From positions 1 to 40,221 of the IMG/VR virus record IMGVR_UViG_3300047564_002327: 40,221 nt of DNA; one strand, 5' to 3'. Made by a program: the position numbers and the translations under genes. Below, one piece after another: positions 1 to 40,221 of the stretch (its first letter is position 1; each line of letters begins with the position of its first letter). The DNA is from a virus. The notes under the pieces were generated by a model. It did no database searches. It was given only the letters and a program-made list of their open reading frames with translations, and was not told where the DNA came from.

Positions 1-1
1 T

Positions 2-889
2 ACTAAGATTTCTGCTAGTTTAGTTAACGAAGTTATTGATAGACTAAATTTAAGTTCATCACATACAGGCGGCGAATATGAACTAGATCAAGTCGTTAAA
101 GGGCAAAAGGTTACTGCTAGTATTTGGCAAGATATTGAAACAGTTATTACAGATGTTACACCCCGAAAAAATATAGCCGCCCTAGGACAAACTGCAATTA
201 CTCAATTAGGCATGATTAATCATGTAGACGGTTTTTCAAATAAATTAGTCTATTTGGTTAATTTAAAATTTCCTAGCTATAATAAAGCAAGGTATTTTTT
301 TAATAGTGGAAGCACAATCCGATTAAATTTAGATAAAACAAGCGGCAATTCAGCCGCTGATCAATGGAAAAGTGTATATGAACGCTTAGGAACAGTTAGT
401 TTCAGTTTAGATAACACAGTATCTACTAGTTCAAATATTATCAGTGAAGATCGTGGATTCCAAGACTTACTAACAACCGAGCAGTTATTATTAACTTGCG
501 AAAATATTTCTTCCGGCGGCTATGGCTATGGCTACGGATATGGTTATGGCTACGGATATGGATATGGCTACGGATATGGATATGGCAGGAGAGGTGGCCA
601 CGGATATGGCTATGGCTATGGCTATGGCTACGGATACGGTTATGGCTACGGAACAACTACAAGAAGAATAAGAATTTACGGAACAGTCACACCTGAGGTT
701 CCTGGCAACTGGGCAAGCCCAGTTACTATTACGCTCAGAGTTGAGTTAAGCTCGAGTGATTCATCTGTTACTGGCTCCCATAAATTATATATTGAAAGCA
801 ACAAAGCTACGTCTAAGACAAATAATTCTGCATCGTTTGATATTACACAAGCAGAATATAGCGGAAGTTCGAGTAACACATCGGCCTAA
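2..889 (+). CDS. Probable virion structural / tail-associated protein with Gly-Tyr repeat tract (3' end only)
   Basis: The reading frame is open from the left edge and ends at TAA 887-889, so only the last 295 codons are present; the Met codon at 212 is internal. The visible part begins with a mixed alpha/beta stretch and then has the segment ARYFFNSGSTIRL followed by WKSVYERLGTVSFSL, a pattern I associate with tail-fibre/structural proteins of myoviruses (from memory, not a search). A (Gly-Tyr)n tract split by RRGGH follows, and the C-terminus is Ser/Thr-rich and beta-like, typical of secreted or virion surface domains. It has no membrane segment. An adhesin or fibre-tip role is inferred from the low-complexity Gly tract, by loose analogy with Gly-rich T-even adhesins. 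It is the only gene here that looks like a virion component. Confidence 0.6.
   Translation, partial: TKISASLVNEVIDRLNLSSSHTGGEYELDQVVKGQKVTASIWQDIETVITDVTPRKNIAALGQTAITQLGMINHVDGFSNKLVYLVNLKFPSYNKARYFFNSGSTIRLNLDKTSGNSAADQWKSVYERLGTVSFSLDNTVSTSSNIISEDRGFQDLLTTEQLLLTCENISSGGYGYGYGYGYGYGYGYGYGYGYGRRGGHGYGYGYGYGYGYGYGYGTTTRRIRIYGTVTPEVPGNWASPVTITLRVELSSSDSSVTGSHKLYIESNKATSKTNNSASFDITQAEYSGSSSNTSA
515..652 (+). repeat. Gly-Tyr coding hexanucleotide tandem repeat
   Basis: In-frame tandem repeats of a 6-nt unit, GGNTAY (GGCTAT, GGATAT, GGCTAC, GGTTAT), encode about 11 Tyr-Gly units, then an RRGGH interruption at about 578-592, then about 8 more. The unit varies at synonymous positions, so selection appears to keep the peptide rather than the DNA. 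Such a tract can expand or contract by slippage. Confidence 0.95.
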
Positions 890-906
890 ATTTGTTATTT
901 TAAAAG

Positions 907-914
907 CATAAATA
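907..914 (+). promoter_or_regulatory. T4-like late promoter (CATAAATA)
   Basis: CATAAATA lies in the 58-nt gap between the structural gene and the small gene at 948. It matches T4 late consensus TATAAATA in 7 of 8 positions, and the same TAAATA core recurs in five other intergenic gaps. Late transcription with a gp55-type sigma is inferred from the motif only. Confidence 0.55.
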
Positions 915-947
915 AATTAAAATAGCATTTAATTTATGGAGCTCTGG

Positions 948-1301
948 ATGGACGATAAACTCAAGGCTGCTTTAGAGTTTAGTAATTACCGCTTAACTTT
1001 AAATAACCAAAAACAAAATCTCAAGCAGAGAATGAACACCATGTTAACCATTGGTTACATGAATTCTCTTTTTACTGCGAGATTAGAACTAATCAACTTT
1101 GTTAAACAACTACTCGATATGGGTGTCGAGCGTTACATATTTCTTGACGACAACGAAAATCCCACTATGGTCAGCGACCTTAAAGAGTTTCATGACAAGC
1201 TGTTTAGTGCTTACACCGAAGCTCTAAACGAATATTACGTTGAAAACGAAAAGCTCAAAAAGCAAAGAGACACTAAGGGATTAGTTGGATTAAATGAATA
1301 A
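948..1301 (+). CDS. Small helical protein of unknown function
   Basis: This is a 117-residue, highly charged, mostly helical protein with no recognised domain and no signal peptide. An upstream in-frame ATG at 936 is possible, but GGAG at 938-941 sits 6 nt before ATG 948, an ideal Shine-Dalgarno arrangement, so I chose 948. The C-terminal half (NENPTMVSDLKEFHDKLF, then YYVENEKLKKQ) looks like an amphipathic helix or short coiled coil, as in small phage assembly or chaperone-like proteins. It follows the structural gene and a late-promoter-like box and overlaps the next gene by 8 nt, so it probably heads a late operon. Its role is unknown. Confidence 0.7.
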   Translation: MDDKLKAALEFSNYRLTLNNQKQNLKQRMNTMLTIGYMNSLFTARLELINFVKQLLDMGVERYIFLDDNENPTMVSDLKEFHDKLFSAYTEALNEYYVENEKLKKQRDTKGLVGLNE

Positions 1302-2193
1302 AAAGTTTGAAGCCGGTGTTTTGCTTATTGCCTATAACAACGGAAAAATTGATTATCATAAGCTGGCGCTGATAACGGCCAGATCAGTTAAACTACATAT
1401 GAAATATAATCATGTGACGCTATTAACTGATCAGTCTACCTTTGACAACCTAGTCAATGAACTAACACATGAACAGTTAGCTTGTACCTTTGATCATATT
1501 ATCATCGATAACATCGAACACGAACAAAATACAAGAACGCACAGGGACAGCCCTTGGCAGGAATTTACAACTCAATTCAACAATAAAAGTAAGCACAGTA
1601 TCTTTCAAAAATCTCCTTACGAAAGAACGCTGATGATTGACGTTGATTATATCATTGGTAATAATACATTGGATGCAGTCTTTGAAACCAACAGTGACGT
1701 TGCTATGTATAAGAATGCCATCAGTGTTCGTAATTATAAACCTAGAATTTGGGAACAAAAATTACATCCAGATGGTATTGACATGTGGTGGTCTACTGCT
1801 ATCTATTGGAGAAGTGACAGCGATGTTGCAAAATTATTCTTCGGCCTATGGGAGCATGTCAAGGAAAATTACAACTACTATAAATGGTTATATAAGTTTC
1901 CTGGCGTTTTATTTAGAACAGACTATGCAGTTAGTATAGCCACACATATCCTGAATGGACACAAAGTTGGCAACGTTGTTCATGAGTTGCCAGGCAAGGT
2001 TATGAGATTCAGCGAACAAATTGACGACGTGATCAAATTTAATCAAATCAATGATATAATGTTAATGTGTCCGGATCCTAGGGAACTTTGGAAAAATATT
2101 ATCAGCAGAATAAAAAACGAAAATGTCCACGTCATGAACAAGATGGCTATACTGAGACATTATGATGAAATTAAAGAAATGATCTATGAGTGA
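1294..2193 (+). CDS. Putative GT-A-type glycosyltransferase
   Basis: A 299-residue soluble protein. The N-terminus has an alternating hydrophobic strand (GVLLIAYNNGKIDY) followed by LALITARSVKLHM and VTLLTDQ, the usual opening of GT-A nucleotide-sugar transferases that handle a list of acceptors. A DxD-type metal/nucleotide-sugar motif is visible as LMIDVDYIIGN near residue 115, preceded by SPYERTLMID. The later WWSTAIYWRSD and LFRTDYAVSIATHIL segments fit an acceptor-binding half. It overlaps both neighbours by 8 nt and is probably co-translated with the related gene downstream. Donor and acceptor sugars are unknown; glycosyltransferase is inferred from fold-level features. Confidence 0.6.
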   Translation: MNKKFEAGVLLIAYNNGKIDYHKLALITARSVKLHMKYNHVTLLTDQSTFDNLVNELTHEQLACTFDHIIIDNIEHEQNTRTHRDSPWQEFTTQFNNKSKHSIFQKSPYERTLMIDVDYIIGNNTLDAVFETNSDVAMYKNAISVRNYKPRIWEQKLHPDGIDMWWSTAIYWRSDSDVAKLFFGLWEHVKENYNYYKWLYKFPGVLFRTDYAVSIATHILNGHKVGNVVHELPGKVMRFSEQIDDVIKFNQINDIMLMCPDPRELWKNIISRIKNENVHVMNKMAILRHYDEIKEMIYE

Positions 2194-3028
2194 AGGCTAT
2201 CTAATAACAAACTGTTCAGAAGATAATCTGCTACAAGTCGAACTTCTTGTTAAAAGTATAAAATACTTTGACAGAGAACGACCGGTGAGTATTGTAACCC
2301 ACGATGCTGGTCTGGCAGAAAAACTTTCTTATATTGATAAGGAAGTTGTATTAACCACAAAGCCTGAAATAGTTACAGCAAACTATTTTCACAGCTTGTT
2401 AAATAGCCCTTACGAAAAAACTATTGCTTTCCTTCCGGACCAACTTTTAACAAATTTTAATCCAGCAGTCTGGGAAAATTTAAGAGGGATGAACAGTATA
2501 GTATTACCCAAGCACCGATACAATTTTAACGGCGAAGCCCTAGCACAATCCATATATCATCACGGCAGCATAGAAGAAAAAAGTTTTAATGATAGCACAG
2601 TGCTAAATGCTATATTTTTTAACAAGTCCAAAGGATGCGATTATGTATTTGGTCTAGCAGTGGTTATTGCTAGTCAATACGATCAAAATGATTTTATTGA
2701 TTTCTTTGGAGAAATACCCGACAATGCTATGCCCAGTTTGCCTGAATATCTTTGGCCAGAATGGTTGATGACTTTGCTGTCTAAGATTCTTAGTATTAAC
2801 GTTACCAAGTTTGACTTTGTAGAATGCATAGATTTGACTACAAGAGAAAATAGTTACAACAATGAAAATTGGGCAAGAAGATCCTGGCCAGAATTTTTAT
2901 CTTATTGGGTCAATGAACAAGGTAGCATAAAGATTGAAAATTATGTGCAATTAGGTTTGATTAAATATACTACTAACGCCTGGTTGACAGAAACAACTTT
3001 AGCTAACCTAAGAAAAAAATATATCTAA
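2186..3028 (+). CDS. Glycosyltransferase-like protein without an obvious DxD
   Basis: A 280-residue protein that opens like its upstream neighbour (GYLITNCSEDNLLQVELL, then SIKYFDRERPVSIVTHD). Where the neighbour has its DxD, this one reads SPYEKTIAFLPDQLLTNF: the SPYE(K/R)T lead-in is conserved but the acidic pair is replaced by LPDQ. It could be a diverged or non-catalytic paralogue, perhaps a partner subunit, or use a different metal-binding residue. The C-terminal half contains LPEYLWPEWLMTLL. It starts in an 8-nt overlap with the gene before and abuts the gene after (TAA then ATG), indicating one operon. Assignment rests on similarity to the neighbour. Confidence 0.5.
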   Translation: MSEGYLITNCSEDNLLQVELLVKSIKYFDRERPVSIVTHDAGLAEKLSYIDKEVVLTTKPEIVTANYFHSLLNSPYEKTIAFLPDQLLTNFNPAVWENLRGMNSIVLPKHRYNFNGEALAQSIYHHGSIEEKSFNDSTVLNAIFFNKSKGCDYVFGLAVVIASQYDQNDFIDFFGEIPDNAMPSLPEYLWPEWLMTLLSKILSINVTKFDFVECIDLTTRENSYNNENWARRSWPEFLSYWVNEQGSIKIENYVQLGLIKYTTNAWLTETTLANLRKKYI

Positions 3029-3997
3029 ATGCTTGACGAAAATGATATTGAATTTGACATACAAAAAACTATTCTTAAGAAAAAAGAAAATAAGAATAGT
3101 TGGTTTTATGTCGAGTATGATCGTTTAACTAATCAAGTATTTGGAGTCACGCCTAATAAATTTAAATCAGACAATATCAGAAATGCTATACTAGAAGTCG
3201 AAGAAAATGACATTATACGAGCAATCTTCAATAATAAAATAGCATTGCATAAGTTAAAAGTTCGTTACGATCATAACACCAACACAAGAACTTTGTATCG
3301 TCAACGGGAATTAAGTCGTTACGAATTTGATTTTATAAGAAGTTCTAAAACTAGCGAAGATAATTTCATACATCTGCACTGTGATGTTATTTCTAAAAAG
3401 ATTAATGTCAACTTCATTGAAAATATATTTCTTAAAGAATTTACTAACGAACGTGTCAACGAACTAACTCTGGGTGAGTTACCAAAAGATTTACCAGTGT
3501 ATTGTATCGACAGATACGAACCAAGCAAGCTATTTGATACTATCAATATCAATTTTAAGAAACTATTTAACGGATACGAACAGAGATTTAATTGTGTTTG
3601 GTTGCCAGACGACGCCGACAAATTAGACACCTTTGACTTTTTACACTATAATCATAATATAAGAATCAGTGTAGATAGAGATCCTTTTTATATTCCTATT
3701 GCGAAAGAAAGCTATAAACCAGCTATACTTTATAAGCAGTTTAAAAATAGACTACAAATACAAAGTGTAATCAATGAATCAAAAAATTTTCATTTGGATT
3801 CGAATATTACATTTTATTTGTTTGATTCTACAGAACCAGGTGAAATTTTAGATACCATAACTTTAAATAGTTCTGACTTAGATAATTTTAACCTTCTTGA
3901 ATTTAAACTAAAAACAACTAAAAAAGTTAAAATGATTTCTAACTACAGCCATTTACACATTGAGGACGCAAATGTTAGCACCTATTACCAGTTTTGA
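3029..3997 (+). CDS. Protein of unknown function
   Basis: A 322-residue protein I do not recognise. It is rich in Asn, Lys, Asp, Phe and Tyr, has no signal peptide or membrane helix, and appears dominated by beta strands with short charged loops (for example NSWFYVEYDRLTNQVFGV and DNFIHLHCDVISKKINVNF). Its base composition is visibly more A+T-rich than the flanking radical SAM genes. ATG follows directly after the upstream TAA and the 3' end overlaps the next gene by 26 nt. The beta-rich composition and position near a structural gene would fit a virion or scaffold protein, but nothing specific supports that over an accessory role in glycan synthesis. Confidence 0.6.
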   Translation: MLDENDIEFDIQKTILKKKENKNSWFYVEYDRLTNQVFGVTPNKFKSDNIRNAILEVEENDIIRAIFNNKIALHKLKVRYDHNTNTRTLYRQRELSRYEFDFIRSSKTSEDNFIHLHCDVISKKINVNFIENIFLKEFTNERVNELTLGELPKDLPVYCIDRYEPSKLFDTININFKKLFNGYEQRFNCVWLPDDADKLDTFDFLHYNHNIRISVDRDPFYIPIAKESYKPAILYKQFKNRLQIQSVINESKNFHLDSNITFYLFDSTEPGEILDTITLNSSDLDNFNLLEFKLKTTKKVKMISNYSHLHIEDANVSTYYQF

Positions 3998-4943
3998 TAT
4001 CGTATTTTTAAGCTACGATGAACCTAACGCCGATTACAACTACGCTAATCTATTACAAAAAGCGCCATGGGCCAAACGAGTCCATGGCGTCAAAGGATTT
4101 GATGCAGCACACAAAGCCGCAGCCAAAGCAGCTGAAACAGATCGATTTATTACCGTAGACGCCGATAATATTGTAAGGGATGAATTCTTCACTATTGAGT
4201 TAGAAATGGATAGAATCGGCCGCCATGATGTCATCAGCTGGGCCGGCAAGAATGTTGTAAATGGTCTGGTTTATGGTAATGGTGGAATTAAGATGTGGCC
4301 AAAACATGTAGTTGAGCAAATGAAAACTCACGAAGCCGCCGAAGATCCTAAGGCTCAGGTTGACTTTTGTTGGGATATCTATTATTATCAGATGAATAAT
4401 ATCTATAGCGATGTTTACAACAATGCCAGCTGTTATCAGGCTTTTCGAGCAGGATTTCGTGAAGGTGTTAAACTATTGCTAGAAGGCGGACAGACTGTGG
4501 ACCCTCGTCGTCTTAAACAACGAGTGCATGAAAGAAACTATAAGCGTATGCTAGTATGGGCCAGTGTAGGTGCAGATATAGAAAATGGGTATTGGGCAAT
4601 GTATGGCACACGAATTGGTGCATATATGGCTAACATAGCAAGAAATGAATTTGACTTTGTAATGATTCGCGACTATGATTGGTGTGATGGCTTTTGGGAA
4701 CAAAGTATTAAACCTATGTTTGCCGGAGAGACCGGCAAGTGTAACAGCACAGGTTGGACTTATGATGCGGATAAACTTAAGAAAGAAATTTTCAAGTTTG
4801 GTGAAAGTCTTCGTTCAAGACTAGACCTTGAAGTTGCTGAGCTAGATGTCAATGGTAGTCGTATGTTTAAGGAAAGTTGGATCAATCCTCCAAGGCTTGG
4901 CGCAATGGTCAAGGAAAGTGATGTAGATAATTCTATAAAGTAA
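3972..4943 (+). CDS. YDEPNAD-family putative GT-A glycosyltransferase (long form)
   Basis: A 323-residue protein. I place the start at ATG 3972 because TTGAGGACGCA upstream gives a GAGG Shine-Dalgarno at the right distance; an in-frame TTG lies 12 nt earlier. It opens with FDIVFLSYDEPNADYNYANLL, then KRVHGVKGFDAAHKAA, then the putative metal-binding DxD in FITVDADNIVRDEF. Later conserved blocks are VNGLVYGNGGIKMW, QAFRAGFREGVKLLL and DYDWCDGFWEQ. Three paralogues occur in tandem at 28043-30483; this copy is closest to the 344-residue one at 28764 (both GNGG type). The VDAD motif and fold order suggest transfer of a nucleotide sugar, but the family's substrate is unknown to me. It immediately precedes a radical SAM gene. 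Confidence 0.6.
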   Translation: MLAPITSFDIVFLSYDEPNADYNYANLLQKAPWAKRVHGVKGFDAAHKAAAKAAETDRFITVDADNIVRDEFFTIELEMDRIGRHDVISWAGKNVVNGLVYGNGGIKMWPKHVVEQMKTHEAAEDPKAQVDFCWDIYYYQMNNIYSDVYNNASCYQAFRAGFREGVKLLLEGGQTVDPRRLKQRVHERNYKRMLVWASVGADIENGYWAMYGTRIGAYMANIARNEFDFVMIRDYDWCDGFWEQSIKPMFAGETGKCNSTGWTYDADKLKKEIFKFGESLRSRLDLEVAELDVNGSRMFKESWINPPRLGAMVKESDVDNSIK

Positions 4944-4946
4944 AAC

Positions 4947-6179
4947 ATGAGTTGGCAAACGGAACCAGTTACCCTATTACATATCGAACTATCGACGTTC
5001 TGTAATGCAGCCTGCCCTCTTTGTTTAAGATATTATAATTCTTCAACCATAGTCAGGCCCGACTTAAATCAAACTAGTATTAGCCTAGAGCAATTTAAGA
5101 AATACTTTACAGTAGAATTTTTATCTAATCTTAAGAGAGTAATTTATTGCGGTACAATGGGCGATCCAATGATGGCCCGAGACTGCTATGACATTGTCAA
5201 ATACGTTCATGAAATGAATCCAAAATGTCAGCAGACTTTTCACACTAACGGAGGCCTTCGCGACAATAAGTTTTGGGCTAAGATGGGACAACTGTTTACT
5301 GAGTCCAATATGAAGTTAGTATTCAGCATAGACGGACTTGAAGATACCAATCATTTATATCGTAGAAATGTCAATTGGACTAAGCTAATCAATAATGCAC
5401 AGACATTTATCGACAATGGCGGTCGCGCTCATTGGGAATACTTAATTTTCGATCACAACGATCATCAAGTTGAAGAAGCTCGCCAATTGGCCAAAACTAT
5501 GGGCTTTACTGAATTTGTTTATAAGAGACCCACCGGCTTCGAATCCAGGGAAGGACTATACAAACCTAGAGAAGTATTTGACGACCATGGTGACTTACTC
5601 TATCAAATTTATCCTACAAAAAAGCCAGAATATAACGGCGGCAACAAGATTAAGATTAATAGTTTATTAGACAGTATAATGAATGACGAAAAGTATTCAG
5701 TTGACCTTGGTCTAATAGACGAAGTCAAGCAATTAGGATATTTTCCGCAGATACAACAACGACTAGAAACATTTAGTAGTGACCGTGTTCGGGAATTGGG
5801 CAGCTACAAAGACGAGCTAAACAAACGAGAAGTTAAGTGTAATAGTCTTTGTCAAAAAGATGGCCATGAAATCTATGTCAACGCCGAAGGCATTGTATAC
5901 CCTTGTTGCTTTGTTGGAACCAGATACGATGCTAGACTAGTTAGCTTTGTTGATGACCAATTAAAAATCGCATTTACTCCTTTCAAAGAAAGTCTGGATC
6001 TTAACATACAAAATATCGACACTATTTTAAAGTCGGGGGTGTTTGAAAAGATATTTGTTGAAAGTTGGAGTAAGCCCGGAATAGAAAACGGCAAAATGGC
6101 AATTTGTGCAGAAACTTGCAGCAGTAACAGTTGGTTTGACCTACTATATATTAACAACAAAGAAAAATCAAATGGATAA
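4947..6179 (+). CDS. Radical SAM enzyme with C-terminal SPASM-like domain
   Basis: A 410-residue protein. The radical SAM [4Fe-4S] motif CxxxCxxC is at residues about 19, 23 and 26 (FCNAACPLC). Core features follow: YCGTMGDPMMA (GGEP-equivalent strand), HTNGG, and FSIDGLEDTNHLYRRN. The signature DHNDHQVEEA recurs in three other radical SAM proteins of this window. The C-terminal third carries extra cysteines (KCNSLC, YPCCF, ICAETC) arranged like a SPASM/twitch auxiliary cluster domain. SPASM enzymes commonly modify peptides or carbohydrates using SAM radicals; which applies here is not evident. It lies 3 nt after a putative glycosyltransferase and overlaps the next radical SAM gene by 8 nt. 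Confidence 0.85.
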   Translation: MSWQTEPVTLLHIELSTFCNAACPLCLRYYNSSTIVRPDLNQTSISLEQFKKYFTVEFLSNLKRVIYCGTMGDPMMARDCYDIVKYVHEMNPKCQQTFHTNGGLRDNKFWAKMGQLFTESNMKLVFSIDGLEDTNHLYRRNVNWTKLINNAQTFIDNGGRAHWEYLIFDHNDHQVEEARQLAKTMGFTEFVYKRPTGFESREGLYKPREVFDDHGDLLYQIYPTKKPEYNGGNKIKINSLLDSIMNDEKYSVDLGLIDEVKQLGYFPQIQQRLETFSSDRVRELGSYKDELNKREVKCNSLCQKDGHEIYVNAEGIVYPCCFVGTRYDARLVSFVDDQLKIAFTPFKESLDLNIQNIDTILKSGVFEKIFVESWSKPGIENGKMAICAETCSSNSWFDLLYINNKEKSNG

Positions 6180-7632
6180 TTTAGGAAGATACCGAGAAAC
6201 AAAAGTAGAGCTAGATAAAGTTAGCTCTAGCATGTGTGCGGCTAAATGGAATCAAGTTACTGTGCATTTAGGCACAGGCATGACGCATAGCTGTCACCAT
6301 CCAGCGCCACACAAAATCCCATTGAGTGAAATTGCCAGCAACCCTAGTGCATTACATAATACTAATTTTAAAAAGTCACAGCGCAATCTTATGCTCAACG
6401 GACAAAGACCCAAGGAGTGCGACTATTGCTGGCGAGTAGAAGATGCACACATCAGTGAAACAGAAAATAATGTTTTTAGCGACCGTATAACTAAGAGCTC
6501 TGAATCCTGGGCCTTACCGCATATTCAGTCTTTAAAAGAAACACCATGGACTGCTAACGTAAATCCTCGTTATATGGAAGTCAGTTTCGATACTACATGT
6601 AATCTTAAGTGTGCATATTGCGGCCCTAGTTTCAGCACAACATGGCGTCAAGAGATTGAACAGCACGGTGCTTATAAATTGGGCGACGGTGGATTATATG
6701 ACCTTGGTTGGCTTGAAAGCACAGGGCAGTTACCTATGCCCATCACCAAGCCAAATCCTTATATAGATGCTTTCTGGCAATGGTGGCCTGATGCTGTTAA
6801 AGATATTGAAATATTTAGAATTACCGGTGGTGAACCATTATTAAGTAAACAGGTATTCCGTGTATTGGATTATCTGATCGATAATCCACAGCCGCAGATG
6901 GAGTTTAACATCAACTCTAATTTATGTGTACCAAAAGAAATCTTTAATAGGTTCATTGAAAAAATGCAGATTATTAAAGAAAAAAATGCTGTTAAAGATT
7001 TCAAAGTATACACTAGTAATGAAGCACATGGCGCACATGCAGAGTATATACGTTACGGCCTAGACTATCAGCAGTGGCTGGCAAATTGTCATAGAGTATT
7101 GGCAGAAATTCCCGATAGCAAATTAACAATCATGGCAGCATACAACTTTTTAAGTTTACCTAGCTTTAAATTAATGATGGACGATGTCATTGATATGAAA
7201 TGGAAATATACGGTGCAACCACATCGTAAAAATCCAGTGGGCCTAGACGTTCCATATATACGTTGGCCCGAATTTTTAGCAGCCTGGGTAGGTGATTTTA
7301 ATAAACACTTACCTTACGTTGAAGATGCTGTCACACACATGTTTAGAAATATACATCAAATGTTCTGGCCACCTCTTTGTGGCAAAGGATTCTTTGATTA
7401 CGAAGTAAATAGATTCGAACGTCTCTACTACACTATACGAGAAGAGATGATCAAAGTAGGTGAAGACAAACCGCGTTTAGCAAAACTCAGAGGCGAGTTT
7501 GCTGAATACATATATCAATATGACGAACGCAAAGGCACTAATTTTGTAGAAGTATTCCCTGAGTATGGTGACTTCTATAACGAGTGCAAAGAATATTCAA
7601 AACGATTTAACGAAGGCGAATTTAAAAAATGA
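6172..7632 (+). CDS. Radical SAM enzyme with N-terminal twitch-like four-Cys domain
   Basis: A 486-residue protein starting at ATG 6172; an in-frame ATG at 6106 would overlap the upstream gene by 74 nt and add 22 residues of non-conserved sequence. Before the radical SAM core there is a four-Cys module: C22 (CAAKW), C41 (SCHHP), C83 and C86 (ECDYCW). The SAM cluster motif CNLKCAYC has cysteines 143, 147 and 150, followed by ITGGEPLL. This order, auxiliary cluster first and SAM barrel second, matches what I recall as the twitch domain-containing radical SAM family common in marine phages. The C-terminus (YDERKGTNFVEVFPEY) is shared with the other three copies. The reaction is unknown. The stop overlaps the next start (ATGA) and a close paralogue follows. 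Confidence 0.85.
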   Translation: MDNLGRYRETKVELDKVSSSMCAAKWNQVTVHLGTGMTHSCHHPAPHKIPLSEIASNPSALHNTNFKKSQRNLMLNGQRPKECDYCWRVEDAHISETENNVFSDRITKSSESWALPHIQSLKETPWTANVNPRYMEVSFDTTCNLKCAYCGPSFSTTWRQEIEQHGAYKLGDGGLYDLGWLESTGQLPMPITKPNPYIDAFWQWWPDAVKDIEIFRITGGEPLLSKQVFRVLDYLIDNPQPQMEFNINSNLCVPKEIFNRFIEKMQIIKEKNAVKDFKVYTSNEAHGAHAEYIRYGLDYQQWLANCHRVLAEIPDSKLTIMAAYNFLSLPSFKLMMDDVIDMKWKYTVQPHRKNPVGLDVPYIRWPEFLAAWVGDFNKHLPYVEDAVTHMFRNIHQMFWPPLCGKGFFDYEVNRFERLYYTIREEMIKVGEDKPRLAKLRGEFAEYIYQYDERKGTNFVEVFPEYGDFYNECKEYSKRFNEGEFKK

Positions 7633-9086
7633 GTGAAAAATTAATACAGTGGCGCGATAAAAATCTTAACAGCATTAGCAGATCATTCTGCGCTGCTAAA
7701 TGGTATAATGCCAGCATTCATTTGGGCCACGGTTATACCGGTAGTTGTCATTTGCCTTTACCACATCCAGTAGATATTGAACAGATTAAAATTAAACCAA
7801 ACGCTCTGCATAACACAGACCATAAAAAGCGTATGCGTAAGATGATGTTGGAGGGTGTAGCACCAGCCGAATGTAGCTACTGCTGGAAAATTGAAGGCAT
7901 CGGTCGCAATAATGTCAGTGATAGAATTTATAAGAGTCAGATCTATAGTGAAGCAGACATTGCTAAACTGAAAAACTTACCATGGGATGCTGATGTAGGA
8001 CTTAAGACTCTGGAAGTAAGTTTCGACCGTCAGTGTAATTTTGGTTGTAGTTACTGTAACGCAAGTTACAGCACTAGTTGGCAAGAGGACATAGACAAAA
8101 ACGGTCCTTATCAGAACTTTGCACCAGGCGGCGGCGGCGGAGCTTATCAAAGTGACGGATCGTGGGCCGAAGAACATGGACGTCATTTAGACACTAACCC
8201 TTATGTAGAAGCATTTTTACAGTGGTATCCTGAATTAACAGATACCCTGGACGAGCTGCGTATCACCGGAGGAGAGTCCACAGTCAGTCAAAACTTCTGG
8301 CGCTTTGTTGAGATTATGAAAAAGAATCCTGCGCCTAATATGCGTTTTGCAGTTAATAGTAATTTGGGCAGCGACAAAGGCATTGAACGTCTTATCGAAG
8401 CAACGCATCTATTGCCTATTAAAGAGTTTGACTTATATACCAGTAATGAAAGTTTTGGCGCACATGCAGAATATATTAGAGATGGCCTAAAGTATAATGA
8501 ATGGCGAGCCAACTTAGTTAAGTTCATCGAAAATGCCAACTTCCGTGCCGTTACTATCATGATGACTATTAATAGTCTTTGCTTGTTTAGCATTACTGAA
8601 TTCCTTGATGATATGAGCGAGCTCAAAGCCAAGTATGCTCCTTACAGACCAAACGTAGATTTTAACATCCTGCGTTGGCCTGGCTTTATGAGTCCATTAG
8701 CTTTACCCGATGACATTAAACAAGAATTACATGCCAAACTACAAGCCTGGTTTGATAAAAACCGTAACAGTAACCTATACGGTGATGGCGAAAAAGCACA
8801 AATCCAGCGTTTGTTAGATTATATTGAAGTAGTGAATAAAGGTCACGTTCATACTACTAACGACAAAGATTCTTTGTATCACGACTTTAAGAGTTTCTTC
8901 ACTCAATATGATCGTCGAAGAGGAAAAGATTTTTGCGCTACCTTTCCTAGACTTGCCGACTGGTACAATAACATTCAATTGACCAAAGAGTATCCAATCT
9001 CTCAGCATATTATTAAAGGAAAAATACAGCACTTTGAAGAGGGTGTATATCAGTGGGAAGAGAATAAACCACTCTACGACAAATAA
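7629..9086 (+). CDS. Radical SAM enzyme with N-terminal twitch-like domain (paralogue of preceding gene)
   Basis: A 485-residue protein with the same layout as the gene upstream: auxiliary cysteines C21, C40, C82 and C85 (FCAAKW, SCHLP, ECSYCW), then radical SAM cysteines 136, 140 and 143 (CNFGCSYC). ITGGEST replaces GGEP. A Gly-rich loop (APGGGGGAYQSD) follows the SAM motif region. SNLGSDKG, LYTSNESFGAHAEYIRDGL and the C-terminal YDRRRGKDFCATFPRL align clearly with the upstream copy, indicating duplication with divergence. Heterodimer formation or sequential action on one substrate is possible but not shown. ATGA start overlap; the TAA stop directly abuts the ATG of the frameshifted SGNH gene. 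Confidence 0.85.
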   Translation: MSEKLIQWRDKNLNSISRSFCAAKWYNASIHLGHGYTGSCHLPLPHPVDIEQIKIKPNALHNTDHKKRMRKMMLEGVAPAECSYCWKIEGIGRNNVSDRIYKSQIYSEADIAKLKNLPWDADVGLKTLEVSFDRQCNFGCSYCNASYSTSWQEDIDKNGPYQNFAPGGGGGAYQSDGSWAEEHGRHLDTNPYVEAFLQWYPELTDTLDELRITGGESTVSQNFWRFVEIMKKNPAPNMRFAVNSNLGSDKGIERLIEATHLLPIKEFDLYTSNESFGAHAEYIRDGLKYNEWRANLVKFIENANFRAVTIMMTINSLCLFSITEFLDDMSELKAKYAPYRPNVDFNILRWPGFMSPLALPDDIKQELHAKLQAWFDKNRNSNLYGDGEKAQIQRLLDYIEVVNKGHVHTTNDKDSLYHDFKSFFTQYDRRRGKDFCATFPRLADWYNNIQLTKEYPISQHIIKGKIQHFEEGVYQWEENKPLYDK

Positions 9087-9906
9087 ATGAAAAGATATTT
9101 TGCTTTTGGTTGTAGTTACTCTGACTACGATTGGCCTATGTTACCGGACTTAATCGGAGTAAACTTTGACAAATATTATAATTTTTCCAGCGCCGGCGGG
9201 TGTCATCAGTTTATGCTGATGCAAGTTATATCAGTTAAATCCTGCAACTGATTATATAACCATAGGAACAACAGGATTTGGTAGATTTTCTTTTGCACAG
9301 GAAGGTCCTACCTTCAATGAAACATTTGAATGGAGGAAACATGGAGACATATTTCCAGAGTTTGATCAGCATCCGCCTAAGGCTAGACTGTGGGCTAGAG
9401 AATTTGATAGCTATAGATATTCTGTATACAGGTCACTGTCTGCATTAAAAACTATTAAACTGTTATTAACATCAATGGGTATAAAACACAAAATTTATAA
9501 GGCAGTCCACAATAAGCACCAAGATCCAGAATTTTTACAAAGAGTAACTCTTGACGAACAAACAACAGAAATGGTAACAGAATTTTATTCTCTCTGTGAT
9601 ACTAAAGAATCAGTGGATGATTATCTCATGGACTATATGAGAAATCGCGGAGAATATTATCACCCGTGGCTTGACGGTCATCCTCCTATCAATGTTAGTC
9701 GCCGTTTTTTAGAAATATATTTTCCAGAATATAATACCGATCTTGTTCAGCGTGTTTGTCAAGAAAATGAATATGCTATTAATACCACACCTACTAGAAA
9801 AGAATATGTAGAAAACTTCAGAGAAAATTTTCTAAGAGTATACAGAACAGATTATGATATCCTGAACAGAGTAAAAGGTCATCCTAGGTATGTCAAACAA
9901 ACATAA
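9087..9906 (+). pseudogene. SGNH/GDSL-like hydrolase gene split by a one-base frameshift
   Basis: ATG 9087 opens MKRYFAFGCSYSDYDWPML, a GDSL-type block I with Ser in GCS, like seven other proteins here. This frame stops at TGA 9249-9251 after 54 codons. From about 9232 the next frame continues the expected fold without a break (QLNPATDYITIGTTGFGR) through to TAA 9904-9906. Deleting the T at 9231 would restore one ORF of about 272 codons ending with a D-G-H-P block V-like motif (WLDGHPP). The downstream frame has no ATG, GTG or TTG before 9475, so it lacks its own good start. It is either a genuine inactivating or phase-variable indel, or an assembly error. Read whole, the protein would be a soluble esterase/acyltransferase-like SGNH member. 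Confidence 0.75.
9475..9906 (+). CDS. 3' fragment of the frameshifted SGNH-like gene
   Basis: This is the 143-codon stretch after the first ATG in the downstream frame. There is no Shine-Dalgarno before ATG 9475 and coding-like sequence extends in frame back to 9232, so I read it as the C-terminal half of the split gene rather than an independent protein. It carries the putative catalytic His region (YHPWLDGHPPINVSRRFLEIYF). Its end overlaps the next gene by 17 nt. Confidence 0.45.
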   Translation: MGIKHKIYKAVHNKHQDPEFLQRVTLDEQTTEMVTEFYSLCDTKESVDDYLMDYMRNRGEYYHPWLDGHPPINVSRRFLEIYFPEYNTDLVQRVCQENEYAINTTPTRKEYVENFRENFLRVYRTDYDILNRVKGHPRYVKQT

Positions 9907-11311
9907 GCTATACTTTTACTACGATTACGTTTTTCCTAATTTTATATTGCCAAATGGTCTTAACAAAGAAATGGCAATTATCAACTACATTCATTCTCAA
10001 TATAATAACACTGGCGGAGGCGACGCATTTCTCGAAAGAGACGTAGGACAGCCAGGAAGTCTTATAACTCAAATTTTCGGAGAACACCTAGGGCATTGGC
10101 CCAACAGTATAAGACACGGTGGCCCGCATTTTAAATATGAATGTTATAATGACCTGATTGACATCACTGAAGAAAGTGTTCATCTTGGCAGATGGCGACA
10201 TAAAAAATATATCTACCCCATCAAAGTCAGTCCACATATTAACGATTTCCTTGGTATGACTTGGCCAGGACAAAAAATTCTTGGAGACGGATTTTGGAAA
10301 AATATCAGCGAGCAAGCACTAACTGATATTCGTAATGGCGATGCTATTTTATTCTTAGATTGGGCTCAGGAAAATTATTTAAACTTCGCTCAGTTAACTA
10401 GATTCAATGACCTTATTGCCGAAGCAAACCTTCCTGCAGAAAATGTCATATTAGCACATAACGGCTTTAATCTTCAAGAAGAATACGAAAGGATATTTGC
10501 TCCTGAACAACGCCGGCTAACTGTAAAAAATTGGCCGTTTCTGATGTTTCATAATTCTTGGTGGTTTAACAAACATCTTCAATATATAGTATCAGAAAAA
10601 CAATTTTTGGAATCTAAAAATGTTAAACGGGATCATCATTTCTTATTGAGAATACGTCGAACACGATCATATAGAATAGCCCTGCTATATAAACTAGCTA
10701 GCGAAAATTTGTTAGACCGCGGTGATTGGAGCATGTTAGATGGTGGCTTGACTGAACACAATGGTTTTAACATGGCTAATGAATTTATGCTAGGCTATGA
10801 TACGGCTAAAGTTCAGGAATTACACTGGAAATTTCCGCATAGATTAAAAAGCGAACCAGATTCGTCTTTTTATAACGTATCTGGTTGGGGCGATATAAAG
10901 TCTACACACAGCTTAACTAGCTATTTTGATATAACAACAGAAACATATATGGAAGGCAGCTATAAATCTTTTACAGAAAAAGTTTGCAAGCCATTGATGA
11001 ATTTTCAACCATTCGTCTTGATAAGTTTTTGCGGAGCCCTTAAATTGCTAAAAGAATTAGGCTTTAAAACTTTTAATGGATTTATTGATGAGAGCTATGA
11101 TCTCGAACCCGACCCCGTTAGACGTTTGTCCATGGCCTATAAAGAAATTGAAAAACTTGCAAAGATGTCTAAGGATCAAATACATGACTGGTATTGGCAG
11201 CAACAAGATACATTAGTTCATAACCATAAAACTTTCATGAACTTCCATAAAACAGATCGTTATAATTTAGATCTCATAGCCTATTTAGAAAAAAGAATAA
11301 GTGATGTATAA
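9890..11311 (+). CDS. Large DESYD-family protein, possible glycosyltransferase
   Basis: A 473-residue soluble protein, first of three paralogues. The N-terminal half has DAILFLDWAQENYLNF and NVILAHNGFN, Rossmann-like strands. The middle has FLLRIRRTRSYRIALLYKLA, a basic helix-entry motif. The C-terminal block is the most conserved: SFTEKVCKPLMNFQPFVLIS, then LLKELGFKTFNGFIDESYDLEPDP. A TEK motif before a hydrophobic strand recalls the donor-binding region of GT-B enzymes such as GT10 fucosyltransferases, but I cannot confirm homology. Glycosyltransferase is therefore an inference from that motif and from the surrounding sugar genes. It overlaps the next paralogue by 8 nt. Confidence 0.55.
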   Translation: MSNKHKLYFYYDYVFPNFILPNGLNKEMAIINYIHSQYNNTGGGDAFLERDVGQPGSLITQIFGEHLGHWPNSIRHGGPHFKYECYNDLIDITEESVHLGRWRHKKYIYPIKVSPHINDFLGMTWPGQKILGDGFWKNISEQALTDIRNGDAILFLDWAQENYLNFAQLTRFNDLIAEANLPAENVILAHNGFNLQEEYERIFAPEQRRLTVKNWPFLMFHNSWWFNKHLQYIVSEKQFLESKNVKRDHHFLLRIRRTRSYRIALLYKLASENLLDRGDWSMLDGGLTEHNGFNMANEFMLGYDTAKVQELHWKFPHRLKSEPDSSFYNVSGWGDIKSTHSLTSYFDITTETYMEGSYKSFTEKVCKPLMNFQPFVLISFCGALKLLKELGFKTFNGFIDESYDLEPDPVRRLSMAYKEIEKLAKMSKDQIHDWYWQQQDTLVHNHKTFMNFHKTDRYNLDLIAYLEKRISDV

Positions 11312-12710
11312 AATACCATTCCTATATGATTATGTATTTGCCAACTTGGTGCTACCTAATGCATTGAGTCATGAGTTTGCTTTGATGACCTACATGCACA
11401 CTCAGTATACCAATAGACATAAGACCACAGACTTTCTAGAAGCACAGTTTGGATATACTGATCAAACACTAGCGGGCTATATGTTTGACAATGCTCTAGG
11501 GTTGCACCCTAACAGTGTAGGCAATAGCAATATATTTTCTCACTGCTATAATGATTATTTGACCTGCGAAGAAGATAGTCTTTACTACGGTAAACGTAAG
11601 TATAACAAATATATCTACCCTATCCGGATTAATGCTTATATAGATGCCTTTGTAGGCAATGGCCACGCCGGCCAAAAAATCAACGGTGAATACTTTTGGA
11701 AAAATATGAGCGCCGAGGCTCTTAAAGATGCACAAGAAGGCCGTGCTATCATCTTATTAGATTACGGACAAGAAAATTATTTGCACAAAGGCACTATCGA
11801 GGCCTTTCATAATTGTCTAGAGAAAGCAGGCATTCCGGGTGGTAATATTATTTTTGCCATCAACAGTTTTAATGCAGAACACGTTTACGATCAATGGTTT
11901 CCTGATTCAGGCAAAAGATTTGAAATGCACAGCTGGCCATTTGTAGCTGCTAATGTATCATATCACTACAATGTTTTCCCGCAACAGCGAATTAGTATGG
12001 AGCAGTTCAATAACTTGCGTAATGTAAAAAGACAGCACCACTTCTTATTTCCTGTCCGCCGCCCGCGCGATCATCGTGTTGCTATGTTGTTCGGACTTGC
12101 AAGTGCAGGTGTCTTAGACAAATCCGACTGGAGCTGCTTAACGCCATTTCAACTAGAAGAACATATTCTCATGCAGTTAGAAGAAAAATACAACACAATT
12201 TACAACAGAACCAAACTACGAGAAATTTGCGGACAACTACCTAAAACATTGACCACAGAGTCAGATAGAAATTATACAGACTACGGGCCGTGGAGTGATA
12301 ATAATCCTGATGCATATATGAACAGTTATTTTTATATCTGCACAGAAACATATACAGAAGGGCCGTTCCGAAGCCTAACTGAAAAAGTATTCAAGCCGAT
12401 CGTCAATATGCAACCATTCTTCATGGTTGCTTATCCGGGGGCTCTGGCCTTATTGCGTGAATTGGGGTTTAGAACATTTAGTTCTGTAATAGATGAAAGT
12501 TATGATGTTGAACCTGACACTACCAAACGCATCGCGATGATAATCAAAGAAGTAGAGCGGTTAGCTGCCATGGACATTAATCAACTACATAACTTATATT
12601 GGCAATTAGAAGATGTGTTAGTTCATAACCATAATCATTTCTTACAGTATCATAACAATGACGTTAAAGGTCGTAAGTTTATAGAATATTTGCATTCGAG
12701 GATATCATAA
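11304..12710 (+). CDS. Large DESYD-family protein, possible glycosyltransferase (second copy)
   Basis: A 468-residue tandem paralogue of the preceding gene. Start taken at ATG 11304; GTG 11301 is an in-frame alternative. It keeps the family order: IPFLYDYVFANLVLPNALS at the N-terminus, AIILLDYGQENYLHKG, HFLFPVRRPRDHRVAMLFGL, and the C-terminal SLTEKVFKPIVNMQPFFMVA with LLRELGFRTFSSVIDESYDV. Similarity to the first copy runs end to end, so this is a tandem duplication that has diverged, probably towards different donor or acceptor specificity. It ends in a TAATG junction with the RmlC-like gene, linking the pair to nucleotide-sugar synthesis. Confidence 0.55.
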   Translation: MYKIPFLYDYVFANLVLPNALSHEFALMTYMHTQYTNRHKTTDFLEAQFGYTDQTLAGYMFDNALGLHPNSVGNSNIFSHCYNDYLTCEEDSLYYGKRKYNKYIYPIRINAYIDAFVGNGHAGQKINGEYFWKNMSAEALKDAQEGRAIILLDYGQENYLHKGTIEAFHNCLEKAGIPGGNIIFAINSFNAEHVYDQWFPDSGKRFEMHSWPFVAANVSYHYNVFPQQRISMEQFNNLRNVKRQHHFLFPVRRPRDHRVAMLFGLASAGVLDKSDWSCLTPFQLEEHILMQLEEKYNTIYNRTKLREICGQLPKTLTTESDRNYTDYGPWSDNNPDAYMNSYFYICTETYTEGPFRSLTEKVFKPIVNMQPFFMVAYPGALALLRELGFRTFSSVIDESYDVEPDTTKRIAMIIKEVERLAAMDINQLHNLYWQLEDVLVHNHNHFLQYHNNDVKGRKFIEYLHSRIS

Positions 12711-13255
12711 TGACATATAAAACAAAAGGATGGGATCAATTTGAGGTTGGCTATTTTAATAAATTTGGAGCAGAAGTTCCTGTATACAGTCCTAGTGTAT
12801 ATAGAGAATTTCGTGGAGAAATATTTACTACGTTCCATAGCCAATCGCATCCTGTGATGAATCTGCTGCCCAAAGACGTTAATATACACGGACGTTTTAG
12901 TAAAAGTTATCAAGGAGTGTTACGTGGATTACACTATGATACTAAGACTTGGAAATTAGTGCAGGCTTTGGTAGGAGATATTTACCTTGTGGTATTGGAT
13001 GTAAGACCAGAAAGTGTAACTTATGGCAAATGGGAAAGCTATATAATTAGCGAACGCACACGTGATCAAGTATTGGTACCACCGGGATTTGCTAACGGGC
13101 ATTTTGCACTCACCGATTGTGTTTTTCATTATAATCTTTTCTACGAAGGAGATTATGTAGACGAAAACAGTCAAGGTGTTGTTAGGTGGAATGATCCTGA
13201 TTTTAGAATAGAATGGCCCACCGATAAACCCATACTGCAAGCAAGAGATAGGTAA
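12710..13255 (+). CDS. dTDP-4-dehydrorhamnose 3,5-epimerase-like protein (RmlC superfamily)
   Basis: A 181-residue cupin, the usual size for RmlC. Family landmarks are QGVLRGLHYDT with the catalytic-base His at residue 75, KLVQALVGDIYLVVLDVR, YGKWESYI, LVPPGFANGHFAL, and the C-terminal VVRWNDPDFRIEWP. A Tyr in the HYNLFYEGDYV segment fills the place of the RmlC general acid. Enzymes of this family epimerise C3 and/or C5 of dTDP-4-keto-6-deoxyhexoses; no RmlA, RmlB or RmlD is obvious in the window, so it may act on a host-made or other 4-keto sugar, or be a single-position epimerase. A GAGGA Shine-Dalgarno precedes the start and a late-promoter-like box follows its stop. Confidence 0.9.
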   Translation: MTYKTKGWDQFEVGYFNKFGAEVPVYSPSVYREFRGEIFTTFHSQSHPVMNLLPKDVNIHGRFSKSYQGVLRGLHYDTKTWKLVQALVGDIYLVVLDVRPESVTYGKWESYIISERTRDQVLVPPGFANGHFALTDCVFHYNLFYEGDYVDENSQGVVRWNDPDFRIEWPTDKPILQARDR

Positions 13256-13261
13256 CAGGTC

Positions 13262-13269
13262 ACTAAATA
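13262..13269 (+). promoter_or_regulatory. T4-like late promoter (ACTAAATA)
   Basis: ACTAAATA lies in the 33-nt gap between the RmlC-like gene and the TPP-enzyme alpha subunit, 19 nt before ATG 13289. AAGGAA at about 13279-13284 provides a ribosome binding site. It shares the TAAATA core with the other intergenic gaps. Confidence 0.5.
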
Positions 13270-13288
13270 TAAGTCAACAAGGAAACAC

Positions 13289-13918
13289 ATGATTAAAAAC
13301 TTAGAACAATATGAAGTTGTTAGAGACGCACCATATACTAAAGAAGATCTGCTCGACTTCGAGGAGCTCATTGTTAGACATTGGGAGGACGCTAAGATCC
13401 GAGGCCCGGTGCATCTTAGTAATGGTAATGAAGAGCAACTAATTGAAGTCTTTAAACGTATTAGACCGACTGATTGGGTCTTTAGCACATGGCGCAGTCA
13501 TTATCATGCAATGTTAAAAGGTGTGGACCTAAAATGGTTGGAAGATATGATTTTAGCCGGCAAAAGTATTACAATCTGCGGCATGGAGCAAAAATTCTAC
13601 AGTAGTGCCATCGTAACAGCTACGCTGCCAATTGCACTAGGAGTAGCCCAGGGATTAAAATTGTCAGGCAGCAAAGACAAGGTATGGGTATTTGTTGGAG
13701 ATATGAGTTTCGAAACAGGCATCTTTTATGAAGTTCATAAGTATGCTAGAAATTTTGATTTACCACTGCATTTTGTTGTAGAAGACAATGGCATTTCTAC
13801 ATACACTCCCACAGAAGCTACATGGAATAAAAAGAGAGATATTCCCAGTGATGTAATTCACTATAACTACAAATCAAAGTATCCGCATTATGGCTCAGGA
13901 AAATGGATCGCGTTTTAA
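13289..13918 (+). CDS. TPP-dependent enzyme, E1-alpha / transketolase N-terminal-like subunit
   Basis: A 209-residue protein, much shorter than the ~330-400 residues of full E1-alpha. The thiamine diphosphate motif is visible: GDMSFETG (Gly137-Asp138) followed about 29 residues later by EDNGIS with Asn167. WRSHYHAMLKG near residue 70 matches the E1-alpha RDHxxxLxKG region, and YSSAIVTATLPIALGVAQG precedes the TPP motif as in that family. The missing beta half is encoded 10 kb downstream at 24257. E1-like alpha/beta pairs such as AviB1/AviB2 of avilamycin synthesis attach C2 units to keto-sugars, a good fit for this context; a decarboxylase role is possible too. The end overlaps the next gene by 29 nt. 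Confidence 0.8.
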   Translation: MIKNLEQYEVVRDAPYTKEDLLDFEELIVRHWEDAKIRGPVHLSNGNEEQLIEVFKRIRPTDWVFSTWRSHYHAMLKGVDLKWLEDMILAGKSITICGMEQKFYSSAIVTATLPIALGVAQGLKLSGSKDKVWVFVGDMSFETGIFYEVHKYARNFDLPLHFVVEDNGISTYTPTEATWNKKRDIPSDVIHYNYKSKYPHYGSGKWIAF

Positions 13919-15335
13919 ATTAGTGTATAGCCATTTTGGGCAGTATGAACATATTAAGTGTCCTATGCCCAATGCTAATCACTACTCATGGTATAACTTT
14001 TTACACCAACTGCTTCGTGAACGCGGAGAAGTATTAGTGCTGGGCCAATTTAGATTCAACGTACCTGAAGTGGACGGAAGCTATCAACGACCGGGCAGTA
14101 ATAATTTATTTAGGCACAGCAATTTCTTTGGTTATTTTATAAAGAACAACAGTATGCAGACCGACTGTATTTCTATAGAACAAGCCAGGGAAGGAATTGC
14201 AGCCAACAGCGACGATATATACTTGTTTCCTATAGAAATCGAATGGGGAAATTTAAAATACATAGCCGAAGACAATTTGCTGATAAAAGATCATTTAGGT
14301 AATAGTTACATCTACAAATTAGAAGAAACGTTTACACCTGACATTGTTAATTTAGCAAAAACCGGAAAATTACATATTGTTATTACAAACATTGTAGATC
14401 CTGCTGAATCTACAATGTATTACGACATCGTTGACGAACGCTTAGAACGTTTAGGAATTCCTACTGAACAAATTGTTTGGTTAAGTGGACATATTCCTCC
14501 TAATGCCTTTAAGCCTGACAGGAAGTCTAAGTCGAAATATATAGACGGTATTTTGAGTCTTGCACAGGCAGCAGAAAATTATTACAGATATCCATGTCTC
14601 ACTTCATTAAATTATCATAGCGATGTCGTAAGACCAGACGACTTACATGTAGACAAAAAGAGAACTAAAAGATTTTTATGCTTTAATAGATCAATGAATA
14701 GGCCCTATAGAATGGCTATGGCTCATATGGCACTAAAACATAATTTACTCGAAGATAGTATTTTTAGTTTTGTTACTAATCTTACAATTGAGCACATGGA
14801 AGAATTCTTAGAGCCATATATGGAACCCGGTGACGATTTAAAATACTATGTAGATCTTATTCGGCAGCTAGTTCCATATGAAATAGACACACAACATTTA
14901 ACCAATGAACAAAAGCAGAGTTTTTCTACAGTAGATAATAACCGAAAAGATTTGTATGACGATACATATTTTCATATAGTGGCCGAAACAAGAATGGGCG
15001 AAGAACCAAGTTGTTTTATCAGCGAGAAAACATGGCGTCCGATTTTAAATCTTCAACCTTTTGTCTATTTTGGTGGATACAACGCATTAGCCAAGTTAAA
15101 AGAACTCGGGTTTCAAACCTTTGAAGATATAATTGACGAAAGCTATGATAACGAATTAAATCCTATTAAAAGATTTAACATGGCCAAAGCAGAAGTAGTT
15201 AAACTTAAAAATATGAGTATGACTGACATACATAAATTATACTACAGTGTTGCAGAAAAACTAATTCATAATCAGCAACTAGTTAGCACATACTTAGAGT
15301 TTAATCCATTAAAAGAATTGGATAAGTTAAGATAA
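13890..15335 (+). CDS. Large DESYD-family protein, possible glycosyltransferase (third, divergent copy)
   Basis: A 481-residue protein related to the two at 9890 and 11304 but more divergent. It keeps FLCFNRSMNRPYRMAMAHMA, the C-terminal CFISEKTWRPILNLQPFVYF and KELGFQTFEDIIDESYDNE. The N-terminal half has HIVITNIVDPAESTMYYD and IVWLSGHIPP, Rossmann-like strands. ATG 13890 overlaps the TPP subunit by 29 nt with no clear Shine-Dalgarno; GTG 13923, just after the upstream stop, is a plausible alternative start. Separation from the other copies by the RmlC and TPP genes suggests insertion of those genes into an ancestral tandem array. Glycosyltransferase remains an inference. Confidence 0.55.
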   Translation: MAQENGSRFKLVYSHFGQYEHIKCPMPNANHYSWYNFLHQLLRERGEVLVLGQFRFNVPEVDGSYQRPGSNNLFRHSNFFGYFIKNNSMQTDCISIEQAREGIAANSDDIYLFPIEIEWGNLKYIAEDNLLIKDHLGNSYIYKLEETFTPDIVNLAKTGKLHIVITNIVDPAESTMYYDIVDERLERLGIPTEQIVWLSGHIPPNAFKPDRKSKSKYIDGILSLAQAAENYYRYPCLTSLNYHSDVVRPDDLHVDKKRTKRFLCFNRSMNRPYRMAMAHMALKHNLLEDSIFSFVTNLTIEHMEEFLEPYMEPGDDLKYYVDLIRQLVPYEIDTQHLTNEQKQSFSTVDNNRKDLYDDTYFHIVAETRMGEEPSCFISEKTWRPILNLQPFVYFGGYNALAKLKELGFQTFEDIIDESYDNELNPIKRFNMAKAEVVKLKNMSMTDIHKLYYSVAEKLIHNQQLVSTYLEFNPLKELDKLR

Positions 15336-15895
15336 TGTCTTATAATTTGGATATATTAGGCTTTATGCCTGAAAAAGAATTACAAATTTTAGTCAGACTG
15401 GCTAAACTGTTTGTCCCTGAAAAAAATGGAGTTATAGTTGAGGTTGGTAGTTTCTGTGGCAGAAGCGCAGTATGTTGGGCAAGAAACACTGATCCATCTA
15501 CTACAATTTATGCATATGATAGATTTCCAGAAGATGATATTCATCAAGGCCAGCCATTAAATACTAAACAAGAGTTTTTAAACAATACAGCAGGTTATAA
15601 AAATATAATACCTGTAGAAGGCTATTGTCCAGAGGTAAGCAAGTATACTGATAATAGGAAAATTGATTTATTTTTCTTAGATGCATTGCATATGAATCCC
15701 AATGATTTACAAGTGCTATTGCATTTCTTACCACATTTAAAGCCAGGTGGACTATTAGCAGGACACGATTATTATCAGGAATGGCCTGATGTAATATTCA
15801 ATGTTAAGTTCCTCGAGGAACTTATCGGAGTAAAGGCAATCATTGAACAAACAGTATGGTATATTCAATTGCCACCAAATTTTAAACTATTATGA
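15335..15895 (+). CDS. Class I SAM-dependent methyltransferase (Methyltransf_24-like)
   Basis: A 186-residue protein with the motifs of small Rossmann O-methyltransferases seen in polysaccharide clusters: motif I VIVEVGSFCGRSAVCWA (residues about 33-49), TTIYAYDRF for the acidic ribose-binding strand, KIDLFFLDALHMN, and the late strand LKPGGLLAGHDYYQEW. The final residues WYIQLP close the fold. This family (cephalosporin hydroxylase/TylF-like region) often methylates sugar hydroxyls, but the substrate is unknown. The start is a TAATG junction with the preceding gene and the end an ATGA junction with the SDR gene, implying tight translational coupling. Confidence 0.85.
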   Translation: MSYNLDILGFMPEKELQILVRLAKLFVPEKNGVIVEVGSFCGRSAVCWARNTDPSTTIYAYDRFPEDDIHQGQPLNTKQEFLNNTAGYKNIIPVEGYCPEVSKYTDNRKIDLFFLDALHMNPNDLQVLLHFLPHLKPGGLLAGHDYYQEWPDVIFNVKFLEELIGVKAIIEQTVWYIQLPPNFKLL

Positions 15896-16875
15896 ACATT
15901 AACAACAAAACAGTATTAATTACAGGCGCAAACGGACTAGTTGGTATCCCCACTGTAGAAAAATGTCTACTAGAAGGCGCGGCACAAGTAATTGCAGTAG
16001 ACATTCGCATCGGCGATAAATTAGAAGAACTTAAATCTAAATTCGGTGATAGAGTTTCTTTGGAAAAAGTCGACTTAACCTATTTAGATCAGTGTGAAGG
16101 TCTTTTTAAAAATAGAACCATTGACATTGTCCTTCACATTGCCGGCGTTAAAGGTAGTCCGGCTCGAGCCGCAAACTGTCCAGCAGACTATCTATTTCCC
16201 ATGTTAATGTTTAACACCAATATTATCAAAGCAGCACACGATGCTAAGGTGGGTTGGTTTGTTTATATGAGTAGCGTAGGAGTTTACAGCCCTAGCGATG
16301 TTATGCGCGAAGATGATGTATGGTCAACTATGCCTGGCAAAAATGACTGGTATCCTGGTTGGACCAAACGTGTAGGAGAACTAAGCCTAGAAGCCTTAGG
16401 TATTCAATACGGATGGAAGAATTGGACAGTTATTCGTCCTGCAAATATCTACGGCTTGTATGATAACTTCAGTCCAGAAGCAACAGTAATTGGTTCTAAT
16501 ACATGGAAAATATTTAACGTAGACGGCGACGAAATTATCTGCTGGGGCGATGGAAGTCCCAAGCGCGACTTTGTGTTCAGCGAAGATGTTGCACAAGCAG
16601 CCATTGATGCTGTTAAGAAAGAAGTAAATGACATCATCAACTTCGGTAGTGCAACAGCCACCAGCATCAAAGACACGATTGAAACTATTGTTGCTGAATA
16701 TCAAACAATCACAGGCAAAACTAAAAAGATTGTCTGGGACACATCAAAGCCTAATGGCGACATGATTCGTAGACTTGATCCTGAGAAGCAAATAAAATAT
16801 GATATTCTGCCTAGAACTACGCTGAAAGAAGGCATAGCAAAAACGTTAAACTATTACCATAGTCAAAAGCAATAA
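15892..16875 (+). CDS. NAD(P)-dependent epimerase/dehydratase (extended SDR)
   Basis: A 327-residue extended SDR. The nucleotide-binding motif is VLITGANGLVGIPTVE (TGxxGxxG) at residues about 9-21, with VIAVDIR for the second strand and LHIAGVKG for the sugar-enzyme HxAg strand. VYMSSVGVYSPSD carries the active-site Ser region, and VIRPANIYGLYDNFSP and WGDGSPKRDFVFSEDVA are typical nucleotide-sugar epimerase blocks. The usual YxxxK active-site motif is atypical: the sequence reads DWYPGWTKRVGE, with Pro four residues before Lys and Tyr five before. It may be a diverged enzyme. Likely substrate is an NDP-sugar. A 74-nt gap with a promoter-like box and hairpin follows. Confidence 0.85.
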   Translation: MNINNKTVLITGANGLVGIPTVEKCLLEGAAQVIAVDIRIGDKLEELKSKFGDRVSLEKVDLTYLDQCEGLFKNRTIDIVLHIAGVKGSPARAANCPADYLFPMLMFNTNIIKAAHDAKVGWFVYMSSVGVYSPSDVMREDDVWSTMPGKNDWYPGWTKRVGELSLEALGIQYGWKNWTVIRPANIYGLYDNFSPEATVIGSNTWKIFNVDGDEIICWGDGSPKRDFVFSEDVAQAAIDAVKKEVNDIINFGSATATSIKDTIETIVAEYQTITGKTKKIVWDTSKPNGDMIRRLDPEKQIKYDILPRTTLKEGIAKTLNYYHSQKQ

Positions 16876-16899
16876 TTTATAATTTGGCTTTTTAAGATA

Positions 16900-16907
16900 A
16901 TTAAATA
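16900..16907 (+). promoter_or_regulatory. T4-like late promoter (ATTAAATA)
   Basis: ATTAAATA lies in the 74-nt gap before the 2OG oxygenase gene, 42 nt upstream of ATG 16950. Its 3' end merges into the left arm of a hairpin, so the transcript would begin inside or just before the structured element. Confidence 0.5.
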
Positions 16908-16938
16908 TACTACTTTAGCATTTTACTAGGTAGTATAT
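16905..16938 (+). promoter_or_regulatory. Hairpin in the leader of the 2OG oxygenase gene
   Basis: ATATACTAC (16905-16913) pairs perfectly with GTAGTATAT (16930-16938). Inside it, TAG (16916-16918) can pair with CTA (16926-16928), giving a 12-bp stem with a small internal loop and a 7-nt apical loop. The stem is A+T-rich and followed by CTTTATTTAC rather than a clean U-run, so it is a poor intrinsic terminator. A leader structure near the ribosome site or an RNA-processing site is more likely. Confidence 0.5.
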
Positions 16939-16949
16939 CTTTATTTACG

Positions 16950-17732
16950 ATGACAGTTGACTTCAAAAAAATTCACAGCCAATTAATAGATTTAGGTTAT
17001 TACGTTGGAACCTTTGATGATTTTTACAGCGATCCCTTAAACATTGATCCTGCAGAACTGCGTAAACATGCAAATATTATCATTGCTTCACAGAAATACA
17101 TGGACACCGTCTATGTATACAGACATAATTATATTGGTCAAAATGACTCGGCTGTATTAAATTCTGGGCAAGTTATACCCCTAGAAGAATCTACGCAAGA
17201 AGTCAGTTATCATGACGTCGACAGAAGAAAACAATTTGTCGAACATTTAATTGCTAACGGCAACAAGACCAGAACCACACAGCAGTGGTATCGAATGGGG
17301 CTTGAACTTTATAATGCAATCGATCCAAAATTAGCTTCCGACTACTATAAAGTAGATGCATTCTTTGATAATCTGTTTGCATCTTTTGGAGAAAAAGTTT
17401 ACCCTGAATATTACGGAAAAAAAGAACAGCTTAAATGTGCATCTCAATACAGCATTTACAAAGAAGGCGATTTTTCAGAACTTCATTTCGACGGCATCAA
17501 TCCTGGCAGAGCTTTTGTTATTATTGTTTACTTTGCCGATCCTGCTGATCATAAACCAGAGTCTGGTGGCGAGTTGAGAATATCTGACAAGCACATAGAA
17601 ACCAAAGTAAAGCCCGTCTATGGAAATTATGCTGTCTTGGATTTTACTCGATGGAATATTGGACATGCCATTGAACGAGTAAATGATAACTTCACAAGAT
17701 TTGCTCTACAATCATTTGTAGGCCTATACTAA
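16950..17732 (+). CDS. 2-oxoglutarate/Fe(II)-dependent oxygenase (prolyl-4-hydroxylase-like)
   Basis: A 260-residue protein. The iron-binding facial triad is visible in the C-terminal jelly-roll half: H179 and D181 in ELHFDG and H239 in IGHAIERV, with R250 (FTRFALQSF) positioned to bind 2-oxoglutarate. Strands AFVIIVYFAD and NYAVLDFTRW and the phrase ESGGELRI are typical of the 2OG-FeII_Oxy_3 group. The N-terminal 120 residues are helical and unassigned. Such enzymes hydroxylate peptides, sugars or lipids and are common in marine myoviruses. It is preceded by its own promoter-like box and a hairpin, so it may be expressed separately from the genes upstream. Confidence 0.85.
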   Translation: MTVDFKKIHSQLIDLGYYVGTFDDFYSDPLNIDPAELRKHANIIIASQKYMDTVYVYRHNYIGQNDSAVLNSGQVIPLEESTQEVSYHDVDRRKQFVEHLIANGNKTRTTQQWYRMGLELYNAIDPKLASDYYKVDAFFDNLFASFGEKVYPEYYGKKEQLKCASQYSIYKEGDFSELHFDGINPGRAFVIIVYFADPADHKPESGGELRISDKHIETKVKPVYGNYAVLDFTRWNIGHAIERVNDNFTRFALQSFVGLY

Positions 17733-17753
17733 TTCATTATCCTGAACAGCATC

Positions 17754-17761
17754 AGTAAATA
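17754..17761 (+). promoter_or_regulatory. T4-like late promoter (AGTAAATA)
   Basis: AGTAAATA lies in the 51-nt gap before the SDR gene at 17784. It is followed by TTGTAAACTTA and the strong ribosome binding site GGAGCTCC at 17774-17781. The arrangement resembles the leader before the gene at 948. Confidence 0.55.
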
Positions 17762-17783
17762 TTGTAAACTTAATGGAGCTCCA

Positions 17784-18755
17784 ATGGACAAAAATTCTCG
17801 TATTTTAATTACAGGCGGATCTGGCCTGGTCGGACAGAATCTGACAAATAGATTAGTTGAGCAAGGATATAAAAATATTCGAGTTCATTTACACACCAGA
17901 CAACCCAGAGTAAAGCATGACTCAGTTGAGTATGTCAGTGGCAACTTGATGGACTATCAGGAATGCCTTAATGTCAGTAAGGACTGCGATGTTGTATTTC
18001 ATGCCGCCGCCAGCACCAGTAATGCTGTAGACACTGTGCAATCTCCTTTAGCACATGTTACACCTAATGTGGCTATGAATAACTTCCTAATCGATGGCGC
18101 ATATCGTAACAATGTAAAGAAGTATATCTTTATCAGTAGCAACACGGTTTACCCACCAAAAGGCGACGAACCAGTTCGTGAAACAGACTTCTTGTTTGAC
18201 GAACCATATCCAGTTTACTTTCCTGTAGGCTGGATGAAGCGTTATGCAGAAGTTCAGTGTGAGTTATATTCTAAATATCTGCCTAACAAAATGTTGACTG
18301 TTGTTATTCGTCCTGCTAACTTGTATGGACCGCACGACAAGTTTGACTTTGGTAAGTGTCATGTCACACCTGCAACAATTCGTAAAGTTGCTGACAATCT
18401 AAATCCTATCCCAGTTTGGGGCGATGGCAGTGAACTACGCGACCTATTGTATATTGATGACTTTATCGAAGCTCTGCAGATTGTAATGGAAAAACAAGAA
18501 ACACACGACACGTTTAACATTGGTTCAAATACTGTTTATAGCGTCAACGAAGTTCTTGACAGAATGAAGGCCATTGTTAGTAATACTAATCCTGTTGAAT
18601 ATGTCAGCGGCAAACCTAGTATGATTCCTGTGCGTAAAATTGACAGCACAAAGATTATGTCAATGCTGGGATGGTCTCCAAAGGTTAGTCTAGACGAAGG
18701 ACTAAAGAAGACCTACGACTGGTATCTGGCTAACAAAGAAGAATTTAATAAATGA
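17784..18755 (+). CDS. NAD(P)-dependent epimerase/reductase (extended SDR)
   Basis: A 323-residue extended SDR starting after GGAG at 17774. The dinucleotide motif is ILITGGSGLVGQNLTNRL; VVFHAAASTS and YIFISSNTVYPPKGDEP mark the active-site strands; VVIRPANLYGPHDKFDF and WGDGSELRDLLYIDDFIEAL are nucleotide-sugar blocks. Overall it resembles GDP-fucose-synthase/UDP-glucose-4-epimerase type proteins. The canonical YxxxK is replaced by VGWMK (PVYFPVGWMKRYAE), with no Tyr four residues before the Lys, as in the SDR at 15892. That loss may redirect chemistry or mean another residue serves as acid/base. It ends in an ATGA junction with the methyltransferase. Confidence 0.85.
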   Translation: MDKNSRILITGGSGLVGQNLTNRLVEQGYKNIRVHLHTRQPRVKHDSVEYVSGNLMDYQECLNVSKDCDVVFHAAASTSNAVDTVQSPLAHVTPNVAMNNFLIDGAYRNNVKKYIFISSNTVYPPKGDEPVRETDFLFDEPYPVYFPVGWMKRYAEVQCELYSKYLPNKMLTVVIRPANLYGPHDKFDFGKCHVTPATIRKVADNLNPIPVWGDGSELRDLLYIDDFIEALQIVMEKQETHDTFNIGSNTVYSVNEVLDRMKAIVSNTNPVEYVSGKPSMIPVRKIDSTKIMSMLGWSPKVSLDEGLKKTYDWYLANKEEFNK

Positions 18756-19435
18756 GTTGGGATAGCAGTTCGAACGAAGAGACCTTAGAATTTGATTCGG
18801 GGTTTCTTCTTAGATATAATGTCAAACTAGATGGCGGCGGAAACTCTGCTCGCCATGACTTTGTTGAAATTATAAACGGACTAGGTAAACGCTACCAACA
18901 CGCTATGGAATGGTGTGCAGGCCATGGAGCAATTGGTTACGAACTACTAACTAAAAATCTCTGTGTAAATATACACTTTGTAGATATGTTTGAGCCAGCC
19001 ATCGAATCATGCCTACGTAATGCACAGAATAATAATGTTCAAGATCGAGTATTTGGTTATGTAAGCTCAGCAGTAAAGAATTTACTCACTGTGCCACTTA
19101 TAGATTTAGTCGTATCCAATCCCCCGCACAATCCAGACATTAATGGTTGGGACAAGTCTATGTATTTAGATCGAACAGATTTTAAAGATAACTGGGATAA
19201 TTATAATAATGGTTTAAGACTAGGGGTAGATGATCAATTTAAAATACACGAAGAATTCTTCGCCAACATAGTTCCAAGACTAGCACCAGATGCAGATATT
19301 TTATTATCCGAGGCTGCTCCGGTAACGATACTAATAGAAATGGCTGCAAAGCATGGATTAGAATGTGTTAAGCGTTATGATAACGTCCATGCTGCATATG
19401 GCGGTCAAACAATACATTTAAAGGTGAAAAAATAA
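18752..19435 (+). CDS. SAM-dependent methyltransferase with NPPH motif (MTS-like)
   Basis: A 227-residue class I methyltransferase. Motif I is AMEWCAGHGAIGYELL at about residues 50-65, the acidic strand is IHFVDMFEPA, and motif IV is DLVVSNPPHNPDI. An NPP(Y/F/H) motif is typical of methyltransferases acting on nitrogen of glutamine side chains or nucleic-acid bases (PrmC/HemK, RsmC, N6-adenine types). The segment FKDNWDNYNNGLRLGVDDQFKI is an insert after motif IV. Given the cluster it might instead act on a sugar amine, which is speculative. It lacks a target-recognition domain of a DNA methylase. Junctions: ATGA upstream, TAATG downstream. Confidence 0.75.
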   Translation: MSWDSSSNEETLEFDSGFLLRYNVKLDGGGNSARHDFVEIINGLGKRYQHAMEWCAGHGAIGYELLTKNLCVNIHFVDMFEPAIESCLRNAQNNNVQDRVFGYVSSAVKNLLTVPLIDLVVSNPPHNPDINGWDKSMYLDRTDFKDNWDNYNNGLRLGVDDQFKIHEEFFANIVPRLAPDADILLSEAAPVTILIEMAAKHGLECVKRYDNVHAAYGGQTIHLKVKK

Positions 19436-20370
19436 TGAAGGTTTTAATTACTGGTGGAGCAGGTTACTTAGGATCCACACTGGCAGAACATCTGCTGGAT
19501 CGCGGACACAGTGTAACTGTTCTTGATAATTTGATGTATAAGCAGTTAAGCCTGCTACATCTTTTTAAGCAGCCAAAATTTAATTTTATTCTAGGCGATG
19601 TCAGGGATCTTAAACTTCTACAAGAGCAGGTCAAGCTAGCCGATGTAGTTATTCCATTAGCTGCCATTGTTGGCATGCCAGCCTGTAAGGCCAATCCTGA
19701 GTTAACAGTTCAGGTAAACTACGAACAGATTAAAAATATTGTAGACATCCTGCGAGATGATCAAAAATTAATACTGCCCAATACAAACAGTCAATATGGC
19801 AGTAGTGAAAACGTCATCACAGAAGACAGCCCGTTTAAGCCTTTAAGTCTATATGCTCAGACCAAATGCGATGCTGAAGATTATGTTTTGAAAAAAGGCA
19901 ATGGCATCATACTACGATTAGCAACAGTGTTTGGCGTAAGCCCTCGTATGCGTCAAGATCTTTTAGTCAATGACTTTGTATATAAGTCAGTTGTAGACGG
20001 ATACTTGGTATTGTTTGAAGCACATTTCAAACGCAATTATATTCACGTTCAAGATATTGCTAGAACTTTTGAATTTATGATTGACAACTATACAATCTGC
20101 CGCGGACAAGTATACAATGTCGGCCTAAGCAGTGCTAATTTGAGTAAGCTAGAACTAGCTGAAAAAGTTAAAGAACATATTCCAACACTGGTCATCAAGC
20201 AGGATGAATTTAAACAAGATTTTGACAAGCGCAATTACATAGTTTCTAACGCTAAGTTAGAAAGTTTAGGATGGCAACCTATGTTTGATTTAGACTACGG
20301 TATTAAGCAGCTGATCAGCGCTTATCAAATGGCCATTCCTCACAATAACAGGAATTTTACAAATCTATGA
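19435..20370 (+). CDS. NAD-dependent epimerase/dehydratase (extended SDR, canonical active site)
   Basis: A 311-residue extended SDR. The cofactor motif is VLITGGAGYLGSTLAEHL, followed by SVTVLDNLMY and the FILGDVRDLK segment typical of sugar epimerases. The active site is intact here: Ser/Asn-rich LPNTNSQYG and YAQTK with the YxxxK pair. ILRLATVFGVSPRMR and FKRNYIHVQDIARTF match UDP/GDP-sugar epimerases and dehydratases. It is the only one of three SDRs in the window with a standard catalytic Tyr. The precise substrate cannot be told. TAATG and ATGA junctions place it mid-operon. Confidence 0.88.
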   Translation: MKVLITGGAGYLGSTLAEHLLDRGHSVTVLDNLMYKQLSLLHLFKQPKFNFILGDVRDLKLLQEQVKLADVVIPLAAIVGMPACKANPELTVQVNYEQIKNIVDILRDDQKLILPNTNSQYGSSENVITEDSPFKPLSLYAQTKCDAEDYVLKKGNGIILRLATVFGVSPRMRQDLLVNDFVYKSVVDGYLVLFEAHFKRNYIHVQDIARTFEFMIDNYTICRGQVYNVGLSSANLSKLELAEKVKEHIPTLVIKQDEFKQDFDKRNYIVSNAKLESLGWQPMFDLDYGIKQLISAYQMAIPHNNRNFTNL

Positions 20371-20792
20371 CTGAGAGAAAATACTTGCATACACTAGGCG
20401 ATTTAGTTGACCGTTTAAGCATTGTGCAGCTTAAAGAGGTATTCATTCCAGAATTTAAACAAGAATATGCACAGGAAATCGCTGACATTGTTCATGACAT
20501 TCAGTTGATTCTAGATGACAAAGATGTTAAGCTAACTGCTGACGTTATCAGAGCCATCGTTGTGGTCAGTCAAATGAACCTACACATTTGGCATAACGAA
20601 AGCAACTATCGTCGTGGCATCAAAGATGGTAACAATCTTGAACTAACACACGGTCTCAATGGCATACGCAACACCTCTAAGAATGTTATTCAGGAGTGTG
20701 TGGGAGGCCGTAAAGACTATAAAGTAGATTGTCTAGCAGCAGACTTTAAAGACTGGGAAATTAGTTGGCCCAAGGATACAGGACAGAAATAA
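20367..20792 (+). CDS. Conserved phage protein of unknown function
   Basis: A 141-residue, largely helical protein with the phrases YLHTLGDLVDRLSIVQLKE, HIWHNESNYRRGIKDGN, and LTHGLNGIRNTSKNVIQE. I believe I have seen this family next to sugar-modifying genes in other phage and bacterial genomes, always without a function. Several conserved polar residues (HNESNYR, NGIRN) suggest an enzyme or a nucleotide-binding helper rather than a structural protein, but no motif defines a reaction. The start overlaps the upstream SDR by ATGA and the next gene begins 2 nt after its stop. Confidence 0.6.
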   Translation: MTERKYLHTLGDLVDRLSIVQLKEVFIPEFKQEYAQEIADIVHDIQLILDDKDVKLTADVIRAIVVVSQMNLHIWHNESNYRRGIKDGNNLELTHGLNGIRNTSKNVIQECVGGRKDYKVDCLAADFKDWEISWPKDTGQK

Positions 20793-20793
20793 A

Positions 20794-21672
20794 ATGATAG
20801 CGTTAGATGATGCACGAGTAGTCAAAGGACTACTATTTGCTGGCTGTAGTTTTACTTGGGGACAAGGCCTTTACTATTATAGCAATCTTCCTACATTACG
20901 TGAACCGCCACCGGATTGTTATGATCCGGCGTTGGTTACCGCTGCCCACAAAAGATTCATGGAAACAGTTCGTTTTCCTAGATTAGTGGCACAGCATTTT
21001 AAAACATGGGAAGTGGTGCATCCGTTTAACGGTGGCTCAAATCTAAGTGCTATCCGTTGGTGGCGCAGTTCTTTCAACGAAATGCCATCAGGTCCAGATC
21101 ATACTATTAAGGAATATGATTACAGTGAATTCAGTCATGTGTTTTTTCAACTAACACAGTGGCATAGAGATAATATTGTAATTGAGATAGATGGCCACCG
21201 GTATGATGTGCCTATGAATATTGTGCTGGGGGGACCAGGCTGCGAAGAATGGCCCGAACGTTTTGGTCGATGGTTAAAGATGCAAAATTTAACCTGGGAC
21301 GTATGGCTTAACAAATATATAAATGAAAATATAGCCCGCGTCAAGGCATTCTTACAAGAATTTGAAAGTCACGGAGTTCAACCTGTTCTAATACTATGGC
21401 CTGAAGTATACAATCATGAAGCGGTAGGTGACGAATATATAAGCAGGATTGAAAGTGATCCTTGGCTAAATGAAAGGCTATTGCGTTTAAAATACGAAGG
21501 ACGAACATTTAATTCTATGGAAGCATTAATGAAAGCACATAGTGAAATGATTATTAAAACTGATGTTGCTAGCTTTAAAGACACACCAAAAGATCATCAT
21601 CCTAGTTTAAAGATGCACAGCGTAGTGGCCGATAATATCATTGAATTGTTAACAGCACAAGGATACAAATGA
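20794..21672 (+). CDS. SGNH-like hydrolase/acyltransferase, subgroup GCSFTWGQGL
   Basis: A 292-residue soluble protein. Block I is LLFAGCSFTWGQGLYYYSNL with the presumed nucleophile Ser, and the C-terminal DHHPSLKMH supplies the Asp/His pair of the GDSL/SGNH family. FNGGSNLSAIRWW matches the Gly/Asn oxyanion-hole blocks, and the strand VFFQLTQWHR the block III position. It is most similar to the protein at 23403. SGNH enzymes remove or transfer acyl groups on sugars and lipids; here the substrate is unknown. It lacks a signal peptide, so it would act in the cytoplasm on a precursor. The stop overlaps the next SGNH gene (ATGA). Confidence 0.65.
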   Translation: MIALDDARVVKGLLFAGCSFTWGQGLYYYSNLPTLREPPPDCYDPALVTAAHKRFMETVRFPRLVAQHFKTWEVVHPFNGGSNLSAIRWWRSSFNEMPSGPDHTIKEYDYSEFSHVFFQLTQWHRDNIVIEIDGHRYDVPMNIVLGGPGCEEWPERFGRWLKMQNLTWDVWLNKYINENIARVKAFLQEFESHGVQPVLILWPEVYNHEAVGDEYISRIESDPWLNERLLRLKYEGRTFNSMEALMKAHSEMIIKTDVASFKDTPKDHHPSLKMHSVVADNIIELLTAQGYK

Positions 21673-22568
21673 AATATTTGATTACAAGTGGTTGTAGCTT
21701 TAGTCATCACTGGACACATCTTGGTGCCCCAGATGGCTGGATTGAAATACTAGAAAAGAAACTAAAAGAACAGCATCCGGAGTTAACAGCCTTACATGTT
21801 GGCCACAACGGTCATGGCCAAGAGATGATACAGAAAAAAGTTACTCTTACGGCCACAGAGCTGTTGCAACAAGGTATACCTGCGCAGGATATTGTTGTTG
21901 TAGTAATGTGGAGCGGCACCTATAGGAAGTCGTGGTACATCGATAATCCGTCGGTAATACAAGAAATTACAAAAAACATGATTCATTATCAGGGCGGCAT
22001 GGATCCTATGTTTTTAGATTTAAAAAATCATGTAGGAGATAACCCTGATCATTTTACCACAAAAAGTGGCGATCGATTTCCTTATAATCCTGAAGGTGGT
22101 TGGTATTCTACTGTTAACGGTAGTGACTGTCAAATGGCCTTTGTTCAACAGCATTATATGTTAGATGGATGGCATGGTGGCGGAGTAGGTAAAGTTCATG
22201 CTAGCCTAGAGAATATGATTTTCTTGCAGAACTTTTGTAAACTAAACGGCATTAAGATGATCAATCAATTTTTTATGGACCATGTGTATCAAGATATTGG
22301 ACAGCATAAGGAACATCAAATTATAAATTATCTTTACAATCAATTTGATTGGGACAACACCATAACAGAAGGCATGTTTGAAACTGTGCATGAACTACTA
22401 AACATACCTCGACACAAAGTTTATGAAATAGGTCATCCAGAAAGAATACGTCTAACAGGAGATACTGATTATTTCAGGAAAGATGGATTTCATCCTGGCA
22501 CAGCTGGTGCACAATATTGGTGTGATAAAGTCTTATATCCTTTTATGAGATCTAAGAACATATTATAA
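21669..22568 (+). CDS. SGNH-like hydrolase/acyltransferase with canonical DxxH
   Basis: A 299-residue protein. Block I is YLITSGCSFSHHWTHLG; HVGHNGHGQEMIQKK matches block II/III glycine-asparagine positions; VVVVMWSGTYRKSWY gives the central strand; and the C-terminal RKDGFHPGTAGAQYW has a standard D-x-x-H, so the catalytic triad looks complete. It differs in sequence from its SGNH neighbours on both sides, which argues against a recent tandem copy. A probable cytoplasmic deacylase or O-acyltransferase acting on a glycan intermediate, as an inference. Placed between another SGNH gene and a glycosyltransferase-like gene. Confidence 0.7.
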   Translation: MKYLITSGCSFSHHWTHLGAPDGWIEILEKKLKEQHPELTALHVGHNGHGQEMIQKKVTLTATELLQQGIPAQDIVVVVMWSGTYRKSWYIDNPSVIQEITKNMIHYQGGMDPMFLDLKNHVGDNPDHFTTKSGDRFPYNPEGGWYSTVNGSDCQMAFVQQHYMLDGWHGGGVGKVHASLENMIFLQNFCKLNGIKMINQFFMDHVYQDIGQHKEHQIINYLYNQFDWDNTITEGMFETVHELLNIPRHKVYEIGHPERIRLTGDTDYFRKDGFHPGTAGAQYWCDKVLYPFMRSKNIL

Positions 22569-22570
22569 CA

Positions 22571-23422
22571 ATGAGTAAAATACATCTTTGCACCTATGGC
22601 AGTCATCGCTTTGAATATAGTCGTTGGAGACTAGCTAAAGAAGCCGACGAAACTGGATGGTTTGATCATATTCATGTCTACGGAAAAGAGGATATAGGAC
22701 AATTTGGACGTTCTATAGAAGGCCCAGGCGCAGGGTTTTGGTGGTGGAAATCTGAAATTCAAAAAATAACCATGGACAAAATGCAAGATGGTGACGTTAT
22801 GGTCTACTTGGATGCCGGCTGCTATTTAAATAAAGCAGGGGAAAAAGAATTTAAACGATATATCGATCTTGCCCGAGCCAGCGAAACAGGTGCAGTATTT
22901 TTTAAAGGAAGTCCTGAGCCCGAGAAATATTATACTAAGAGAGATACTTTGATTTTAATGGGTTGTGATGATCCTAGCTACGTAGATAGTCAGCAAATAG
23001 CCAGCGGCCTTTATATTGCAGTAAAAAATAAAAATACAATAGAGTTAGTTGATAATTTTGTAAAGGCCAGTAGAATTGATCATTTACTTAATGTTGATCC
23101 ATCATTGAATTCCGAATATCCAGAATATATATCGAACGGATCAAAACATCGACATGATCAAAGTGTTTTTAGTTTAACAGTTAAAAAATTATTCAATGAT
23201 AAAAACATAGATATTATTAGATTGGATCACATGGAAGATGATGATAACATATACAGATACCATATGGAAGTTACTAATGTAGAAAAATATTTCGCAGGAG
23301 TCATTGATAATCTTACTGACATTAGATTTCCGATCATTACATCTAGAATTGATGATACTAAATTGTTCAGTAAAATTGCTACTTTGGACCTAGGCGGAAA
23401 ATATGAAATTAAGAGAATCTAA
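22571..23422 (+). CDS. Putative glycosyltransferase
   Basis: A 283-residue protein. The blocks GAGFWWWKSEIQKITMDKM and VMVYLDAGCYLN (DxG-type motif at about residue 75), then IASGLYIAVKN and SKHRHDQSVFSLTVKKLF, are the hallmarks of a family of short GT-A-like transferases found in capsule and O-antigen clusters, where a YGxGyWxWKP segment precedes a YxDaG motif. A sugar transferase role is therefore reasonable, with unknown specificity. It has no membrane segment. The start is 2 nt after the upstream stop, and the 3' end overlaps the next gene by 20 nt. It is distinct from the YDEPNAD and DESYD families in the window. Confidence 0.65.
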   Translation: MSKIHLCTYGSHRFEYSRWRLAKEADETGWFDHIHVYGKEDIGQFGRSIEGPGAGFWWWKSEIQKITMDKMQDGDVMVYLDAGCYLNKAGEKEFKRYIDLARASETGAVFFKGSPEPEKYYTKRDTLILMGCDDPSYVDSQQIASGLYIAVKNKNTIELVDNFVKASRIDHLLNVDPSLNSEYPEYISNGSKHRHDQSVFSLTVKKLFNDKNIDIIRLDHMEDDDNIYRYHMEVTNVEKYFAGVIDNLTDIRFPIITSRIDDTKLFSKIATLDLGGKYEIKRI

Positions 23423-24260
23423 AATTACTAAAGGCATAGCCTTTGCTGGCTGTAGTTTTACATGGGGACAGGGCCTTTGGTATTACAGTAATTTGCCCAG
23501 CATTAGGGAGCAACAGTTAAATTCTTATGATGCTACCCTAGTAGATTTTACACATAGAATGCACAGTGCCACTCTTAGATTTCCACGATTGGTTGCCGAA
23601 CATTTCGGTACGTGGGAATTGGTGCATCATTCCAATGGCGGATCTCTGGATAAAATTCTAGATTATTGGGGAGAAATAGCTTTTAACATAGCTGATCATA
23701 ATACTCGATTGGGCATGGAGACCAAAGAAAGTTTAGAGTTTCAAGCACATGACCCTAGCGATTTCAGTTATTTTGTGCTACAATGCACTAACTGGACACG
23801 TACCAATGTCACGATAGTAGAAAACGGACAAGAGATTGGACCTATACAAAGATGGGAGTGGTTTAGCAAATACAAAGACAATTTTAATAATTATCTTAAG
23901 AGCAGGAACTTAACACTTGATCAATACTTCGAAGAGTGCTATCAAGAAGATGTTAATAGATATAAGTCATTGTTGATGTATATCGAAAGCCTAGGTATTA
24001 AGACAGCAATCATGACTTGGCCTGAAGAACTAGTCAGATTTATAGGCAACGACGAATGGCTTGCTGAACGCATGATTAGATTTGACTATTTGCAGACTAC
24101 ATATAACAGCATAGAAAAATTAATAGACGACAACCCCGGTATGACCTTAGACACTGATTATCAAAATTTTGAAGTCCCTCCTACTGATAATCATCCTTCT
24201 AAACTATGCCATCGAGTTATCGCCAGAGCAGTAGCAGAACATATAAAGGAAATAAAATGA
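23403..24260 (+). CDS. SGNH-like hydrolase/acyltransferase, subgroup GCSFTWGQGL (second copy)
   Basis: A 285-residue protein closely related to the one at 20794: GIAFAGCSFTWGQGLWYYSNL is nearly identical to that copy, and WELVHHSNGGSLDKILDYW and the C-terminal TDNHPSKLCHRVIARAV correspond to its oxyanion and Asp/His regions. The duplicated pair flanks a different SGNH gene and a glycosyltransferase-like gene, so they were duplicated and then separated, or the intervening genes were inserted. ATG 23403 overlaps the upstream gene by 20 nt with AGGCGG ahead of it. Its stop forms an ATGA junction with the TPP beta subunit. Confidence 0.65.
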   Translation: MKLRESKITKGIAFAGCSFTWGQGLWYYSNLPSIREQQLNSYDATLVDFTHRMHSATLRFPRLVAEHFGTWELVHHSNGGSLDKILDYWGEIAFNIADHNTRLGMETKESLEFQAHDPSDFSYFVLQCTNWTRTNVTIVENGQEIGPIQRWEWFSKYKDNFNNYLKSRNLTLDQYFEECYQEDVNRYKSLLMYIESLGIKTAIMTWPEELVRFIGNDEWLAERMIRFDYLQTTYNSIEKLIDDNPGMTLDTDYQNFEVPPTDNHPSKLCHRVIARAVAEHIKEIK

Positions 24261-24799
24261 CAGCACCACAACTAACACCTTACAAGGATGCACTAACAGA
24301 AGCCATGACGTTTCTTGGCAGTAAAGATGATACTGTGTTTATAGGACAACAGATTGTCTACGCAGGTAATCCTATGAGCACAACACTAAGCGGAGTCAGT
24401 AAAGACAAAATGATCGAACTGCCAGTGATGGAAGAAACACAAATGGGCATGAGCCTAGGCCTGGCTATGACTGGTAAAACAGTTATTACTTTTTATCCAC
24501 GCTGGGACTTTATTATTCTCGCTGCTAATCAGCTAATCAATCACGTTGACAAGTTTGAACTAATGACAGGTCAGAAAGCCAACTTGATTGTGCGACTAGG
24601 CAAAGGCAGCGACAAGCCCTTAGATCCTGGCCATCAGCACAAGGGCAATTACTTTGAAGAATTTAAAAGCATGTGCCCACACATTAGCTTTCATAATCTC
24701 ACCAGCAAAGACAATATTCTAGACACATACAAAACAGCCTATGAACAAGGCGGGGTTCATGTTATTGTAGAGTATCCTGAATTGTATTATGTCAACTGA
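24257..24799 (+). CDS. TPP-dependent enzyme, E1-beta / transketolase pyrimidine-domain subunit
   Basis: A 180-residue protein starting at ATG 24257 (ATGA overlap); an in-frame ATG at 24206 lies deep in the upstream gene. The E1-beta pyrimidine-binding domain is recognisable: ELPVMEETQMGMSLGLAMTG holds the Glu (E59/E60) that activates TPP, and FYPRWDFIILAANQLINHVDK matches the conserved DF...A.DQ...N...K helix. KANLIVRLGKGS is the following strand. The ~120-residue C-terminal transketolase domain of normal E1-beta is absent. It should pair with the 209-residue alpha subunit at 13289 to form the active site at their interface. The two-gene split and short lengths also recall sulfopyruvate decarboxylase, but the motifs are E1-like. 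Confidence 0.8.
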   Translation: MTAPQLTPYKDALTEAMTFLGSKDDTVFIGQQIVYAGNPMSTTLSGVSKDKMIELPVMEETQMGMSLGLAMTGKTVITFYPRWDFIILAANQLINHVDKFELMTGQKANLIVRLGKGSDKPLDPGHQHKGNYFEEFKSMCPHISFHNLTSKDNILDTYKTAYEQGGVHVIVEYPELYYVN

Positions 24800-25619
24800 T
24801 TTATTTTTGTATGCTAATGGAGATAGTTTTGTAGAAGGTTGTGAACTAGGCGACTTTCTACTGCCTGACTATCCTGGTGCATATAATTTTAATGAATCAA
24901 TTGATGGGCTTGCCCGCAAGAGCGTTAGAAAGTGGTTTGAAAACATACATAAACCAGAAACAGACTTGTGGCATACACGACACAAACTCATTCAGCAGAT
25001 TAAACATCAAGAGCAGCAAAGAAATTTTACAACTAAATTAGCCAAACTTCTGAGTGCAAAATTTTATAACAATGCTATAGGAGGCGCCGGCATGGACAGG
25101 ATAGTTAGAACTACTATATCAGATTTAATAGAATTTAAAAAAACAAGAAAGAATATAGTAGCAGTCATTGGAACAGCAGAACCATTGAGAATGGAACTGC
25201 CTTCTAAGAACGCAGAGCCGCCGCTATGGGAATTGTATCATCCTGGAAATTCTGTCCCTGATTCAATATTGAACACAGTTGTGGGTTTCCATTATGTTTA
25301 TACAAAAAACTATCACAAGATGGTAAGATTCTATCAGCGTGTTATAGCAATACAGGATTTTTGCAAGGCCAACGGAATTAAATTATTATGGGTGTCTGGT
25401 AATGCTCCTATAGTAGATGTAATACGTGTTGAACCAGAATACAGCACACAAAGAGACCTTTGTGCTCTAAGTGACTATGCAAATTTTAAACCACATGTCG
25501 ACATGGAACAAGTAGCACGTCAAATACATTACCAGGTAAGATTACCCGGCTATCATTTTAGCGAATCCGTTCACGAAGAGACTGCAAAACAACTATATGA
25601 ACACATACAAAGGTTATGA
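24789..25619 (+). CDS. SGNH-like protein, subgroup GDSF
   Basis: A 276-residue protein. The opening LFLYANGDSFVEGCELGDF is a classical GDS nucleophile motif; FYNNAIGGAGMDRIVRTTI is the oxyanion-hole region; and NIVAVIGTAEPLRMELP is the central strand. The C-terminus (LPGYHFSESVHEETAKQL) offers His residues but no clear DxxH, so the triad may be altered. It is related to the next gene (compare GGAGMDRIVRTT with GGGLDRAIRKT). Overlap with the upstream gene is 11 nt and with the next gene 23 nt. Function inferred as acyl-ester chemistry. Confidence 0.6.
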   Translation: MSTDLFLYANGDSFVEGCELGDFLLPDYPGAYNFNESIDGLARKSVRKWFENIHKPETDLWHTRHKLIQQIKHQEQQRNFTTKLAKLLSAKFYNNAIGGAGMDRIVRTTISDLIEFKKTRKNIVAVIGTAEPLRMELPSKNAEPPLWELYHPGNSVPDSILNTVVGFHYVYTKNYHKMVRFYQRVIAIQDFCKANGIKLLWVSGNAPIVDVIRVEPEYSTQRDLCALSDYANFKPHVDMEQVARQIHYQVRLPGYHFSESVHEETAKQLYEHIQRL

Positions 25620-26382
25620 ATTTTTCTACGTCAACGGCAGCAGTCATACTAAAGGTGGTGGCTTCGAAGGACCCGAGACACGTGCCTGGACATGGGAACT
25701 AATGGCGCCTTACTATAAAGAGCGATATGGTATAGAATGGACCAGCTGCGATGAAGTTAATTGGGGCAGACGATTATCTGAGCTTATAGGCATACCCTGT
25801 CATAATCATGCTATGCAGGGCGGAGGACTAGATAGAGCCATACGAAAAACCTATGAATTTATAGAACAGAACTGGACGGATCGTCATAAATTTTTTATTA
25901 TATTAGAAACGCCTGACCCTAGTAGAGCAGACGTTTACTACAATCCATGGCGAGAATATTTTCTAATGAATGATGATCAGGACACTGGATTCAAGTATGC
26001 TACTACAAATTACTTTCCCGAACCAGCTGGCGTGGAAAACATACAAGAAGAGTTTAGACACTATTATAACACCTTTCATAATAGGCTAGAACACTTTAAA
26101 GCCAATCAGCGCAATCTAACAGGCTTATATTCTTTTTGCAAACGTGCAGGAATCCCAATTAAAGTTATGCAAGGCGACAGGTCCTACTATTCTGAATACT
26201 ATGACAAAAACGATATTATCAGTCCCGCAGACAACAGCTTAAACTTAATTGATTGGTGTATGCAAAATAAATGCCAAATTAAACACGAAACCAATTTTAC
26301 AGTCGTTGACGGACATCCGGGATACTTTGCACATATCGAATATGCTAGGTTGCTTAAAGAATGGTTAGACATTAATTTATAA
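25597..26382 (+). CDS. SGNH-like protein, paralogue of the preceding gene
   Basis: A 261-residue protein. Its N-terminus YEFFYVNGSSHTKGGGFEG has GSS in place of GDS; CHNHAMQGGGLDRAIRKTYEF and KFFIILETPDPSRADVYY match the previous gene, and the C-terminal VVDGHPGYFAHIEYARLL provides a D-G-H-P motif. So this copy keeps the Asp/His motif that its neighbour seems to lack, while the neighbour keeps the classical GDS. Complementation between the two is an attractive guess only. ATG 25597 overlaps the upstream gene by 23 nt. It is the last gene before an intergenic gap with a full TATAAATA box. Confidence 0.6.
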   Translation: MNTYKGYEFFYVNGSSHTKGGGFEGPETRAWTWELMAPYYKERYGIEWTSCDEVNWGRRLSELIGIPCHNHAMQGGGLDRAIRKTYEFIEQNWTDRHKFFIILETPDPSRADVYYNPWREYFLMNDDQDTGFKYATTNYFPEPAGVENIQEEFRHYYNTFHNRLEHFKANQRNLTGLYSFCKRAGIPIKVMQGDRSYYSEYYDKNDIISPADNSLNLIDWCMQNKCQIKHETNFTVVDGHPGYFAHIEYARLLKEWLDINL

Positions 26383-26385
26383 ATA
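26378..26385 (+). promoter_or_regulatory. T4 late promoter (TATAAATA, perfect consensus)
   Basis: TATAAATA overlaps the TAA stop of the preceding gene and lies 17 nt before ATG 26403. AAGGAG at 26392-26397 is a strong ribosome binding site. This is the best match in the window to the T4 late consensus and is the anchor for reading the other TAAATA boxes as promoters. Confidence 0.7.
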
Positions 26386-26402
26386 ATCTGCAAGGAGTTA
26401 TT

Positions 26403-26549
26403 ATGGAAAACACAGAGCCAAAAAAAGAACAGGAACAACTACCTGTAGTAGAAGAAAAACAAAAAACTAAAGAAGAATTAGAGTGGGAAGAACAACTTAA
26501 ACTGCGTCTAGAAGAACTACGCAAAAGAGATCCTTTTATCTACAAATGA
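26403..26549 (+). CDS. Small acidic/charged helical protein (48 aa)
   Basis: ATG 26403 has AAGGAG 5 nt upstream, and the ORF runs 48 codons to TGA 26547-26549, overlapping the carbamoyltransferase start by ATGA. The product (MENTEPKKEQEQ... ending RDPFIYK) is almost entirely Glu, Lys, Gln, Leu and Arg, with heptad-like leucines in EELEWEEQLKLRLEELRKR, so a single long helix or coiled coil is likely. It has no Cys and no obvious leader/core boundary, so a RiPP precursor is unlikely. The promoter, strong Shine-Dalgarno and coupling suggest it is real and may be a partner or translational leader of the downstream enzyme. Function unknown. Confidence 0.75.
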   Translation: MENTEPKKEQEQLPVVEEKQKTKEELEWEEQLKLRLEELRKRDPFIYK

Positions 26550-28018
26550 ACATTTGGGGAATTAGTGCCAACAGTCACGATGCTGCCGTCAGTGTTTGGC
26601 ATGATAAACAATTACAATTTGCAGCCCACAGCGAACGCTACAGCGGCGTTAAGAATGACGGCGACTTATGCTCTGGCATATTAGAAGAAGCCTATACATT
26701 TGGCCAACCAGACCTTGTGGTTTGGTATGAAAATCCCAAACTGAAAACTGCACGTCAGTTCTATGCAGGCCAGGGTGATAGAACATCTGAGAATGATGTA
26801 GATGCGTATCTGGCTAGATACAATATTAATGCTCCTGTGTTCTATGGAGAACATCATAAGAGTCATGCAGCCGCCGGTTACTATACTAGTGGCTTTGCAG
26901 ACGCAACAGTGGTGGTCATTGACAGTATCGGCGAGTTTGAAACACTAACAGTCTGGCAAGGTCAAGGTAACGACCTTAAACGTGTATATACACAGAACTA
27001 TCCCGACAGTGTTGGCCTATGGTTCAGCGCTATGACACAGCGCATCGGCCTAAAGCCCAACGAAGAAGAATATATTCTAATGGGTATGGCGGCCTATGGT
27101 GATGCTAACAAATATAAAGCAGCAATCTACGAAGACTTCTTTGCCAAGATCAATGGTCCAGAGATTAAATTTAAACGTAATCTACACAAGGGATGTCCAG
27201 ACTGGCGCTTGGATTTGCTAAGTCAACAGGATACCTTTGACATTGCAGCAGCCACACAGGCCATCTACGAAGAATTATTACAAGGTATCAGTCGCTGGGC
27301 AAGAAAAACTCTGCCCAGTAAGAATGTTGTGCTCATGGGCGGCTGTGCTTTGAATTGTGTAGCCAACAGCACAATATCTGGAGACTGGGAGTGTATGTGG
27401 ATTATGCCTAATCCAGGAGACGCTGGTTCTAGTGTAGGTGCAGTCTGCGCTTATTTTGGTGAGCAAATTTCTTGGCCTGGTGCCTATCTGGGAACAGATA
27501 TGGGTGAAGAATATCCAGTAGAGCAAACAATAAATGTTCTTAATACTCAGAAAATTGTTGGAGTAGCAACTGGCCGTGCAGAATTTGGACCACGTGCTCT
27601 GGGACACAGAAGTCTGCTAGCAGATCCTAGAGGACCGGAAATCAAAGACACTGTCAATGCAATCAAGCGTAGACAAAAATTTAGACCATTTGCGCCAGCA
27701 ATCTTAGAAGAACATGTGCATGAATATTTTGACATGCCCACAGGAATAACTGCCAGTCCGTATATGCAGTTTGTTGCTCGTTGTACGAAGCCTGATGAAT
27801 TTCCTGCTATTATACACGGCGACGGAACCAGTCGAGTCCAAACAGTTAGCAAAACAGACAGCCCTGGCTTCCGAAAACTACTTGAAGATTGGTATGCAGA
27901 AACTGGCTGTCCTATGCTACTGAATACTAGTTTAAACATCAAAGGCATGCCAATGGTTAATAATGCCAAAGATGCACACGACTTCTATGTCAAATACAAC
28001 GTGCCTGTGTTATCATGA
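26546..28018 (+). CDS. Carbamoyltransferase (NodU/CmcH/TobZ family)
   Basis: A 490-residue protein. The Kae1-like domain opens with IWGISANSHDAAVSVW and holds the metal-binding GEHHKSHAAAGYY (H103, H107) and VVVIDSIGEFE (D126), followed by LMGGCALNCVANS and MPNPGDAGSSVGA. The C-terminal carbamoyltransferase domain shows EFGPRALGHRSLLADPR and CPMLLNTSLNIKG. Family members transfer carbamoyl from carbamoyl phosphate via a carbamoyl-AMP intermediate to a hydroxyl of a sugar or antibiotic. It is shorter than TobZ/NodU (about 570 residues). Homologues occur in marine T4-like phages. In this cluster it would O-carbamoylate a glycan. It is driven, with the 48-aa protein, from a perfect TATAAATA box. 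Confidence 0.95.
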   Translation: MNIWGISANSHDAAVSVWHDKQLQFAAHSERYSGVKNDGDLCSGILEEAYTFGQPDLVVWYENPKLKTARQFYAGQGDRTSENDVDAYLARYNINAPVFYGEHHKSHAAAGYYTSGFADATVVVIDSIGEFETLTVWQGQGNDLKRVYTQNYPDSVGLWFSAMTQRIGLKPNEEEYILMGMAAYGDANKYKAAIYEDFFAKINGPEIKFKRNLHKGCPDWRLDLLSQQDTFDIAAATQAIYEELLQGISRWARKTLPSKNVVLMGGCALNCVANSTISGDWECMWIMPNPGDAGSSVGAVCAYFGEQISWPGAYLGTDMGEEYPVEQTINVLNTQKIVGVATGRAEFGPRALGHRSLLADPRGPEIKDTVNAIKRRQKFRPFAPAILEEHVHEYFDMPTGITASPYMQFVARCTKPDEFPAIIHGDGTSRVQTVSKTDSPGFRKLLEDWYAETGCPMLLNTSLNIKGMPMVNNAKDAHDFYVKYNVPVLS

Positions 28019-28026
28019 GTAAAAAA

Positions 28027-28034
28027 GTTAAATA
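28027..28034 (+). promoter_or_regulatory. T4-like late promoter (GTTAAATA)
   Basis: GTTAAATA lies in the 24-nt gap after the carbamoyltransferase, only 8 nt before ATG 28043. If it acts like a T4 late promoter, the transcript would be nearly leaderless, so this site is weaker than the others. Confidence 0.35.
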
Positions 28035-28042
28035 CTCATATA

Positions 28043-28792
28043 ATGCTAGACGTATTCTTTTTAAGCTATAACGAACCCTACGCCGACGAGAATTATGAGT
28101 TGCTGTTAAAAAAAGCACCTCATGCTCGTCGCGTCAACGGCATTACAGGATTTACTCAAGCACACCAAGAATGTGCTCGTCGTAGTCTTACTAACAATTT
28201 TTATGTAGTAGACAGCGATGCAGTAATTGTTGACGATTTTGATTTTTATTTTACGCCCAGCAAATACAATAAGTGGTGGGGAATACCCGAATCAGAATGT
28301 CTTTGCCTGTGGTCCAGTATTAATCCCATCAATGATTTAGTTTATGGACACGGCGGAGTAAAACTTTTGCCCAAGGACAAGTTGTTGTCCAAGAATCCTG
28401 ATACTGTTGATTTTACCACTGGGTTTGGCTTGAGCATCAAAAGTTTTGACAAAGTAAGCAACATAACTAAATTTAACTACGACGAGTTTACAACTTGGCG
28501 CAGTGCCTTTCGTGAATGTGCCAAACTTGCAACAAATTTAACTAATGAAGATCTCAAGCATAAATTAAATTATGACGCTGATGAAATTAGCAGATATATA
28601 AAAGAAACCAAAATGAGATTAAAAGCATGGACTACTCGAGGATCCGATAAAACTTTTGGATCACATGCTATAGCCGGCGCCAAAGCCGGGCAAGCCTATG
28701 GCAAAAAACATAAGGGTGATCTAGCAGCTTTAAAATTAATTAACGATTTTGAATGGATGAAAAATGAGTTTACTAAATTCTATAAACAGTGA
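28043..28792 (+). CDS. YDEPNAD-family putative GT-A glycosyltransferase (short form)
   Basis: A 249-residue member of the family first seen at 3972. LDVFFLSYNEPYADENYELLL, RRVNGITGFTQAHQE and FYVVDSDAVIVDDF (DxD motif) align with it, followed by INPINDLVYGHGGVKLL. It has the GHGG variant and lacks the long central segment of the 323-344 residue forms. TTWRSAFRECAKLA matches the family's RxAFRE block, and it ends in NDFEWMKNEFTKFY. The 3' end overlaps the next paralogue by 29 nt. Sugar transfer is inferred from the DxD and context. Confidence 0.6.
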   Translation: MLDVFFLSYNEPYADENYELLLKKAPHARRVNGITGFTQAHQECARRSLTNNFYVVDSDAVIVDDFDFYFTPSKYNKWWGIPESECLCLWSSINPINDLVYGHGGVKLLPKDKLLSKNPDTVDFTTGFGLSIKSFDKVSNITKFNYDEFTTWRSAFRECAKLATNLTNEDLKHKLNYDADEISRYIKETKMRLKAWTTRGSDKTFGSHAIAGAKAGQAYGKKHKGDLAALKLINDFEWMKNEFTKFYKQ

Positions 28793-29798
28793 TAACGTTC
28801 TTGAAACACTGAAGAAAAAATTACCAGAAATTCCTTTGCTAAAACTAAAGGATGTTCCAGTAGTCTTTCTTAGTTATGATGAACCAAATGCAGATGAGAA
28901 CTACCAGTATTTGATAGACAATCATCCTAATAAAGAAAAAATTAAACGTGTTCACGGAGTCAAGGGATTTGATGCCGCACACAAAGAAGCGGCCAGAGTA
29001 GCAGATGCGCCAAGATTTTTTACAGTAGATGCAGACTGTAGAGTAGATAAGACTTTATGGACACGCAGCATTGAACTAACACCTGATGTTGCTCGTGCTA
29101 CAATGAGCTGGAGTAGTCGTAACTTGGTCAATGGCTTGGTCTACGGCAATGGCGGTGTTAAGTTGTGGTTTACTGAACATGTGATGAATATGCGTAGTCA
29201 TGAATCAGCTGACAAGCAAGATGGTCGCAATAATGTAGACTTTTGCTGGGACCCTGACAACTACAAGCAGATGAACAACACCTATGGCGTAGTGCATAAT
29301 AATGCCACTCCTAAACAAGCCTTTCGTGCAGGCTTCCGTGAAGGTATTAAGATGGGCTTGGACCAGGGAGAAAAAGTTGCCATAGAAGACTTTACACATA
29401 AGATGTATCCTGCTAACTATGCTCGTTGGCTAATATGGCAAACTGTTGGCCGTGATGTGGAAAACGGTGCATGGGTTATCTATGGTGCTAGGCTTGCTGC
29501 TTGGAAGTTATATATTGAAAACTTTGACCATACTGTAATTGCAGATTATGATTGGTTCAGCAAGTTTTGGGAAGAACAAACACAGTTATTGGCACACGGT
29601 GAGTATCTAGAAAGCCACAATCACAGATTACTAAATGAACTACGAGCAGAACTAGAATTACCTCTAGTAGAATTAGATGCTGACCAGAGTATATGGTTTA
29701 AGCATGTTCACATCAGTCCCAGTAAAGGTCAAGGATGGCCGGCATTATTAAATCAAAGCGCACTGCCTTTATATGGATTCACGCTTCCAAAATTCTAA
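28764..29798 (+). CDS. YDEPNAD-family putative GT-A glycosyltransferase (long form)
   Basis: A 344-residue protein and the closest paralogue of the gene at 3972. It shares VVFLSYDEPNADENYQYL, IKRVHGVKGFDAAHKEAAR, FFTVDADCRVD, LVNGLVYGNGGVKLW, QAFRAGFREGIKMGL, WQTVGRDVENGAWVIYGARL and DYDWFSKFWEEQ. The GNGG variant and the extra C-terminal region (ELRAELELPLVELDADQSIWF) mark the long subfamily. It sits between two short GHGG paralogues, overlapping them by 29 and 26 nt, so the three are probably made in fixed ratio by translational coupling. Substrate unknown. Confidence 0.6.
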   Translation: MSLLNSINSDNVLETLKKKLPEIPLLKLKDVPVVFLSYDEPNADENYQYLIDNHPNKEKIKRVHGVKGFDAAHKEAARVADAPRFFTVDADCRVDKTLWTRSIELTPDVARATMSWSSRNLVNGLVYGNGGVKLWFTEHVMNMRSHESADKQDGRNNVDFCWDPDNYKQMNNTYGVVHNNATPKQAFRAGFREGIKMGLDQGEKVAIEDFTHKMYPANYARWLIWQTVGRDVENGAWVIYGARLAAWKLYIENFDHTVIADYDWFSKFWEEQTQLLAHGEYLESHNHRLLNELRAELELPLVELDADQSIWFKHVHISPSKGQGWPALLNQSALPLYGFTLPKF

Positions 29799-30483
29799 TA
29801 CGCCTGTATATTTTTTATATACAGATGAAGATAACCTCAATGAAAATTGGCAGCGTCTTCAAAAGTTTGCGCCATGGGCCGAAGCAGTGGCCAGTGTGGG
29901 CACAATTTTTGAAAGCCATAAACATCTAGCAGAGCGTTGCACCGCAGACAGATTCTATGTAGTAGATGCAGATTGTTGGATAGTTGATACCTTTAGCTTT
30001 GACAAACAAGTTGATCTTAAGCCTAAATATGTAGCAGTATTTCGCGCAAAAAATCCTATCAATGGTTTAGTCTACGGACATGGAGGAATTAAATTGTTTA
30101 GTAAAGACTGCTTCAGTGCCGAACGTCTTGACAGGCCAGATATGACTACAACCTTAGCAGATGGCTATATCAAGCTAAACATTTTGGCCAGTGAACACAG
30201 ATTTAATTATAGTCCCTATGCAACCTGGAGAACAGCTTTTAGAGAAGCTGCCAAATTGAGTGCAGGTATTAATAAAAACAACAATGACCGGGAAAGTCTA
30301 GATCGTCTTAATATGTGGTTAAACGCAGGCATAGAAGCACAGTATGGATATTTTGCCATACAAGGCGCAAGGCAGGGTGAGCAATATGCAAGGTCAAATG
30401 GCGCAGACCTAACACTAGTCAATGACTTTGATTGGTTGTTTAATAAATTTTGTAAATGGGTAGGAATTGATGCAAACAGATGA
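29773..30483 (+). CDS. YDEPNAD-family putative GT-A glycosyltransferase (short form, second copy)
   Basis: A 236-residue short paralogue. The first block is altered to VYFLYTDEDNLNENWQRLQ (TDED where others have YDEP), then FYVVDADCWIVDTF carries the DxD, NPINGLVYGHGGIKLF the GHGG variant, and YATWRTAFREAAKLSAG the RxAFRE block. It ends LVNDFDWLFNKFCKW, like the other short form. The altered first block suggests a change in nucleotide binding. The start is inside the 3' end of the upstream gene (26-nt overlap), and its own end overlaps the methyltransferase-like gene by 14 nt. Confidence 0.6.
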   Translation: MDSRFQNSNTPVYFLYTDEDNLNENWQRLQKFAPWAEAVASVGTIFESHKHLAERCTADRFYVVDADCWIVDTFSFDKQVDLKPKYVAVFRAKNPINGLVYGHGGIKLFSKDCFSAERLDRPDMTTTLADGYIKLNILASEHRFNYSPYATWRTAFREAAKLSAGINKNNNDRESLDRLNMWLNAGIEAQYGYFAIQGARQGEQYARSNGADLTLVNDFDWLFNKFCKWVGIDANR

Positions 30484-31327
30484 AATCACTTGGTTGTTTG
30501 GAATAGAAAAATATTTTCATTTCATACAAGAAGCAGATAAAAAGACATTTATCCGCAATATAATTAATCTTAAATATACTGATCATGAGTCCAAACCATG
30601 GTCGCTTAAAAATCTCATATCAGACGATTACAATAAGTATCCGGATCAATCTAGAGAAAACCGTTTAAATTTTTATACGAACGTTTGTTCCAAAGACGAA
30701 GTTACTACAGCAGAAATTATTCAGACGTTAACAACGATTTGGCCCGAAGACGAATTTATACAAAAGTTATCTAAGATTGTAGAAATTGGCCGCGGTAGTG
30801 AGTTACCAGTAATATTTTCTAAGAGTCAAGTTCTTAGCAAAGTATGGATGGCTGAAATTTTGACAAAATTTAACACCAATTTTAATAATATATTATTGAT
30901 CGGCGGCTGGCTAACACATCATAGTTTATATCTTAAAGACCTTAATTACGGTAAATTGTTCAGTATAGACCCTGATGTCGAACACAATGATCTAATTGAG
31001 ATTATCAATCCAGGTGCCTATGTTGAAAACAAGCCTATAAATGAATGTTTTGATTTCGCAGGCAATCTAACGTTCTATAATAAAATGCTAGAGCCGGGAC
31101 TAATAATTAACACCAGTTCAGAACACATGGATACAACATGGTTTGACAAATTGCCTGAAGGATCTACAGTATTCATTGAAAACAACAGTGACGAAATAGA
31201 TGAGCACATCAATGCGTCTGCAACATTTCCTGAGTTCCTAGCTAAGTTTCCTATGTCTAAGGTTCTTTATCGAGGCGAAATGAATTTTCCCAAGTATAAA
31301 AGATATGCTCTCTACGGAATAAAATAA
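30470..31327 (+). CDS. Class I methyltransferase-like protein
   Basis: A 285-residue protein. ATG 30470 follows AGGA at 30462-30465; TTG 30467 is an alternative. The C-terminal half has a Rossmann-type pattern: NNILLIGGWLTHHSLYL (glycine loop), KLFSIDPDVEHND (acidic strand), NECFDFAGN, then INTSSEHMDTTWFDKLPEGS and VFIENNSDE. This is the order of a class I SAM-binding fold, though the glycine loop is GGW rather than GxGxG. The N-terminal 110 residues are helical and unassigned. I would not exclude a nucleotide-binding protein that is not a methyltransferase. TAATG junction with the radical SAM gene downstream. Confidence 0.5.
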   Translation: MQTDEITWLFGIEKYFHFIQEADKKTFIRNIINLKYTDHESKPWSLKNLISDDYNKYPDQSRENRLNFYTNVCSKDEVTTAEIIQTLTTIWPEDEFIQKLSKIVEIGRGSELPVIFSKSQVLSKVWMAEILTKFNTNFNNILLIGGWLTHHSLYLKDLNYGKLFSIDPDVEHNDLIEIINPGAYVENKPINECFDFAGNLTFYNKMLEPGLIINTSSEHMDTTWFDKLPEGSTVFIENNSDEIDEHINASATFPEFLAKFPMSKVLYRGEMNFPKYKRYALYGIK

Positions 31328-32502
31328 TGTATCACTATGAGGAAATCAAAACTGTTCACTTAGAAATGACAGAGGCCTGCAATGCTTCTTGTCCCATGTG
31401 CAGTCGTAATCTTAATGGCGGTGAAGTTAATCCTTATCTGCACGGCGCCGAGCTCACTATTTCCGATATAGAACGTATATTTCCCTTGGATTTTATTAAA
31501 CAGTTGAACAGACTGTATATGTGTGGCAACTATGGCGACCCTGCTGTGGCCAAAGACACGCTGGAAGCATTTGCCTACTTTAGAGAACATAACGCTAAAA
31601 TTAATCTCAGTATGCATACCAACGGCTCAATGAAAAAGCCCGAATGGTGGGCGGAGCTTGCTGGTGTAATTGGAAAAAAAGGTTATGTTATATTTGGTCT
31701 AGACGGTCTCGAAGATACCAATCACTTATATCGCCAAGGCACAGTATGGAAAAAGATAATGGAAAATGCACAGGCATTTATTGATGCGGGTGGTAGAGCA
31801 CGTTGGGACTTTATTGTGTTCGCACATAACGAGCATCAAGTAGAAGAAGCTAGAACATTAGCAACTAAAATGGGCTTTGAAAAATTTAATGTAAAGAAAA
31901 GCAATAGATTCTTCAGTAATGTTAGAGGTCAGGTAAAAACTGCACATCAGGCCGGCAATAGAAAAGGTGTAGCTACTACTCTATTAGCCATGCCTTCTAA
32001 TCCAGAATATCACAATGTGGCTATTAAAAAATTAGCAGATCTTAGTAAAGATAAACAAGAAATGAATAATCTGGATGTATTGACCACTGTGGAATCTTTA
32101 AAAGATCGATTAGGTGATCAAAAGTTTAATTTAGATCCTGCTAAGAAAAAAGATATGGAAAAGTATTGGGATACTGTACCTGTTAAGTGCAAGGTGTCTG
32201 AAGAAAAAAGTATATATATTACTGCTGAGGGATTCCTTCAGCCTTGTTGCTGGACTGCGGGTCAAATGTATATTTGGTATTGGAAAGAGCGTGGCGGCCA
32301 AATTTGGTCTGCCATTGACCAAGCAGGCTTAGACACACTTGATATTAAAACTCACGGTATAAAAAAAGTTATCGAAGGACAATTCTTTCAAGATATTATC
32401 CCGTCCAGTTGGTCAAAGCCCAGTTGTGCAGAAGGCAAGCTGGCTGTCTGCGCCAAAACTTGCGGAACTAAATACGATGCATTTGCAGAACAATTTAAGT
32501 AA
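31327..32502 (+). CDS. Radical SAM enzyme with C-terminal SPASM-like domain (paralogue of 4947)
   Basis: A 391-residue protein with radical SAM cysteines 18, 22 and 25 (ACNASCPMC). It shares with the protein at 4947 the blocks YMCGNYGDPAVA, HTNGS, FGLDGLEDTNHLYRQG, ENAQAFIDAGGRARWDF and AHNEHQVEEARTLATKMGF. Auxiliary cysteines are KCK, QPCCW and VCAKTC near the C-terminus, in the SPASM arrangement. The stretch KKSNRFFSNVRGQVKTAHQ is an insert unlike the 4947 copy. It begins a second radical SAM block of six genes that extends beyond the window edge. A GT-A trio and a methyltransferase precede it. Confidence 0.85.
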   Translation: MYHYEEIKTVHLEMTEACNASCPMCSRNLNGGEVNPYLHGAELTISDIERIFPLDFIKQLNRLYMCGNYGDPAVAKDTLEAFAYFREHNAKINLSMHTNGSMKKPEWWAELAGVIGKKGYVIFGLDGLEDTNHLYRQGTVWKKIMENAQAFIDAGGRARWDFIVFAHNEHQVEEARTLATKMGFEKFNVKKSNRFFSNVRGQVKTAHQAGNRKGVATTLLAMPSNPEYHNVAIKKLADLSKDKQEMNNLDVLTTVESLKDRLGDQKFNLDPAKKKDMEKYWDTVPVKCKVSEEKSIYITAEGFLQPCCWTAGQMYIWYWKERGGQIWSAIDQAGLDTLDIKTHGIKKVIEGQFFQDIIPSSWSKPSCAEGKLAVCAKTCGTKYDAFAEQFK

Positions 32503-32513
32503 GGAACAATATT

Positions 32514-33749
32514 GTGTCTATAGAAAAATGGTTTCCGCCCGAAGGTAAAACAGTCTGTTTACAAAAATGGAGTCAAGTAAGTCTTTACCTATGGGAAAAT
32601 AAAAGCAGCAGTTGTCACAGAAATCAAAATGCCGACGTTCCCGATGACTACGATTTTAATAATACAGCACCCGTAGTTGAGCACAGAGAAAAGATGCTAA
32701 GGGGAGAATGGCCCAGCGATGGCCGGGGCTGTGAGCATTGCAGGGATCAGGAATTGGCCGGCGGAATGAGTGACAGATTAAACTATCTGTCTAGACCCGA
32801 TAATAAAAGATATGTTCCCATAGAGCTATATAAAAATCCTTCAGCTACTCGTGTAAAGCCAACTCAATTGAGTGTGCATTTTAATAATAAATGTAACCTA
32901 AAATGTTTATACTGCGGCCCTAATCTAAGTAGTGCATGGGTAAAAGAAAAATGGCAGCATGAACAGGGCAAAAGTTACGAATTTGATCCATGGGAATTAG
33001 ACAGTGTATACAAGGCAAGATTAGAAAAATTCTTCAAGTGGATGGAAAATAACTACAGTAGTCTTAAGGCCTTTGATCTATTAGGCGGCGAACCTTTTAT
33101 TCAAACAGAAGTATGGGACTGTGTTGATTGGATGATTGCTCATCCTAATCCTGAATGTGATATTGAAATCTACAGCAACATGCAAGTCAAGCCTGTGCTG
33201 TTTAAAAGAGGCATGGATAAATTAAAAGAACTGGCTAAAACTGTAAGAGAAGTTAGATTTGTAGCCAGTATAGATTGTTGGGGTCCTGCTAGCGAATATA
33301 TTCGAAACGGCATGGACTTGATAACTTTCGAAGAAAATATGAATTACCTTGTCAATGAGTGCTCAGAAATTATTCCAACTATGAACTGGACAGTAAGCTC
33401 TCTCAGTATACCTTATATACCTGAGCTAATTAAAAAAGTTATCGAATGGAATAAAAAACGCAGTATAAGCGTTAACTATAATAAATGTATAGATCCTATT
33501 ATATACGATCCGCACATCATGCCTACAGGAACATACACTGAATATATTAAAGAAATTCTAGACTTAAACAAAGAAATGTATAAGCACGATAACATATCTT
33601 CCATGTATGCTGAAGGTATCTTTAACGAAATAGAAAACAGTCCGGCTATCCCAGCAAAAATTCAACAATTAAAAGAAGAACTAGATAGACTAGACAGTAG
33701 ACGAGGAACTAACTGGCAAGAAACTTTCCCATGGTTAGTAAACATATGA
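32514..33749 (+). CDS. Radical SAM enzyme with N-terminal twitch-like domain (short)
   Basis: A 411-residue protein starting with GTG 32514 after AAGGAAC. The four-Cys N-terminal module is C15 (VCLQKW), C34 (SSCHRN), C73 and C76 (GCEHC), with the same C-x18-C spacing as its relatives. The radical SAM motif CNLKCLYC has cysteines 127, 131 and 134, and FDLLGGEPFIQTEVW is the GGEP strand. The C-terminal DSRRGTNWQETFPWLV matches the family tail. It is about 75 residues shorter than the copies at 6172 and 7629, mainly in the barrel loops. The end overlaps the next radical SAM gene by ATGA. Confidence 0.85.
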   Translation: MSIEKWFPPEGKTVCLQKWSQVSLYLWENKSSSCHRNQNADVPDDYDFNNTAPVVEHREKMLRGEWPSDGRGCEHCRDQELAGGMSDRLNYLSRPDNKRYVPIELYKNPSATRVKPTQLSVHFNNKCNLKCLYCGPNLSSAWVKEKWQHEQGKSYEFDPWELDSVYKARLEKFFKWMENNYSSLKAFDLLGGEPFIQTEVWDCVDWMIAHPNPECDIEIYSNMQVKPVLFKRGMDKLKELAKTVREVRFVASIDCWGPASEYIRNGMDLITFEENMNYLVNECSEIIPTMNWTVSSLSIPYIPELIKKVIEWNKKRSISVNYNKCIDPIIYDPHIMPTGTYTEYIKEILDLNKEMYKHDNISSMYAEGIFNEIENSPAIPAKIQQLKEELDRLDSRRGTNWQETFPWLVNI

Positions 33750-34687
33750 AAATATATAACGATGTGAAGAGATTCACAATCGACTGGACGCTAAACACTC
33801 TTTGCACTTACCACTGTAGTTACTGCCATCCTAGCCTTCATCGCGGCACAAATATATTACGAAGCAAAACAGAAGATCCTGCAATCATTAAAAATTTTTT
33901 AACTAGGCTAAGGGATCAATTAGCGGGCCGCAGTGTTCATATATACATAAATGGCGGCGAGCCCACTATTAGCCCTAGTCTAGAAACAATCATTGATTTT
34001 TGTGCAGAGTCTAATTGGTGTGCTTATGTTAATACCAATGGCAGTCGTAGCCTGGAATGGTGGCAGGAATATGCTAAAAAAATATTTAAGGTAACCATTA
34101 GTTATCATCCTGAAACTGTCGTTGATGAAGAAATATTCGAAAAAGTAGAATACATCGGTACACAGACCAACGTAGGAGTCTTTACCTTAATGTATCCTCC
34201 TTTATGGGATAAAGCACAAAATGCCTATAAAACATTCAAGGCCATGGATAAAGTTACTATTGCTCCCAGTAGAGTCTTTAAAAGAGACGAACACGCACAT
34301 GATTTGAGCTACGAATATAATGAACAACAGCTAGCATGGCTCAAAGAAAATAGCGATGTTATATTTAAAAATAACGATTTCCCGCCACCCGGCAACAATT
34401 ATTACGGAGAAACCTGGATAGAAGATAACGGCCATGTAGAAAAATTAGACGAAGTAGAATTTACCAATAATAGAAAAAACACCTTTGTTGATTGGAAATG
34501 TAACATGGGTGTGGATCATATTTTTATTAGGCCCACTGGAGAGATATTGCAGTCTGCTTGTAGACAAGCTAAAAAAATTGCCACCATATTTGATTTTGAA
34601 AAACTAATGACAGAGCCATCTGTATGTAAGACACAATGGTGTATGTGTACCGCAGATGTGTTAATACCGAAAACTTACAATGAATAA
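33746..34687 (+). CDS. Radical SAM enzyme (short type)
   Basis: A 313-residue protein starting at ATG 33746 (ATGA overlap; a Met at 33731 is in frame but inside the upstream gene). Radical SAM cysteines 20, 24 and 27 are in LCTYHCSYCHPSLHRG; HIYINGGEPTISPSLE supplies the GGEP motif; VNTNGSRSLEWW and TISYHPETV continue the barrel. The C-terminus has WKCNMG, QSACRQ and CKTQWCMC, cysteines consistent with an auxiliary cluster. It differs from both other subtypes in the window and resembles the generic phage/O-antigen-associated radical SAM proteins. Substrate unknown. Confidence 0.85.
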   Translation: MKIYNDVKRFTIDWTLNTLCTYHCSYCHPSLHRGTNILRSKTEDPAIIKNFLTRLRDQLAGRSVHIYINGGEPTISPSLETIIDFCAESNWCAYVNTNGSRSLEWWQEYAKKIFKVTISYHPETVVDEEIFEKVEYIGTQTNVGVFTLMYPPLWDKAQNAYKTFKAMDKVTIAPSRVFKRDEHAHDLSYEYNEQQLAWLKENSDVIFKNNDFPPPGNNYYGETWIEDNGHVEKLDEVEFTNNRKNTFVDWKCNMGVDHIFIRPTGEILQSACRQAKKIATIFDFEKLMTEPSVCKTQWCMCTADVLIPKTYNE

Positions 34688-34692
34688 AGATT

Positions 34693-35751
34693 ATGCAATA
34701 TCTGACAGAGCCTATTCGACTACAATTTGAACTCAGCTCAATGTGCAATGCATTGTGCCTGGGCTGTGTAAGAACAGATACTGATACATTCTCGCATACC
34801 AAAGAAATCATTGAGTCTAAGAAATATATTTCTTTGGATGTCTTTAAGAAAATAATCGATGCAGAAGAATTTGCTTCAGTTACTGAGCTAGAGTTTTGTG
34901 GAACCATCGACGATCCTTTAATGCATCCCAACTTCTTAGAAATGCTGGAATATGCTGCCAGAAGAAAATTTAAAATATTAATTCACTCTAATGCTAGCCT
35001 AAGGAACAGATCATATTGGATAGACCTAGCTAGTATACTACAGCAACACGATAGTCACATTGTAAGATTTAGCATAGATGGACTAGAGGATACTAATCAC
35101 ATATATAGACAAAATACCAGCTGGCCAAAGATCATGGAAAATGCACAGGCATTTATACAAGCAGGCGGACACGCAATGTGGCAATTTTTAATATTTCCAT
35201 GGAATAAACATCAGGTCAATGACGCACATCAGCTTAGTAAAGACATGGGTTTTGCAGAGTTTGTGTCTAGGCATGATAGAAGTATTGCCACTGGTTATGG
35301 CTTAGAAAAAATACAAAAAATTAAAGTAGAAAATATACAAAAGACTCGAGTAGCTTCGTCGATTCAGGACATAAACAAAGAACTGGAAAATAAAGTCACT
35401 GATAATATCAACTGCGACACTAAAAACAGGAAGATGTATTTCATTGGTTACGATTCTAAATTATGGCCCTGTTGTTTTTTACATAACGGATTCATGAAAT
35501 CAGATATAGGCAAAGTAAATCATTTAAAAGACAGATTATTTGGCGCCTATGATTCTGATACATGGAATGACTTGACCCTACACTCTGTTGGGGAAGTATT
35601 AGGCCATCCTTTTTACACAAATGATCTAGTTACCAGCTGGCAGAGCAATGACCATGGCACCAATAAATACAGCAGAATAACACGTTGTACCGAAGTATGC
35701 AGTGTAAAAAAGTTAAAAGAATTACCTATAGGAAACTATAAAAAACTATGA
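34693..35751 (+). CDS. Radical SAM enzyme with C-terminal SPASM-like domain (third copy)
   Basis: A 352-residue protein. Cysteines 18, 22 and 25 (MCNALCLGC) form the SAM cluster. The shared blocks are EFCGTIDDPLMHPNF, FSIDGLEDTNHIYRQN, MENAQAFIQAGGHAMWQF and PWNKHQVNDAHQLSKDMGF. The auxiliary cysteines are INCDT, WPCCF and RCTEVC. It departs from the other copies in the SAM strand (TIDDP instead of GDP). The 5-nt gap before it and ATGA overlap after it keep it within the operon with the SGNH gene that follows. Confidence 0.85.
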   Translation: MQYLTEPIRLQFELSSMCNALCLGCVRTDTDTFSHTKEIIESKKYISLDVFKKIIDAEEFASVTELEFCGTIDDPLMHPNFLEMLEYAARRKFKILIHSNASLRNRSYWIDLASILQQHDSHIVRFSIDGLEDTNHIYRQNTSWPKIMENAQAFIQAGGHAMWQFLIFPWNKHQVNDAHQLSKDMGFAEFVSRHDRSIATGYGLEKIQKIKVENIQKTRVASSIQDINKELENKVTDNINCDTKNRKMYFIGYDSKLWPCCFLHNGFMKSDIGKVNHLKDRLFGAYDSDTWNDLTLHSVGEVLGHPFYTNDLVTSWQSNDHGTNKYSRITRCTEVCSVKKLKELPIGNYKKL

Positions 35752-36509
35752 AGCAAGTGCATTTTTTTGGTTGTAGTCATACTGCCGGCGACGAACTGTC
35801 CGACGAAGAATTCTTTCCATGGAAAAAAGATTGTGCCACAGCAGAAGAGTATTATACTCGCAGAAATCAATTATTATCAGTAGATGGTTCATTTCTGGAA
35901 GAATATATAAGCAGTAATAAAAACAAAGCCTATCCTGCATTAATTGCGGACAATGAGATTGTTACTTATAATCATGCAGTAAATGGTGCTAGTCTCAGGG
36001 AAATGATTTTTAAAGCTGCACAGCTAGTTGAACAACAGGTCATCACAGACACGTCAATAGTATACTTTCAAATACCTCCTTATCCTAGAGAAGTTTATAT
36101 AAGTCATATAGAAATTAGTTCCCTTCAAATGGCAGGTATAGGGCTGATAGATAAAGACGAGATAAACAATTATAAAAAATCAAAATGGTTATCCCACGAT
36201 ATTATATTGGACCAATCAGCAAATGATATATTAGATATCATTCTTTTAAAGGGGTTTTTTGCATCTAAGAATATACCAATTTATTTTTTGATATTAAACA
36301 GATATCTGCAGGGCCGTATCAAAGATATGCAATCTCGTAGTCATAATTATGACTACTTAGAAAAATTACTACGTAAAGAAATAAAGTCAACCATTTGGTT
36401 CAGCGATCTAGAATTTTGCCCAAAATTAATGGGCGGACACAACAGTCCAGCCGGCCATGCTATTATTGCCAATGAGATAAAAAAGCACATATTAGAAAAT
36501 AAATATTAA
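35748..36509 (+). CDS. SGNH-like protein
   Basis: A 253-residue protein. Block I is QVHFFGCSHTAGDELSDEE, the oxyanion region is YNHAVNGASLREMIFKAAQ, and the C-terminal LMGGHNSPAGHAIIANEIKKH has His residues in the position of block V, but the Asp of DxxH is not obvious. The strand SIVYFQIPPYPREVY corresponds to block III. Its place between two radical SAM genes is the same pattern as the frameshifted SGNH gene after 7629-9086, so SGNH and radical SAM proteins may work on the same intermediate. No signal peptide. ATGA start. Confidence 0.6.
   Translation: MKQVHFFGCSHTAGDELSDEEFFPWKKDCATAEEYYTRRNQLLSVDGSFLEEYISSNKNKAYPALIADNEIVTYNHAVNGASLREMIFKAAQLVEQQVITDTSIVYFQIPPYPREVYISHIEISSLQMAGIGLIDKDEINNYKKSKWLSHDIILDQSANDILDIILLKGFFASKNIPIYFLILNRYLQGRIKDMQSRSHNYDYLEKLLRKEIKSTIWFSDLEFCPKLMGGHNSPAGHAIIANEIKKHILENKY
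36498..36505 (+). promoter_or_regulatory. Possible T4-like late promoter (AATAAATA), low confidence
   Basis: AATAAATA lies within the last codons of the SGNH gene, 7 nt before ATG 36513. It may be chance, since Lys, Asn and Tyr codons at that C-terminus generate the motif. No additional support. Confidence 0.25.
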
Positions 36510-36512
36510 ACA

Positions 36513-37916
36513 ATGGAAGAACTACCAAGCAAAACATTTTGTATTTTACCCTGGATACATTTGAGCACAAGACCTAATGGTCATATGAGGGTGTGCTGCA
36601 CGGCTAATGCCAGCAGTGTTGGTCCAACCAACGATAAAGAACACGGGGGAGAAGTGGGTGTTTTAAAAAATGCCGACGGCAAGCCTGCTAACTTAAATGT
36701 CACAGACTTTTTAAGTGCATGGAATAACGACTATATGAAAAACAACCGCCTGCAGATGTTAGCAGGTATGGAACCACCTAGTTGTATGAAGTGCTATAAA
36801 GAAGAACGTGCAGGCCATAAAAGCAAGCGCCAATGGGAGACCAAGTATTGGGGACAGCGAGTTGATATAAATCAACTAGTTAAGGATACCGCAGAAGATG
36901 GTAGTATTCCGCCTAAGATTGCCTACATTGACATGCGCTTTGGTACCAAGTGTAACCTAGCCTGCGTTATGTGCAGTCCGCATGACAGTAGTTTATGGGT
37001 GCCTGAGTGGAACGCTGTTTATCCGCAGATTCAAAATGAAAGCCTTAAGGAAACTATGGGCTGGAATAATAAAGGCAAAGAGAATGGCGCCAGCTATAAC
37101 TGGCATAAGAATAATCCAGAATTCTGGACACAGTTGTGGGACCAGATTCCTAACATGAAGCAGCTTTATTTTGCCGGCGGCGAGCCTTTAATCATTGAAG
37201 AGCATTACGAGATTCTAGAACAGTGTATCAAGCAGGGCTATGCCAAAGATATGGAAATACGCTATAATAGTAATGGCGTGGAGTGGCGCGAAGACTTATT
37301 TGAATTATGGAGTCACTTTAAGTTGGTGCGTTTCCATTATAGCGTTGATGCTGTAGGCGAACGCAATGACTATATTCGTTATCCCAGTAAGTGGGAACGA
37401 AACTTAGAAGCATTCCGTCAACTAGATGAAGAAACTACAGACAACGTAGAAGTTACTATTGCCTGTGCAGTTCAGGCACTAAACATCTACTATATACCTG
37501 AATTCTTAAAGTGGAAATTAGAACACGGCTTTAAGAAAGTTAATATGTGGCCATTTGGTGCAGGCGGTATTAACTATCACTTTGTTTATCACCCACCACA
37601 TCTAAATGTTAAGATATTGCCCGCATGGTTCAAGGATGAAATAGAAGCCAAGTATGAAGAATTTATTCCATGGTGGAAAGCTAACTGGAAACTGGGCGTT
37701 CCTAAATGGTATGAAGGTCGTGTTACAGAAGAGCAGTGGCTTAATGCAGACTACGGCATTGATCGCCTAAGAGGCATGGTTCGATTTGCCAAGAGCGAAG
37801 ACTGGAGTCGTAGATTGCCTGAGATGAAAGAATATCTAGAAACTCTAGACAAGCATAGAGGTACGGACTTCTATAAAACGTTCCCTGAGATGAAAGATAT
37901 TTTTAAGGATATTTAA
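36513..37916 (+). CDS. Radical SAM enzyme with N-terminal twitch-like domain
   Basis: A 467-residue protein, visibly more G+C-rich than its neighbours. N-terminal cysteines are C10 (FCILPW), C28/C29 (VCCTAN), C91 and C94 (SCMKCYKEE), in the twitch-like order; radical SAM cysteines are 147, 151 and 154 (KCNLACVMC), with YFAGGEPLII for GGEP. The tail is DKHRGTDFYKTFPEM, again shared with the other three copies. The FCILPW...HLSTRPNGHMRVCC opening is the most typical form of the phage twitch-domain radical SAM family as I know it. It starts 3 nt after the SGNH gene and ends with a TAATG junction to another SGNH gene. Confidence 0.88.
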   Translation: MEELPSKTFCILPWIHLSTRPNGHMRVCCTANASSVGPTNDKEHGGEVGVLKNADGKPANLNVTDFLSAWNNDYMKNNRLQMLAGMEPPSCMKCYKEERAGHKSKRQWETKYWGQRVDINQLVKDTAEDGSIPPKIAYIDMRFGTKCNLACVMCSPHDSSLWVPEWNAVYPQIQNESLKETMGWNNKGKENGASYNWHKNNPEFWTQLWDQIPNMKQLYFAGGEPLIIEEHYEILEQCIKQGYAKDMEIRYNSNGVEWREDLFELWSHFKLVRFHYSVDAVGERNDYIRYPSKWERNLEAFRQLDEETTDNVEVTIACAVQALNIYYIPEFLKWKLEHGFKKVNMWPFGAGGINYHFVYHPPHLNVKILPAWFKDEIEAKYEEFIPWWKANWKLGVPKWYEGRVTEEQWLNADYGIDRLRGMVRFAKSEDWSRRLPEMKEYLETLDKHRGTDFYKTFPEMKDIFKDI

Positions 37917-38620
37917 TGCCTAGGATGCTGGCTTTTGGCGACAGTTGGACCATTGGAGACTGCACTGATTTAATCAATGAAAATATCATAGTCAGTGATC
38001 ACACTGTAACGGACTTTGAACTATTTAACTGCAAGGTCTTTAAGACACCATGGCCTAACATTGTTGCTGATCGACTAGGAATTCCGATAAACAATTTCGG
38101 AATATCAGGTAATTGCAACAAAGCTATCATTACTCAACTGTATGATTATCAGTTATTTCATGGATTCAATGACAAGGATATTGTATTAGTTTTACTGTCA
38201 ACATGGCATAGATCATATTCCTGGAAGGAAAAAACAGAATTTAAGTATAATAAAATAATTTCAGAACATAGTTCTGCTAATTATGGTCCAGCACATCTCA
38301 GTCGGCCGGGTCATCTTGAAATAGATAATGTTAATAAAAACGCATACGATGCTTTTTTTGATTTTTACACCATAAAGAATTATCTAGAGAACATTGGCGT
38401 TAGATACTATATAGGATGGGCGTTTACACAATTAAGTGATTTTACCGAAAGTCTTTCATCGGAATACAGTGAAGAAATTTTATTGACAAAAAATTTACTG
38501 CACCCATTTATTAACTTTTGTAAAATTGTTAATCCCTCGAAACTACTTCACCCGACATTGGAAGATCACATCAATTATGCTAACTATGTTTACGAAAGAA
38601 TAGTGAAGGATAGATTATAA
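37916..38620 (+). CDS. SGNH/GDSL-like protein
   Basis: A 234-residue protein with block I MLAFGDSWTIGDCTDL (true GDS), oxyanion region INNFGISGNCNKAIITQL and the strand DIVLVLLSTWHRSYSW. Near the C-terminus, KLLHPTLEDHINYANYVYERI carries His in the place of block V, though without the usual D two or three residues before. It is the smallest SGNH-like protein in the window. It starts by TAATG from the radical SAM gene, consistent with a linked role, and ends 23 nt before the 2OG oxygenase. Confidence 0.65.
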   Translation: MPRMLAFGDSWTIGDCTDLINENIIVSDHTVTDFELFNCKVFKTPWPNIVADRLGIPINNFGISGNCNKAIITQLYDYQLFHGFNDKDIVLVLLSTWHRSYSWKEKTEFKYNKIISEHSSANYGPAHLSRPGHLEIDNVNKNAYDAFFDFYTIKNYLENIGVRYYIGWAFTQLSDFTESLSSEYSEEILLTKNLLHPFINFCKIVNPSKLLHPTLEDHINYANYVYERIVKDRL

Positions 38621-38643
38621 AGAAAATGCTCGAAAGGATTAAA

Positions 38644-39468
38644 ATGGATCATAATTTAGAATATGTGCCAGGAGACAACCTAGTTAAACAATTTATACCA
38701 GTTGACAGTGCAGAACATTCACGCTGGATGAGCACCTGGAGCGACAGCAGCTATGCAGTGGATAATGTTTTCACTGAAGAAGAACTTGTTTGGTTAGAAG
38801 AGCTCATGCATAGAGAGCACAGAACACGCAGGGTCAAACGTAATGGTACACTGCATTTTAATGTAGATAATCAGCGCATACAGGATAGATTTTTTGGGAA
38901 ATTAAAAGAAGTAATCCCTGAATTAACCAATGACACCACATGGGAAGGTAATTTTTTAATTACTGCTACTCCGTATAATCTTCACATTGACACTGGCAAT
39001 CCTAATACTCTTAAAGACAGCGACAGTGTTCCTGGCAAACAATTTATTATTCCACTATGGGTCTGTCATACTAATAAAGACGAAGAACATCCAATGTCAG
39101 GCACAGCTATTTTTAAAAATAGGTTCTTAATGTATGGTACCAATTTTGCTAAGAATAGTCCTCAATATGAAACTAACGTATTTTATACTATCAGTGACTA
39201 TCGCGGTATGCCCTGTTATCATAGAGACGGTACGCCATGGGACGTAGACTGGAATAAACGCACCATTGATGACGAAACATACAACAAATACTTTACTCAC
39301 TATAAAAGAGAATGGCTAGATGGTTTTGAACTGGAAGCTGTGTATAATTGGCAGCGAGGTGGAATTATTGTATTTGATCGTTGCCAAGCACACAGTGGAA
39401 CAAACTTCATAAAGAATAAAGTAACAATGAAATGTGGCCTATCAATGATGGCAACTATTAGAAAATGA
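38644..39468 (+). CDS. Probable 2OG-Fe(II) oxygenase
   Basis: A 274-residue protein. Start at ATG 38644 is supported by GAAAGGA at 38631-38637; an in-frame ATG at 38626 has no Shine-Dalgarno. TPYNLHIDTGN gives a His-x-Asp pair, and FDRCQAHSGTNF supplies the distal His, a double-stranded beta-helix pattern as in phytanoyl-CoA-type oxygenases. FIIPLWVCHT and GGIIVFDR are the flanking strands. The 2OG-binding basic residue is not certain; Lys or Arg in NKVTMKCGLSMMAT may serve. It resembles hydroxylases found in phage clusters but differs from the one at 16950. It ends with an ATGA junction to the next radical SAM gene. Confidence 0.65.
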   Translation: MDHNLEYVPGDNLVKQFIPVDSAEHSRWMSTWSDSSYAVDNVFTEEELVWLEELMHREHRTRRVKRNGTLHFNVDNQRIQDRFFGKLKEVIPELTNDTTWEGNFLITATPYNLHIDTGNPNTLKDSDSVPGKQFIIPLWVCHTNKDEEHPMSGTAIFKNRFLMYGTNFAKNSPQYETNVFYTISDYRGMPCYHRDGTPWDVDWNKRTIDDETYNKYFTHYKREWLDGFELEAVYNWQRGGIIVFDRCQAHSGTNFIKNKVTMKCGLSMMATIRK

Positions 39469-40221
39469 TAGAATTAAAAGATATACAATTAGTTCACGTT
39501 GAAGCTAGTAGCAGATGTAATAGCCAATGCCCTATGTGTAGTAGATACACTGGACATGGCTTTGTTCAGCCTGATTTAGCTGAAGGAGATTTATCAGCTG
39601 ATGTTTTTTATAAGTTGTTTACTAAAGAGTTTACTAGTCAACTAGAACATGTATACTTCAGCGGAGTCTACGGAGATCCTTGCTTAAACAAATTATTACC
39701 AGAGTTTGTTAATTATCTAATAGACAATGGTTGTAAGGGTGTTAGCATAGATACCAATGGCGGTTATCGCAGTGAAGATTGGTGGGCAAGTTTGGCTCGT
39801 CCTAATGTTCTTATTAACTTTGCCCTAGACGGTACCGATAATGAAACTCTAGACAAATATAGGATTGGCGTTAGATATGATAAAGTCTATGCTAATCTAA
39901 GAGCCTATGTAGCCGCCGGCGGACATGCACAGTGGAACTTTATTGTGTTTAAGCATAATGAACATCAAGTAGAAACAGCCAAAAAATTAGCAGAAGAGTT
40001 GGGTGTAAAGTTTAGATTAAAGGTTACCCAGAAGTTCAGGGGAAAGAAGGACTTTAAAGTAATGGTAAAAGGGCAGCAGGTTTCGACATTAGAGCCTCCG
40101 GAGCAGGAAAAATACAGACATACCAATATTGGAAATGCCGAACATATTCCAATTACACTGTTTAAATTTGATATTAAAAATTATACCAAATTAAATCAAA
40201 ATAAAATCACTTGTAAGAGTT
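39465..40221 (+). CDS. Radical SAM enzyme, SPASM type (5' part, runs off the window)
   Basis: ATG 39465 overlaps the upstream stop (ATGA), and the frame is open for 252 codons to the right edge. Cysteines 18, 22 and 25 (RCNSQCPMC) form the SAM motif; YFSGVYGDPCL, DTNGGYRSEDWW, FALDGTDNETLDKYRIG and FKHNEHQVETAKKLAEELG match the copies at 4947, 31327 and 34693. LDGTDNETLDKYRIG departs from the LDGLEDTNH(L/I)YR of the other three. The SPASM-like C-terminus, if present, lies outside the window; a Cys (ITCKS) is just appearing at the edge. Confidence 0.85.
   Translation, partial: MIELKDIQLVHVEASSRCNSQCPMCSRYTGHGFVQPDLAEGDLSADVFYKLFTKEFTSQLEHVYFSGVYGDPCLNKLLPEFVNYLIDNGCKGVSIDTNGGYRSEDWWASLARPNVLINFALDGTDNETLDKYRIGVRYDKVYANLRAYVAAGGHAQWNFIVFKHNEHQVETAKKLAEELGVKFRLKVTQKFRGKKDFKVMVKGQQVSTLEPPEQEKYRHTNIGNAEHIPITLFKFDIKNYTKLNQNKITCKS

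Follow-up and report, generated by a model that had tools for sequence, protein, structure and literature searches.

Why would a virus of bacteria carry nine radical SAM (rSAM) genes in a single locus, and what could their products act on? The window analysed here, the whole 40,221-nucleotide stretch of IMG/VR record IMGVR_UViG_3300047564_002327, is a genome fragment with neither gp23 nor another hallmark phage gene inside it. Judged by close relatives, its source is probably one of the giant T4-like (jumbo) phages of bacteria: a 233-kb T4-like jumbo phage contig (G007) is syntenic with the window gene for gene and carries the gp23 capsid gene, which is also present in the relatives G004 and G006. 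A preliminary description of this DNA had called the contig phage-like, and it is these gp23-bearing relatives, not a hallmark gene of the window, that bear this out. The missing hallmark gene and the bacterial relatives of some island genes could instead point to an assembly chimera or to a cellular fragment misfiled as viral, the first of these being an objection that the same description had raised against itself. Such an origin is extremely improbable. Chimerism and cellular contamination are excluded by the synteny with G007 and G013 and by all 30 of the 30 large related contigs tested, which hold 5 to 22 rSAM genes each (22 in G012); furthermore, base composition is uniform along the window, and g40 groups with phage sequences, separately from its bacterial relatives. 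Nine rSAM genes in one continuous locus of a real phage are confirmed. The locus, a 35-kb block, lies directly downstream of the baseplate/tail operon and, with variable glycan genes in that position, qualifies as a phage host-recognition island comparable to those of PMC7029224. The genes are under purifying selection, as dN is 0.08-0.31 against a large or saturated dS.

PF04055 matched at exactly the nine places named before, and all nine proteins combine the CxxxCxxC motif with the PF04055 core of the radical SAM superfamily. Eight of the nine reach the curated cut-off, g8 only together with its neighbours in frame and g38, which scores 28.8 bits when searched alone, in the genome search; g36 scores only 19.4 bits but is recognized by the N-twitch rSAM model NF033640, which is above its cut-off of 170 in g8, g9, g36 and g40 (238-436 bits). 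Two starts were moved to those of the longest open reading frames, 6106 (earlier 6172) and 33731 (earlier 33746). The division into four enzymes with an N-terminal cysteine module, four with a C-terminal one and one short enzyme stands (Table 1).

The N-terminal module is homologous to a twitch domain: Cys10/28-29/91/94 aligns with the twitch domain of BtrN (183-258) at 4/4 ligand positions, although this domain is N-terminal in the window's enzymes and C-terminal in BtrN. C10, C91 and C94 are kept in 44/44 aligned sequences, and C28 and C29 each in 35/44. BtrN acts on an aminocyclitol. The four enzymes of the other type share an N-x-HQVxxA motif and C-terminal cysteines, C-x18-C...C-x3-C, that are kept in at least 46/47 relatives. 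A SPASM domain has seven cysteines (CX9-15GX4C-gap-CX2CX5CX3C-gap-C). In the alignment of relatives only C-x18-C and C-x3-C are conserved, and Pfam SPASM matched none of the window's four-cysteine rSAMs; because there are just four ligand cysteines, half-SPASM/twitch is a better name than SPASM, and of the earlier label "SPASM-like" the conserved cysteine module holds while the full domain does not. The truncated g43 has a full-length homologue in G007 (353 aa, 78% identical). The half-SPASM enzymes are matched best, by both profile and fold, by the sugar decarboxylase BlsE; in the AlphaFold2 model of g35 (pLDDT 92.6), BlsE is followed closely by SkfB, SuiB and anSME, so that this fold alone does not separate sugar from peptide substrates. 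The rSAM fold of the model begins at residue ~9, so that g35 has no N-terminal peptide-binding domain. Both BtrN and BlsE act on sugar-like substrates, but identity to them is low and the similarity is one of distant profiles and folds.

Table 1. Features of the window, with coordinates in nucleotides from its first position
Feature	Coordinates	Strand	Assignment and evidence
g1	2..889	+	Last gene of tail/baseplate operon, 5' end cut off; long Gly-Tyr (GYGYGY) repeat
g2	936..1301	+	Small conserved protein; 90% identity in G007
g3 + g4	1294..3028	+	Possible glycosyltransferases, by eye only; DVD motif in g3
g6	3960..4943	+	First of four GT-A-like glycosyltransferase copies; paralogue of g32
g7	4947..6179	+	rSAM, half-SPASM module; PF04055 33.1 bits; all seven Cys columns
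g8	6106..7632	+	N-twitch rSAM; NF033640 290.7 bits (cut-off 170)
g9	7629..9086	+	N-twitch rSAM; NF033640 282 bits
Frame-shifted gene	9087..9906	+	SGNH-like; ORF 9475-9906 is its 3' part
g11 + g12	9890..12710	+	Paralogous ~470-aa proteins
g13	12710..13255	+	dTDP-sugar 3,5-epimerase-like (RmlC family); PF00908 E=6e-33
g14	13289..13918	+	TPP-enzyme E1 alpha-type half; PF00676 E=1.3e-14
g15	13890..15335	+	Third paralogue of g11/g12
g16	15335..15895	+	Methyltransferase; PF13578
g17	15892..16875	+	NAD-dependent sugar epimerase/dehydratase; PF01370 E=4e-32
g18	16950..17732	+	2OG-Fe(II) oxygenase; PF13640
g19 + g21	17784..20370	+	NAD-dependent epimerase/dehydratases (PF01370); methyltransferase-like g20 between (PF05175)
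g23, g24, g26, g28, g29	20794..26382	+	SGNH-like hydrolases, N-terminal motif only
g25	within 20794..26382	+	Function not assigned
g27	within 20794..26382	+	TPP-enzyme pyrimidine-binding half; PF02779
g30	26546..28018	+	Nol/TobZ-type carbamoyltransferase, opens cassette; PF16861 E=1e-53; phrog_1601 E=1e-101
g31, g32, g33	28043..30483	+	Three GT-A-like glycosyltransferases, invariant D-x-D
g34	30467..31327	+	Core-cassette protein; methyltransferase-like by motif
g35	31327..32502	+	rSAM with four-cysteine module, core cassette; PF04055
g36	32514..33749	+	N-twitch rSAM; NF033640 237.9 bits
g37	33731..34687	+	Short rSAM; PF04055 31.0 bits; partial STM4011/viperin/QueE-like matches
g38	34693..35751	+	rSAM, four-cysteine module; seven Cys
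g39	35748..36509	+	SGNH-like by motif; Lipase_GDSL E=0.11 only
g40	36513..37916	+	N-twitch rSAM; NF033640 436 bits
g41 + g42	37916..39468	+	g41 SGNH-like by motif; g42 2OG-oxygenase-like by eye
g43	39465..40221	+	rSAM cut by contig edge; four-cysteine type by homology; PF04055 44.5 bits

Sugar and glycan chemistry around the rSAM genes, as had been proposed, is supported by GT-A-like transferases, epimerases, a TPP enzyme and a carbamoyltransferase, accompanied by methyltransferases, 2OG oxygenases and an RmlC-like epimerase. The TPP enzyme is split over two genes (g14 and g27), there are three NAD-dependent epimerase/dehydratases, and the sugar-nucleotide, TPP, carbamoyl- and methyltransferase genes form a single co-oriented run. 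The SGNH genes, also named previously, have the sequence motifs, but their Pfam GDSL matches are below threshold and sequence searches for a fold gave nothing usable; the frame-shifted member has an unbroken homologue of 260 aa in G007, to which it aligns in two reading frames. Neither Pfam nor the PDB yielded a match for g3 and g4, Pfam had no significant match for g41 and g42, and profile and sequence searches found no fold for g11, g12 and g15. We found no convincing flippase, polymerase, ligase, transporter or multi-span membrane protein in the window, and thus none of the Wzx/Wzy or ABC machinery of an exported-polysaccharide locus.

Within the island, a core cassette has a conserved order: a carbamoyltransferase, one to three GT-A-like glycosyltransferases, g34, a half-SPASM rSAM and an N-twitch rSAM, usually with the short rSAM as well. 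The transferases g31-g33 and g6 are probably GT-A-like, although the scores are weak (best E of 4.7e-4, TM of about 0.2-0.35): D89/D91 are invariant across the family alignment, and the top PDB fold matches of the AlphaFold2 model of g32 (pLDDT 88) are GT-A enzymes. Searches of Pfam and the PDB returned nothing for g34, and fold searches by sequence were unproductive; in one relative (L101:2706-5237) its homologue is fused to two GT-A domains. The only fusions found were GTA-GTA-g34 and NTW-NTW, with none joining a transferase to an rSAM. The best-conserved member of the cassette is g40, with bacterial homologues 60-65% identical; as a single query in a genome scan it matched only two MAG contigs, one apparently phage.

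Contrary to what had been supposed, the pathway is not specific to phages, since the core cassette also occurs on Bdellovibrionota chromosomes. Some of these loci place it beside UDP-GlcNAc 2-epimerase, Bac_transf, Polysacc_synt_2, GT2, DegT and acyltransferase genes, which in part bears out the caveat that these proteins might belong to ordinary cellular LPS clusters. Several bacterial loci, L224 and L225 among them, do not clearly look like polysaccharide clusters. Phages and bacteria form separate clades in the g40 tree, which does not support a recent capture from Bdellovibrionota. Because the cassette lies partly inside bacterial surface-polysaccharide loci, the most likely role of the viral genes is to build or edit an unusual sugar coat. 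In the explanation that we favor, and to which we give an even chance, the window is a T4-like jumbo phage's hypervariable island, immediately downstream of the tail/baseplate genes, and encodes a surface-glycan pathway, with rSAM enzymes editing sugars in the cytosol and the product added to the surface polysaccharide of the infected cell. Cytosolic enzymes of the island would make, modify and transfer unusual sugars. The core cassette would supply the distinctive chemistry, its rSAMs taking hydrogen from sugars and leading to epimerization, oxidation or decarboxylation, and the remaining rSAM, SGNH-like, SDR, TPP, methyl- and 2OG-enzymes would vary the product. The glycan would most likely be added with host export machinery, and exclusion of competing phages is a possible benefit. 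Against this explanation stands the lack of a flippase, polymerase, ligase or convincing membrane protein in the window, so that export must be borrowed or unnecessary; the g35 fold that fits sugar and peptide enzymes alike, the bacterial loci without a clear polysaccharide character and the weak GT-A scores also count against it. Gene content, synteny, cassette conservation, bacterial counterparts, the GT-A-like fold and the Fe-S ligands are observations; the sugar substrate, the individual reactions, the acceptor and the benefit are inferred.

The same cytosolic glycan might instead end up on tail proteins of the phage itself (g1 or fibres), altering adsorption or shielding the particle; we regard this as the less probable destination, though one to be taken seriously. 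The cluster adjoins the tail operon in the same orientation, the window lacks membrane proteins, and the first PDB fold match of g32, a weak one, is to the enzyme responsible for glycosylating the PBCV-1 capsid. Homologues of g1 occur in G007 and in Pseudomonas phage PA5oct, where the protein (EST35_0123) is marked as detected by ESI-MS/MS and adjoins the gp10 tail pin and baseplate wedge, and on one bacterial chromosome a run of g1-g2-g3-g4-g6-like genes, with the order unchanged, adjoins rSAM genes. Mycobacteriophages offer a precedent for phage enzymes that glycosylate the virion (cited in the available part of PMC12619734). However, g2 occurs in 1/359 Bdellovibrionota genomes while an N-twitch rSAM occurs in 126/369, so that the cassette works without a tail protein, and PA5oct has g1 but no rSAM.

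Modification of a ribosomal peptide or repeat protein by the rSAMs, with glycosylation by the transferases, appears unlikely. The peptide enzymes SkfB, SuiB and anSME are among the close folds, and the GYGYGY run of g1 is a conceivable substrate. Yet two features of a RiPP cluster are lacking, a peptide-binding domain in g35 and a small precursor ORF in the largest gap (9087-9474), where a precursor was rejected in favor of the broken SGNH-like gene. As a universal rSAM substrate the Gly-Tyr repeat was also rejected, as g1 lacks it in G012 despite 22 rSAM genes and PA5oct has g1 without any rSAM. Less probable again is hypermodification of phage DNA bases. Phage base modification is known to involve enzymes of the carbamoyl-, glycosyl- and 2OG-type, and such enzymes, all cytosolic, are present here; against this, the cassette sits on bacterial chromosomes, partly in polysaccharide loci, and the window holds sugar-nucleotide genes, with no base hydroxymethylase found in it.

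The favored surface-glycan pathway has parallels in known systems. T4-like phages with about a dozen rSAM genes have been noted since 2010 without an explanation, and the statement that phages carry such genes singly or in small numbers is contradicted by Campylobacter phages CP220/CPt10 (11/12; PMC2853527) and by the 183-kb T4-like genome TARA_ERS488813_N000010 (12; PMC5332604), and the rSAM cassettes of pelagimyophage islands (PMC7029224) also speak against it. Multi-rSAM phages are thus already known, but for the core cassette with its conserved order we found no published description or explanation. We tentatively propose that it is an undescribed biosynthetic system that makes a radical-edited glycan in both T4-like jumbo phages and Bdellovibrionota, and that phages diversify it by adding as many as ~20 rSAMs. 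The puzzle is narrowed to a defined cassette of conserved order that has counterparts on bacterial chromosomes and distant relatives among cultured phages, so that substrate and purpose become testable. A cultured phage with a cluster of three rSAM genes is Vibrio phage K566. If the sugar reading is true, phages would hold a large and so far unexploited repertoire of radical carbohydrate chemistry, which would probably serve cell-surface contests or virion coating.

In the available part of PMC5332604, the rSAMs of the TARA genome are treated as Fe-S-cluster metabolism, without a proposed pathway. Like the window, pelagimyophages have a hypervariable island at the tail genes, in which rSAM cassettes accompany glycosyltransferases and genes of the LPS type, and such islands in T4-like phages have been interpreted as LPS/O-antigen editing; they differ in being smaller T4-like phages of SAR11 hosts, and the window's core cassette is not among the cassettes in the available part of that report (PMC7029224). 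PA5oct (Arenbergviridae, Wroclawvirus) has a gp23 68% identical to that of G007 and the baseplate wedge, giant protein and g1 in the same order, but no island behind g1. The T4-like CP220/CPt10 carry five rSAMs in one cluster with sugar-transferase-like genes, a short way downstream of baseplate-type genes (PMC2853527). Three CP220 rSAM proteins match the window's half-SPASM profile at ~1e-30 or better, whereas its transferases match neither the GT-A nor the g34 profile, and an amidinotransferase is present instead; a carbamoyltransferase was not seen in the stretch examined. Homologues of this amidinotransferase adjoin the core cassette in three loci (L109, L113 and L114).

The radical SAM (rSAM) gene set of the window is real and phage-borne. 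The preliminary description counted nine rSAM genes, and a PF04055 search of the window's 43 genes, all on the same strand, returned nine places identical to those it named. NF033640 firms up the weakest of these matches and sets four genes (g8, g9, g36 and g40) as N-twitch enzymes, whose N-terminal module lines up, over all four ligand positions, with the twitch domain that BtrN carries at its C-terminus, the domain order being swapped between the two. Four other rSAM proteins (g7, g35, g38 and g43) have in common the motif N-x-HQVxxA and C-terminal cysteines, C-x18-C...C-x3-C, kept in at least 46 of 47 aligned relatives. The cysteines once described as SPASM-like are thus present, but they form a four-ligand half-SPASM/twitch pattern and not a complete SPASM domain. 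The g35 model (pLDDT 92.6) is nearest in fold to BlsE, then SkfB, SuiB and anSME, and a profile search with this type again placed BlsE first.

The record, linear, viral and 40,221 bases long, has many relatives in IMG/VR, and its phage-like character was borne out by gene-for-gene synteny of the whole window with G007, a 233-kb contig that continues beyond both window ends with additional rSAM genes and whose gp23 capsid gene shares 68% identity with its counterpart in PA5oct-type jumbo phages and in Sinorhizobium phage Phosso. Between window and G007, dN is 0.08-0.31 with large or saturated dS, which shows that the genes are maintained. Upstream of g1, G007 encodes proteins of 2,910 and 1,151 aa; in the Pseudomonas jumbo phage PA5oct the equivalent place is taken by a giant protein, baseplate wedge, tail pin gp10 and EST35_0123, which is homologous to g1, and each of these carries an ESI-MS/MS mark. 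The window therefore starts with the last tail gene, the remainder being a variable island behind the tail. PA5oct shares this tail-gene setting but has no island behind its g1 homologue and no rSAM gene. All 30 large relatives searched carry 5-22 rSAM genes per contig, a figure that describes this group, picked for encoding a g35 or g40 relative, and not phages at large.

That rSAM genes occur only singly or in small numbers in phages does not hold: Campylobacter phages CP220/CPt10 have 11/12, five in one cluster (PMC2853527), a coli phage has six (PMC3322345), a T4-like marine genome has 12 (PMC5332604) and pelagimyophage islands bear rSAM cassettes that differ among them (PMC7029224). The jumbo-phage overviews consulted leave the expansion unmentioned. 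Profile matches (3e-34 to 2e-30, small search) place three CP220 proteins in the half-SPASM family, and relatives of the CP220 amidinotransferase adjoin the cassette in three loci (L109, L113 and L114). In Pelagibacter phage Mosig, genes of rSAM type occur together with those for a carbamoyltransferase, a methyltransferase and a sugar aminotransferase, and in Vibrio phage K566 three genes annotated as rSAM lie next to one another. Such phages are partly anticipated in the literature; a limited open-access search found no description of the core cassette itself.

This cassette recurs in phage loci with a carbamoyltransferase first, then one to three GT-A-like transferases, followed by g34, a half-SPASM rSAM and an N-twitch rSAM. 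The 69 loci that reach 18 kb or more were anchored on g35 or g40 and include some contigs twice, so the counts are not independent: N-twitch rSAM occurs in 66 of them, GT-A-like transferases in 62, g34 in 55, short rSAM in 43 and carbamoyltransferase in 42. In a single-cell marine virus contig (MH319727, L193), a carbamoyltransferase directly precedes an N-twitch rSAM. GT-A glycosyltransferases make up the top PDB matches of the g32 model (pLDDT 88), with weak scores, and the D-x-D of its family is invariant in the alignment.

A phage-specific pathway, as originally proposed, is contradicted by the same cassette on Bdellovibrionota chromosomes, as contigs of up to 1.6 Mb indicate. NF033640 matched 126 of 369 genomes at E <= 1e-30 in the phylum of a Bdellovibrionales MAG, assumed to be Bdellovibrionota, and, at the different threshold of E <= 1e-60, 4 of 294 in that of a Planctomycetota MAG. 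Twelve bacterial loci (13-20 kb), selected for strong matches, contain short rSAM (12/12), half-SPASM rSAM (11/12), GT-A-like transferases (8/12) and g34 (6/12). Phage and Bdellovibrionota sequences form separate clades in the g40 tree, which argues for an old cassette common to both and against recent capture. The exception, L191, filed under a Planctomycetota MAG and having four rSAM-type genes within 5.8 kb, groups with the phages and probably represents phage DNA that was binned with the MAG.

We propose that the island enzymes make and edit a sugar in the cytosol, on which the rSAM enzymes would act. The window also encodes an RmlC-like protein, three NAD-dependent epimerase/dehydratases, methyltransferases, a carbamoyltransferase, oxygenases, transferases and a split TPP enzyme that, we presume, may serve a branched-chain sugar; no convincing membrane protein was found among its genes. 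A peptide product or DNA modification is less likely. The edited sugar could instead go to phage tail proteins, as suggested by the island's position behind the tail genes and by G088, a Bdellovibrionota genome in which genes resembling g1, g2, g3, g4 and g6 keep the phage order next to rSAM genes, and the only one with a g2 match in the bacterial search; these may be a prophage remnant, a domesticated tail protein or a transferred island. We favor transfer to host surface polysaccharide via host machinery, because in bacteria the cassette functions with no virion involved and sits partly in polysaccharide loci (L218, L220 and L222), other bacterial loci having no clear polysaccharide context.

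Features of the window and of related phage and bacterial loci
Feature	Location	Remarks
Last tail gene, g1	window 2-889	Long Gly-Tyr repeat, shared with G007 and G013 but not with G012 (related viral contigs)
SGNH-like gene	window 9087-9906	Broken near 9223-9236 by a frame shift (genuine or a sequencing error); ORF 9475-9906 is the 3' part; intact homologue in G007
Split TPP enzyme	window 13289-13918 (g14), 24206-24799 (g27)	Halves ~10 kb apart
Window equivalent	G007, 82.4 down to 45.9 kb	
GT-A-like/g34 fusion	L101:2706-5237	Two GT-A-like domains fused to g34
N-twitch fusion	L165:7540-10089	849 aa, two N-twitch rSAM domains
Phage-order genes of G088	L225:14388-18799 onward (L225/L228, G088:C21)	
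Chromosomal cluster	L229 (G088:C1) 8947-15571	Two N-twitch rSAM, short rSAM, carbamoyltransferase, SGNH-like gene
Bacterial cassette locus	L218	UDP-GlcNAc 2-epimerase, GT1, Bac_transf, Polysacc_synt_2
Bacterial cassette locus	L220	Asn synthase, two GT2, acyltransferase-SGNH
Bacterial cassette locus	L222	DegT, GT2
WLPNEVRKL-type tandem repeat proteins	L201:6-842, L220:10823-11275, L214:105-698	Adjoin bacterial cassette; that of L220 abuts a GT2 gene
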